DNA from: Utricularia gibba
Lineage: Eukaryota > Streptophyta > Magnoliopsida > Lamiales > Lentibulariaceae
Reading direction: 5' to 3'
Assembly (NCBI GenBank): GCA_002189035.1
Contig: NEEC01000009.1
Span: 2,232,001-2,296,000, forward strand
DNA length: 64,000 nucleotides
Within the stretch, counting starts at the first letter, position 1; every line of letters begins with the position of its first letter. The notes beneath the pieces were generated by a model. That model was not told where the DNA came from, did not search any database, and saw only the letters and a list, made by a program, of their open reading frames with translations. Position numbers and translations under genes: made by a program. This document shows, one piece after another, positions 1 to 64,000 of the stretch.

Positions 1-388
1 GCGTCTTCCTCTCGCTTCTACTGATTCTCTCTCCGTTGCAAGCTTGACTCTTGTCGGTGATCGGAGACACGGATGCGGCCACCGGGGCCTCGATGTCTAG
101 CGGTGATCGGAAACTTGTTAAAGATTGATCCTGAAAGAACCCACGTTTGTTCATGAACGCCTTACCAAAACAGAAGATAAGCAAGCTATAATAGTGTAAT
201 ATGTAGTCAATAATTTTGCTCGCGAAAGCAATAAATACGAAATTGCGTACCGATGAATTTGAGATTTCGCGATTCCCAAACTCTTCCGGCAAGAATTCCG
301 TTTCTCCAAGGCAAAGATTTCTGCTGAAATTTCCACCAGAATCGGAATCGGAGGCGTAAGTTTCTATTAGACGCTGCTTTATTGAGAA
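1..388. other. Left-edge DNA and leader of the methyltransferase gene
   Basis: No supported gene. The stretch holds two copies of an 11-base word (cggtgatcgga) near 54 and 101 in a GC-richer patch, then AT-richer DNA that probably contains the 5' leader of the gene starting at 389. An upstream gene pointing left could end here, but no conserved coding segment is visible. Confidence 0.4.
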
Positions 389-1860
389 ATGGCTGGTAAG
401 GAACTCGAAAATCCGGCGCACGTCGCGGTATCCGATAACGAGAGTGACGATGACGACAATATTCCGGCGCTGAGCTCTGAAGCTATCGCTGCGCTCAAGG
501 AGTTTCTGGCGGAGCAGAATGGGGAGCTTACTGCGACGGAGGATGCAGAGGAAGTGGTATTGGTGGCGGAGGACTGGAGACTCAGCCAATTCTGGTACGA
601 CCGCCGCACCGCTGAAACTATGGCCGCGGAGGTGGTGGCTCTGTGTGAAAATCTCGATTCTCCTCAAATCGCCTGCATTGCTTGTCCTACGCTTTACGCC
701 TATCTCAAGGTAATTCGATCAACTTCTGCTATTCAGGGTTCTGATACTAGGGTTTAACAAGGTACTGTTTTCAATGCACCACGTACATCACTTTTCTTGC
801 TTGCTCCTCTTGTTTTTTTGCCCTGCTCTTCATTCTTTAGAGTAGAATCAATGTACACTGGCATGAATTGGTACCAGATTTCTAGACAATCGGTGTTTCC
901 TTAGGCCATTTCTGTGTGCAGAAAATTGCACCGGAGTTGGCTGTACAGCTTCTGGAGTATGATAATAGGTTTGAGTGCTATGGATCCGAGTTCACTTTCT
1001 ACGACTATCACGAGCCGGAGAAGCTTCCATTGTCATTGAAGGGGACGTTCCCGATTGTTGTCGCTGATCCACCTTACCTGGTACGTCTATTACCAGATAC
1101 CTTGAGGGATAGAGCTACCTATCTTATAGGAAAAAAGCTGTGATACTGTGTTGTGAAGTGATTTTGTAGGCCTTTTCTTCAAATGTACTTGTACATTATG
1201 ATTACTTGGCAGTTTTCATGGGGCATCAAATCCTTAACTGAACTGGGAAATTCCTATTTTTGGTTGTCAGTGCTTGAGGTTTGAACCTTTAATCTGATGA
1301 ATACCAACTATAAACAAGATGAATCCCTAGGATTGATCTAGATATTAGTTATTCATGCCGCCAGGGTATTTTTAAGCTTTAAATGGATTAGATGTGACAT
1401 GTGTTCCAGCTTTCAAACGCTTGAGTGCTGACACTTCAAGTGATGAGTGTGTTTTCAGAGCAAGGAGTGTTTGGAAAAAGTCGCAGAGACCATAAGATAT
1501 CTGGCTAAACCAGGGGAGTCTCACATAATTCTCCTTACAGGTAGAGTTATGCATCTTTCTGTTTCTCTGGAAAGCAAATATTTTTACATCTCTAGTCATG
1601 CACCTATCCTAACATGATCCATCCCCTCGAATGCTAAATGAAATGATCTTCTCAGAAACAGAAGTATACAACTGTTTCTGAGCATTTAGTCATATTGTTT
1701 CATATCCCTACCAGGTGAAGTGCAGAAGCATTTAGCTGCAGAACTTTTGGGCCTGCGACCCTGTGGTTTTCGGCCACAGCACTCCAGCAAACTTGGCAAT
1801 GAGTTTCGTGTTTTTACAAGCTATGATCCGGTGAATAGACTGGATGGCTGGGAAACATGA
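389..1860 (+). CDS. eEF1A lysine N-methyltransferase (EEF1A-KMT1/EFM5-like)
   Basis: Predicted class I SAM-dependent methyltransferase of the N6AMT2/EFM5 family, which methylates a lysine of elongation factor eEF1A in animals and yeast; acting in the plant cytosol is inference. Four exons fit in phase: 389-709, 922-1080, 1459-1540 and 1715-1860, giving 235 residues against about 215 in animal members. The N-terminal ~60 residues are acidic and variable. The family hallmark [10 protein letters not shown] follows. The catalytic DPPYL motif closes exon 2 at residues 156-160, and exon 3 continues directly with SKECLEK. The C-terminus ends with [11 protein letters not shown] and DGWET. All introns are GT-AG. 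The start is the first ATG of the open frame. The family is confident; the exact substrate is inferred from homologues. Confidence 0.88.
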
Positions 1861-2490
1861 ATCTTCATCGTATCCATGATTGGTGTTGTGATGAGAAAAT
1901 AGCCCTGATACACCAACCTACAACTTCATTCCTGTTTTTGTGCAGGATACGTTGGAGTTCTTTTTCGTCTCTGCATTCATGCATTCCTCTCTGTCTTCTA
2001 CTTTTGACTACTTGGATACCATGTTTTTTTCAATTAGAAATTTACCTAATATTGAAGAAAAGTTGGTATTATTATTGAAACATTATATGGTATAGGGTGT
2101 GCTCTTTTTCATAAATTTGTTGAAGTGATTCTATTTACATAATTTTAAAACTGATTATATTATACAATTAACTTCAAATTAAAACCCATACATGGAAGGT
2201 ATTGTTTAATTGATAGAATTAATAGAATTTAAAATAAATATAATAAATTATATTGTATAAATATAACCCATTTTCTTCATTTATATATTTTTTTGTTAAT
2301 GAGATCACAATCCCAAGTGTTGAATTTTGTATAGAACCCTATGTTGCCTCTTATGCAAGATGGCAAGTACAAGGTTCATCTTGCCATTCATGCATTGCGC
2401 TGCCAAAAATTGATCAAGCAAACGTATCTAGACAGGTTTTGTTTTTATATTAATTTTCAAAAAAAAAATGATATTATTTTGTCGCTAGTC
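1861..2490. other. AT-rich intergenic spacer
   Basis: 3' untranslated DNA of the methyltransferase gene, then very AT-rich sequence (about 2090-2250) with no conserved coding frame. Nothing else recognised. Confidence 0.5.
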
Positions 2491-2493
2491 GCG

Positions 2494-2547
2494 TATGGGC
2501 CCTAATTTCTTCAAGGCCCATAATTTATTGGGCTGAGGAATATAAAG
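2494..2547 (+). promoter_or_regulatory. eIF3a core promoter with site II motifs and TATA-like box
   Basis: Three GGCCCA/TGGGCC-type site II elements (about 2494-2502, 2513-2520, 2528-2535) sit just upstream of a TATA-like AATATAAAG near 2539. Site II clusters of this kind are typical of plant translation-machinery promoters. The spacing suits transcription starting near 2570-2590. Confidence 0.6.
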
Positions 2548-2661
2548 CCCAGAAAAGCGGGCACAAAAACCTAACTACGCAACGAAGCTTCATCTTGCGT
2601 CGGCGGTCTGGATTTCGCGGTTTCCAGGCGCGGTGTCAATTTTCGTTCGGATCACTTCGAG

Positions 2662-2941
2662 GTAAGACGGGACCTTTCGTTGTTTCCACTTTTTGGAAGA
2701 GTATGGACGTGTGATCGGGATCTGGTTTAATAGTATAGTTTTTCCCCTTTTTAATCTATTTCTAGGAACGGGCATTTTTTGCCGATTTCTGATTTTGTGT
2801 GGGATAGGGGATTGGTCGATGATCCGGACTCCATACCGTAGAGTTTTTTGGTAGTTGTTTTCGATTTGATGGTTTTCAGCAGGCGCTTTTCAATTCACTT
2901 GATTTTAGTTTTTCTGAGCAAGAACCTTTTTTCACTGGCAG
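2662..2941 (+). other. 5' UTR intron of eIF3a
   Basis: A donor CGAG|GTAAGA at 2661/2662 and a pyrimidine-rich acceptor ending CTGGCAG at 2941 flank a T-rich segment between the promoter and the start codon at 2971. Leader introns are common in plant housekeeping genes. Inferred from splice signals only. Confidence 0.55.
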
Positions 2942-2970
2942 CTGATATATACCGCGTTGGGAGTTTGAAG

Positions 2971-5900
2971 ATGGCGACTTTCGCCAGGCCTGAGAATGCT
3001 TTGAAGAGAGCTGAAGGTAATTTGGCTACGATGCTTTTTCGATGATCGTATGCTTATAATGCATTGCCACTGATATTCCATAAGTCGGATTCTTCAATTT
3101 CGAATCCCTATTTTTTTTTCTTCGATTGTATTTGATTTCCTGTATTTGCATTTCCAATGCAGAGTTAATCAATGTTGGTCAGAAGCAAGAAGCACTAGAA
3201 GCACTTCATGGCTTTATCACCTCACGGAGGTACAGGGCTTGGACAAAGACTCATGAGAGAATACTCTTCAAGTTTGTGGAACTATGTGTTGAAATGAGGA
3301 GAGGCAGACATGCCAAGGATGGTCTGATACAGTATCGCAGCATATGCCAACAAGTTAATATTGCTTCCATTGAGGAAGTGATTAAGTATTTTATGCAGTT
3401 GGCTACTGAGAAGGCCGAGCAGGCTCGTAGTGAAGCTCAGGCATTAGAAGAGGCTTTAGACATTGATGACTTGGAAGCTGACAAAAGGCCTGAAGATTTG
3501 ATGTTGAGTTATGTCAGTGGAGAGAAAGGGAGGGACAGATCTGACCGTGAGCTTGTTACACCCTGGTTTAAGTTCTTGTGGGAGACATACAGGACAGTGC
3601 TGGAAATCTTGCGCAATAACTCAAGATTGGAAGCTCTTTATGCTGTAAGAATTCCTCCTGTGCTGCTCACCGTTTACATAAGTTCCTCTGATTGTTCTGG
3701 TGTTCCTTTTTGCATTTGATTATTTTTTAAACAGTGACATTGATTTTTCCATTCACACAAACTCTCAGATGACTGCACACAGAGCCTTTCAATTCTGCAA
3801 GCAATACAAGCGAACTACTGAATTCCGGAGACTGTGCGAAATAATCCGAAATCACTTGGCAAATCTCAACAAATACAGGGACCAGCGTGATAGACCTGAT
3901 CTCAGTGCTCCAGAAAGCCTGCAACTATACCTTGACACTCGATTTGAGCAACTAAAAGTCGCTACTGAGCTTGAGCTATGGCAGGTTTGCTTTTCTCAGT
4001 TATCAAAGTATTAGTTTGTTGTGGGTGTAAAATGGTATTTTTTGATTGACTATTTTGGCTTTCTTTGTTATTTCAGGAGGCTTTTCGTTCCATTGAGGAT
4101 ATATATGGACTAATGTGCATGGTTAAAAAGACACCAAAACCTCCCTTGATGGTTGTTTACTATTCGAAGCTTTTAGAGATTTTCTGGATGTCTTCTAGCA
4201 ATCTTTATCATGCGTATGCATGGTTGAAGCTTTTTACCCTGCAAAAGAGCTTCAATAAGAACCTTAATCAGAAAGACTTGCAGTTGATAGCTTCTTGTGT
4301 TGTCTTGGCTGCATTATCTGTACCTCCTTATGATCGCCTGCATGGTGCATCACATTTAGAACTTGAAAATGAGAAAGAGAGAAGCTTGAGAGTATCAAAT
4401 CTTATTGCTTTTGATGTTGAGTCCAAGCCCGAAAATAGAGAAGTGGTAACTATTTCTACATTTTCAAGCTACCTTTTTAATGCTTATCTGTTGGCTTCTG
4501 ATCTCAACATGCTCTAATTTTGTTGTCTCAGCTTTCCAGATCCTCACTTCTCTTGGACTTGGTAAGCCTACTCTGCAATTCTTTTACTTTTTTCATTTTC
4601 ATATCTTTTCTGCCTGCTGTTCTTTAACTCATATCTTTAGTGGCGATTACTTCTTCACAGCTTTTTATCTGACCCTCGAAATTGTTTGAATTTTACGTTC
4701 ATTAATAATGTTGCTTGTTGATTCTAATGTTTTCTATGGTTTCTATTTTATAGGTGGCGAAAGGGGTGCTTAACTGTGCATCTCATGAAATCAAGGATCT
4801 TTATAACATTTTAGAGCATGAAATCCCCCGCTAGATTTGGCGCTTAAAGTGCAGCCACTATTGAACAAAATTTCAACACTTGGAGGAAAGGTTGCCTCTG
4901 CATCTTCAGTTCCAGAAATACAACTCTCACGCTATGTTCCTTCCTTGGAGAAGCTTGCCACACTTCGGCTGCTGCAGCGGGTATGGTGAACCTCCTGTTA
5001 TTCCTTACTCCCTAATGTTACTCCCACTAGGTGATATTCCTCAACATCATTATCTGCATGTTTTGTTCATATATCCAGGTCTCGCAAGTGTATCAGTCCA
5101 TGACAATTGATAAGCTATCAAAGGCCGTACCATTCTTTGATTTCTCTGTGGTTGAAAAGATATCAGTGGATGCAGTCAAGAATAATTTTTTAGCCATGAA
5201 ACTGGATTATCGCATTGGATCAATGTTTTTTGGCAAGAAGGTAATTCTTCGAGATGTGTTGCTCCTTTGTTGGTTTTCAGTATAGATTGACAGCATGTAT
5301 TCTTTCTTTAAGTTGTGTAGATTGCTCACACCTCTTCCTTTGATTTCGTATTTGATCCATAGAATCTTGAGTCAGATGGCCTGCGTGATCAGCTATCTGT
5401 GTTTGCGGAATCCCTTTGCAAAGCAAGGTTGATGATAAACCCGCCCGTAAAGGGGATCTCAAAATTACGAGATGCTCTTCCCGATTTGGTTGATTTGGTG
5501 GAGAAAGAGCACAAAAGACTGCTTGCTCGCAAGTCAATAATAGAGAAACGTAAAGAAGAGCAAGAGCGTCAGCTTTTGGAGATGGTAGGGTTTTTCGATT
5601 CTCTTTTCAAACTGCTGGTTGACAGTACATGGCAGAATAAGCTCAGAAACGTTCATGGTGGTTTTTGTCAAGGAACGAGAGGAGGAAGCAAAGAGGCTGA
5701 AGTTACAAAAGATAACAGAAGAGGCAGAAAAGAAAAGACTGGCTTCAGAATTTGAGCAAATGAAAAATCAAAGAATTCTGAGGGAAATAGAAGAGCGTGA
5801 GCTTGAGGAAGCCCAGGCGCTGCTGCAGGAAGCCGAAAAACGAGGCAAAAAGAAAGGGAAGAAGCCAGTCTTTGAGGGAGTGAGTACCTAATGTTTCCAC

Positions 5901-7165
5901 GTGTTATTGCCTTGCCTCTGTACTAAATATATTTCATCATGGAACTAATAGCTGATACTTCTGTTCAGGAAAAAATATCAAAGAAAGTTCTGATGGAGCT
6001 AGCGCTAAGTGAGCAGTTAAGAGAGAAACAGGAAATGGAGAAAAAATTACAGAAACTGGGCAAGACAATGGATTACTTTGAGAGGGCAAAAAGAGAGGAG
6101 GCTGCTCCTGTTATTGAAGCTGAATTCCAGAATCGTCTAAAAGAAGAACAGGCTCTGTACGAACTCGAGAAACAGGTAAGATGCCTGAATTATGCTCCTA
6201 TTGTTCGTTTCCTCAAGATTCTATGGTGGGCATGTATCCATATTTCCCCTCAATTAAAAAACCACGTACATTTGCAGCAAGAGACTGAAATCAGCAGACA
6301 GCGCCACACTGGGGATCTCGAGGAGAAAAAAAGGCTTGCTCGAATGTTGGAGAACAAGGTTTTGATTTTTTTATTTTTTTTAGAGAACGCTGCACTTCAA
6401 AGCTTCTTGGTTCTTCCAAATCAGCGTTCTTCCTCTGCTTACATCTGTTTTCAACAGAAATTATTTGAGCAAAAGATTACCAACCGTAGAAGAGCAGAGT
6501 ACAATCGTCTCAAGGAGGAACGTGATGAGAGAATCAACCAAATGATTCAATCGCGGCATCAAGAAAGGGAAACCCGGCGGAAAATCATATTTTATCTGAG
6601 AAATGAGGATCAGAGGCAGAAAAGGCTGCGTGAAGAAGAGGAAGCGAGGAAGCGTGAAGGTACATTTTTATTTTTCTGTCGCTACCTTCCATTAATGGTG
6701 AATGTGTGACTCGAACTTCTGTTTACAACACATGAAGAGATGGAGAGGCGAAAGAAGGAGGAGGCAGAGCGGAAGGCCAAGTTAGATGAAATCGCTGAGA
6801 AGCAGAGAGCACGTGAGAGGGAGCTGGAAGAGCGGGAGAAAAAACGAAGGGAAGAAATTCTCCGACCCAGGTTTGAGCCCCCTGCCGCCACACCCCCAGT
6901 CGTGCCACCGCCCGTCTCTCCAGCCGTTGCAGCTCAGACCGCAGCAGCAGCAGCAGCACCAGCCCTAGCACGTGCAAAGTATATACCCCCCTCAAGGAAA
7001 GCCGCCGGGGCTGCCGCCACCGCCGCCGATGGTGGTGGCACCAGGATGGATGGTGATCGACCACCACCTGCCGCCGGTGACCGTGACCGGTGGCGGCCGT
7101 CGTCTTTCAGTTCCAGCGCCGGTGCCTCCAGGTCGTCTTGGTCGTCTCACAGGGACAGAAGGTGA
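2971..7165 (+). CDS. TIF3A1: Translation initiation factor eIF3 subunit A (one frame break in exon 6)
   Basis: Largest scaffold subunit of eIF3, which organises 43S preinitiation complexes on the 40S ribosome in the cytosol. Thirteen coding exons: 2971-3016, 3163-3644, 3769-3984, 4077-4445, 4532-4561, 4754-4980, 5079-5240, 5363-5584, 5673-5879, 5969-6175, 6278-6358, 6458-6659 and 6738-7165. The N-terminus carries the helical repeats ([18 protein letters not shown]), then a PCI region around residues 320-500 ending near [19 protein letters not shown] very long Glu/Arg-rich coiled coil follows, then a Pro/Ala-rich and Arg/Ser-rich tail. Full length would be 959 residues; family members are near 990. 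Exon 6 is one base short: after LEHE the run CCCCC (4825-4829) leads into TAG at residue 408, while the next frame continues [11 protein letters not shown]. One added C restores it. Everything downstream is intact, which favours a consensus error over a dead gene. Confidence 0.93.
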
Positions 7166-7878
7166 GCTTGTGGGGATTGCCCAAGTCATGCATTGTTTCG
7201 TTGCTTATAAATCTACATCCGGCGGAATATCTCTTCCGATGTTTTCTCCGGGGACTGTATTTGTTTTGTGGACACGTGGTGTCTCTTGTTTCGATGCTTC
7301 TTCTTGGTCACTGCTCAAACATGTACTGTTTTCCAGCTCTGCGGAGCACCGGCATCGCAAGCCATCCAAAAATTTTCACATACCGATTTTTTATGTTTCC
7401 AAAATGAAGATGAAAAAGACCTAAAAGTCAATCTTCACCTTTTCTCATCTTGAGGTTAGGTGCACTCGGCAGTTCAACAAGTTTATTATTCGGTTAGCGG
7501 TGCTCATTGCTCGTTAGTTTTCTTCCGTTCAGTGGAGCTGCGTATTCATTATGGAATCAGAATTAGAGGGAGTTCACCTCGGCGGTCGCCGGCCAGCTGA
7601 ACGATCTTTCGAAGCTCCAAGGCGTGGCCTCCGCAAGGGCAGCAGCAGCACACCGCCGCGCAATCCGCCGTCGTCCGTCTGGCCACTTCCGCCACCCTGC
7701 ACAGTAATCCGCGTGGTTTTCTGCAAGGGAGATTGAGATTGAAAAGACGACATGCACCGTCTACCCAGCCCTTTTATACATTTTATAATAGTTGATATTT
7801 TATACATTAATTATTAAAAAACAAACTGATTTTTACTTGGGAACTTGCCAAGGAACTCTCTTTGGCTCGGTGGGAGAA
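7166..7878. other. eIF3a 3' UTR and spacer
   Basis: The first ~280 bases are probably eIF3a 3' UTR. At 7551-7736 a GC-rich patch is open in several frames but shows no family I recognise. AT-rich DNA and the leader of the TLDc gene follow. Confidence 0.45.
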
Positions 7879-10109
7879 ATGGGAAACACGGAATCGTCGT
7901 CCGCCGATCCCCGCTTCGTCACCGCCGCCAGGTTTATACCATTTTTACCCCTTCTTCAGTGGAGATTCTAGAGACTTAGCTCCAGATGACGGTAAATTCT
8001 CTGCAGAGCATTTACGCAGAAGGAAATGGAGGATTTGAGGTCCCTATTTGCATCACTCGCTGCCCAGTCCCAGAGCAACGGGAAATACATATCTATAGAC
8101 GCTTTCAAGGTAAAATCAAATCCGTAGTCAACGTTTTGGTTCTTGAATCGCAGAAACAAAATGATTTTTCTGTTTTTGAAGGCATATATCGGCATTGATG
8201 GGCCGTTAGGGAACAGGCTATTTGCGTTGGTAACCCAAAAGCGCGGTGATCAGAAGCTTACGTTTGAAGACTTCGTAATCGCTAAGGTAAGAGTGCGAAA
8301 TTGGTTTTCCTGGTATCATAGAATTGCTAAAAATCACAGGCTTTGTTTTTGGGTAGTAGCAGAATAGCTTTGGTTTTTGTTTTCAACAGTGGAATACTGG
8401 AAATCGATGTCTTTGATTTCTTTTACAAACTATGTGGTACGTTTAGTGTAACTTTTAAGGTAGAATTAACGTTACCATGTTGTAGGCTCTAAGAAAGTTG
8501 AATCTCTCCCGTGCGCCTTCTCTAGGGATTTCCCAATGAAATCGACTCGCATACCCCATAAAATAGGAAGGGAAACGAAGAAGGAGAAGATTAGTGGGCG
8601 TTTGATTTCATGAGCTTCAACTGTAGAGAAATAGTGTAGCAATGGTTCAAAAATCTGTTCTGGGTTGCTACTTATCAAAATTTGTGCAGATTCTTATGTA
8701 TCTTGTAGGCCTTGTATTGGTGTACTTTTCCTTGGCTGTATGAATGACCACCTGCGCTTTGTTGTCGGTGCTTCAGGGGACTTATGAGAAGGGAACGAAG
8801 GATGAAATTGAAGAGTTCATCTACCAAGTAGCAGATATCTCTGGCGACGGGGAAGTTTCGAGGTTCAGCTTTTTTTGTCATGCAAAGACCTAACTTTTTG
8901 GTTACCAAAGTTTTTTTTTTCAACAAGTAGCAGCCATTTCTCTAAGCTTTTTGGTTTGGAATAGTCATCTTTATACTACTTGTACATCCATAGGTCTGAT
9001 TTTGAGGCCATTCTATCTTCCATGTTTGCCAATCTGTTCAACCAATCCCATCCTGAGCCTGAAAGTGGAACTCCACCGGAAATTATCGAGGCTTTCATGA
9101 ATGCTGCGAATTTCACTGATGATAGCCTGTCTGCAGCAGAATTTTGGAGATGGTGTACTCTAATCCCAGCTGTCCAAAGGTATCTCAGTAGCTTGTTGAC
9201 GCCCTCCGATTCAGGTATTGCCTCTGGTTTTAGGTCATTGTATTGGTTATGCACCATTGTTGATTGGTTCCCCTTGTAGGATCACATATTCCTCGGCTGC
9301 AGTACACTGAATGTGTTGACCCTGGTCAGGTTTTGCTGACAAAAGAATATGCTTGGCTTATCGGAGGAGCCTTGCACTCAAGTGGACTGCAAGAATGGAG
9401 GCTTCAGTACCACAGCCTCGTTCATGGCCTCAGCTTCAACACCTTTTTAGGACATATGTCGTAAGTCTTGCTTGAAGTCTTTACATGTCGTTCCGTCTGT
9501 GCGGGAAATTTAGCCAGCAATCAAACATCAAAATGCAACTGCAGAGACGATGGGCCTACAGTATTCATCATCAAAGATAGTGAAGGTTACATCTATGGAG
9601 GCTATGGTTCTCAGCCGTGGGACAGGCACTCGGATTTCTATGGGGATTTGAGGTCGTTCCTGTTTCAGCTCCGCCCTACAGCTTCCATTTTCCGACCCAC
9701 CGGAGCCAACCATAACTTGCAATGGGTACTTCTCTGGACCTCCTTACACACTTGGCATGCCACTGATCATGGCTTAGTCATCTGATGCTTTTTCTGCAAT
9801 CAGTGTGCTGTGAATTTCAGCTCAGAGAGCATTCCAAATGGAATTGGTTTTGGTGGAAGAGTGAACCATTTTGGACTGTTCCTTTCGGCGAACTTCGACA
9901 CGGGTCATACATTTCCCTGCGTTACCTTCGGTAGCCCATGCCTCTCCAAGAACAACCAAATCACCCCACAAGTCATAGAATGCTGGAGGGTGATGCAGCC
10001 GAAAGCTGATCAAAATAAATCAGAAGCCCTGAAAGGTACTGTGTTAGAAAGGTTCCAGGAAGAAAGGAAAATGCTTAATCTTGTAGGAATTGCAAATTCC
10101 AGTGAATGA
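7879..10109 (+). CDS. TLDc-domain protein with EF-hand-like segment and predicted N-myristoylation
   Basis: Plant TLDc-domain protein of 411 residues; TLDc proteins are linked to oxidative-stress protection and, in animals, to V-ATPase regulation. The plant role is not established from this sequence. Eight exons, all GT-AG and in phase: 7879-7931, 8007-8109, 8182-8286, 8777-8862, 8994-9214, 9280-9460, 9545-9725 and 9804-10109. The protein starts MGNTESS, an N-myristoylation pattern with Gly2 and a small residue at position 6, suggesting membrane anchoring. An EF-hand-like loop DISGDGEVSRSDFE lies near residues 108-121. The TLDc fold spans roughly 190-400, with LLTKEYAWLIGGAL, the glycine-rich IYGGYGSQPW and a C-terminal FGLFLSANFD. 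The start gives the myristoylation motif and a length typical of the family. Confidence 0.9.
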
Positions 10110-10259
10110 TTTTGGGGAGGTTTTGTTTTTGTTTCATACTTCAATGAACCATGCCGAATGAAACCTTTGATATAGAGGAAAATTGTCTGAAACGATTCGA
10201 AGAGAAAATAGGGCAAACCGATTTGATACAGAGTATCGGCGGATTGTTCCATCGCTGGT

Positions 10260-10573
10260 GGAATGTTAACGGCTACTTGGACTTCATTGAGTGCAACCCC
10301 AGGAAGATCCTTCATCCCGAGCGACTTGAGCAAATCGAGGGTTTCCTGCTTCACCATGATGCCATCGACTCGGGTGGCGGATTCATCGGATGAGAGAAAT
10401 CCCATGAACGGGGTCCCTGAATTCGCTTCATCGGATGTCTGGAGATCTTGTTCCGGGGAGCTTTCGAGGCGATGACGGTGGCTTCCTCAAGCATCTTCTT
10501 GTTCGTGTCGATAGCGACATTTTCGAGTGTTCCCGGAAAATTTCTTCGCCGTGTTCCTTAGCACACGTCCCAT
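10260..10573 (-). pseudogene. Decayed 40S ribosomal protein eS17 (RPS17) gene
   Basis: Three blocks in different frames read as eS17. From the ATG at 10573 comes MGRV followed by a KK-rich stretch that loses similarity after about 14 codons. Near 10526-10411 another frame reads DTNKKMLEEATVIASKAPRN and KISRHPMKRIQ, against the family's TNKK-LEE-RNKI-LMKRIQ series. From 10405 a third frame reads DESATRVDGIMVKQETLD, then LLKSLGMKDLPGVAL. Segments of about 15 and 17-20 codons are missing between blocks, and the normal stop is lost. A working eS17 is about 140 residues, so no functional protein is possible. It has no poly-A tail on the 3' side and keeps a promoter-like upstream region, so it looks like a decayed gene copy. 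Plant eS17 genes often lack coding introns, so a retrocopy cannot be fully excluded. Confidence 0.78.
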
Positions 10574-10658
10574 CGTCGCGGCGGGCAACAGAGATTTTCG
10601 TGACCAGTCCCGCTACTTTCAAACCTTCATTATGGTGTCGTTTTCGGCCCGGATTTCT

Positions 10659-10720
10659 GGCCCATTGGGCCAAAGTGGATAAATAACGCCCAATTCTAAT
10701 TCCATCCGAATTAGGGTTTC
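10659..10720 (-). promoter_or_regulatory. Relic ribosomal-protein promoter upstream of the eS17 pseudogene
   Basis: Read towards the pseudogene, this segment has a telo-box-like AAACCCTAA (reverse of 10711-10719), a TATA-like TTATTTAT (10679-10686) and a palindromic GGCCCAATGGGCC site II pair (10659-10671). That combination is typical of plant ribosomal protein genes. No plus-strand gene starts next to it, so it most probably belongs to the eS17 relic. Confidence 0.55.
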
Positions 10721-10760
10721 AGCGTTTCACCGGAGACTACGATTTCTTTGATCGGCTGTA

Positions 10761-10786
10761 TTTTTTTTTTTTTTTTTTTTTTTTTT
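10761..10786. repeat. Poly-T tract, 26 bases
   Basis: Uninterrupted run of 26 T. It could be a retrotransposed minus-strand poly-A tail or simple slippage. The adjacent ~60 bases (10787-10850) have a faint tRNA A-box/B-box look but do not fold as a tRNA. Confidence 0.9.
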
Positions 10787-11792
10787 GCGGTGGCGCAGCC
10801 CTTAAGATCGCCTTCCGGCTAATCATGGAAGCGTTTCGAGTCATAGCCGCGCTAAAATAACCCTAAAATGCGCACGCACTTTACGGTGCTTGTGCATGTT
10901 CTTTGGCCTTCTCTCTAGGGTCTTCCTTCAGAGAGTCCCATTTCTCACCTATTTTTCGCTTGGAGCTTCTCACTGGATGCCCATTTGTGGCTGCTCTTTG
11001 GTCGAAGTTGGTGAACATAAACTGGTTTCGAAAATTTTCGCTTTTTTTCGGTGTGGATGAGAAAATTAGATGTGCGAGGGATGACCGATTTTTCATCTCC
11101 ATGAGCTCAACCAACGAGGCATATCACATTCTCTGACACCTTCCTCCTTCGTTTACTTTCTGAAATCGCACCTAGTTTGCAAGCGTTGCATTAAAAATGC
11201 GACCTTTTTTCGGTTAGCTAACCCCTTTTGCGCAGGTCAAATAATCAAGCAAACTCAAAGGATAGTACTGGTTCACCAAATGCTTATGGTTGTTTAAACC
11301 ATTGCTGTTAACAAAGCCCAGCTCCAAAGAAATCCAGCGAAGAACCCCATTTTCAACTCTTCAGAAGGAACGAAATTCATAGAGGAACATTTGAATCAGC
11401 ATTCTGTAATTGCAAGTTCAGTAGGAGTGTTTAGTTCAACAAGTTATACGTATTTATTTTCGAAATTTGAGAATTTTCCATCTGTTTGGGCCTTAACGCC
11501 TAGGCCCAAATTTAAAATAATAAATTTCCTAAAATTAAAAAAAAAAAAAACAAACAAACAAACAAGTTCGTATGTGCACAGACATACGTATGTGGATGAT
11601 GGGCCAAAGCTCCATGGGTAGCCCGCTTCCCCTTTTATGTGGGAACTGAGCCTGTGGGCTGTCAAAAGCCCATTACGGAGACCTAAAAACTAGGCCCTTT
11701 TAAAACTTCCTTGCAACCGAAGTTCACCGTGCTCGGATTGTTTTCTAGGGTTTACGTTAGCGGAAAACCGGAATCCGAGGGACGTCGTCGCC
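10787..11792. other. Spacer and SmG promoter region
   Basis: No supported gene in 10787-11640. Two overlapping open frames near 10881-11136 match nothing I know. From about 11490 to 11700 several GGCCCA/TGGGC-type elements occur, ending with TAGGCCC near 11690, consistent with a housekeeping promoter for the SmG gene. Confidence 0.45.
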
Positions 11793-12552
11793 ATGAGCAG
11801 ATCAGGACAGCCTCCGGATCTCAAGAAGTAAGCGTGTTCAGTTTCCTCTTTGTGCTCTAGAGATTTTTCAGGTCTTTGTTTTTTTGTTTATGATGCAATT
11901 TTGCTTCCGCTTGTTTACAGGTATATGGACAAGAAGTTGCAGAGTAAGTAATAGCCCTTTGAATTTCCTTCTCGCGTCGTGTTTTTCGTTTTTTGATCAT
12001 ATGTTCATGTGTGGAATCGATGTTGTCAGGCTACTGTAATCATTATACAGTTTATTCAACTATTTTGGTTCAAAATTGGTTGTTAAATTCGATGTTTGTG
12101 TCTGCTTACAAATTGACGATCATTAGTTAGCTAAATGTACCGTGTGTGCTTTTTCCTTTTTATGATGGACGTGAAATGTTCTGTATATGTAACTTCTCTC
12201 AGCACCCTTCGGCTGTACGTAGTTCATCAGTTGCTTGTTGGTCTAGTGTTCTTTTTCATATGATTTCCACGCTGTATCGTAGTTAAGCTGAACGCGAATC
12301 GCACGGTTGTCGGGACACTTCGTGGTTTTGATCAGTTCATGAACTTGGTGGTGGACAACACTGTTGAGGTGAATGGAAGTGAGAAAACTGATATTGGCAT
12401 GGTGGTGAGTTTTCTTCAGCATCCCGATATCGTCTTCCATCACAATTAAGTTCGTTGTTGCGTATTTTCCAACACATCTTCTACTGCAGGTTATCAGAGG
12501 AAACAGCGTAGTGACTGTCGAAGCTCTTGAACCTGTCACTAAAGCACAATGA
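11793..12552 (+). CDS. SmG: Small nuclear ribonucleoprotein G (SmG)
   Basis: Subunit of the heptameric Sm ring that assembles on U1, U2, U4 and U5 snRNAs for nuclear pre-mRNA splicing. Four small exons, all GT-AG: 11793-11827, 11921-11943, 12283-12404 and 12490-12552. The 80-residue product is the normal length. The Sm1 motif is visible as KLNANRTVVGTLRGFDQFMN and the Sm2 motif as IRGNSVVTVEAL near the C-terminus. The exon 2 boundary (CAGA|GTAAGT) is fixed by phase, joining IKLNANR. The gene is in tandem with ISCA2 (424 bases to the next start). Single-exon scans would miss it because the exons are so short. Confidence 0.95.
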
Positions 12553-12975
12553 TCCCATTATGATGTGTGTGTCTTGCTTCAACCTAACTATGGGATCTTG
12601 CTGAAGCTGGCGTTTTACTTGTGGGCAGCCACTGAAAAACTCCCTTGCCATCAGTTCTGTCATTTAGATTGATCCCTAGATGGGTTTTGTGCGAATCTAT
12701 GGACCGTGCAGATCCTTTGTATTGCCATCCGTTAGAATGCTTTCCTTGAGATTGTAAGGGGAACCTTCATGATGGATTACCTGGTTAGCTTTAGGTGATT
12801 TTCATCTCACTCCCTAGAGATTTGTTTGTCGCTGCTGTTAATTTTCTTGAAGTAGAAAATCGGGCTAATTTAATCCTTCAGTGGGTTTGAGCTGGAGATT
12901 CGGGCCGGGTACAATTTGTAGGAGCGACCCACAACGGATAAATAGTCATTTTTTTTCTCTGGAGGAAGTTAAGCC

Positions 12976-14396
12976 ATGATGACGACGTCGTCCCGTGCTC
13001 TGATTAGTCGGCTAGCACCGGCTTTCTCGGCGCGGCTCCGGCATAACTCGAGGCTGCTGAGTTCATCCTCAGCCTTACCGGAACGTCCGTCATCTTCGCT
13101 GGAAGGTTCCGCCGTCGAGGCGGATGTCGTGGTTATGACGGATAGTTGCGTTAGGGTAATTCTTCTTCCCCACGGCGGATTACTTTGATCTTCCCCTTGA
13201 ATTTTCGTTGGAAATAAACGAAGGATCTTCCTGCTATACGAATTTGATAGATTGAATCCGCTGGTGGTTCTTTATTAATTCGGGGGTTTTGCTGGGTCGC
13301 TGTGATTATTGTACTTATTTGTGAGATGCAGCTCAGTTGTTCACTAATGTTACCCAGAGAATAAAAGAATTGCAAGCGGATGAAAGCGGGGAGAAACTGC
13401 TGCGCTTGAGTATAGAAGCTGGCGGCTGCTCGGGTTTCCAGTATAATTTTTCGCTTGACGATAAGGTCAAAAGCGATGACAGGTTATCCCATTTTGGCAA
13501 TCCCTGAATTTCGCTGCCTGTATTCATTTTGTTCTTGCCGTAAATTTATGATCTGAAGTTTGTTCTTGCAGAATCTTCGAACGTGATGGTGTTAAATTGG
13601 TCGTTGACAACATTTCCTTCGACTTTGTTAAGGGAGCCACTGTTGATTATGTTGAGGAGCTTATTAGATCTGCCTTTCAGGTTTCACTCCCTCTCCTATT
13701 CTCATCTTCGTGTATGGTTCGTTTTTTTTGCGTCCGCCTTTGTATTTGGGCAACCAGTTACGCTGATCCTGGTTACATCATTTTTGTGAAGTTAATCTTC
13801 TTCATGGTTTTCAGGATTGACTTTTTGTGGTAGAAACCATGGCTTATTCTTGTAACCTTGTTGAGTCGACACAAGAACAAAGAAAGTAGTTTTTTTACAA
13901 AATCATTTCCATAGTCGACATAAGATGCATATTTCTGTATAGCAAAAGAGAGCTATTATGCGTTTTCCATCCTTGTGTTACATCAGAAATATATGACTTC
14001 GTGTTAATGATAAACCATTGAAAGTTTCTATCTTGAAAAGTCACCATCAAACTTAGCCTGCTGCCATGTAATCGTATGCAATATGATCATCATCAATGTA
14101 TGGTTTTCCTTCTATGTGGTTTACGTCCATGTGTGTGCTAATGTTTTCCATCAAGCGACACTACATTCTATTAAGTTTTGCTGTACCTTCTCAAATTACA
14201 CATATAGAATCATGTATGGTATACGAGTGTTCCGCCATGCTTGCCTATTACTGGTTCCAGATTTCATACTTCGTTTATAAGGAACAGTCTTGAAATGATC
14301 AAATATGCCATTGTGTTTCCCCTCTATATGCAGGTCTCAGCAAATCCAAGTGCAGTTGGTGGCTGTAGCTGTAAAAGTTCATTCATGGTCAAGTAG
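12976..14396 (+). CDS. ISCA2: Mitochondrial iron-sulfur assembly protein ISCA2-type
   Basis: A-type Fe-S carrier expected to help mature mitochondrial [4Fe-4S] proteins. Exons 12976-13155, 13358-13482, 13572-13680 and 14334-14396 give 158 residues. The first ~45 residues are rich in Arg, Ser and Leu and lack acids until the [11 protein letters not shown] stretch, a typical mitochondrial presequence. The Fe-S ligands are all present: Cys84 in GGCSGFQY and Cys149/Cys151 in GGCSCKSSF. The C-terminal CSC rather than CGC matches ISCA2 better than ISCA1. The exon 2 acceptor at 13357 was chosen because it gives an uninterrupted VRRIKELQ joint. Two ATG codons are adjacent at the start; either could be used. 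The long last intron (13681-14333) holds no gene. Confidence 0.92.
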
Positions 14397-15314
14397 TTCT
14401 GTACTTGAGTGAGATTTATTCATCTTGATGCAGATGCTACTATTTAACAAAGGAATGTATGGATTTCGTTGAATCGGGAATAGAATACCTGTAGAGGCTT
14501 AGAGCATTCCTCTAACTTACAGTTCAAGGCAATTGGTCTCCTTGATCTGTGCATTAGAGATACAATTCAGGTCTCTGAAGTATCATGTGTGGTGATGGTT
14601 TTTTGTCTGATTTCTGACGATAAATAGAATAAACAGAAATTGCCAAAATAACAGTGAAAAAGATAATGAGCAATTTTTTGTTTCTCATATCCCAAAGATT
14701 TGGGAACCGGTTTCTTCCGTTTAGGAGAGAGTGCCATGATGGCATTCTGTGAACATATTTTGCAACAAACACATGCCTACAGGTCTTTTTTGTACGACCC
14801 AAATATTTGTTGGAACTATATTTTGCCTTGTAGAGCTTGTTTCAGACCCTACACCCACTTCAGTCTCCTTCAGATACGTCTTTGAAGGTGCTGGCCTGGA
14901 GATTTGCTTGCAGAGATTGGTGATTTTGAAAGGGTGAAACTTTCCTCCTCCGAATACTATTTGAGTGCACACAGTTGTGTTCTTGAAAGCGTAGCGCTGG
15001 GAATTTTGCATGTGGCAGAGATTGGTGAATTTAGCAGGTAAAAAATTCGCAAATGGGTAAGAACCTTGCACGTGTGAACTGTGTTTCCCTGCTTTGAAAT
15101 GTGCTCTTTCATGAATGATTCTTGGTTTGCATTTCTCGCTTTTTTCACTTAGATTTCACCGACTTGCTTCCATGTTTGATAACAGTGAAGTGAGTTTATA
15201 TCCAGATGAACGGGAAGATGAAGGAACAGTAACAAAGCTACAACTACGGTGAAGAAGTCGATCTCGAATCCTCGTATAAGCTAAAATATTTCCAAATGGT
15301 CCTCTCAACTTGAT
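14397..15314. other. Spacer between two converging genes
   Basis: 3' DNA of ISCA2 (+) and ABI5 (-) meeting tail to tail. No conserved frame or RNA gene seen. Confidence 0.5.
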
Positions 15315-16757
15315 TCAGTTAGGCAAACTACAGGTCCTTCGCATCCCTTTCAACACCCCGTCCCCCTACTCTCTTTGCATTGCATCTGAGCTTGTGCTTT
15401 CTCTCGTGCTTCCTCATTTGCCTGTCATCAAAGAGGCTGCATTGATTCCCTTGATCACATGAACATGAACTTACCGACCTAATTACTTGTGTATAACTTG
15501 CCTGCTGCTTCCTTTGCCTCTCGATCTCAGCCTGTTGCAGAATTTAAGATTTGTTCAGATTCAGATTCTTGATGGATGAAGCTGTGTATAGTGAGTGTAT
15601 GTGTTATGAAAACTTGATGATGTTTACCAGACGCTGTTTCATGTGAGCGTTCTCCTCTTTCAGCTGGTTCAATTCTGCTTCAAGCTCCACGGTGTAAGCC
15701 TGCAACACAATGGAAACCTAGAATCAACCAACCACTCAGAAGACCAACACCCAGTCCATTTTATTCCAACCTGTTTCCTAGCCCTGGATCGGGCTGCAGA
15801 CTCCCTGTTCTTGATCATTCTTCTCTGTCTCCTCTCCACTACTTTCTCCACTGGCCCATCCAGAGTTCTCTTTCTTCCTCCCCTGCCGCTCAACTCAGCT
15901 CCATACTGATTGTTCACGCATTCCGGCGACATTGGGCTCGCCGGTGACTCCATTCGCACCGCTCCCAATCCGTTCCCATAGCTGCCGCAGTAATTAGCAG
16001 CAGCAGCTGGTGTCTGTGGCTGAGCCTGAGGGTAGACTACGTCACTCTTCATTCCTCCTGTGAAACCATGGGGAGGATGCACCTCCACTACAAGGCCGTG
16101 GTATCCAACATTCTTGGCGGCCCTCGCGGCGGGGATCATCCCCGGGGTAACATACGTAGTTCCCACTGGTGCGATGCCCTGATACATACCATTATACTGC
16201 ACCACCGGCGGCGCCGGTGAGGCGGCAGCGGCAGTGTAGTTCTGCTCTCTTACAACTCCGGCGCGCACCAGAAAATCTTCCAGTGTCATCTCCCCAAACG
16301 TGGGCTGTTCCTGAGCTGCATTAGGATTCTGAAACTGGTGACCATTCTCGTGACCTCCGTTCTGGAGATCATTACAATGAATTTCCGACCACACTTGGTC
16401 AACGGTTTTCCGACAGAGGGTCTCCGGCAGGCTGAGAGATCCTTGCCTGGCCAGGCTCCCTGACTCCTTCCCTACCACTCCCTTATCACCCAACAAGCCC
16501 AATTCCGCCACCGCGTCTCCATCAGCGGCTCCGGCCGCCGCCTGAGCTTGATTCTCCTCCGCCGTCCATATACTATTGATGAACTCATCCATGTTCATGG
16601 ACCCAAAATTCTTCCCACTCTCACACAGTGTATGCTGAAGCTCGTCCATGGTCAGCGAGTATATCGACGACTGTCTCCCCAACGGCTGCGCCACCGCCGT
16701 CGTCGATTGTTGCTCTGCCTCCTGACTCAACCCATTGCCCTGATCTCCAGTAGCCAT
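15315..16757 (-). CDS. ABI5: ABI5-type group A bZIP transcription factor (frame break in last exon)
   Basis: Nuclear bZIP that binds ACGT (ABRE) elements in abscisic-acid responses of seeds and seedlings. Exon 1 (16757-15771) carries the phosphorylated conserved regions: QSSIYSLTMDELQHTLCES with KNFGSMNMDEF, SLPETLCRKTVDQVWSEI, and PTFGEMTLEDFLVRAGVV. The basic region follows, RRMIKNRESAARSRARKQ. Exon 2 (15699-15628) begins the Leu zipper and exon 3 (15531-15502) ends RQRKQQ. The next intron either uses a GC donor (15501-15500) at the position conserved in this family, or an in-frame GT donor 27 bases on, adding nine residues. In the last exon (15421-15315) the frame as read stops at 15350. 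One added C in the CCCCC run at 15362-15366 instead reads on to MRRTCSLPN, the expected conserved C-terminus. Predicted size is 398 residues (407 with the other donor). Confidence 0.9.
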
Positions 16758-17070
16758 GTCCCCTTACCACACTTGTATAAAGACAACACCCCACCAACCC
16801 TCCAAGAGAACACCTCAGCCCAGCAAGCTCCCACACACAACCATCAATGGCGGATGTATTCAAAAGTGAAACTGAACGAGTAGTTGCAGTGTTAGTGGTG
16901 TAGTGAGGTTGGAGAAGCTAAAAGCAAAATGGATAAAATTGATATTCCTTGAGTCGGAGTTAAGTTCCCTTCTATAATTGGAGTTCGCAGTTGTTGAGAT
17001 TGAGGGACACGTATGAGACATGTGTCCTCGAGTCCTCCCCCAGACAGGGTACTGCAGCTTCTTACCGCAA

Positions 17071-17076
17071 CACGTG
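17071..17076 (-). promoter_or_regulatory. G-box/ABRE upstream of ABI5
   Basis: Perfect CACGTG palindrome in AACACGTGTT, 314 bases upstream of the ABI5 start. A second ACGT core (ACACGTAT, near 17008) lies between. ABI5-class factors bind such sites, so auto- or ABA-regulation is plausible but inferred. Confidence 0.5.
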
Positions 17077-17099
17077 TTCGTCTCTGAATCCGGGTCGGG

Positions 17100-20000
17100 T
17101 CCATTCGTGTTCCTATTGGGTAAAGGATTGGGCTTCGTCTTGCGGATAAAGACAGTTAAATGAGCTTCATGTCCATTTCACACGGGCTCATAGAAGCACT
17201 ATTCCTCATGCACAGTGGGCCTCACGTCCAATTCACATCGATTCAGGCTCAAATGGTTTTAACTCAAAAGCCTTAACATATGGGCCCGTTCTCTAAATAT
17301 AGGCCCAATATGTAGTCCCGCGCTTCAAACGGCTAGTATCGCATGCGTGTTTAGGGAAAAACATGCCTAATATTATAATTTATTTTCCAACTTTTGAAAA
17401 ACCAGTAGAAAAGCAATTTTATTGTTAAATATTTTTTAAAATATCACAAATTTAAAAATATTCTTTTATTTTTAACAAGACACAAATATCCAAATTTTAT
17501 TTTATTAAAATCAAGCTGCAAATGTCCTAAATCCCAAGGTAGTGTTTGGTTGACGGGATTTAAGGGTATGATTATTAATAAATTTGGTATTTTATGAAAA
17601 TTTTTAATTAAATATACATGAATTTATTCACAATCGCATCCTTCTTTTATTTTACTTAATACCACTTAATCTTATTTATAATCTCACTAACTAAATATTA
17701 TCTAAAAAAAACTAATTTTTTACATCATTTCTATTTAAACCCAAGTAGATTAGATCATTTTATCTTATTTCCATCAATAACACACTTACTAAACTGTTCC
17801 TCTACTCCACAATCTTAGAATGGTAAGGTCATGCGGTGGTGGCCTTCCAGCATTGGCAATGAAGAAACTGGAAACAGCACCGCCCCAGTTCCTGTTCTAG
17901 TGAGCCGCAAGTTGGTTCGAAGATTGAAATAGAGGAGGAGGTCAAAGATGGGAGTGTGAAGTCGTGATCGTTGATGCAGCGTCCGCATCTGCAGTGTGTA
18001 TCGTAATGGGTGGGATAGTTTTTTTGTTTTATGCATGGAGGGAGGAGGCATCGGTCGCATGCAGTGCAGTTATTGCGTAACCTTGTGCTTTCCCCTCTGA
18101 GGGAATCAATCTGGGAGAGGCTCAGTCTGCTCCAGATATCTGGCGCCGATGGTCCCCCTCCCCCGACCAGGTGCTGTCTCGATGTGCCCATTACGCTATC
18201 GCAACACAAGAAAAGAATCCAAGATATATATTTTTGGCAGCAGCAGCGGCAGTAGCAGGAGCAGCAGCAGAGCTGGCCAGGAATCTGGATCGCTGGTCCC
18301 CCGGCGTGCACTGCATCAGGTGCTGCGCGCCTCTGCTTCCCCGGGCTTGTGTCGTCAACAACTCAACGGCGACCTTACGGACACCCCACGGGGTTGCTTG
18401 TCTTCTTCTCCACGCTGCGCCCCAATGGCTCTGGCCTTCGACCCAGAGGGACCCGAGCTGGCTCCTGATGAGCCATTCCAGACCAGAGTGGCGTGGCGGA
18501 TGCGGTGGTTGCTACCATACCATGTTGTGCATGTGCAGTGAGGCATCATGGTATGGTGGATTAATTTAGGGCATTGAAATCCGAAGCAGACAGCGCATGT
18601 GTCCATGGTGGCGAGACGAGGCTGAAAAGGACCAAATCCCCCACTAAACCTACCACATGTAATTTAATAACGTGGATCCCCCCATCAAATCATACGCCCT
18701 TTTTCCCTTCGTGTTTTCCCCCTCCGGCAACTGTCGAATATTACGACTAACTTTCATTCTCATTCTCCATCAGACACCAGATCCATTCAGATCCACCACC
18801 CAAGCTCTCGGGCAGGGTTTCGGGTTGCTTTTGGAAGATGAAAGTCCATGTTTGAAATCAACTAAGGTTATTTTTAATATAGTTTCTTGATAATTGATTC
18901 TAAAAAAAAAAAAGAAAATAAGATTTTTCAGCTCCAAAAAAATGAAAAATGTTTCTAATTTTTTTTAATTTTTTGAAATAAAAATCGTTCATATTTAATA
19001 ACAAAATTTTTCATACAACACTTTTCCAAAGCCATAAACTATGGCAAACAGTGTGGTTTGTGTGATTGAATAAACTATTTCTACTTAATTCATAAGTAGA
19101 AGTTATTATACAAATAGATGTAAAATAATTAGAAAAAATTTATTTGAAATTAAGTAGTCTACTTATTGAATAAGTCACATTTTATCAACTTATGTGATAA
19201 GTTATTGAAATAATTAAAATTGAAATAAATTACGAATGAGTAGAAATTAAGTTTTAGAATAAAAAGAGATATTTTGTAAAATAATTACTTTTATTTTTAC
19301 TTTAATTCATAAGTTACAAAATAAATCAAACAGACTACATTCTTAATCTTTCTTTAGTTCTACCTTTCAAAAATCAGTTATAATTAAACACTGATCATGC
19401 CGAATTTGTTAAAAATAAGAATTGTTTCTAAACTTCTATTCTTTTCAATATAAAAATCGCATTTTTTTCAAATACATAACATATACAAATAGAGTTTTAA
19501 TTTTCATTAAGTATCATTTAAAAAAATGGTAACCTTATCTTTATCTTTCATTCAATTTTGTATATATACCATGATCATTATTCTCATATACTCAAATAAG
19601 AATGACCATTTTTATAATAATGGATGGAATGAAGGCATCCCGTGGATCCTACCTACGACCTCAACGATACTCTTAATTGGGTGTTAATAACCTCTTTATA
19701 TCCCTTGGTGTGAAGGGTGGCGCCGATGTCCCCTTCATTTATTACTTTCATAACTATAATTGCTTCACCATTAATTTCAAATTAATTCTTTTTTTATTTA
19801 CCTCATTTGATGTTAAAATCCATTTTCCAGAATTAATGATAATTTAGTTTTTTATTTAATTTTCATAAATGAAAATAAAATTAATCGAATCGAAATTAAT
19901 ATTCTGAATTAATTAAAAAAAAGGGCAGGGCAGAGGAGAAGGCAAATGTAGGCTTTAGGTTTTAGGCTAGGTTCGTTAGTTCGACTCTCAATTTATTTTT

Positions 20001-21105
20001 TCGTAAAGTAGGTCCCCAGGCTACGAGAATTTGCAAACAGCCCCCTACTTTTCTAGGAAATTGCATCAGCCCCTCTCCGTACAACCATGCGTTTTTATAG
20101 CATTTTTTTAATATTACGAAAATAATATTATTAAAATAGTTTTTGAGCATTATTTAGAAGATTTAATAAATAAAAATGGGAATTTATCAATAGTTATTGG
20201 GTGTCTTGGTGGTGGTCCCCACTTAAGCAGACACTGTGATGGGTGATGGGGCTGACTCCAAGAAATTGAAATTAAAACCTTTTTAATTAAAAAAAGGGGA
20301 GAAGAAGAGGAAACTGGAATCCAGCAAAGTACAGTGAGAGGAGAAGAGAAGGGAGGGGAGAACAGGGGGAGTAAATGCGAGTAGCCAAGTGGATTTTTTG
20401 GCCTGTACTCTGAAGGGTGTCTTCTCCGCGGAACGCCCTCATCCACTGAATTACGCTACAGGAGGACAAGAAACGAAAAAAAGGTTTTTTTTGGTTTTTA
20501 TTGCTTGATTTCTGAGTTGATGGGTGGAGGCTAATTTGGGTTGGTGAGATTTGTCCTGTAAAAGGAGTTCTTTGGGTTTCCCCTTTCTGGTGGAGGAGTC
20601 AATGTCCTAGATCTCACGTTTTTTCAGGTGAATTGCTTTCCCTGTGACTTTTTCTTTTGCCAATCTTGCTCCATTTTAGATTTTGGTACATTCTCTGGAG
20701 AACCCTTTCTTTTCTTTCTTTTTCTTTTCTTCAAGCTCTCCTACATTTTGTCTTTGAGATACTATGATTTTCTTGGGCTTTGTGGCTAATTGATTGTTGG
20801 AGTTTTCGTTTTGAAATAAAGAGGTTGAAATTGTGGTGGGAAAGTGGTAAAAGTTTGACTTTTGTTTATGGTGTTGAAGATGGGGATTAGAGTGCTTGCT
20901 ATATAAGCGGATTGATGATTGTGTGTGGATGATATGATTGGACGGCATGTTAATTGTGTCTCACTGGAGTGGTTTGAGTGTTTTCAGTCCATTTCAGCTC
21001 ATTACACGCGTTACTGTTTTGAAGGAGCAGGTGCTGTTCTAGAAATCTGATGGCCTAGGCGGCTGTAGAAGTTGAGGGTATTGAAGGATAAGTTGGCTGT
21101 GAGTG
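17100..21105. other. Long intergenic region and kinase leader
   Basis: About 17100-17330 has several GGCCCA/GGGCC words. 17340-17820 and 18880-20130 are very AT-rich. Between them 17820-18620 is an unexpectedly GC-rich block with a CAG/AGC-type run (about 18237-18270) and several open but unrecognised frames. From about 20300 on the sequence looks like promoter and leader of the kinase gene. No gene supported. Confidence 0.5.
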
Positions 21106-23616
21106 ATGGGGTCGTTTAGAGCTTGCGAGATCCTTGAGACCAAGGATAAGAAGGTTACAGTTTTTGGATCTCAGAGGGTGTGTGGACAGGGGAGAGAGCA
21201 GAAGCCTCCAGTACAGGGAACTCGATGCAAGATGGTTTTGGATGATGACATCAACAGGTTGTTTGATACTTTGAATCTCAGGACATCCAAAAGTGTTGAT
21301 CTTCCGGATCGAAGTAGAAATGCTTCAAAGAAGCCAATGAGAGGTGCAGGCCCTTATTCACCAGGAATCGGTTTCTCTGAGCCAGTGTCTCTTAAACAGG
21401 CTCTGAGAGGCTTATGCGTCTCCCAGGCAGTGGAAATGGCTGCTATTAAGCGATCATCCATTCCTGCATCTCCAAGAACATCAGAAACTGGGAAAATGGG
21501 CAGTATGTACAGATCCGGTGTGGTTGAAGTTGCTGATTATGGTCACTCTCCACTAAGGGGTGGGCAACAAAGAAAAGGGATTTCTACAGTGCCCGGAGAT
21601 GCTTCCCCCATGCCTCCAGATTCTCCTTCTTCTGCTGATAAACCAGTTGAGACCACGACCTCAGCAGTTGCTCCTAAAGGGATTGAATCCACTTCAGAAT
21701 CCACCACACCGTTAACAGAGTTACCAAAGGGTTGCGAATTGTCTTCTGCTGCTCACCCCGAAAACAATGATCATGATAATTTGACCAAATTTGAGATTAA
21801 AAACTCTGGTTCGAACAAGGTTGCTGATGTTGTCTGTGATAATTTAGCCATGTCTACTGCAGCAGATGAGAAGAGAGCATGCAAGCAAAGACAGAAATCC
21901 AGAACGGCTGTGGCTACTACAGTGAAGTCAAAGGGCATAAAAGATTTGAATTCAACCAAAAATATACCACGGGGATCCAGGCCTGCTGTGAGGTCCAAGA
22001 GTGTTGTCATAAAGAAAGCAGCTAAAGTAGCCCTATCGGCAGAAAGACATTCAAAACCATCCCATCTAAAGAAGAAAGGTGAAGATCAGTCTGCAGGGGT
22101 GACTGTTTGCACGAGATGTCAATGTTCTATGAGAGATACAGATAAGGATAATGGCACGTATCCCTCTAGCACCATTTCCGTCATCAAAGCTGATAAACCC
22201 TCAAAGAAAAATGGCAAAGGCGATGTGTCTCTGAGCTCAAAGAGCAGCGTTGATCATAGTAGCAGCACAACCAGTCTCAGTGATGACAGCAACCTGAGTA
22301 GTTTTCACTGCAGCAACAAACCACATATGTCGAAGGATATAAGGTGGAAAGCTGTCAATCATGTAATAGAAAAGTGTGGCTCTTTAGGTCTGAGGCATTT
22401 CAGCTTGTTGAAGAAACTTGGTTCTGGCGACATCGGTACCGTCTATCTTGCTGAACTGGTAGGAACAAATTGCCGGTTTGCAATAAAGGTCATGGATAAC
22501 GAGTTCTTGGCAAGACGAAAGAAGATGCCTCGTGCACAAACTGAGAGAGAAATCCTCAAGATGCTAGACCATCCCTTTCTCCCTACCCTTTATGCTCAGT
22601 TTACCTCAGACAATTTGTCATGCTTGGTTCTGGAGTTTTGTCCTGGTGGGGATCTACATGTCCTTCGGCAGCGGCAACCTGGCCGATATTTCCCTGAAGA
22701 GGCTGCAAGGTACAAATTCACAGCCCTTGATATGAGTAATTGGCTGTTTCTATGAATGATGAGTAAAAGTTTTAACTTCCATGATCGCAGGTTTTATGTA
22801 GCGGAGGTCCTTCTGGCCCTTGAGTATCTACACATGCTGGGGATTGTGTATCGTGATCTGAAACCTGAAAACATCCTCGTTCGAGATGACGGTCATATAA
22901 TGCTGACAGACTTCGACCTCTCCCTGAGATGCACCGTCAACCCAACTCTAATCAAATCCTCTTCGACGCAATTCGAGCCACCAAGGTTCTCGGGTCAGTG
23001 TGCAGGCTCAAGCTGCATCGACCCTTTCTGCACTGGACCAACATGCAAAGTATCATGCATTACACCCCGGCTATATCCACACTCATCAAGAGCAAGGAAG
23101 CTACGGAGTGACCCTTCACTGCTAGCAGGATCATTGCCTCAGCTTGTAGCAGAGCCAACAGAGGCTCGATCCAACTCTTTTGTGGGCACTCACGAGTACC
23201 TTGCTCCGGAGATCATCAAAGGTGAGGGCCATGGCAGTGCTGTAGATTGGTGGACACTGGGGATCTTCCTCTACGAGCTTCTTTACGGAAGAACGCCTTT
23301 CAAGGGACCTGGGAATGAAGAGACGCTGACCAACGTTGTGTTGCAGAACCTGAGGTTCCCAGATACCCCCATCGTGAGTTTTCATGCCAGGGACCTCATC
23401 AGGAGCCTGCTGGTGAAGGAGCCAGAGAGTCGGCTCGGTACCGGAACCGGTGCTGGAGAGATCAAGCGTCACCCCTTCTTCCATGGCCTCAACTGGGCAC
23501 TTGTTCGATCTGCAACACCACCCCAGGTTCCTGAAATCGTTGAGTTTGAGAACAAGGAGAAAAGCTTCCTGGAGTACGGTAGCAATGGAGAGAAGCTGGA
23601 GTTTGAGCTGTTCTGA
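21106..23616 (+). CDS. KIPK: AGC (group VIII) Ser/Thr kinase, KIPK-type
   Basis: Plant AGCVIII kinase related to KCBP-interacting kinase and the D6PK group, which act at the plasma membrane in growth and auxin-transport control. Exons 21106-22709 and 22791-23616 give 809 residues. The first ~425 residues are a low-complexity Ser/Lys-rich extension starting MGSF, far longer than in D6PK itself, and this points to the KIPK subgroup. Kinase motifs: glycine loop [13 protein letters not shown]-type FAIKVMD, catalytic [11 protein letters not shown] in place of DFG (the group VIII hallmark), then a Cys-containing insertion of about 85 residues before [14 protein letters not shown], and SAVDWWTLG. 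The C-terminus FELF resembles the PDK1-docking (PIF) motif. The single intron splits the kinase domain at the conserved EEAAR/FYVAEV joint. The ATG at 21106 was chosen; the codon before it is GTG. Confidence 0.92.
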
Positions 23617-25515
23617 GCGAAGGAAGAAGCACTTGTGTGTTATGTAAATTTTTCCCACTTTCACTATGACAACTGCCACTACTAATGTGTGATGTAAACT
23701 GGGAAAATGTCCCCCCCTTCAACCTAAATACGCTCCACCATTTCAACCAAAGACTTGTTCCTTCTCCTTTCTTGCATCAAATTGGATCTCTTGCTTCTGA
23801 CTCCAAGTTCTTTCCTGTGGGTTGGTCATCACCCCATGTGAGCTTCCCCGAACACCCCAGCCCAACGACATTCTCTGTATCCTTAAGCCAAGAAGCCATT
23901 GAGATGATGGCGATTTCATCCATACAAGAGTTTAAGCAGAGGTGATGATTTGGTCAAAGGCTCCATTCTCAATGTTTAATGGAACAGTATCAAGTTCAGT
24001 GTATGAGGGGAGCTCCCATTACTACACAACATCTCTTGAAAAAGATCAAATTAGAGGAGCACTACCACATTTCTCGAAGGAGGAGGTCTACATTTACTTG
24101 ACTCAGAGTGATCCAAGTCTTCAATGATTCTGCAGATTTGTCTCTTTGATTTCCTGAGAGCTACCAGACGCACGTCCTGTCCATCTCAAGTAGGTTTTCC
24201 CCCCCTTACAAATAAATTTAATGTGCTGCCTCTAAGTCTTCTGCACTACTACACTTAACATGTCTCAGACACACACACACCTTATAAGAATGTCTAAAAC
24301 ACCATTTTTCTTAGCAAAGAATTTTTCGTAATCGATTAGATCTAATACTTTAAGATATGAAAAAATGTGAGGTTTATGATTAGATCTAATGATCGAAATG
24401 TCAATTAAATTTCATCGAAATTTAAAGCAATGGCGGAATTATGCCAATGTAGTTTGTATTTTTTTCGAGTATAATAAGTTGGGGTTTTTGGTATATACAA
24501 TAACCATTTGTGGTTTATAAAAGGGAATGGAGAGATTAAAATAAAATGGGCAGGCCAAATGGTGCGAAAATGATGGATGGGGTGGGGTGGGGTTGATGTG
24601 GTGCGGAGCGGTGCAGTGGACCGAAGGCAGGGGAAGAAAACTGGGGGTGGATCCGTGGGCATGAGTGGTCGATCGCGAGTGGGTGACGCTACGTGAGGGC
24701 TGCAGCACCTGGATCAGCCTGCGCGGGGACCAATGCGCCAGATGGATCTGGAACATCCATCACACGCCGTTGATTCAGATCTGACGTCATTTCTCCATCC
24801 AGCTAAAAAACAAAACCCCTTGAGCTTTGTTTCTTTGCCTATTTATTTTATTCCCCATTAAATCAATAAACAAATAAACACCCATTCCTCCCCCTTTTCC
24901 CTTTCTAAAAACACCCGAATCGGGTCGACCCGAAAGACACCCAAGTTTGGGTCCGGGTTGTCCTGCATGGCTTCATTACCAAAAAAAAAGAAGGGGGGAT
25001 GGAAATGTCGGAAATGCCCATGGGGGTGAAACGAGCGAGCGGTCAACGAGGTGGTTGCGTGCGTGGTGAGAATGGGAAGGAAATGTACGAAGATAAGTGG
25101 CAGAGGCGTTATCGCCAATTGATATCCGTTCACCCCAATCCAACAACGTCGTACCAGCCCCACCCTAAGCCAGCCCTACTTCCTCACATGCCTACGCCCC
25201 GCCCCGCCCCGATCATTTCTGCCCCCCAAACTCCGATCGTTTCGTGGCTGGGTTTAGCAAGACAGAAGCTTGTTACCCTGAAGGTCCCGATTCTGTCTGC
25301 TGCCATTGGAGTGAAGGGAAATGGTAGCAGAAAGGGAATAGTGAAGTGTGGGTTGGTAGGGGATAGATGATGCCATGCTTGATGGGTGGGAAAGGGGTTC
25401 CCTTTTGGGATTCAAAGAATATAGTAATGAAAAGCAATTATCAGACGATGTATAAGGATATTTGAGTTTCAGGGGACACGGATGCGGGCGGGTCATGATA
25501 CATGTGTATTATGTT

Positions 25516-25516
<1 letters not shown>
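23617..25516. other. Intergenic region
   Basis: Kinase 3' UTR (to roughly 24150), AT-rich DNA, then G- and C-rich patches (24570-24740, 24890-25230) that are probably part of the promoter of the trihelix gene. No supported coding frame. Confidence 0.5.

Positions 25517-25547
<31 letters not shown>
25517..25547. repeat. (GT)n microsatellite
   Basis: About 15 perfect GT units, directly upstream of a TATA-like tract and about 165 bases from the trihelix start codon. Its position inside the core promoter makes it a likely polymorphic marker. Confidence 0.97.
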
Positions 25548-25549
<2 letters not shown>

Positions 25550-25558
25550 GTGGATGTG

Positions 25559-25568
25559 TATATATATA
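25559..25568 (+). promoter_or_regulatory. TATA box of the trihelix gene
   Basis: TATATATATA followed by GAGAGATAAG, about 145 bases before the ATG at 25712. Likely core promoter. Confidence 0.5.
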
Positions 25569-25711
25569 GAGAGATAAGAGTATGGAGTAGTCAAGTAGAG
25601 TAGACGAGGAAGATACTTCTCTATCAGTTCATTTTCATGGTCGAGGCCCAAAATCTTGTCCATTTCTACTCTTCATAAAGATTCTGTTTCCGATCGACCG
25701 GGGCAGCCGAC

Positions 25712-27481
25712 ATGGAGCATGATTACAGCCATATGGCGGATCCACGGCAGTTCATCACCGGTGGTAGGTCATTCTTCCCACCGGAGTTCATGGTGGCTCC
25801 GCACCTCCACCCCCATCTCCCCTACGCGAATGTGCTCGCTTATCGCCACGACCCTTCTGGGATAACCGGCACGGCTCTCGCTGCCGGAGTCGGAGGCGGC
25901 GGGGGTGGCATGGAAGGGGACGTTGGAGGCGGAGGAGACGCCGGAACCGGGCGCTGGCCCAGGCTGGAGACGCTTAGCCTCCTTGAAGTTAGAACACGGC
26001 TTGATAGCAAGTTTAGAGAAGCAAATCACCAGAAAGCTCCACTTTGGGATGAAGTCTCAAGGCAAAATTCGAAACCCTTTTCAGGAATTCTCCCAGAAGC
26101 AACTTTTTTAGAAACTTTCAGTTAATCATTCAATCAAAACCCAAAAAGTTTACACCTTTTCTTCCCTGTCATTTCTTCTACTTTTTAACTTCCTGCGGCC
26201 AAGTTTCCAAATCCTAGAGCGTTTGCTTAAGCTTTTCGTCAGGAATGCGCTCGTGGTTCGAGTCATCATGATTACTATCACATGAAACTAGGGTTGTTCA
26301 TGCTCAGTTTTTCAAGCAAAACAGCCACACTATAAAAGAACATTTATTTTCTTCAACTTGTGCTTTGTTTGTGCAGGATAATGTCAGAAGAGTATGGGTA
26401 TCAAAGGAGTGGTAAAAAATGCAGGGAAAAGTTTGAGAATTTATACAAATATTACAAGAAAACGAAGGAGGGTAAGAGCAGAAGGCAGGATGGGAAGCAT
26501 TACAGGTTTTTCAGGCAGCTTGAAGCTCTCTATGGCGAAACCAGCAAATCTGCTTCAGAAGCAGACGCGAGCCATTTCCACAGTGGTGGAAATTTCAGGC
26601 AAGCATTCTCCAACAACGAAGTGGGGTTGGCTATGAATCAAGGAACTCCATTTTCGACCCCAAACAACAACACCAGCAACAATCTTGTCAGCCCATCAAA
26701 TTGCTGTGACTCTGCTGATATTTCATCTGGGGAGAGTGATGTCAGGGAAGATGAAGAAGATGAAGAAGAAGAGGAAGCAGCAGCCAGTGGTGATCAGAAG
26801 GGTAAGAAACAAAGGAGGGGTTTAAAGGGTAAAATCATGGGCTTCATTAACCAGCAAATGACAAAGCTGATGGAGAAGCAAGAGGCTTGGATGCAGAAAG
26901 TTATGAACACGATTGAGGTCAAGGAGCAAGAAAGGATCTTGAGGGAAGAGAAATGGAGGAAGCAAGATGCGGCAAGGATTGAAAGGGAGCACAGCTTCTG
27001 GGCTGGCGAAAAAGCATGGATCGAAGCAAGGGACAATGCCTTGATGGAAGCATTTCATCAAGCAGCTGGCAAACAGAACAAGTACATGGATTTCATGCCT
27101 GGGAAAGCAAATGGAAACTTCAACACGGTGATGTGGACGGAGCATGAAGTGAGCAAGCTGATACAGCTGAGAAGTGGCATCAAATTCGGAGGTGAGAGCG
27201 GGATCTCAGAAGAGGCTTTGTGGGAAGAAATATCCAGGAAAATGGTCAGCTTTGGGTACCAGAGAAGTGGGTTTATGTGCAAAGAGAAATGGGACTCACT
27301 GAATGATTATGGAAGCAAAGGGTGCAAGAAAAGAAAGGAAAATGAGAACCCAAAGACTGGTTCCTGCTATGAGAATACCGTGGGAAGTTTGTATTGTGAT
27401 ACAAGTGAGCAAGGTGGAGCTGGGCTCCCAATGAGCATCGGCAACCACAGTAATCACCATCACTGGGGATCTGGCTTCTGA
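25712..27481 (+). CDS. PTL: Trihelix (GT) transcription factor, PETAL LOSS-like
   Basis: Nuclear DNA-binding factor with two trihelix domains; PTL restrains growth between sepals and shapes perianth organs. Exon 1 is 25712-26061 and exon 2 is 26377-27481, giving 484 residues. The N-terminal trihelix begins GRWPRLETLSLLEVRTRLD near residue 79 and continues across the intron through EVSRIMSEEYGYQRSGKKCR and EKFENLYKYYKKTKEGK. A Glu-rich acidic stretch follows, then a helical central region (QMTKLMEKQEAWMQKVMNTI, with EKWRKQDAARIEREHSFWA). The second trihelix starts MWTEHEVSKLIQLRSGI near residue 368 and ends in a basic KKRKE patch. The intron appears to use a GC donor, AAG|GCAAAA at 26062; no GT nearby gives the conserved VSRIMSEE joint in frame. 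Confidence 0.9.
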
Positions 27482-29020
27482 TCTTTGAGATTGTGTGCAA
27501 GTTTCATGCATCGTTTCTCTGTGTGTGTTTTTCTCTGTCTGCTTTCACATTCAGTAGTCCACCTATCTCAATCTCTCTCTGTGTCTCTTCACAAATGCAA
27601 CTTGTTCCTATGGTATCTTACAACACATCATTCACTATAAAAAACAGTTAGAGAAATCCATGGTTCAAAGTGAGATGATTACTCAGGAGAAAAAACAAAC
27701 CCCCATCAAATAAAATAAATGAGAGTTCTGGTGCTTGATGCATGCGGACATACGGAATTAAAATAAATTTGAGGGGTACATATGTAAATAACGAAAGTTG
27801 TTGTTATGTGCACGTGGAGGGTGGTGATTGGCGAGAGCAAAGTATGTTATTGGCGGTCAAACGAGGCTTAAAAAAGTTGACTGATTGGATCCGGATGGGG
27901 TTTGTCATTGATGACATTACTCTTTGACATGACCATTAACTGCCTCCCTGCGACGCTCTGCCTGCGCCCGCCCGCGCGCGCGAGCGGTTCGGTTGGATCA
28001 GCGCTGTGCGTGCAGCGCTGCCGCGTCTGTTCCAGAATGTTCCGGCATCTTTCGGGCCGAGAGGATTCTCCCGATTCGACGATCCAATCCTGCTGCTGCA
28101 AAACCCTAGCTCGAATATCAGGTTTTTTTCTGTGCTTCTTTTTTTTTGCGATCGGGAATGAATAAAATATAAAAAATAGGAATAGACTCCAAGAAACCAC
28201 GGATCTGCAGCATTCTGCGCTGGAGTTGGGAGAATGGAGGAGGACTATTGGTCTGATTTCTCGCGCAGCAGAGCTCGCTGCGGCTCCACGGGAACCTGAT
28301 GCTCTGCCCTACACTACATACTGATGCCTGGAGAAGAATTATTGGGAGAGCAGCGAACTGGAGGGGTGGGGTGGGAATCCTGGCTTTTAAAATTCTGGAT
28401 TAATTGAAATTTATTCAATTCAAATTTAATTCAATGTGTTTTTTTTTTAAAAAAATAGAAATATTAAATTTAAATAATTATTTTTATTTTTTTATGATAT
28501 TCTGAATTCATTGAAAATGATCCAATTTCCAGGTACACATTAATCCTCCACATCCATTGGATCCAGCATGTGAAGGCAATATTTTGTACATGTTCGGCAG
28601 GACGTTGAATCTCTGCGTGTCCAGTCACGTTGGCCTCCTACTTTGGGAAGTGTAAATTAATAAAATATTAGGGTTTTATTTAAATTCGAATAAGAGGCTA
28701 TGTACGGAAAAGGCCCGGTCCAAGAAAACGGTGGCCCAATAGGATCCGGCCCAAGGGTACGCCTTGAATCAGGTCGACCACAGGCCGGTTGATGGATGTG
28801 AAAGACTTGGCGTTGAAATCAAAGGAAGGGAACGGTAGCAATGCATCGCAGCCTGCTTCGTTAATAAAACATGCAAACAAAGGTTACTGGGTCTCTGAAT
28901 GCCAGCAATCTCACAGAATTGATGCTGCCATCAAGCTTTATTCAAACAACAATGGAAGGATAGGTACCCGGAAACCGGCAAAGCAAGTTGGAGTCTCTGC
29001 GGAGCTGCAAAAAGGTTAGC
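27482..29020. other. Intergenic region
   Basis: Trihelix 3' UTR, then 27950-28110 with a CpG-dense run (GCGCGCGCGAGCGG) and AT-rich DNA from 28390 on. Bases after about 28700 are 3' flank of the aldolase gene on the other strand. No gene supported. Confidence 0.5.
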
Positions 29021-30697
<1,677 letters not shown>

Positions 30698-30783
30698 GAC
30701 TAAACTCCCAGATCTGAACCTGAAGGAAGAGCTTCAAGAAGCGAAAATGAGAAAGTGACAGAATGGACGACGAAGAACTAGGG

Positions 30784-30791
30784 CTTTATAG
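30784..30791 (-). promoter_or_regulatory. TATA box of the aldolase gene
   Basis: CTATAAAG on the minus strand, 87 bases upstream of the ATG at 30697. It implies a leader of about 50-60 bases. Confidence 0.55.
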
Positions 30792-31332
30792 AAAATGATT
30801 GATGTTGCTGGCGATACTATCGAACCCCAAGAAAAACGACGCCGTTTCGAGCAGAGAATTAATTTTTTAAATTGCCAAATAAAAAATTATATTAATAAAA
30901 TAAAAAACATGGATTATTACCAGTTCACTTGCCTTGGAAAGCCACACCATTTTGGCACCCAGTTGACACCTGACAAACGCAATAATTTTACCAATTATTA
31001 TTATTTAATGCATACTTATGCAAAGCTGTGATTAGTGAGATAAAGAGTTGCGTCATCTGCCACGCAAAGTCAACAGCCCAATCCACCTACTCAACATTCC
31101 CCTCGAACCCACCATGCAAACTGAACTTCATCTCCGTCCCCCCCACCGCCGTGCCTTTTCCGGCTCCGGTCCCCCCCTTTCATGGATTATTCCATGTATA
31201 GAGCAAACCAACGATAAGACAGTGTAACCTTGCGCGGTGTGGAGGTTTCAGATGCTTGCTTGCTTGGACCCCATCAACAATTTGGATGAAAGAAGTCGAA
31301 ACTTGCGTTGGGTGGGAGTTGCCGGCCGTGTT
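30792..31332. other. Aldolase promoter and CTR1 3' flank
   Basis: AT-rich upstream DNA of the aldolase gene meets the 3' end of CTR1, both on the minus strand. A C-rich patch lies near 31135-31180. No gene supported. Confidence 0.5.
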
Positions 31333-34300
31333 TCATGTTTCCGTCCGCGTTCCTCCGCGAACGGGTTGTGTTGCTGACGGCGTTGATCTGATCACCAGCC
31401 TCAACGAATCCATGATGTTGGCAAACGAAGGTCGTTTCCACGGCTCGCTGTCATTTCAAACCACACAAATAAGGGGAGGTTGCCAAGGTGCCTGCTTTTC
31501 ATCAGAAAAGAGTGTTCGCTCACTTGGCCCAGCAGGATGAGATTAGATCTGCAACTCGAGGGTTAATGCCAGGTGGGATTTGAAGTCTTTTCCCGTAGAA
31601 TCCGACTGCTGCAACGACCTGCACAGATGATGAATTTGACAATGTGTTTGATATTCGTCTGCGTTGGAGATGCGCATGGAGCACCAACCTGTGGGGGTTC
31701 AGGTTACCCCATGGTCGCTCCAAGGTGACCATCTCCCATAGGATCACACCGAAACTGTACACATCAGATTTTTCATTTGATGGCTCATCACGAAGAACTT
31801 CAGGAGCCATCCACTCAGGCTATGACAAGGTACAAAGATCTACTTCATGCTCTAAATAAGCAGCAAAATTTCATGCAATGACGCAAAACAAATGAACTTA
31901 CAGTTCCTGCAGCTGATTTGGATGAAAGGAATGTGTTTGCTTTTAGACGGGAAAGGCCAAAGTCACAAACCTGAAAAGCAGTAGTGATTTCAGTGTAGGA
32001 ACCGAAATATGCATACTGAAGGTCGTCACCCTTGTCCTCACCTTCACTGTATACTTTTTATCAACAAGAAGATTTGGAGACTTCAAGTCTCTATGAACAA
32101 TTGGAGGGTTATGTTTATGAAGACAGTTCATACCCTTTGCCTAAACAGCAATCATCATGCAGAATATCAGTTACCCGGATGGGTTTGCTCTGACATGCTA
32201 GATGCTGAAGAAAGAGCTTGAGTCCATACCACATCCAAAGCCATATTCAATCGTCGCTTCTCATCCAAAACTTCGTGTGCTCCGGGCTTATGCAAAAGCC
32301 TATAGAGACTACCCCTAAACCAGAGAGCTTATTACAGGGTAGGACATGCCAAATGAGGAATATGAACCAGCATGTATAAGAATATGAAGAATTTGGATTG
32401 ATAGAGTGTACCTTGAAAGGTATTCTGTTACTATGGACAAGTTGGGTGGCTCTGTAACAGCTCCCATGAAAAGCACTATATTTGGATGGCGCAACCTTTT
32501 CATGATTGCAACCTATTTTAACCACGTATAAGAGACCTGTTTCCAGAGAACTGTAAAAGGCCAGTCAAGAATTCAATAAATGGGCCAACCTCTTGTGTGA
32601 ATTCTCTGACGCGCTCAGCATGGAAATCTTGTTCCATCAGAATCTTTACGGCCACATCCTGCAGGATAACTACTATTTCAATCTAGAGGTAACGAACTTG
32701 GGATGTGAAAAAAAGCTTTTTTTCACATCTTTGAGACACGAGAAAGGATGTAACTTACACAACCATTCCATTCAGCAAGATGCACTGTACCAAAAGAGCC
32801 TGAGAAAGTCAGGCAGCCAAGGCATCAGTTGAACTGACAAGAAAAGAAGGGGAAAATGTTCCAGAAATTGGAAATACCTGCACCAACTCTGTCCTTTAGA
32901 ACAAGATCTTTCCATGGAATAGTTAGTTCTTGAATGTCAAAAGCCAGTTCTCCAGTTGCTTTGGGAGAAAACAAACGATGTTCTTTACTGAACTTCGTTT
33001 CCTCATTAGCATTTCCTCTGCGGTCAACACCATTTAGTGATTGGGCTTCTTTATGATCAAATGAAGAGATAACATTCGAGGGAATCACTCCTTTTCGGAC
33101 ATCTGTGGAATGACATGTCCTCCAGAGCATTAGATGTTTCTGAAACCAATTATGACTCGAGATGGACCTTATCCAAGACACAAGAATAAAAAGCTATACG
33201 GGTCATCATCTTTCAACATATACCTTGTTCCGAGGGGTAGAAGGTGATAAAGCTAAATTTTTTGCAGGAGTAATGCAAAGACTATTCACCAAATTAATAG
33301 TGGTAAAAAAAAGAATCAGTTTAGATCATATTCACCTGATACAGAACCATCAAAAATATTGGTAAGAGACTGAAGGTCCTCAAAATACTTTTTAGCAACC
33401 GCACTGAAATCAACTGGAGGTTTCATTTGTTTCAATCGAGGAAAGCACAGTGGTGAAGAAATGGATATTGTTAAAGGACCATTCAGCAAGGAATCAGGTG
33501 CACATAAGTATCCAGGTCTCCCAATGAGATCAACAACATGCTCCCTGTAATGCCAGTATACAAAATTTAGAGAACATATCGATTCCATTAATGGTAATGA
33601 AGAGACATTCCATAAGACCTGAGATACAAGTTGAATCATTTATAGAAAAATACCTGTCTGTATCAAAATGAACAATACACGAGGAAGCATCCTCCCGAGT
33701 ACAATAATTACATCCTTTAGCAATTCGACAAGGTAATCCAATCAAGTCAGCAAAAACCTAGAAACAAAGACAAACCAACAAGAACTATAAAAGGATCACC
33801 TCCATGGATACAAAAAGAATAAGGAATGGTCTGGAATTTGATTGGTAATATGAATCACAGACGGGAGCCATAGCATTCAGGTAGTAGAGGGTGGCTACCC
33901 AATTTACTTCTAAAACTGTGTATATCAAGCAACTTTCTATGTCAACTGGCTCGCTACGGCAGAATAGAGTCTCTTTTCCAACTACAAAGTAAAAGAAATA
34001 CATGTGAGCATACTTTAAAAAGCAATGCGCGGTGTCGGCATGATCCAGCATGCAAACTGCCAATTGGAAGGACAATCGAATGCAAGCTTTCCTTTAGACC
34101 GTCACTGCACTCTTTCCACATCGTGCACAAAGCATCTTCTCCTTCTGAAGCTGAACCGCTTGAGTAGCGAGGATGAATGCTATAAGACAACGATTTTATG
34201 GAAGACATTACATAACTAACATCCAATAACTCACCCCAGGTGATTGCAAACAAGCTTTGCAAGCTGTTCAACAACTTCTTCCTTCAAGATGATCGGGGAA

Positions 34301-35436
34301 AACAAAGTAATGATCTTATCGTGCAGCTCCCTCAAAATGGGATCCGCTTGGAGATCCACAGATATCACTTCAGCTGAGAGCATAGTTGCAGGACTCACAG
34401 TTCTTAATGATTCCAGCGATGGGATCCTGCCACTTTCATGAAGATCAGAGCAAACAGCCCATACATAAGGATCCATACCATGGATAGAATAGAACCCATC
34501 TGAAATCTTGTCAAAGTATGAAAGACAACCCGTAACCTGAATAGTGCAAAACAAAAATTAGCATATGAATATAATATATTCAAGCATTCATATGTGCACA
34601 TGGAACTACACTTTGACTTGGGAAACTAAACAACACCCAATACAGGCTCATTCTCGCTTATCACAAATCGAATGAACACGTAAGATCGGCAAAATAGTAG
34701 AATCCATTTCGGAGGCCCAACCAACACACTGAAACCAGGTCAATGTCGTTGACAGCTACGACGTGAACCATACGGGCCATTGATTCATGATATAATACGA
34801 AATCACTCTCCAAATACCCAACTTTTCACCGGTTCCACTCTTCTACAAACACGAACGGCACATATTTAGCGAAATCCAATTTCATACCCAGAATCTATGA
34901 GAAATGGCCTCCCCTGCCACCGACGAATTCGAAGGATCTTTAACTTGGAGTTCCAAGAAATTTGGATCATTAGCGCACGCGGCCTCCGAGTAAAGGCGAA
35001 GTGCTAAAGCCAACTGCAGTTGATAACTCTCCTCCGCCTGCAGCGCCCAGCTTTTCGAACAAGATGAACCTCTCCCACCCCCACCGGACAACTCCACCCC
35101 CTTATCCCTCACTTCACCTCCCCCATCACTATAAGGACCGATACCCACATCAGTATTCGACAGCGTAGACACAAAATACTCCCCGGAAATGGAACTTTCG
35201 CCATAACTGCTCCCACTCGACTGCCGCTGCAGCCCTAATGCACCAGGGAACCCCCCAGACGGTACCCTGCTTTGCGGCGGATCAATTGTATCCCAATCAA
35301 GCGACGCCCCACTATGGTGCCTCGATCCAACTCCATCCACTGGCTCAAACTCGTTGGAATACGGCTGCTGATTCAACGGGTCTTCCGGAACTTGGCCCAG
35401 CAACGTGTAATTCGATCGCCGAGGAGGAAGCTCCAT
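31333..35436 (-). CDS. CTR1: CTR1, Raf-like MAPKKK repressor of ethylene signalling (frame break in exon 13)
   Basis: Raf-like kinase that binds ethylene receptors at the ER and keeps EIN2 phosphorylated without ethylene. Fifteen exons run from 35436 to 31333: 35436-34888, 34536-34235, 34179-34014, 33757-33654, 33544-33336, 33102-32878, 32799-32759, 32658-32590, 32512-32412, 32314-32230, 32140-32042, 31970-31902, 31819-31689, 31618-31524, 31447-31333. N-terminal marks are [13 protein letters not shown] and [19 protein letters not shown], then the EDR1/CTR1-type regulatory domain ([21 protein letters not shown]). The kinase occupies about 505-770, with [37 protein letters not shown] and [11 protein letters not shown]. 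Length is 786 (Arabidopsis 821). Exon 13 is one base short: five C (plus strand 31693-31697) where NLNP-x-Q-VVAAVGF needs six. The ATG at 35490 would add 18 residues; 35436 matches known CTR1. Confidence 0.94.
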
Positions 35437-36371
35437 CACAATTCCCCGTCGTCCTCCCTTTAGACGCGCTCGGCGGATTCCGGCCGCCAAGTTCGCATCC
35501 TGACGGATAAGTTTCTTCTAACATTCTTTGAACGTAGACACATATGCCGAAAACGCATACCGCAACATCACGACACGACTTCGGAGACGTTTTGCTATTT
35601 TTACGTAAACTGTTCCGTAGTCCGTACCACCCGAACAATTAGACCCTGCCCGAATTCGATGAATCGGGTCGGGTTGATATAAATAATTTTATAGAATTTA
35701 TTTATTTCGATAAAATCACCTTTCCATCCCTTTCTTAAACAGTGGTGTATGACGTGTAAATAAAATGGTTTTCTAAGAATTATTATTTCAAGAAAAAAGA
35801 CATTTTTTTAAAATAATAATAAAAACAAAGCATCGTTGTTAGCCCTTCATTAAAAAGATTCCATATAAAAAACGTCCACTGCGACGTATCAGTTTTGGAG
35901 CTTCTTTGCCACGTAGGATTTTTCAAATTCGGTTTCAAAACTAAATTTTGAGAAAATAACCAAATTTTATAATATTAATGAATATTGATTGATAGATTCA
36001 AAAATCAAAAAAACTTTGATAAAAATAATGATAGATTAAAATTTTGGTCGAAAGTTCGGAATTTCGTATTTATTGTAACAAAAGTCATTAGAGTATTTTG
36101 AGCATGTGGATGGGTAAGAAAAATAATATAGTGAGTGGGATGTATGGGATAAGATTAGAAATGATAACTATGGTTCCTTATCCTTGATGGTGATATTAAT
36201 TAATTAATTAATTTAAAATTAATTTATTAATTATCATTTTTCTTTTTTCCGCCTTCTTTTTCCTTTAAAATTCGGTTTGCCGTGAGACTAGACGGGCGGA
36301 CAATCGGCACCCAAAGGCGAACTTTCTTTTGTTCTCTCTTTCCGGCACCGCGCCCTAAGTAGTGCGTGTTT
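35437..36371. other. Shared upstream region of CTR1 and the F-box gene
   Basis: 935 bases between divergent start codons. It holds the CTR1 leader (GC-rich to about 35670), then AT-rich DNA and a TTAATTAATTAATTAA stretch near 36195-36215. No gene supported. Confidence 0.5.
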
Positions 36372-38186
36372 ATGGGAGCATCGCTATCCAGTTTGACTGA
36401 GAGCAGCTCAAGGAACGCTGAGCCGGGGTTGGGGGACATACCGGAGAGCTGTTTGGCTTGTGTGTTTCTCTATCTGACGCCGCCGGAGATATGCAACTTG
36501 GCTCGACTCAATCGCGCTTTTCGCGGCGCTGCTTCATCAGATGCCGTTTGGGAGACGAAGCTTCCATCTAATTATCAGATCCTTCTTCGGCTGCTGTTGC
36601 AGATAGATGCCGATCAGAATCGCAGCAGGAAGGATATATTTGCTATGCTCTCCCGCCCCCTTTCCTTAGATGGCGATAAGGCACGTTTCCGGTAAAACTG
36701 GAGTTTATTTTCCTTTTCCTCCAATTGAGTCACTGGACTTTTATACAAGTTTCTTGATTTGATCGTTTATCATAGCTGGTCATCTTGTGAAATCGGCCTA
36801 ATTGAACCTCATACCTGTGTGTTGATTCTGTTATGTTGAGTATATTTTTATTCATGAGCGTTGTAGATCGAAGTTTCTTGGTAGATTTTGGTTGATGATA
36901 TCATGAGTATATGATGTGGATTTTTGTTTATGATCCTCCTTTTGGAGGAATAAATCTCTCCAGGAAAATCTAAGCAGGCTAATCTGATTGTATGGAAATG
37001 AAAGGGATCTTGCTGATCAATATTCTCATAACGCAGTACTCCTTTAGATTGTGTTTCGTAGTATACTATAGTAAGGCAGTTCTTGCTTCATAATGCAGTT
37101 AGTTTGGCTAGACAAATTTACCGGGAAAGTTCGTATGTCAGTATCAGCCAGTGCGTTGGCAATAACAGGGGTTGATGACAGGAGATACTGGACCTGGATT
37201 CCAACAGAGGAGTCCAGGTATTTTTTTTTTTTTTCACTGATACTTGTTGTTTACATTTGGATATGGCAATATGGGAGCATTCAAGGATAAATAAAAGTCA
37301 TGAGGCTTCTGCTATATGTGAATTTTGTTAATATTCGTTTGTAGTTGGATTTATGTTATCACACATGATCTTAAGGTAGTAGTTTAATTTGATTTTTACT
37401 GCAATCAATTATTGTTTGGAATATCTTGTAACACCGCCATCCAAGTACTGCAGTTTCAATTTTCTTCTTTCAAACTCTTTACCTTATAAGTTTACTGAAA
37501 CCTATTTGAAGCGACTTCATATATGTATATATATTATCCAGTTACATCTAAAATAATTTTTTTTGGAAAAAAAAAAAAAAAACAAGATACTTAGAAATAC
37601 TACCCTAGTTTCTTTGAGAGGCATGTACAATAACATCACAAACTTGATATGGTGATTGTGCCGTGATTATTCAAGCACTGCTTTTCTTTTCTTGGGTATT
37701 GAAGTGGTTGATCGCTGCAGATTCAGTGTTGTCGCCTACTTACAGCAAATATGGTGGTTTGAGGTTGATGGTGTGGTGAAGTTCCCCTTTCCACCAGACG
37801 TATATCTGGTGTCATTTAGGATACACCTCGGTAAGTTTTCCAGAAGACTTGGACGTCGTGTTACGAATTTTGAGCACACCCATGGTTGGGAAATCAGACC
37901 TGTGAAATTTGAAATTTCTACATCAAATGGCCAGCAAGCATCAGCTGAGTGCCTCTTAGATGACCCTCATCCTGAGGGCTCTATTGGAAGTTACAGGCGT
38001 GGATGCTGGATCGAGTATAAAGTTGGTAAATTCATAGTTTCTGAATCAGATGCTGAAACCGAAGTCAGATTTTCGATGAAACAAATTGACTGCACACATT
38101 CTAAAGGTGGCCTTTGCGTGGATTCAGTTTCAATCACGCCCCTGCTCGTGGAAGAGCGTAGAAGAAGGGGAATTCAAAAGTACTAG
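36372..38186 (+). CDS. PP2-A13: F-box protein with phloem-protein-2 domain (PP2-A13 type)
   Basis: Predicted substrate adaptor of an SCF ubiquitin ligase whose C-terminal PP2 (lectin-like) domain may bind glycans or glycoproteins. Exons 36372-36680, 37099-37217 and 37721-38186 give 297 residues, typical for the group. The F-box is near residues 20-65 (GDIPESCLACVFLYLTPPE, ICNLARLNRAFRGAASSD). The PP2 domain includes ITGVDDRRYWTWIPTEESRF, VAYLQQIWWFEVDG, FRIHLG and GRRVTNFEHTHGWEIRPVKF. The first intron is best explained by a GC donor (AAG|GCACGT at 36681). It joins LDGDK to LVWLDKFTG as in relatives, while the nearby GT (36692) puts a stop codon in frame. The ATG at 36372 gives MGASLSS, the usual family start. 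Confidence 0.9.
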
Positions 38187-41100
38187 GTCGTTGTGCCCTT
38201 TGTTGTTTGGGCTACATAATCCTACTCGTGAAACTTCCCTCTCCGCAGTCCATGTAATTTTCATGTGTAACTAGCAGCGGTTCTGGATTTTAAATGGAGT
38301 TCAAGAGGGCAATAATGGGTGTGCCTGTACTGGAAGTTGTATTTGTACAAGACACACTTGGGTAGATTTCTGGCGGTATGACTTTAGTTCAGAATTGTTA
38401 GATAATGTGTAAGTACTCGACATCCTTTCCTGGTAACATCTAGTTAGTGTACACGATGCTTGTGTTGATTCTGTGTGTTGCTTGCATTCCTCTCATATGC
38501 TTATGTTGGCACAGTTGATGATGTTGGCAGGGCCTTTTTATCTCACTGAAATCCATATCCATTTGAGTCTCTTGAATGATTAACTCTTAAATGCTAAGCA
38601 GGTGCACATTCTTCGGTTTGGAGGAGATGGCACTTGTATCACCTGCTAACATACGCTTTTTTGTCAGTTCCAGTGGTTCAGTTCCTTTGAAAGATACAGG
38701 GTCAGGCATCAGGCACTCGGCCCAAAAATCCCACCATTCATGGATCTTTACACTGCGGTCTGGTATACCTCTTGAAATTTTAAACTTTACACAGAAGTGA
38801 ACGTTTCTATGCAGGACATGGAGACAATGACCCCATCACTCAGCCTTGCTCCGTTATCATCAATCACTTCACAACACATTCGCTCATGATTTGATTGCTC
38901 TTTAGACCCATCCCATCCCATATCCTTATCCTGGTATCCTGATCACCTTCTCTGTTATGCACTGGTGAAGTTCCTCTAACCAGCAGTGCTGTGCTGCGCT
39001 GTGCTGTGTGGGAATCTTTCGTACGGGGAGGTGCGTCCTGGGTTCTTGATTGCAGCAGCGTTTGAATTTGATTGTAGAGTGAAGGAGCAGGTGGAGCAGT
39101 TAATGGATGCTGGAGGGGGTTAGTGAATTTGTGGAGGAAGCAGTTGTCTGTCTCTTAGTTTGGTGCTGGTTTTTAAGAGTAGCGTGCGTAGAGCCTTTAA
39201 CTTGGAGTTGGGGAGAGAGAAGGAGGAGGATGAGGCGAGGGCCGTACGATCTCCCCAGTCCCAGTCCCAGTCTGAGTTCCCACCCACATTTACTATTGTC
39301 TGCGCAATTCATGAGATACAAAACCCCCCATTTCTGTTCCATTAAAGCCATCTTGGTAGGCCTTTAAACCCCCCTCCCGTGCAATTTTGTTACGCCCTTT
39401 CCTCTTTTAAAATTAAATGATTATTCTACAACATTATTTTATAAACTCTATTTTCAATCTACGTACAAGTTCACAACCCTTATTTTATGCTTCATGAAAC
39501 AATGTATAATTTATTTATTTATTTTAAATTCAAACACATTCAATTTTAATTAAATAAAACACGTGTTTATTCAAATATATTTAATTCAAATACAATCAAC
39601 CGATCAAATGATCAATCTATCAAACGTTTCCTAAAAGAAATGGGCTTATTTTAATTGAAACGATATGATTCGGAATTCAAATGTTGACAGAATAAATGAG
39701 TTTATTTTTATTCAAAATAAAAGAAATCATTTGTTATTTGATACAATAAAACTCATCTCTCCCACAAGGTTATTTTTATCAAAATGATTTATTTTTTAAC
39801 CAACCTAACATTTCTTAAAACACAAAGTTAATTTGTGATTATATTTTTTTAAAAAAAATAAGATATTTTATTTTTCAAAAAAGATTAATTATTATAATGG
39901 GCGTTGGATGGGGGAATATATATGTAAGGTCCGAAGAAGGGGCGACAGTTGGAATCTTGAATGTGTGTATTTGGACGGAGTTGAGTTTATGTAATATTTT
40001 TAGGCATTAAAAAAAATAATATTTATCACAAGCTGGACTTCCATTTATGAGTTGATGAATGCAGATGTGACAAATTTCATTCAATCCCTAAATTAAAAAA
40101 AACCCCCAAAAAAACCAATTTTTGAAATTGAGGTTGCGGGGGCAGTAAATTTCATTTATTGCCCTTAGTTTGTAGCTGAATGAATTATTGGTGATGTAAT
40201 TTATTACCTCATCTAAGGGATTTACTTTCTTAATTTATTATATTTATTCATGTAGGTGGACGCCCCCCTCCCCAAATAATTTATTTTTTATGTGTGTGAA
40301 GCCATTTTTTTATTGGTTAAGTTCTTCACCTTCACCACATGATTGAAATGAACCCTCTATTAGCTCCTCTCCTTATTCTTGCTTCAAATTTTTCTTTGAA
40401 CATGAAACTCGATTCATCGGCTCGACTAGACGTAGTCGAAAATAAGTTGATGGAAGTGGCACAAAATGTGTTGGGAATCATGAATTTGGAGAGCAAAGGA
40501 GATTGTCACACACACAAAACCCTAGTTAGTATTAGGGTTTTAGGCGTCAATTGAGCAATAGGATGGATTCCATGTTTCCCCATTGGGAAAATAAAAATGA
40601 TTAATATCATTATGTTAATAAAAGGATTTTTTTTTTCTCAAATGAAACACGTGTGGGAAAAAACTCCTGTAAATTCTTACTTATTGAGAAACCAGGTGAA
40701 ATCATGGATGATGGAAAGGATAGAGAATGAAATGATTAGATTAATTTTATACGAGATTTTTTTTCCGACAGGATAAAAGCGTACGAATGGGCGTAAAAAA
40801 TTTCATGAAAAAAAATCAATAATTTGACATTAGTCTATAGGCATCTATTCTTAATATAAAATTACTGGTCAGATTTTACTATTCATTGAGACATCAAGGA
40901 AATGTGTCTCCATGATGATTGATCACAATGCCTAGTACCACACCTCTCCCACAGTAAATTTTCCAGTAAAAAACACTTCTAAGTTCCCATACTACACGCA
41001 CGTTAACACAAGTAAAGCAACACTCTTTCAGCATTTCCTTTGCCTCATAACTACAATATGTATTGTGGATCGCCATTTTGCTGCATCGAAATTCCTCTTT

Positions 41101-41595
41101 TAGACTGGTATTAGAAGTCAGGAGCAATCCCAGATTGCACAAGAGCGCATCTGTAAGTGATACATTGTCAGCATTTATCTGATACAGACTGAGATCGGTG
41201 TCCAGAGCATGTGATGAGAGGTTAATTTTGCGTGATGAAAACTTGCAGCAACATGTATTTAGACAGTTCATGGGGGAAACAACCTGCAGGGACTGTTGTG
41301 CTTTTGTGCTTTGGCTTGTCTTGACATCAATCAAGGATGTGCGTTTGGTGGTTGTAAGCTGGGTAAGAAAGAGAAATAGGCACATTAGTTGGGGTTTGGT
41401 TATCATTATTTAAAGAGTAAAAAGGGAAAACCTTGGCTGTTGCATTGATGAAATGTCTATGTGAATTTAAAAAAAGTTTTATTATTATTTTTTGTCTTGA
41501 GATGAGCAGTATTTATTACCGTAGCTTCTTCTTCGGACAACCAGAAGAAGAAGAGAATATTCATTCATCTGGGAAAGGAGGAAGAAAGTGGTCTC
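38187..41595. other. Long intergenic region
   Basis: F-box 3' UTR to about 38500, then mostly AT-rich DNA (39400-40860) without conserved frames. A 171-codon minus-strand frame at 40894-41406 is open but not recognised. 41400-41595 is probably the leader of the HD-Zip gene. Confidence 0.5.
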
Positions 41596-42473
41596 ATGGA
41601 CTGGAGCGGTGGCCTGAGGTTCCCCTTCATTCCTCGCCAGGAGAGTTCTTTCAGCTTCATGTGTAACTACAACTACGATCAGATTCCAGGTAATGATGCC
41701 TGTAACGCTTTCATTTCTCATTGTGTTGAGCCACCTACCTTTGTCTGATGATGCATTTGAGGGCTTTCTGTTACCAGTGTTGGAAATGAAGCAGCAGTCG
41801 ATGCATCAAGGGATGTTGCCGGGGTTGATGGACAAGGGCGGCGCTGCGGCGGTGAACATGAGCTACGGCGGGGATCCGAAAAAGAAACGCTTGAGCAATG
41901 AGCAGCTCGAGCTGCTGGAAAACAGTTTCCAGGAAGAGATCAAGCTGGACCCTGATCGGAAATTGAAGCTGTCGAAGGAGCTCGGCTTGCAGCCGAGGCA
42001 AATCGCGGTCTGGTTTCAAAACCGCCGCGCACGGTGGAAGGGGAAGCAGCTAGAACGCCTGTACGATGCACTGAAGCAAGAGTACGACTCCGTTTTGAGG
42101 GAAAAACAGAAGCTTCAGCAGGAGGTATTACATCATTCATGATCTTTCTTAGGGCTGCTTCCCATTTTAGGGTTTTGTTTTTTAATTAAGTATCCATCGA
42201 TCCTTGCAGGTTATGGCATTGAGAGCAATGCTAAAGGAGCAACTAGCAAAGAAGCAAGTCTCCGGTGGGCACACGGATCAGGTTTCCGGGGAGGAGACGG
42301 TGGAGAGCACATCGATTCCGAGCTCGGAGAAGCTGCTCGTGGAGACCCAAATTCCGGAATGCAACAATTACACGCTGAACGTGGAGGACTACAACGGCGG
42401 CGGGTTGATGATGCCGGCGGCGTACTGGCCACCGCCGCAGCTGCCTAGAGAAGTGGTTAACGGTGATTATTAG
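41596..42473 (+). CDS. LMI1: HD-Zip class I transcription factor, LMI1/ATHB51-like
   Basis: Homeodomain-leucine zipper factor of the LMI1/RCO/ATHB22/51 clade, which controls leaf margin shape, stipules and meristem identity. Exons 41596-41689, 41778-42124 and 42210-42473 give 234 residues. The homeodomain starts about residue 63 with [17 protein letters not shown] and ends with [17 protein letters not shown] (helix 3). The zipper follows with leucines about every seven residues from [10 protein letters not shown] through [10 protein letters not shown], crossing the second intron. This intron inside the zipper (QQE/VMALR) is a feature of the clade. The N-terminus [15 protein letters not shown] is aromatic-rich, as in relatives. 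The start is upstream of an in-frame short exon, so a homeodomain-only scan would miss it. Confidence 0.9.
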
Positions 42474-43002
42474 TTTAATTTGATGTTTATATGGTTTAAA
42501 GACCTATGCTAATCTAGGGTTTTCTAGCTAGGTCAACAGCCTAACAATGTTATTGTCCTTTTAGAAGAAGCCAACTGTTTCAGCTAACGTTCATTAAGTG
42601 GGGAACTTAGCCTCATCATCATCACTGCCCTTGCAATGCTTATCCAAAATTAGCCACACTCGTTTTTTCAAATAAACTGTACGGCCGGACTTTATGGGCC
42701 CACTACAAGGCCAGCCCTCGTGACACTGTAGTTACCGATGGTGAGATAATGTAATTAAAATGGAAAGAACATAAAATCGTAAAAATTAAAAATTAAATAT
42801 TTGATTAATATGTATGGATCGTAACTGGACCCAAGATGATAACCTTTTAGGAATTGGGCCTTGCCCCCAGATGTGTGAATAGTGGTATGGGCTGGGCCCA
42901 GATCTCCAACACCAGTCGGTTACATGAACAGACAACTTATTCCTTGAGAAAGAAGAACAAGGACAGGTACAGTGCTGGGGGCATTCCGTTATGGGGAACT
43001 GA
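42474..43002. other. Intergenic spacer
   Basis: HD-Zip 3' flank. GGGCC/GGGCCCA words occur around 42697, 42857 and 42893, suggesting a housekeeping-type promoter reading right into the candidate frame at 43003. No gene supported inside. Confidence 0.45.
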
Positions 43003-43243
43003 AATGGGAGGATTCATTCAACGGTCACGGTCGCTCCGCGCCAGCCGGACCCGGCCGATTCCGGGTTCACCCAGTTCGTTCTCGCCGGGACCCATCTCCA
43101 AGACCACGCTTTCGTCTACTGCCTGCTTCTTCTCTTGGTCTTCGCTTGCTTGGTGAGGCATGAGTGTTCCTTTGATCGCATCTTTTACACCTCCGAGCCC
43201 ACCCATGATTCCGCCGCCGCCCGTCGCCTCACTGGAAGCCCTG
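43003..43243 (+). CDS. Candidate small single-pass membrane protein (start broken)
   Basis: An open frame without its own ATG reads TVTVAPRQPDPADSGF, then FVLAGTHLQDHAFVYCL running into a Leu-rich hydrophobic stretch (about 16 residues), then LVRHECSFDRIFYTSEP and a polar tail, ending at a good donor (CCTG|GTGAGA, 43243/43244). It looks like soluble - membrane helix - soluble. The nearest ATG (43004) is out of frame by one base; one extra G in the GGG at 43006-43008 would join it. The four clear single-base gaps elsewhere in this window are of the same kind. I recognise no family, and no downstream exon could be fixed. Speculative. Confidence 0.3.
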
Positions 43244-43437
43244 GTGAGAATCGGTACGAATGCGAAATGTTTGTAGGTTTGAGGTGGCTATTATTCAGTA
43301 CCTTTGTTCTCGAAGATTGCTGTCTTCCATTTTTCTGGTTGCTTCATCCTTCGTCTCCTCGTACTTCCCCTGTAATTGCAAATGCTTGTACTATGAAAAT
43401 GGTGATTCGCGGCTACAAGAAGATAAAAGGCAGAGCT

Positions 43438-44016
43438 TTAATGATGGCTGACCTTTACTTCATCTTTAGCCTGCTCTGTTTTCTCCCCTGCGGCTTTCTC
43501 CGTCTCCTCTTTCTTCCCGGTTAAAAAATCCACAGCCCTTCTCGCGGCGTCAGAAGCTGTGTCCTTTATCTCTGAAACCTTGCCCATTGTCGCATCTTTA
43601 CCTTCTTCTGCCTTCCCCGACGTGTAATCTTTGTACTCCCCTGCCTTCTCCATTGTGGCATCTTTACCCTCTTTCGCTTTCTCCGCCGCGCAATCTTTGT
43701 ACTCACCTGCTTTCTCCATCGTTGCACCCTTCCCCTGTTCCGCCATCTCCTCCGCGGAGCCTTCGTACTCTCCAACCTTCTCCGCTGCAGAGTCTTTAGT
43801 TTCTCTGGTTTTCTCTGCGGCGTCGTGAGACTTTCCGATCACCGCTTCCTTGGCATGCTCCATGGTTTGCTGAGCTGATTTCATCACGGTTTCAGCCATC
43901 CCCGGAACCCTCCTCTCCTCCTCCTCCCTGGACCTTCTTTCCCTGTTGACGTCCGACAGCTCCTCCGCCGCCGAGCGCGCCGCCACCTCAGCTCTCTCTT
44001 CTTTACTGGAAGCCAT
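43438..44016 (-). CDS. Group 3 late embryogenesis abundant (LEA_4) protein
   Basis: Highly hydrophilic, Lys/Glu/Ala-rich protein of 192 residues without Trp and with one Cys, expected to be disordered in water and to fold into amphipathic helix on drying, protecting membranes and proteins in seeds or stressed tissue. It shows the 11-residue LEA periodicity, here as tandem 22-residue units: ATMEKAGEYKDCAAEKAKEG, then ATMEKAGEYKDYTSGKAEEG, then ATMGKVSEIKDTASD. A hydrophobic VDFLTGKKEE patch precedes the C-terminus. No signal peptide, so cytosolic or nuclear. The last four residues (VSHH) could be intron read-through, because AAG|GTCAGC lies there. Two ACGT elements just upstream suggest ABA control. 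Confidence 0.85.
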   Translation of the reverse strand: MASSKEERAEVAARSAAEELSDVNRERRSREEEERRVPGMAETVMKSAQQTMEHAKEAVIGKSHDAAEKTRETKDSAAEKVGEYEGSAEEMAEQGKGATMEKAGEYKDCAAEKAKEGKDATMEKAGEYKDYTSGKAEEGKDATMGKVSEIKDTASDAARRAVDFLTGKKEETEKAAGEKTEQAKDEVKVSHH

Positions 44017-44063
44017 TTTTCTCCCGAAACAACAACTGCGTGAAATTGTAGATGAAGAACGAG

Positions 44064-44171
44064 CATTATATCAGGGATGGACTCCAGCATTCGGAGGACA
44101 GGTGTCCTGTGGAAACGAATTTGTTCGACTTCGCAAGAAGCATCCACGTGTTGTCCGAATTACTACGTGGC
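44064..44171 (-). promoter_or_regulatory. LEA promoter: TATA box and two ABRE-like sites
   Basis: On the minus strand, upstream of the LEA start at 44016: ATATAATG (44064-44071), then a G-box CACGTG (44145-44150) and GCCACGT (44165-44171; ACGTGGC on plus). Paired ACGT elements within 30 bases are a classic ABA-response arrangement, and group A bZIPs such as ABI5 bind them. Confidence 0.6.
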
Positions 44172-44450
44172 AACGCCATGTTAGAAGCTTTGGTTTCTGG
44201 TTTATCCAGTTTCTTCTCGATGCATCAGGAAACTAATCATAACAAAAAAAAAAAAAAGATGCAGCTTTGGGAGTTAAGAAATGAACAGCAGTTAGAGGAA
44301 GTGATTTTTCTCTCCGGCGGCGGCGCTCCAACCACACTACAAGTAGTAATGCAAAAGAGAAGAAGGGAATTTCCTAGGTCATGCTTGTGACGCAGCCGAA
44401 CCAAAAACTGACCGGCTTGATGGTTGAACCAGGAAGAGAACCTCTGCTTA
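44172..44450. other. Spacer between LEA promoter and OMR1 3' end
   Basis: Contains a short A-run (44243-44256) and GC-rich bases. No gene seen. Confidence 0.4.
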
Positions 44451-47057
44451 TTATTGCATTAGAAGGTGGAAAGCTTCGTTGCAGTTCTCTATTCGGCATT
44501 CGTACCCCAGAGCATCGGCGCGCTCCCGGAACTCGTGCATCTCCGCCTCCGCAACTTGGATGCCGACGAGCACATTTGCACCCGTGTCTCCCTGCAATCA
44601 GTCATTAGCAGTCACTACAGCGAAGTACTGGAAGTGTTCTAGCTTGATGACGGATGTTTCAACCTGTCCACGGTAGTGAAATAGTGTTATATTCCAGCGG
44701 GGGCTCAATGCATCCAAGAACTTCATCAGAGCGCCTGGCCTCTCAGGGAATACGAACCGGCAAAGAAGTTCATCCTTCACGTATGATCTTCCACCCATCT
44801 GAAAAAAACACACCAAACACAACTTGCATTATTCATCTAGGAATCCAAAAGATCAACTAGAATTGAAATCAGACAACCATGACAAAATATTCAGATTCAA
44901 AAAGCTCACCAGATGTCGCAAATGATCTTTCACCAAGTCATTTTCTGTATGATCCATGGTCTCTAGCCCAGCAGATTGCATTCTCGTGATCATCTCGTTA
45001 AGTTCATATTCTGTGTGAAGGCCAACGCTTATACACAGAGAGGGAGCCATATCAACGTGGATTGCTAAGGATACTTCAGAATTAAAGAGCAAACATTAGA
45101 TTAAAGAAAAATCTCCCTCACCTGTACAATACCAAGGCCTTTCCTTTATCTTGGTTATATCTGTATTTAAACTCAGTGATATTCATAGGCCCTACCTGCA
45201 ACAAAGGCATATATTATATCAGAAGGTTTCTGTGATAAATGGAAGGAACAGAATGTGATAGCGCTTACAAGCTCACAGAATCTTTTAAAGCTACCACGCT
45301 CCTCTGGCATGTAAGTTGCAAGCACAGCTTCACGACGCCGGCCGACATCCGCCAGTTCAGTTACCAATCTCAGTCTATCGAAGTTCATGTTAGCTCCAGA
45401 TGTCACAGCAACTATATTTTTACCCTTGATACCGTAGTATTTGCAGTATGCTTCAGCCCCAGATAATGCAAGAGCTCCTGCTGGCTCCAAAATGCTCCTT
45501 TTCTCTTCGAACATATCCTGCACCACATATATAACAAGCACTGACTACACATAGCAAGCTAGAAACATAAAGAACTAGGTAATTCATGTCAGCATTAAAA
45601 ACATCCCTCCCTCTATATCTCTCCCTTCTAGTATTGTGATCCTGGCCTAGAAGGCAGATGGTTGAACTAGGAGGAATATGTGGATTATTACAAAGTGGTA
45701 AAGAATGAATTTTTGTATGAAGCAGTGGTCCTGATAGATGCAACGTCATAAAGGCTCATCATAGAAAAAAAACCAACCTTGATTGAAGCACAAATAGCAT
45801 CACGGCTAACCAGAACCACACCATCTAATAGTTCCCTGCAGAGGCGAAACGTTTCCTCTCCGACCACCCTAACTGCTACACCATCAGCAAAACCTCCAAC
45901 TTGGCTCAACACAACACGTTGGTCATGATGCAGTGACAAAGCCATTGCATTCGCATCAAAAGGTTCTACGCCAATAATCTTCACTTCTGGACGGACCCTT
46001 TTCACATAGGCTGCAATACCGGCCACGAGCCCGCCGCCACCAACCGGCACAAATATTGCTTCCGTTGACTCTTTCATCTGTTTCAATATCTCCATGCCAA
46101 CAGTTCCCTGACCTGCAATTATATCGGGGTGATCAAACGGAGGAATAAACGTGCGTCCATCCTCTAGAGCCCTGTTCTTGGCATATGCTTGTGCTTCGTC
46201 ATATGAATCCCCTATGAGGACGACAGTAGCTCCCAACCTTTCAACAGATCTCCACTGCCAGCGTTAATCAAATGGAAACGTTAAGAGAAAGATGACTAAT
46301 GAGGATAAACAAAGAGAACAACATAGACATTTTTTTTAAGAAAACCTTAATCTCCGGTGTCGTTACAGGCATGGCAATGACAGCATCGCATTTCAATTTT
46401 CGTGCTGACAATGCAACACCTTGAGCATGATTTCCAGCGGATGAACAAATAACACCCCTTTTTAGCTGCTCCTCTGGAAGCTTTATCATCATATTATAAG
46501 CACCTCGAAGTTTGAATGAGAACACCTGAAAGCATAATGAGAAACAATTTGATGCCAACTTAGTAAAAAATGCGAACCGAGTCGCCAAGAGAAACTTAAG
46601 TATCTCGTCACCCAATGCAAATTGGTCACTCAATAAAACTACACAATAACCCACATACCGGCTGAAGATCCTCCCTTTTCAGCCACACATTGACTCCCAG
46701 TCTCTCCGTCAGCTTCGCAGCGAGCTCCAATGGAGACTCATGAGCCACATCATACACCTTCGACCCCAGAATGCTTGTCAAATACTGCATTTCGTTCAGC
46801 AACCCGTCACCCACCAACCCATTCCCCAAATTCATATTTGGCACCAAACACCCACTTTCAGGCTGGAGCGAACTCGGAGAAACCGTCAGCAGCGGCAACG
46901 TTGCCGGCGGCGAGATCCTCGTAATCTTGGGCAAAACTTCTGCACCTGTTCCCGGGAAGGCGCCAATGACGAAAGGCTCTCTTCGGCAGCGGCCGGCGTA
47001 ATCGAATCGAAATCGCCAACATTGCGGCTGCGCGGCGAAATGCAGAGCTCCTGCCAT
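44451..47057 (-). CDS. OMR1: Biosynthetic threonine deaminase, plastid (isoleucine pathway)
   Basis: PLP enzyme converting L-threonine to 2-oxobutanoate and ammonia, the committed step to isoleucine in plastids. Eight exons: 47057-46659, 46525-46346, 46254-45778, 45517-45269, 45195-45122, 45027-44910, 44798-44664, 44591-44451. The product has 590 residues (Arabidopsis 592). The N-terminus is a Ser/Pro/Arg-rich transit peptide of roughly 60-90 residues. Catalytic Lys138 lies in [12 protein letters not shown], Asn of [11 protein letters not shown] binds PLP, and [11 protein letters not shown] holds the phosphate. Two C-terminal ACT-like domains carry isoleucine/valine feedback control: one about 420-510 with [20 protein letters not shown], one about 515-590 with [20 protein letters not shown] and [19 protein letters not shown]. 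All introns are GT-AG and in phase. Confidence 0.96.
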
Positions 47058-47909
47058 TTCGAAATGTTTCGCTTCCGGACAAACGGTTAGCCCAATTCGG
47101 CGTGTCCCTGCCTCCCTGCATAGCCGTCTTTCTTGATATCCGCAAGACGGGGTGGCCTTTTTTTGGAAGAATAATCAAAACTTTTAATTAAATCGAAAAA
47201 TTAATTTAATTTATTTAAATATTATTTTTTAAAAAATATTAAAACATAGTTAAATATCATTAAACTCAATTCAAATTATCATAATTCAATATAAATTCAT
47301 AATTAAACTGAATAATTAGTATAGCCATAATTGAATATTCAATTTCCTAAAATTTAGAAAAAAATTGATGATTTGTTCAATTGATTGAATTGAATATTAT
47401 AAAAAATGACTAAATAATATTCGATTGTATTACAAATTTAAGCATATTTGATGAAATATATGAAAAAAATGATTATCTTAAAAAAAAATTTACTAATATT
47501 TTACATAAAGTATGAGGATGATCATTTTTTTAAATAATTCGTTTTTTTATGACAAAATGTCCAAGACAAGAGTGATCTTAGGCTTTTCCCATATCCTTTG
47601 CACTAAGCACTACCAAAAAGGCACTGGAATAGCAACTTTTTGATGTCATCTCCATCCCTGCACATCGCTTGATGTCATGGTGATCATGATCGCAACCAGT
47701 GTGGCCAATGCATCATCATTCAGGAGGTTTCCATGTTTGGGAAGCCGGAGATCGCTGCTTTCAGGTCGCAATTGACTTTATCAGAATCCCCAGCAGCTGC
47801 GCTTGGAAGGATTGTGAGACAATCCATCATCATGTAAAGAGAAATGGGCGACGACCAAATGCCACTCCCTCTTGCTTTCCTGCGACGTCAATCCTGGAAA
47901 TAAATTTCA
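47058..47909. other. Divergent promoter region, OMR1 and pectinesterase
   Basis: 853 bases between divergent start codons. 47170-47560 is extremely AT-rich; 47600-47900 is mixed sequence and probably holds the pectinesterase promoter. No gene seen. Confidence 0.5.
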
Positions 47910-49499
47910 ATGATGTTCAGACTCAGAACACCGATGGCTGCATCTTCTAAAGCAAACGCTTTCTTGTGGCTTACTGCTTCCACAATTCTTGTTTTCTCTT
48001 GTGTGGTATCCCAGCAAACCGCTGCCGGAATTGAGGTTTTGGGAGCTGTGAGGAAGATTGGGAGGGAGGGGGGTTTCTTTTCTAAAGGCCATCATCGCCG
48101 TCATCATCGGAGAAGCTCCTGTGACGGAGGCCTGAGGAACTCCAGCCTCGTCGGAGTTTACAATGTTAGCGTCGTGCTGACGGTGGATGCGAAGGGGTGC
48201 GGGGATTTCAGCAGCGTTCAAAGCGCAGTGGATGCCGTTGCTGACTTCAGTGGCTCATGGACGCTCATTGCGGTTGATTATGGCACGTATAGGTACAATT
48301 CCGGCATGGGTCTGTGTCTGTGTGCAAACCAAATCGTGTGATTTTCCTTTCTTTTTTTTTCTTAAATCCACTTTCAGGGAAAAGGTGGTGGTGAATCCGA
48401 ACAAGACGAAGCTTATACTGCAGGGGCAGGGGTATCCCAACACCGCCGTGTCCTGGAACGACACCGCGAATTCAACCGGAGGGACAGGCCGTTCGGCAAC
48501 TTTCGCGGTGTTTGCTAAAGATTTCGTAGCATACAACATTAGTTTCATGGTACGCATATCTCTGCATAGTCCTCACAGCTTTTATCCACAAACTGAACCT
48601 CATGATACATATACATCGGGAAAAAGAACACCGCTCCGGCGCCGGACCCTGGAGTCAACGGCGGCCAGGCGATAGCCCTGAAAGTGTCCGGCGACCATTC
48701 TGCCTTCTACGGCTGCGGAGTGTATGGCTCCCAGGACACCCTTAATGATGATCATGGTCGCCACTATTATAGCCAGTGCTTCATTCAGGGCTCCATAGAC
48801 TTCATTTTCGGAAATGGGAGATCAATATTTGAGGTAACGTGCACTGTTTGGTTATTTTCAACAAGATTGGAAGCAAATTTGTCCGAAAGTAAAATTATCT
48901 ACTTTCTTTTCACCTTCAGAACTGCACGATCAACTCCACCGCCAAGCAAAGCTCTTCATGGGGAGTCACCGGCAGCATCGCCGCCCAAGGCCGCCCCTCG
49001 CCGGATCCGACAACCGGCTTCTCCTTCGTGAACTGCCGAGTCGGAGGCACCGGGAAAGTATGGCTCGGCCGAGCATGGGGTAACTATTCGACGGTTATTT
49101 TCGCTAGAACCTACATGGAGGATGTCGTCGCAAGCGATGGATGGAACGACATGGACACCAGCACCAGAGACCTGTTCGTGTCTGAACAAAACACCTTACA
49201 CATCACCACCCACACACGCTCTGAAAGCTTCTTCTTACACTTGATGATCCTGTTCCTTTTGTTCATCTCGTGATAGAACCGTTACCTTCGGAGAATACCA
49301 ATGTTCCGGTCCGGGATCGAACATGGCCGGTCGGGTCGGGTATGCCAAGGAAATGACATCCAGTGAAGTAGCTCAATATCTCGATGTCTCCTTCATCGAC
49401 GGCGAGGAGTGGCTCGTCCCCAAATCCGGCCCCAGAAATGATCTGCAGACCGTGGCGGCGATCGGAAGAAATCCATCTACGCCGCTTGATTCCATGTAA
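47910..49499 (+). CDS. Pectin methylesterase without pro-domain
   Basis: Secreted enzyme that removes methyl esters from cell-wall homogalacturonan. Exons 47910-48292, 48378-48549, 48627-48833, 48920-49173 and 49277-49499 give 412 residues. The N-terminus has a signal peptide ([18 protein letters not shown]) and a His/Arg-rich stretch, but no PMEI pro-region, so it is a type II enzyme of the PME8/15/68 kind. Active-site motifs are present: [11 protein letters not shown] (Gln and first Asp), SIDFIFGNG (second Asp) and VWLGRAW (Arg). Starts at 47910, 47913 and 47934 are possible; the last places the signal peptide closest to the N-terminus. The donor of intron 4 (CT|GTTCGT) is weak but is the only nearby one giving TRD[14 protein letters not shown]. 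A second GT six bases on is in phase too. Confidence 0.86.
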
Positions 49500-50924
49500 T
49501 AAACAAACATATAGTGTCTTAACTGATACTCAGTAATACAAAAATATCTAAATATGTATTTGTTATGTCATATCCAATAGAAAATATTATGTGATTAAAA
49601 TAAAAAGTTTATTTGATACATATTTTTTCTATATACATATTTAAAATAATATTATGTTATATATATATATATATGTATTATATTTATTTAAAATAAATAA
49701 TTTATAATTTAAATTTCATTTTTTAGTTGAATTTTGAAATACCCATCTTATAATATTTTATAAAATACTCGTGAAATCAGCTTACCAAATATACAATATT
49801 ATCAACAATAAGGATAGCTAAACACTAACACCAATCTCACAATCACCCCATGAAATATTGTTATTAGAATCTGATATCTCTAAATACTAAAAAAATATTG
49901 AAATATAATTTCATTATAATTACAATTAATCAATTAGACATATATCCATTATATCTACCGTACAAATCAATGATTTCAGGGTTGTGATTTTACAGGTTAC
50001 CATTTCAGATAGGAAGCAATTCTTTTTTTTTTTTGTAAAAGTTTGGATAATGATAAATATCTAAAACTTCAGGATAAATTTGATTTAGGTTCTTCCAATT
50101 TGTAGAAAAGTGGGAGATATTATGTAAATATCTTAGACCTGTTTACGTCATTTCTGGAATAAAAGATGATGTGGATATGATTCACACTGTTTTGTCTTAA
50201 TTAAAGACGGAAGCAGGAGGAGAGAAGCGTAATTTAAATAATTTAATTCTCATTTTTAATTATTTGATTCATGGAAAATATCTGCGGCGTGGAATTTCCC
50301 GTTGGCTTCAGAGAAACCTTGGGCGTCAAGAATTTGATGTTTTATGTTGGAAAAACAATTTCGGATAATGACATTTTTTTTAAAAAAAAAGACAGAATGG
50401 AAAAAGTCGGCGGATAAGGAGGAATATTTACGGAAAATATCCTGGAAATTTGTAATGAGAAAATTCGGGAAATAATTGTAAAATGGATTAATTGATTACG
50501 AACGTGGCAGTTTTTGATTGGTTAATGCTTCACATGGACGGGAATTAGAGAAAATAATATTAATATTACTTAAGGGATAATAATTAATTAATATCAATCA
50601 TTATATTATCCGGATAATTTATTTTTTCAGGAAAAAAAAAATAAAAATTGGGAGAGAAAAATCTCATCCGTTGCCGTCAAACCGAGCTTTTCTTTTTTGC
50701 TTTTGTTGTCGCGTTTCGGAATTTTCCTGCGGAAGCGGTGGCGTCAGCGTAAGCGGGGAGGGTGGATTGCTAAAGTATTCAGAGCGCTGGCGTGGAACCG
50801 CGTCATCGCACCCTGGCTTGGTTGACGAACGCACCCCGCAAATTCTAAAGGTAAAAAGAGAATACCTTGGGCGTGTTCCAAGCTGTTCCCCAACTCCCAC
50901 TGATTTCATACTTCTCCACGACTG
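49500..50924. other. AT-rich intergenic region
   Basis: Very AT-rich to about 50640, with a TA repeat near 49657-49676. A GC-richer promoter region for the next gene follows. No coding frame supported. Confidence 0.5.
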
Positions 50925-50932
50925 TATATAAG
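50925..50932 (+). promoter_or_regulatory. TATA box of the CHY/RING gene
   Basis: TATATAAG, 113 bases upstream of the ATG at 51045. Strong match to the plant TATA consensus. Confidence 0.6.
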
Positions 50933-51044
50933 CCCGGAGAACGTGCTCCACCTTTATCGCTCAACGCAAACAGTGTGTGTATTCGCTTGTATTGGATTGA
51001 ATTACACTTCTTCGTGTTCTGATTCGAGGAAAACCCAGAAAGAA

Positions 51045-52802
51045 ATGGGCTCTCTGGTGGAGAAATACGGGTATGTAGAGTGTGAGCTGCGTTTTTTCTT
51101 CCCAAAATCGGGTCTTTTCTTGAACTGGGGTTGTTGATTTTGTGGGGAAAATCTTGATTTTTCAGATGCCTACATTATCAGAGGAGGTGCAGGATTGTAG
51201 CACCCTGCTGCAATGAAATATTTGATTGCAGACACTGCCACAATGATGCCAAGGTTTGTCGTTGTCCTTTAAATTGATGAAAAACTGTAAAGATTCACTC
51301 TAACTTCATCTTGTAATACTTGAACAGAATTCTTTAACTGTGGATCCACTCTATAGGCATGACCTCCCTCGTCATGAAATTGAAAAGGTGAGCTTAATAT
51401 CTCATTCTTCCCTGTGATTTCTCATCGTTGATAAAATGATGATGGTGTGCTTATAAGAGACTGTGTTTGTTTCTGCCTTCAGATAATTTGCTCCCTGTGC
51501 AACACTGAACAAGATGTGAGTTCCAAGCTTTATATCACTGATGATTCTGAGAAGATTTTTTATGATATTGCTCTCTAAAGCTGTGATCTTCTTTCCCAAA
51601 TTTCAGGTGCAACAGATGTGCATCAATTGTGGAGTTTGCATGGGGAAGTACTATTGCTCGAAATGCAAGTTCTTCGATGATGATGTAAGATTCGTTCCAT
51701 TTCAGTAAGAATACCTTTAGCTCTTTTCTTGTTGTAAATCAATGCGATTCTCAATGCCAGGTTTCAAAGGATCAATATCACTGTGACAAATGCGGAATCT
51801 GCAGGTTCTTACCATTCTCTCTACGATATTTTCTGTGCTGATCTACTCTCTTGAGGCTATCAGCTATGAATCTAATATGCTCTTATTTTCTGTTTTATAG
51901 AAAGGGTGGAAAAGAAAACTTCTTCCACTGTGATCGATGCGGTAAGCCTTGCCATCAATAGATACTGATTAATCCCTTCGCTGAGTGATGCCAAAACTCT
52001 TCAGCTAACGTGCCACCACCCTTTGTGTCTCAGAATGCTGCTACTCGATCGCATTGAAGGATTCCCACGTGTGTATAGAGAGAGCTCTGCATCACAATTG
52101 TCCAGTGTGCTTCGAGGTAACTCATCGCAACACAGTGGGGTGGGATGTTCAATCTCTGGCTCCCTAGGCTTCACCTTCTCTTTTTTGATGCAGTATCTCT
52201 TTGATACAATGAGCGACGTCACAGTTCTATCATGCGGCCATACAATTCATCTTGATTGCCTCAAGGACATGGAGCACCATTTCCAGTAAGAAGCTTTCCC
52301 CTGCCGGTTACCAAAAATTGGTCAGAGCTTCTGTCAGAAATCACTTACACTTATGCTTGCAGGTATGCTTGTCCGGTGTGCTCGAAGTCATATTGCGACA
52401 TGACTCACGTCTGGGAGAAGCTCGACCAGGAGGTATATGAACGCCACCGTTTAAAACCATTACCTTAAACCATACTTATCCTCAGCACAGCTGCTGACGC
52501 CCCTGGTTATGTGTATTGGTGCTGCAGGTTGCCTCAACACCTATGCCACAGATGTATCAGAACAAAATGGTGAGAACCCATTTCCCCATTTCCACCACAC
52601 TACCTGCAAATACCCATTTTTTCGAGAAAAAACCACTGACTGGTGTTGCTGCTTGAAGGTGTGGATTCTTTGCAACGACTGTGGAGAAACAAGTGAAGTC
52701 AGTTTTCACTTCGTTGCTCACAAGTGCCTCCACTGCAACTCCTACAATACGAAGCAGACGAGGGGCGGCGGCACCGGGGGTCACAGAACATGCTCCTCCT
52801 GA
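51045..52802 (+). CDS. MIEL1: CHY zinc-finger/RING E3 ubiquitin ligase, MIEL1-type
   Basis: RING E3 ligase; Arabidopsis MIEL1 degrades MYB30 and MYB96, linking it to defence and ABA/cuticle responses, and animal relatives (PIRH2) target p53. Twelve short exons: 51045-51070, 51166-51253, 51328-51387, 51483-51515, 51607-51684, 51761-51804, 51901-51941, 52034-52116, 52194-52285, 52363-52432, 52528-52569 and 52659-52802. They join in phase to 266 residues (family about 267). Order: CHY finger near 9-75 ([27 protein letters not shown]), CTCHY finger ([37 protein letters not shown]), RING-H2 near 143-186 ([28 protein letters not shown]), then a C-terminal zinc ribbon ([17 protein letters not shown]). 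All metal-binding Cys/His appear present. Confidence 0.95.
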
Positions 52803-53296
52803 TCAACAAACAATGCATGTTAGAAATTGGTGGTTGTTCCCAGGCTTGTGTTCATCCAGTTGATGAAGAGGAAGTGAAGAGGAAGTCTGCTTTTGTAGCT
52901 GTCCAGTTATGTTAGCGTGTACGAGTGTAAAGTTTCCCATTATAGCACAGAAACAAGTATAATTTTGGAAGGAAAAATCTAATTGATCTCAATGTCGTTT
53001 TCTCGTATTTTTATTTAATATTATGAAATAATGATAATACTGGGATTTATTTAACAAATTGTTCCTGGCTGGATAAACCATATCCTCCTCCTGTGGTTGG
53101 CTGGAAACCACAGTTCGGCTTCTGGTGCGAATTACTTCGTCGGCTTTAGAAAGAGGTACTTACTTTATGAAGCTTTGCATTCATTCGCCATTGGGCGGGT
53201 GGTTTCTTTATGATGCCTGCAAGGTGTTCGGGAAAATGTCGCAGCGAAAGAACAAGGATTTATAAGTAACCTTTTGCGCAGTGATTGGGAGCAGCC
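52803..53296. other. Spacer before the thioredoxin-like gene
   Basis: 3' UTR of the E3 ligase gene and a short promoter for the next gene. Nothing else seen. Confidence 0.45.
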
Positions 53297-53808
53297 ATGG
53301 AGGAGAGTGGAACTGCAGATCCGGTGAAAGTTTCCAAGGGTACTCTGATAACCGCCGCCGACGACGAAAATCTCAGGGAACTGTTTCGCCGAATCAAGAA
53401 TTCGAAAAAGACTGTAAGCAATTACCAATGAATTTAGCTGATCAAAAAAACATATTCTCTCTGTTGATGATGTTTTACACCGACTCCGATTGCAGACGGT
53501 TATCAACTATGGCGCATCTTGGTATGCTGTGTTTCTTCCTGTTCCTGGTTCTTCCCTGTCACCAACTTACCGTCTCCTGAATGGGCAGGTGCCGCGTCTG
53601 CAGCCAAATCCTGCCGGTTTTCCAGCGCCTGAGCGGCAGGTTTCCGGAGCTGGAATTCGTGTACGCCGACATCGACGAGTGCCCGGAGACGACACAGCAC
53701 ATTCGGTACACTCCCACTTTTCACTTCTACAGAGATGGAGAAAGGGTCGACGAGATGCTCGGCGCCGGAGAGCAACGCCTCCATGACCGCCTATGGCTGC
53801 ATTCCTGA
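53297..53808 (+). CDS. TRXL3-3: Thioredoxin-like 3-3 protein
   Basis: Small cytosolic thioredoxin-fold protein, 120 residues. Exons 53297-53413, 53496-53521 and 53589-53808. Exon 2 is only 26 bases and the active site is split by intron 2: NYGASW joins CRVCSQILPVF, giving Trp48-Cys49-Arg-Val-Cys52 instead of the usual WCGPC. Other fold residues are present: FVYADIDECPE and IRYTPTFHFYRDGE (cis-proline Pro in YTPT), ending GAGEQRLHDRLW. The changed dipeptide between the cysteines should alter redox potential. Converges with SAM synthase; the two stop codons are only 183 bases apart. Confidence 0.92.
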
Positions 53809-53991
53809 TTAGACTCATTTGCAGCATGCACTCTTGAAATTTGAAACCTCAACTTTCGTTTCGACTTCCGATAAATGAACAAATGGTTGGGAACCAAAAG
53901 AAGGGAGCAAGTTAAATGAATAATGGAGTGAAAAGGCAAAAAAGAATCAAGACCGCCGGCTAAGCTTATTCAGTCGTCTGCGTTTTGATGA

Positions 53992-55163
53992 TCAAGCTTT
54001 GGGCTTGAGGACCTTCACCTTCTCCCAAGTGAAATCGGGATCCTCTCGGCCGAAGTGGCCGTATGCGGCGGTCTTTTGGTACCTGAAGTTGCCTCCTCTT
54101 TTCAAGTCAAGGTTGATGGCAATCATTCCTGGCCTGAAGTCGAAGTTCTCCTTGATCAGAGCAAGGATGTCCTTGTCTGGGATCTTCCCTGTTTTGTAAG
54201 TATCGACGAACACAGAGAGGGGTTCGGCTACACCGATAGCATAGGACACCTGCACGATGCAACGGCGAGCAAGGCCGGAAGCCACAACACTCTTTGCTGC
54301 TTGCCTGACTATGTATGCACCGCTCCTGTCCACCTTGGTGGGGTCTTTGCCGGAGAAAGCGCCCCACCGTGAGCACCCCAGCCACCGTATGTGTCGATGA
54401 TGATTTTCCGACCAGTGAGACCGGCATCTCCATGTGGACCGCCAATGACAAAACGGCCTGATGGGTTGAGATGGAATATAGTTTTCTCATCAAGGTACTT
54501 TGCAGGAATCACTGGCTTGATAACATGCTCCTTAAGATCAGCAGCAATCTTATCGTTCTTTACGCTTTCTTCATGCTGTGTGGAGATGAGAACTGTGTGG
54601 ACTCTTAGAGGGACCATGGCTCCATTCTCGTTCTTGTACTCAACAGTGACTTGTGTCTTACCATCAGGTCGCAACCAAGGGCAAGTCTTGTTCTTTCGTG
54701 CTTCGGTGAGCTTGGCCCCTAGCTTGGTGGCAAGCACATGAGTGAGTGGCATCAGTTCCGGTGTCTCATCAGTGGCATAACCAAACATGTGCCCTTGATC
54801 ACCGGCTCCGATTTCCTCAGGTTTCTTGGTGAGATGGCCATGGACCCCTTGAGCAATGTCAGGACTCTGCTGTTCAATGTTTACAAGGACCTTGCAATTC
54901 TCGGCGTCAAGACCGACGTCAGGCGATGTAAAACCAATGCCTCTGCATGTATCCCTCACGATCTTCTCATAATTCAACTTCGCCTTTGTTGTGATCTCGC
55001 CGAATACCATTACCATATTTGTCTTCGTGCATGTCTCACAAGCTACTTTGCTCTCTGGATCTTGTTCTAGACAAGCATCGAGGATGGCATCAGAGACTTG
55101 ATCACAGAGCTTGTCCGGATGCCCTTCATTGACTGATTCCGATGTGAAAAGAAAGGTATCCAT
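53992..55163 (-). CDS. SAMS: S-adenosylmethionine synthase (single frame break)
   Basis: Makes S-adenosylmethionine from methionine and ATP in the cytosol; the product feeds methylation, polyamines and ethylene. The coding region is intronless, as usual for plant SAMS. Marks: [16 protein letters not shown] (ATP/methionine site), [15 protein letters not shown] (signature), [24 protein letters not shown]. The frame from 55163 breaks at the CCCC on the plus strand (54362-54365): after GGWGAHGG it reads ALSPAKTPP and stops, while the next frame carries on [16 protein letters not shown] to the proper C-terminus. One added base in the run gives [19 protein letters not shown] and 390 residues, the exact family length. 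No other damage exists, so a consensus error is more likely than a dead gene. Confidence 0.94.
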
Positions 55164-55170
55164 ATCTTAC

Positions 55171-55676
55171 CTGAAATACATCATGATGAACGTCAAACTG
55201 ATGAACATTAAAATGGAGGACCTCATAATGTTCGTCAATTCAAGCGAATGAAACACAAAATCCTATACACAACCTAATTGAAAACTCGAAATTCAACCAG
55301 ATCTGAATCTTATCATACAAAACAACTACACCGATTAATCAAGCTCAAACCTCTGAATCTCATCAGCGTTCCCGTGACTATAAACAAAACATTCTACAGA
55401 AAGACACCACCGACTGCTCTCGGATGACTACGACACTCAAAACAAGATCCGGATCTCAAAAATCATCAAAACCGACGAAATGAATGGCAACAATTTCGTG
55501 TCAAAGCCAAGAATCGATTACACGGCAAGAACGACACAATGCCGTCAAATCGAGGATAAGAGAAACAATGATCTGCGACTACAGCGAACGGAGAAGAAAT
55601 TTGATTACCTTTTCGTCCAAGTGAGCGATCTGGGAGAAATGTATCTGGAGGAGAAGGAACGCCGCTGTATATATAT
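55171..55676 (-). promoter_or_regulatory. SAM synthase leader intron and TATA box
   Basis: On the minus strand a TATATATAT box (55676-55668) precedes a leader with donor AAAAG|GTAATC and acceptor TTTCAG|GTAAG. This removes 55608-55171, eight bases before the start codon. A 5' UTR intron directly before the ATG is common in plant SAMS genes. Confidence 0.65.
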
Positions 55677-55680
55677 GTAA

Positions 55681-56544
55681 TACTCGTGTGTACGTGTACT
55701 CTGGCCTGGCCTCTCGCTTCACTCCCATTTTCTTCGGTGGTAGAAGAGGCTGGCGTTTAAATTATTATTTTAAAAAATAATCGATTTTTTAAAAAAATTC
55801 CCATTTTAAAAGCTTACGCTAAGCAAAATCTATATATATAATACATAAATACTAAAGATGAAATAATTACGTAAATACCCTTCTTAACGCTTTTCTGGGC
55901 CTTCCTCACCCCTCGTCTTTGTGGGCCCTAAGTTGGGCTATCATGATGGTCCGAATAACGAATTTAGATCCTTGATCCAGTATGAGGCCCAAATCGTACT
56001 ATTTTACGTACGAAAATCAAGTTTATTATATAAATATTAATTTCAATTAGTCAATGACCTAAACCCTAGGATCTACGTGCCTATTTCAAGAGAGCACACA
56101 TAATGGAGGAAGGCGATGAGTTTTAGGGCAATAAAGTACGTGTCCCTATGGCCAAATGATTGGTGCTCCTTTTACTTGAGCACGCAAAAACAAGTTCGTG
56201 TCGATGACACTACCCACGTGCATGGTAATAGCAGTTTGGTCAATGCAGGATGCTAATTTTATGTTAGAAGATGATCAGCTTCGTAGTCTTTGAAGCTAAA
56301 AAGAATATGAAATAACATATTCAGCATACAGAAGTGTGAAGGTTGCACAAGCAATGTGAAAGACCTGCGTGGCGTAGGTGTAATAAAAAAAGAAAAGGTT
56401 TCTGAGGGTAATAACTGGTGCAGTTGTTGTTGGAAAACGCAGGAGTTATCTAAAAGGCTGGGAGGCTGAGAAGACGTACAAGAAGACGAAGAAGAAGAAG
56501 AAGAAGACGAAGAAAAGAGATTGTTTTGAGGGGAACGTCTGGAA
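55681..56544. other. Divergent promoter region, SAMS and MYB
   Basis: AT-rich with several GGGCC/GGCCC words (55897, 55922, 55987). No gene seen. The right end is the MYB leader. Confidence 0.5.
56481..56520. repeat. GAA/GAC-rich purine tract in the MYB leader
   Basis: Nearly pure AG/GAA repeat, 25 bases before the MYB start codon. GA-rich leader tracts are common in plants and mutate by slippage. Confidence 0.8.
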
Positions 56545-57551
56545 ATGGGAAGAGCTCCTTGTTGTGATAAGGCAAAGGTGAAGAAAGGGCCGTGGTCTGC
56601 TGAAGAGGATGCCAAGCTTAAGGAGTATATACTAAAAAATGGAACTGGTGGGAATTGGATTGCTCTCCCACAAAAAGTCGGTGAGTTTTCTGGTTCAAGG
56701 TCTTACTCAAAAGGGGTGTTTGCTGCGAGCTTTTCTGATCAATCTTGAGAACAAGTTGTATTGAATTGTGTTGTTTTGTGGTTCTAAGGGCTGAACAGAT
56801 GTGGGAAAAGCTGCAGACTCAGATGGCTTAACTATTTGAGGCCAAATATCAAGCATGGGAGGTTTTGTGATGAGGAAGATGGAGTCATTTGCAGCCTCTA
56901 CGCCAGAATTGGGAGCAGGTATATGATTTTGAAATTCAATTTGTTTCTCCACGGCGAAAAAACTGTTTTTCGAGACACTTAGGAGTCTAGAAGTAAAACT
57001 GCAGGTGGTCGGCAATAGCATCGCACTTGCCAGGAAGAACAGATAACGATATCAAGAACCATTGGAACACGAAGTTGAAGAAAAAGTTCTTCATGGGGGC
57101 TTCAAACTCTCATGGAAGAAGCTCTTCTTGTCAAGCTAGCAGCATTATCGATAATAATCACCATCATTTTCCTTCACTAAGCACCATTAATCTCATAACC
57201 CCATCTCCATGTATGCCCCAAACACCTTCATTCTGTGATGACTCCATCGAGCCTTTCCCCATTCTTTTCAATCAGCTTCAAGACTCCACCACCACATTCA
57301 CAGAGAGCTACTTCCCCCCTTTTCACCGAAACGACGAAGACGTTTGTAGAAGCAACATTCTCATCTGTGGAGCTGAAGGGGCAGTCACTAGCTCACCAAA
57401 CGGGAGCTGCATCACGAACCAAATGGGCAACAACCGTGATAGCCAAAGCTTCATGATTGGTGACAATGCGTATGGTTTCTCATCATCTGATGCTGGTTTT
57501 CATAGAAATAATCCTACTCCTTTCGATGGATTCACGAGATCACCGAGCTAA
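56545..57551 (+). CDS. R2R3-MYB transcription factor, subgroup 14-like
   Basis: Nuclear DNA-binding factor resembling the RAX/MYB36/MYB68/MYB84 group (meristem and root-barrier development). Exons 56545-56680, 56789-56918 and 57005-57551 give 270 residues; both introns are at the standard R2R3 positions. R2 is near 14-65 ([46 protein letters not shown]) and R3 near 68-117 ([40 protein letters not shown]). The extra Gly in NGTGGNW is typical of subgroup 14. Oddities: [10 protein letters not shown] at the start of R3 and KNHWNTKL instead of KNYWNTRL, so the assignment inside the subgroup is open. The C-terminal half is Ser/Asn/Pro-rich. Confidence 0.9.
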
Positions 57552-60500
57552 TCTGTGGGGATAATCTGGGATCCTTTGTGGATTATCTGTCCAGCTGAAA
57601 ATGTGAAGCAACAGTTGTTTGATTCCTGTGTGATGATGATCATGTAGTTCTTATGGAAGAATTAGGCTTGTAGGAGAATTCGTTTCATGGCTGAATAATG
57701 TGTATCTTGGTTCATGTTCACCTAAGACATATATCTTCTTTCAGTGTTTGAACTTCACTTTGATCAAACCCTAGAAACCCAATTGCAAATCTCAACCATT
57801 CCAAGGACGATAACCTTGATTAGATGCTACTATTATACATCTTATGAACCGTTTATTAGGACGGTTTAATTTACTCGATATTAAATATATTATGTGAGAT
57901 AGTTATTATTATTATTATCATAAAATTAATTAAAAAATTACTTTCGACAATTTATTCATGTTCCCGGATAATTGTGAAAAAAAGCAGTAATAAAAAGCTT
58001 ATATTAATTTTCATTATTTTTCACATTAATAAAAAAGACGATGCGTCCACGTGTACGTAGTCCGATGGCGGGCCCCGGTGGCAGGCAGCGTCGTCCTACT
58101 TCTTACAAGCAATCAAGTTATGTTACCGGACGTCAACCTTCTTAGGGCAATAATAAATTTATACAATAATTAGTCGTCACCCATTTTGGTGCAATTATTC
58201 TAAAAAATCACGCACCCTTTTTAATAGGTGATTTTTCGGACGCGTCTTGTGATTTGAAAAATTAATTTATTAAAATAATAAAAATTATTATTATTATAAA
58301 ATTGAGTTGGTGGTAGGGATTCCAGAACAGCAGCAGTACCCGAGTTTATGGCCCAACATGACCAAGCCCAGTTTTTTTCCTAAAATGAATTTACTAACCT
58401 TGTGAAAGACCCAACCCAATCGAAGGTGAAAGTGGGTTAGACAAATATCTTAAAAATAAGAACATAAAATTGTAAAAATTGAATATTCAAAAAAAGATTA
58501 TATTATAAAATGAAAGACTACATCTTTGAGATTGGATCATTAGATTTGAAAAAATTGTGTTTGGCCTTCCCAAGAAAAAACCCCAAAAACCGATTTTTGA
58601 AAATAATTTTCTGGACTCTTTTTGATGAGATATAACGTGAGGAGTTTTGGAGAAGGTTTAGGGCATGATCGTTTTACGGGTGGCTCGTATCTCTGCTACA
58701 CGACATGCGTGTCCCCGTGTCCAGCTTTTAAGAAATATTAAAAGCAAATGCAAGTTCGGTTGGAGGAGAAGAGATGAGCATTAGGTAAGCACTGCACTGG
58801 TTTGCAGTGCATTCATTCTCGAGGATACTAATAACTGCTGTGGAACAAAAAACGCAGGCCCACGCCTTGTCTACTCGGTTTTGTATGTGTTCCCTAATCA
58901 AACCTTGCAACAACATGACAAACCTCCACACCCCTTTGTTTTTCCCCTTTCTTGCTGATGGGAATCGAGCCTCCTGCCTCTTTCAACAGTGTCTGTTAGA
59001 CACAAAACGGGGAGCAGGGGCAGCCCCAAGGTCGCAGCTATGGAGCTCACAGAGTATCCTTTTGAACCTCCTGGTTCTGATACACATACAGACCTCTGTC
59101 TCTCTTGTTGTGGGGTTTTCAAGAGACTAAAACCAAAACCAGTTTGGATTCGGACACTAATCATTCTAATGGCGTCTAGCTCTAAAATCTAGAAGGGGTT
59201 AGAAGGAAGCCATGATACAGAAAGTAAGTAATGAAGAAGTGGTGTGTGAACGTCTGATTCGATGAAAGGAACAAGACATCCACCCACACATCTGGATCGT
59301 TACATCGGGGGCCCAAGCGGAGTCACTCCATGTAAAATCCCATGGGCACCATTAAAATGCACATGTGGTTCTGCGCCTTTTGGTTTGACCGCCTCTGTTC
59401 ACAAGCCCCATGAACACTGTTAATGCCCCACATTAAGAGCAGCAAGCTCCGGCTGACCTTCGCAATCTTTATTATGAATTTGGGTTCCACGAAGATACGT
59501 GGGAAGATCCATTCAACCATCATTTCATTCAATACGTAGAGATGAAAGCGGCTTTCAGTTTCAATGTTGAGAAAGTATGTCGGGTTTTCCGGTCCATCGC
59601 TGAATCATTCGTACTGTTAGGACAGTCAAAAACCCATAAACGAAGTAGAGCTCGAGCCCCACACTTGGTTTCTTCTTCTTCATCCTCATCATTATTATTT
59701 CCGAAGAACATCTGATTTAACCGTTTTCACCAGAGTTACTGCACACCGCGAGGCATGGGGAGAATAAATGCATGTGGGCAATGCTTCTTTCTTCTTCTAC
59801 TCCTGATCAACTGCAGTCTCTTACGGGGGTTAAAAGGTAAAAACACATTGCCGTCGCAATAAAAAAAACCCCAAATATTCACTTTTTTTTAAAAAAAAAT
59901 CCATCTATCTTTTCTCGTGGGTCGACCCGATCCAACCGATGGAACCAAGAACCGGGTCGAACCGTAAAAAAAGTGATTTCTCTTCTTTTGGTTTGTTACT
60001 TGTACGGTAAAAAAAGGAAAAATGTAGCAAGGAGAAGAGGAGGAAACTTGCTATTTGACATCCCAAATGCGAAAATCGAGGTAATTTAATGTAGTAGCAG
60101 TTTGACCAATGTTGTTTCAGTACACTAAAGTCCTCTTTTACGGGTGGGTAGTTGGGTCAAAAGACTAGCATCCCTACATTGCATTTAATTTTAATATTTT
60201 ATTTTTAATTCAACCTAAGTAAAAAAAAAAAAAAGGGAGTAAAATTTTCAAGAGCACCAGATCATTGGGTCCAAATCACTGATCGCCTAGTCACACTTTT
60301 ATTGAATATGTTATAAAATTGGTTACTGTATGTATAAAAAATTCATCATAATGTGTGATAGAGAAAGTTAAGATAATCAATTTTCTGAGTGATTTGTGAA
60401 ATTGGACCAATGGTGGATTTTTTTTATATTTTAATGATGTTGTGGATAATTTAGTAATTTCAAAATCAAAGTATTTTTAAATATTAAAAATAATGCTTTA

Positions 60501-61543
60501 GGGTATTAATATAAATGATTTTAAATATGACTAGAATATATGTTGAATTTTATATTATAAATATTGTTAATTTCAATTCATATGAAACTAAAATACTTGA
60601 TTGATTTGTGATAAAAGATTCCAATATAATAAGAAAAATATTAAAAATATATTCGTTATTAAATTTCTTTTTTTTTACTCCATTAGCGACGAGCAAGACC
60701 CCCTTTAATGTAACACTATGTTCCGCCCTGAGGTCGGTTTCATCATAACCCATTTAAAATGATATATATGTATAGTTATTGGGTATTTTATTTGATGGAT
60801 ATTAGAAAATAAATCATCTTTTAGTTATACTAATAATCATTATTATTATTATTATTTTTTGAAAAAGCGATTTCATACATTCTTGGACATGGACCACGTG
60901 ACGGCAGGTCACTGTTCATTACAAAGTGTACGACTACTTCCCGGGCCTGCTGGTGTTGCCGCAAGGCAGACATCCCTTAACTAGAGCTGCGTCATACATT
61001 TGCTTTGGTTTAAGAGCAGACTCAGACACCACATTCCCTTTCGCAAGCTCTAATTTTTGCAACTTGGGTGATCAGGAATATCGACATCATGTGTACCCAT
61101 CTGGAGAGACGACATGGTTTCCTCCAGCAGATTAGAAAGTGAGATAGATGGTCGGTCACATGTGTCATGCCTGTTACTATGTTTTTGGGATTCAGGATTG
61201 AAGATTGGATCTTGAGGGCGTGTGTGCGCGCACAGAAGTGGGTTATGAAGTAGGTTTACGGATAATAAAACCCAAGTGGAGTTGTTGGAAGCTCAATGCT
61301 CAGTGAGAGTTAGGGTGTGTGCATCAGTGCTGCTGGAGATATGAATAAAAATGGGAGAGCTCGTTCCTGGTGAAAGTGGAAGAGGGAGGCCATAGCCAAG
61401 AAAACACGAGGGAAACGAATCTAAATCAATGATCCATGAATAAATAATAGTACCTTGTTGTCGATGATGATGATAATGGCAATAAAATAAAAGACAGAGA
61501 TATTGATTTGATTCAGACACGGTTTAGGGTTTCTTTTGTCGTT
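57552..61543. other. Long intergenic region
   Basis: MYB 3' UTR to about 57800, then AT-rich DNA with a GC-rich island at 58040-58110 containing CCACGTG. Scattered open frames (for example 58728-59164 and 60926-61135) match no family I know. 60180-60880 is extremely AT-rich with ATT repeats. No gene supported. Confidence 0.5.
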
Positions 61544-61702
61544 TCAGTCAGTGGGGTCTTTACTCTCACGCCAGCAGACGAGCAGAGCGATGCACCGGCG
61601 CACAATGTAGAACTTGGCCCGCTGTTTCTTGGCTAAGTGCGTGCATTTTTCTCCGAACGATCGCGATCCGTACTTGTCCGCTTCCCTTTCTCTTTCATCC
61701 AT
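61544..61702 (-). CDS. DVL: ROTUNDIFOLIA4/DEVIL-type small polypeptide (RTFL/DVL)
   Basis: Intronless 52-residue peptide starting MDERERE. The conserved RTF domain fills residues about 19-48: CTHLAKKQRAKFYIVRRCIA followed by LLVCWRES. The spaced cysteines, KxQRAKFYI and a C-terminal CW are the diagnostic pattern of RTFL/DVL peptides. These are plasma-membrane-associated growth regulators whose overexpression shortens leaves and alters fruit shape. The frame stays open upstream for 33 more residues with a Ser run (start 61801), and N-terminally extended members exist, so the longer start is possible. The inner start was chosen because it gives the compact typical form. Easily missed by gene finders because of its size. 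Confidence 0.88.
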   Translation of the reverse strand: MDEREREADKYGSRSFGEKCTHLAKKQRAKFYIVRRCIALLVCWRESKDPTD

Positions 61703-62151
61703 TACGCCACAGCTGGAGACACACCGCAGTCGCCTGTAAGAAGAAGAAGAAGAAGAAGAGTCAGCAGAATGAGGACGAGGGTAGATATATGTGAGAAGCA
61801 ATGTGGGGAGGTGGGGAAAGGAACAATAACAAAAAGAAAAAAAAAAGTGGAGCTGAAGAAGAAGAAGGAGGAGAACAAACTTTCCCCTTCTCTGTTGGTA
61901 GTTTTGAGCAATCTGGACAAGTACGCGAACTGAGATCAGTTATGGCATTGAAATGTGGCCTGCATTTGGGCATTTCCCCCTTCTTCATCATTTGGGGTGA
62001 AAACTTTTCACTTCTTTTTATCTTCAAGTGTTGTGGCCCGTGGGGGGGAAGAAAAATCATCAGTACACCCTTTATTATTATTATTATTCCTCCACAAACA
62101 CCTCATGTGATGCTGCTGTCCATGTCCTCACACCATCGAAGGCATGATGGA
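61703..62151. other. Upstream region of the DVL gene
   Basis: Contains a (GAA)n tract (about 61738-61760), another purine-rich run (61825-61880) and an (ATT)n stretch (about 62070-62088). No second gene seen. Confidence 0.5.
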
Positions 62152-62197
62152 TTAGGGGATTAGGGGATTAGGGTTTAGGGTTTAGGGTTTAGGGGGG
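62152..62197 (+). repeat. Interstitial telomere-like repeat (TTTAGGG)n
   Basis: Six back-to-back units: two TTAGGGGA variants, a TTAGGG, then three exact TTTAGGG copies of the plant telomere motif, ending in a longer G run. The G-rich strand is the plus strand. It could be a relic of telomerase-mediated break repair or a telo-box cluster. Confidence 0.92.
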
Positions 62198-62291
62198 GCC
62201 ATAAGGCTACTTGAAAAAACTTCCTATCAAGTTCATGATCTGGGTTCGACAAGCTGAATCCACTCAGTCATCTGCAACTGCCGTACTTCAC

Positions 62292-62309
62292 AAAAAAAAA
62301 AAAAAAAAA
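62292..62309. repeat. Poly-A tract
   Basis: Eighteen A followed by further A-rich sequence to about 62325, 95 bases right of the telomere-like repeat. Could be slippage or a retrotransposed end. Confidence 0.85.
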
Positions 62310-62752
62310 GAAAAAAGAAAAAGAATTCTGCATCGACATTTTCAGTGCTCGAGGGTAGGAGATAGCTCTTGGCTCCATACGCATCTGCATCGTCATTTTT
62401 GGCCGGACATCTTGATGCAGTTATGCAGACTTGCTTGGGGCTCGAGGGCTGCAGCAGTCTATTCGATTGTTGATTTTGGGTGATCGGAATGTGGATATGG
62501 ATTTCCTTTTTCGATGTTCCTAGACATCATCGAACGACAAGAAAGTCATGGGAATGTGGTAGAGCAGAGGATCCATCACTGTTGCATCTAACAAGAGTGG
62601 AATCATAGGCTGATGATGTATTTAATGTTTAATGTTACACAAAGATTTACATTTGAATGTCACGGATGCTCTCAGCTATCTACTGCAATTTTGATGACAA
62701 AGTTCGGGAGCAACCCAACCAAGTATTGAAAGCATCACAGACATACCTTGTG

Positions 62753-64000
62753 TCACCTTGCAGCAGCTTCAAGAAGACCTTCCAGTTCTCTTCTCCCGAA
62801 AGATCTTCCATGACGAGCATTATTTTTGTGCTTTGCTGCCAAGTAGAATAGAAGCCAGGCTGCTAGGAAATACACCTCCATCAATGACTGAATCATCAAT
62901 GTGGAGAAATCACCAAGGATCCTTCTCAACACCCATCTTCCACACCATCCACATACCATTGCCTCCAACAATCTTATCTTGAAAGCAGGGCCAAACAAAA
63001 GCAGCATAAGATGGTATCCTTCTGCAAGAATCTCTCTGCCGCTTCTTCTTGAGTCGAAGATTGTGACCCAAGAATAGACTGTGAATAGGCATCCTAATAT
63101 CAAGTCACTCAGAAGCCAAAATGCAATGAAGTATGAGCTCTCCGACTCGTGCCCAATGACCCATGGAGCTAAATTTGCAAATGGCAAGAACTTTAACTTC
63201 AAGAAAATCTTGAAAAACACATATTGGTCTTCAATCTCACCAAAAAACAGTATCCCCATCACCTGAGCCATCGCATCCCTGACTGCCCATCTCATAAGGA
63301 TGAAACCTGAAAGCCTCCGGAGTCCGATGAACGATCCATCCCAAATCACCCGAAAGAAAGACCTGCTGTTTCCTAGCAAATGATCCACAACTTTAAGGAG
63401 CGTGATACCACTCACCCATGCGTATGTGATTATGAACCCAAACACAACATACACGTAAGTAGCAGACAGAACGCCCACAAAAAGGAATAAAGAAGTAGCA
63501 TCTCGATGACCCAATTCCAAACTCTTCAACAAGAACCCCAAATCAAACAGTGAGCCACTCTCCTTATCTCGTGCAACCTCCACAATCTCCTCTTTCTGGA
63601 CAGTGGCATTGATCCTGAACTCCGTCTTAAACCCAAACGCTCCCGGTTTCACCCTCTGGGCGAAAGAAATCCCGTCATCCGCAATGGAATCGGAGAAGCC
63701 AGAGTCCAATTTAAAGTTGGAAAGAAACAATAAAGTGGAATTGGGCGCAGGCTTCCTCGACTCCGAGTGAAAGAGTGACCGTTCAAAATCAGAATCCCCG
63801 GTGGAGAAGTCATCATCGAGTGCCCCCACACGAGACAGGTGAATAAAGGCGCGGCGGCGTGGCCGGGGGCCGCGCACATCCTGTATACCAGCGGACAGAT
63901 CGAGGCGAGAGAGAATCGATTTAAGCGAGGGATCACCGTCAATGAGAGAAGAGAGGTAATGAGACGCAGAGTGGACGTTGGAGCGGAAGGCAAGAACCAG
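62753..64000 (-). CDS. Multi-pass membrane protein of unknown function (5' end outside window)
   Basis: Open minus-strand frame of 416 codons from the right edge (64000, phase 0) to TGA at 62753-62755; no intron is visible. The N-terminal part is missing. The visible protein starts LVLAFRSNVHSASHYLSSLI. After a soluble part with Asp-rich and Ser-rich stretches, hydrophobic segments follow: SLFLFVGVLSATYVYVVFGF, an amphipathic FIGLRRLSGFILMRWAV, IAFWLLSDLILGCLFTVYSW, LMLLLFGPAFKIRLL and EVYFLAAWLLFYLAAK, ending EGLLEAAAR. Similar unnamed transmembrane proteins occur in land plants as far as I can recall, but I cannot name a function. An internal ATG at 63877 exists but the frame clearly continues upstream. 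Confidence 0.82.
   Translation of the reverse strand: MVLAFRSNVHSASHYLSSLIDGDPSLKSILSRLDLSAGIQDVRGPRPRRRAFIHLSRVGALDDDFSTGDSDFERSLFHSESRKPAPNSTLLFLSNFKLDSGFSDSIADDGISFAQRVKPGAFGFKTEFRINATVQKEEIVEVARDKESGSLFDLGFLLKSLELGHRDATSLFLFVGVLSATYVYVVFGFIITYAWVSGITLLKVVDHLLGNSRSFFRVIWDGSFIGLRRLSGFILMRWAVRDAMAQVMGILFFGEIEDQYVFFKIFLKLKFLPFANLAPWVIGHESESSYFIAFWLLSDLILGCLFTVYSWVTIFDSRRSGREILAEGYHLMLLLFGPAFKIRLLEAMVCGWCGRWVLRRILGDFSTLMIQSLMEVYFLAAWLLFYLAAKHKNNARHGRSFGRRELEGLLEAAAR

What the first reader, a model, noticed from the sequence alone, without database searches (positions are those of the whole stretch)
4825..54365. Four independent frame breaks share one signature: one G/C lost from a 4-5 base G/C run
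eIF3a, ABI5, CTR1 and SAMS all show a -1 change, all in G/C homopolymers, on both gene orientations, in genes under strong constraint. Real pseudogenes would also carry stops, larger gaps and substitutions (compare eS17 here). The pattern fits homopolymer under-calling by a long-read consensus. Annotation derived from this assembly will mis-predict many genes.
Basis: inference. Interest (0 to 1): 0.75.

Follow-up and report, generated by a model that had tools for sequence, protein, structure and literature searches.

The report
Long-read assembly errors mimicking broken genes
Four plant genes in this stretch look broken most likely because the long-read assembly dropped one letter from short runs of G or C; the same fault shows up elsewhere in the genome, including where the same DNA was assembled twice, so it is almost certainly a data error and not biology.

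Summary
eIF3a, CTR1 and SAMS each lose one base in a G/C run, checked against outside proteins. ABI5 is likely but weaker: C-terminal, with no homologue covering the site. The runs as found are C5, C5, G4 and G5.

The artefact reading is supported by a test inside the assembly. A 31.5-kb contig (C236) repeats part of C505, the contig holding this window. Over 25,992 aligned columns the copies differ by 2 substitutions and 49 indels. G/C runs of 4-5 differ in 13 of 118 cases, A/T runs of 4-5 in 6 of 332. C505-side rates predict about 5 G/C breaks in the window's ~19 kb of coding sequence; 4 are seen. Another SAMS copy on C505 lacks a G that its C236 duplicate keeps. Outside the window, SAMS and HSP70 copies show seven more clean breaks, all -1 and all G/C. 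No second eIF3a copy was found, so a real null is implausible.

Contig sizes match the published Utricularia gibba PacBio/HGAP assembly, and leftover G/C-homopolymer indels are documented for HGAP/Quiver. Known kind of artefact, low novelty. No reads were available, so the four sites themselves are inferred, not proven.

The parts
2971..7165 (+). eIF3a gene (about 13 exons), otherwise open; only copy found in the assembly
   Evidence: exon frames, match to eIF3a structures, genome search finds only this place
4825..4829 (+). C5 run at which the eIF3a frame changes (-1)
   Evidence: frames; one residue missing at the junction against 3j8b
15327..16757 (-). ABI5-like group A bZIP gene
   Evidence: reading frames; no near copy in the assembly
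15362..15366 (-). G5 run at which the ABI5 C-terminal frame changes (-1), the weakest of the four
   Evidence: frames; motif by recall only
31336..35437 (-). CTR1 Raf-like kinase gene
   Evidence: frames; match to Arabidopsis CTR1 3ppz/3p86; paralogue on C411
31693..31697 (-). C5 run next to a splice donor at which the CTR1 frame changes (-1)
53992..55164 (-). S-adenosylmethionine synthase gene; one of 8 distinct copies found in the assembly (plus a duplicate on C236)
   Evidence: dN/dS against the C411 copy 0.024 before and 0.039 after the break
54362..54365 (-). G4 run at which the SAMS frame changes (-1)
10283..10568 (-). eS17 pseudogene: the contrast case with several lesions
   Evidence: two frame changes, a gap of about 20 residues, 50 of 94 aligned residues identical to Arabidopsis eS17

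Best explanation
The four frame breaks are residual consensus errors of a long-read-only assembly: one base under-called in a short G or C run. The genes are intact in the plant. Shown: the assembly disagrees with itself at G/C runs where the same DNA was assembled twice, at a rate that accounts for the number seen in the window. Inferred: that the four particular sites are such errors, and that the plant is Utricularia gibba sequenced with PacBio and assembled with HGAP/Quiver.
For: C236 versus C505: 25,992 columns, 2 substitutions, 49 indels, 41 of one base. Runs of 4-5: G/C 13 of 118 differ, A/T 6 of 332, Fisher p = 1e-4. The C505-side rate predicts about 4.9 G/C breaks in ~19 kb of window coding sequence; 4 observed. 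The SAMS copy at C505:1097010 is broken by a missing G that its C236 duplicate has. Seven more clean breaks in about 28 kb of SAMS and HSP70 coding sequence, all -1, all G/C. No second eIF3a copy was found. SAMS is under strong constraint on both sides of its break. C242 and C30 repeat main contigs with 8 indels against 1 substitution over 3.0 kb. Contig C451 is 6,822,880 bases, matching Unitig_8 at 6.8 Mb in PMC8333044; HGAP, N50 3.4 Mb in PMC5793159. HGAP3/Quiver left 205 indels, nearly all in G or C homopolymers, in a bacterial genome (PMC4832174).
Against: No reads and no second consensus cover the four sites themselves. Which of two copies is wrong is known only where a reading frame decides, as in SAMS. 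The small contig C236 probably has lower coverage, so the raw pair difference overstates the main-contig rate; only the C505-lacking events (15) were used for the prediction, and some of those could be insertions in C236. ABI5 has no independent homologue at its site.
Confidence: 0.96

Rival explanations
1. Real null mutations: the four genes are recent pseudogenes, as might follow whole-genome duplication and gene loss in a shrinking genome.
For: SAMS and CTR1 do have other copies. Genuine lesions exist in this genome: eS17 and the shared HSP70 frameshift.
Against: eIF3a was found only once and is essential by general knowledge. No stops, larger gaps or relaxed constraint are seen. All breaks are -1 in G/C runs. 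The assembly shows the same kind of change between two copies of the same DNA.
Confidence: 0.02
2. Mixed case: eIF3a, CTR1 and SAMS are errors, but the ABI5 C-terminal frame change is real and gives a shortened or altered tail.
For: The site is near the C-terminus, where constraint is weaker; the frame as given ends soon after.
Against: Same signature as the other three: a G5 run and a -1 change. The shifted frame ends in a sequence like the group A bZIP C-terminal motif (by recall).
Confidence: 0.08
3. Real polymorphism: C236 and C505 are two haplotypes and their differences are allelic, so the internal test does not measure error.
For: C236 carries a 5.56-kb block that C505 lacks, so the two are not simply the same molecule.
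Against: 2 substitutions against 49 indels in 26 kb is far from any natural spectrum. The diverged C241/C304 pair shows the opposite ratio, 16 to 2.
Confidence: 0.01

Closest known systems
Residual G/C homopolymer indels in HGAP/Quiver PacBio assemblies (for example PMC4832174)
   Same: Single-base indels, concentrated in G or C runs, left after Quiver polishing, breaking reading frames
   Different: Here seen in a plant nuclear assembly and measured from redundant contigs instead of Illumina polishing; A/T runs of 5 and more are affected as well
Gene-fragmenting errors in long-read bacterial assemblies (Kastor, PMC12007338)
   Same: Homopolymer indels create false pseudogenes in otherwise sound assemblies
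   Different: The assembly profiled there was Nanopore, of a small genome, with A/T runs most affected
True unitary or duplicated pseudogenes
   Same: Broken frame in a recognisable gene
   Different: Here a single -1 change with no other damage, in genes under strong constraint

Membership tests
Residual long-read homopolymer consensus error | Single-base indel located in a homopolymer | tested here: met
Residual long-read homopolymer consensus error | Rate rises with run length and is higher in G/C than in A/T runs of equal length | tested here: met
   G/C 4-5 at 13/118 against A/T 4-5 at 6/332
Residual long-read homopolymer consensus error | Indels far exceed substitutions between two consensus sequences of the same DNA | tested here: met
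   57 indels against 3 substitutions over 29 kb in three pairs
Residual long-read homopolymer consensus error | Absent from an independent consensus of the same site | tested here: inconclusive
   Met for the SAMS copy at C505:1097010 against C236; no second consensus was found for the four window sites
Residual long-read homopolymer consensus error | Contradicted by short reads or raw-read pileup | not testable with these tools
   no reads held
Pseudogene | Several independent lesions: stops, gaps, frame changes | tested here: not met
   SAMS aligned end to end: one -1, no stops; eIF3a and CTR1 exon frames otherwise open. The eS17 control does meet it
Pseudogene | Relaxed constraint after inactivation | tested here: not met
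   SAMS dN/dS 0.024 before and 0.039 after the break; a very recent inactivation would not show, and the other genes were not tested

The most novel reading that the evidence does not exclude
The short runs are real and genome-wide: the plant has a true G/C-run deletion tendency in conserved genes and tolerates it, for example by correction at the RNA or translation level. The evidence all but excludes this, because the same DNA assembled twice disagrees with itself, but no read has been inspected.
Probability: 0.01. Interest if true: 0.85.

Novelty: not a real feature. Interest (0 to 1): 0.2.

Why it matters
It warns users of this assembly. In the genes sampled, clean frame errors run at about one per 4-5 kb of coding sequence, so many gene models are likely to be cut short, split or called pseudogenes, and analyses of gene loss after genome duplication may be biased. 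It also shows that an assembly's own redundant contigs can measure its consensus error without any reads. Not every oddity is explained this way: the published truncation of DCL3 in this species looks real here too, since no upstream part was seen at the candidate locus.

Tried and rejected
Frame-shift calls in L030/L042, L031/L038/L046 and L033/L035 that arise where my aligner misread short introns were not counted; the one in-frame stop in L033/L035 lies inside such a stretch. The -1 call in L029 lies at an exon end and is ambiguous, so it was not counted. The HSP70 frameshift shared by C304:2236k and C241 is not in a G/C homopolymer (CTTTG against CATG) and is a real lesion, not an error. 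I tested whether the published truncated DCL3 could be such an artefact and rejected it: at the locus with RNase III domains but no dicer-dimer domain (C213), the sequence upstream holds an RS-type splicing-factor gene on the other strand. C412 (L078) did not give a usable C-terminus to test ABI5. The paper describing the assembly is not held. Three early alignment scripts gave nothing because of my option and strand settings and were redone.

Full report
The window is part of contig C505 (3,452,500 bases) of a plant assembly of 100.09 Mb in 516 contigs. Contig C451 is 6,822,880 bases, matching the 6.8-Mb Unitig_8 of Utricularia gibba (PMC8333044), and several contigs are close to the published N50 of 3.4 Mb for its HGAP assembly from 88x PacBio reads (PMC5793159). 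I take it to be that assembly; this is an inference from sizes, not from a name.

Observation. All four sites are as described. In eIF3a the frame changes at a C5 run (4825-4829), in CTR1 at a C5 run next to a splice donor (31693-31697, minus strand), in SAMS at a G4 run (54362-54365, minus), in ABI5 at a G5 run near the end of the gene (15362-15366, minus). When the two frames of each gene are joined and compared with proteins of known structure, Arabidopsis CTR1, a SAM synthase (6vcw) and eIF3a (3j8b) align through the break with exactly one residue missing at the junction. The C411 paralogue of CTR1 keeps the exon end in frame. ABI5 could not be checked this way; its case rests on the shifted frame giving a tail like the group A bZIP motif, which is recall. 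Reading by eye the frames of the window's other recognisable genes (methyltransferase, TLD protein, AGC kinase, trihelix, aldolase, HD-Zip, threonine deaminase, pectin methylesterase, MYB) I saw no further break.

Chance. G/C runs of 4 or more make up about 2.2% of roughly 19 kb of coding sequence in the window, with exon bounds set by eye. Four of four events in such runs by uniform placement has probability about 2e-7. Natural deletions also favour runs, so this alone does not prove error.

The direct test. A SAMS search showed two near-identical places, C236:10072-11234 and C505:1097010-1098171, differing in length by one. I fetched all of C236 and its counterpart. Over 25,992 aligned columns there are 2 substitutions and 49 indel events, 41 of one base. 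Per run, the chance of differing rises with length: in G/C runs about 86 per 1000 at length 4 and 160 per 1000 at length 5; in A/T runs about 8 and 41 per 1000 (single-base events). Counting every run with a gap on one side, G/C runs of 4-5 differ in 13 of 118 cases and A/T runs of 4-5 in 6 of 332 (Fisher p = 1e-4). About 25 indels per substitution is not a natural divergence spectrum. The diverged pair C241/C304 shows the usual pattern, 16 substitutions to 2 indels over 3.75 kb. Two further small contigs, C242 and C30, also match main contigs, with 6 and 2 indels against 1 and 0 substitutions over 1.5 kb each.

From the direct test to the window. Events in which C505 is the shorter copy number 15 in 26 kb, of which 7 are single G/C bases. 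Applying these run-length-specific rates to the window's coding runs predicts about 4.9 G/C breaks and 7.8 in all; 4 are seen, all G/C. The numbers are small, and the direction of each difference is known only where a frame decides. In one case it does: the SAMS copy at C505:1097010 is out of frame by a missing G in a G run, while its C236 duplicate is in frame.

Spread. A frame-aware alignment of SAMS and HSP70 copies across the genome, about 28 kb of coding sequence outside the window, found seven clean breaks, all -1 and all at G or C: the second SAMS copy on C505, HSP70 copies on C451 and C496, two in one copy on C255, and one in each of two copies on C1. In some of these the lost letter could be either G or C by the codon alone, and for the C1 pair the placement rests on comparison with sister copies. 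There were no clean +1 changes and no in-frame stops outside misread introns.

Contrast cases. eS17 in this window has two frame changes, a gap of about 20 residues and 50 of 94 aligned residues identical to Arabidopsis. The HSP70 copies C304:2236k and C241, which differ from each other by substitutions, share a frameshift that is not in a G/C homopolymer and includes a substitution relative to the intact neighbour copy. Real lesions in this genome therefore look different from the four breaks.

Constraint and copy number. eIF3a gives hits only at this locus, and a real null would be lethal by general knowledge. Window SAMS against its C411 copy has dN/dS 0.024 before and 0.039 after the break.

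Known kind. HGAP3 assembly with repeated Quiver polishing of a bacterial genome still needed 205 indel corrections from Illumina reads, nearly all in G or C homopolymers (PMC4832174). The pattern here is the same kind of error.

A side test. U. gibba has been reported to have a truncated DCL3, checked by those authors with transcripts and 5' RACE (PMC8333044). I asked whether this could be the same artefact. The locus with RNase III domains but no dicer-dimer domain is on C213. The fetched sequence upstream holds an RS-type splicing-factor gene on the other strand, with no helicase exons seen among its ORFs. The truncation therefore appears real and is not explained by base loss.

Noticed in passing
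L079 (G000:C213:2753101-2763100): The DCL3 candidate has RNase III domains but no dicer-dimer or helicase part seen upstream; an RS-type zinc-knuckle splicing factor on the other strand lies there instead. This agrees with the published truncation of U. gibba DCL3.
   Followed up: partly
G000:C236 (31,510 bases), L049-L052: Carries a 5.56-kb block absent from the otherwise near-identical stretch of C505; could be a haplotype difference or an assembly join.
   Followed up: no
L062 (C242), L065 (C30), C236: All three small contigs compared in this way repeat main-contig DNA almost exactly. Many of the small contigs may be redundant and inflate gene counts.
   Followed up: partly
L027 (C241) and L028 (C304:2236266-2237462): Two diverged HSP70 copies share a frameshift outside any G/C homopolymer, probably a genuine pseudogene lesion.
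   Followed up: yes
window 31336-55164 and C411:585063-598788: SAMS and CTR1 both have their nearest copies close together on C411, a likely homeologous block from a genome duplication.
   Followed up: partly
window 10283-10568 (-): Decayed copy of ribosomal protein eS17 with several lesions.
   Followed up: yes
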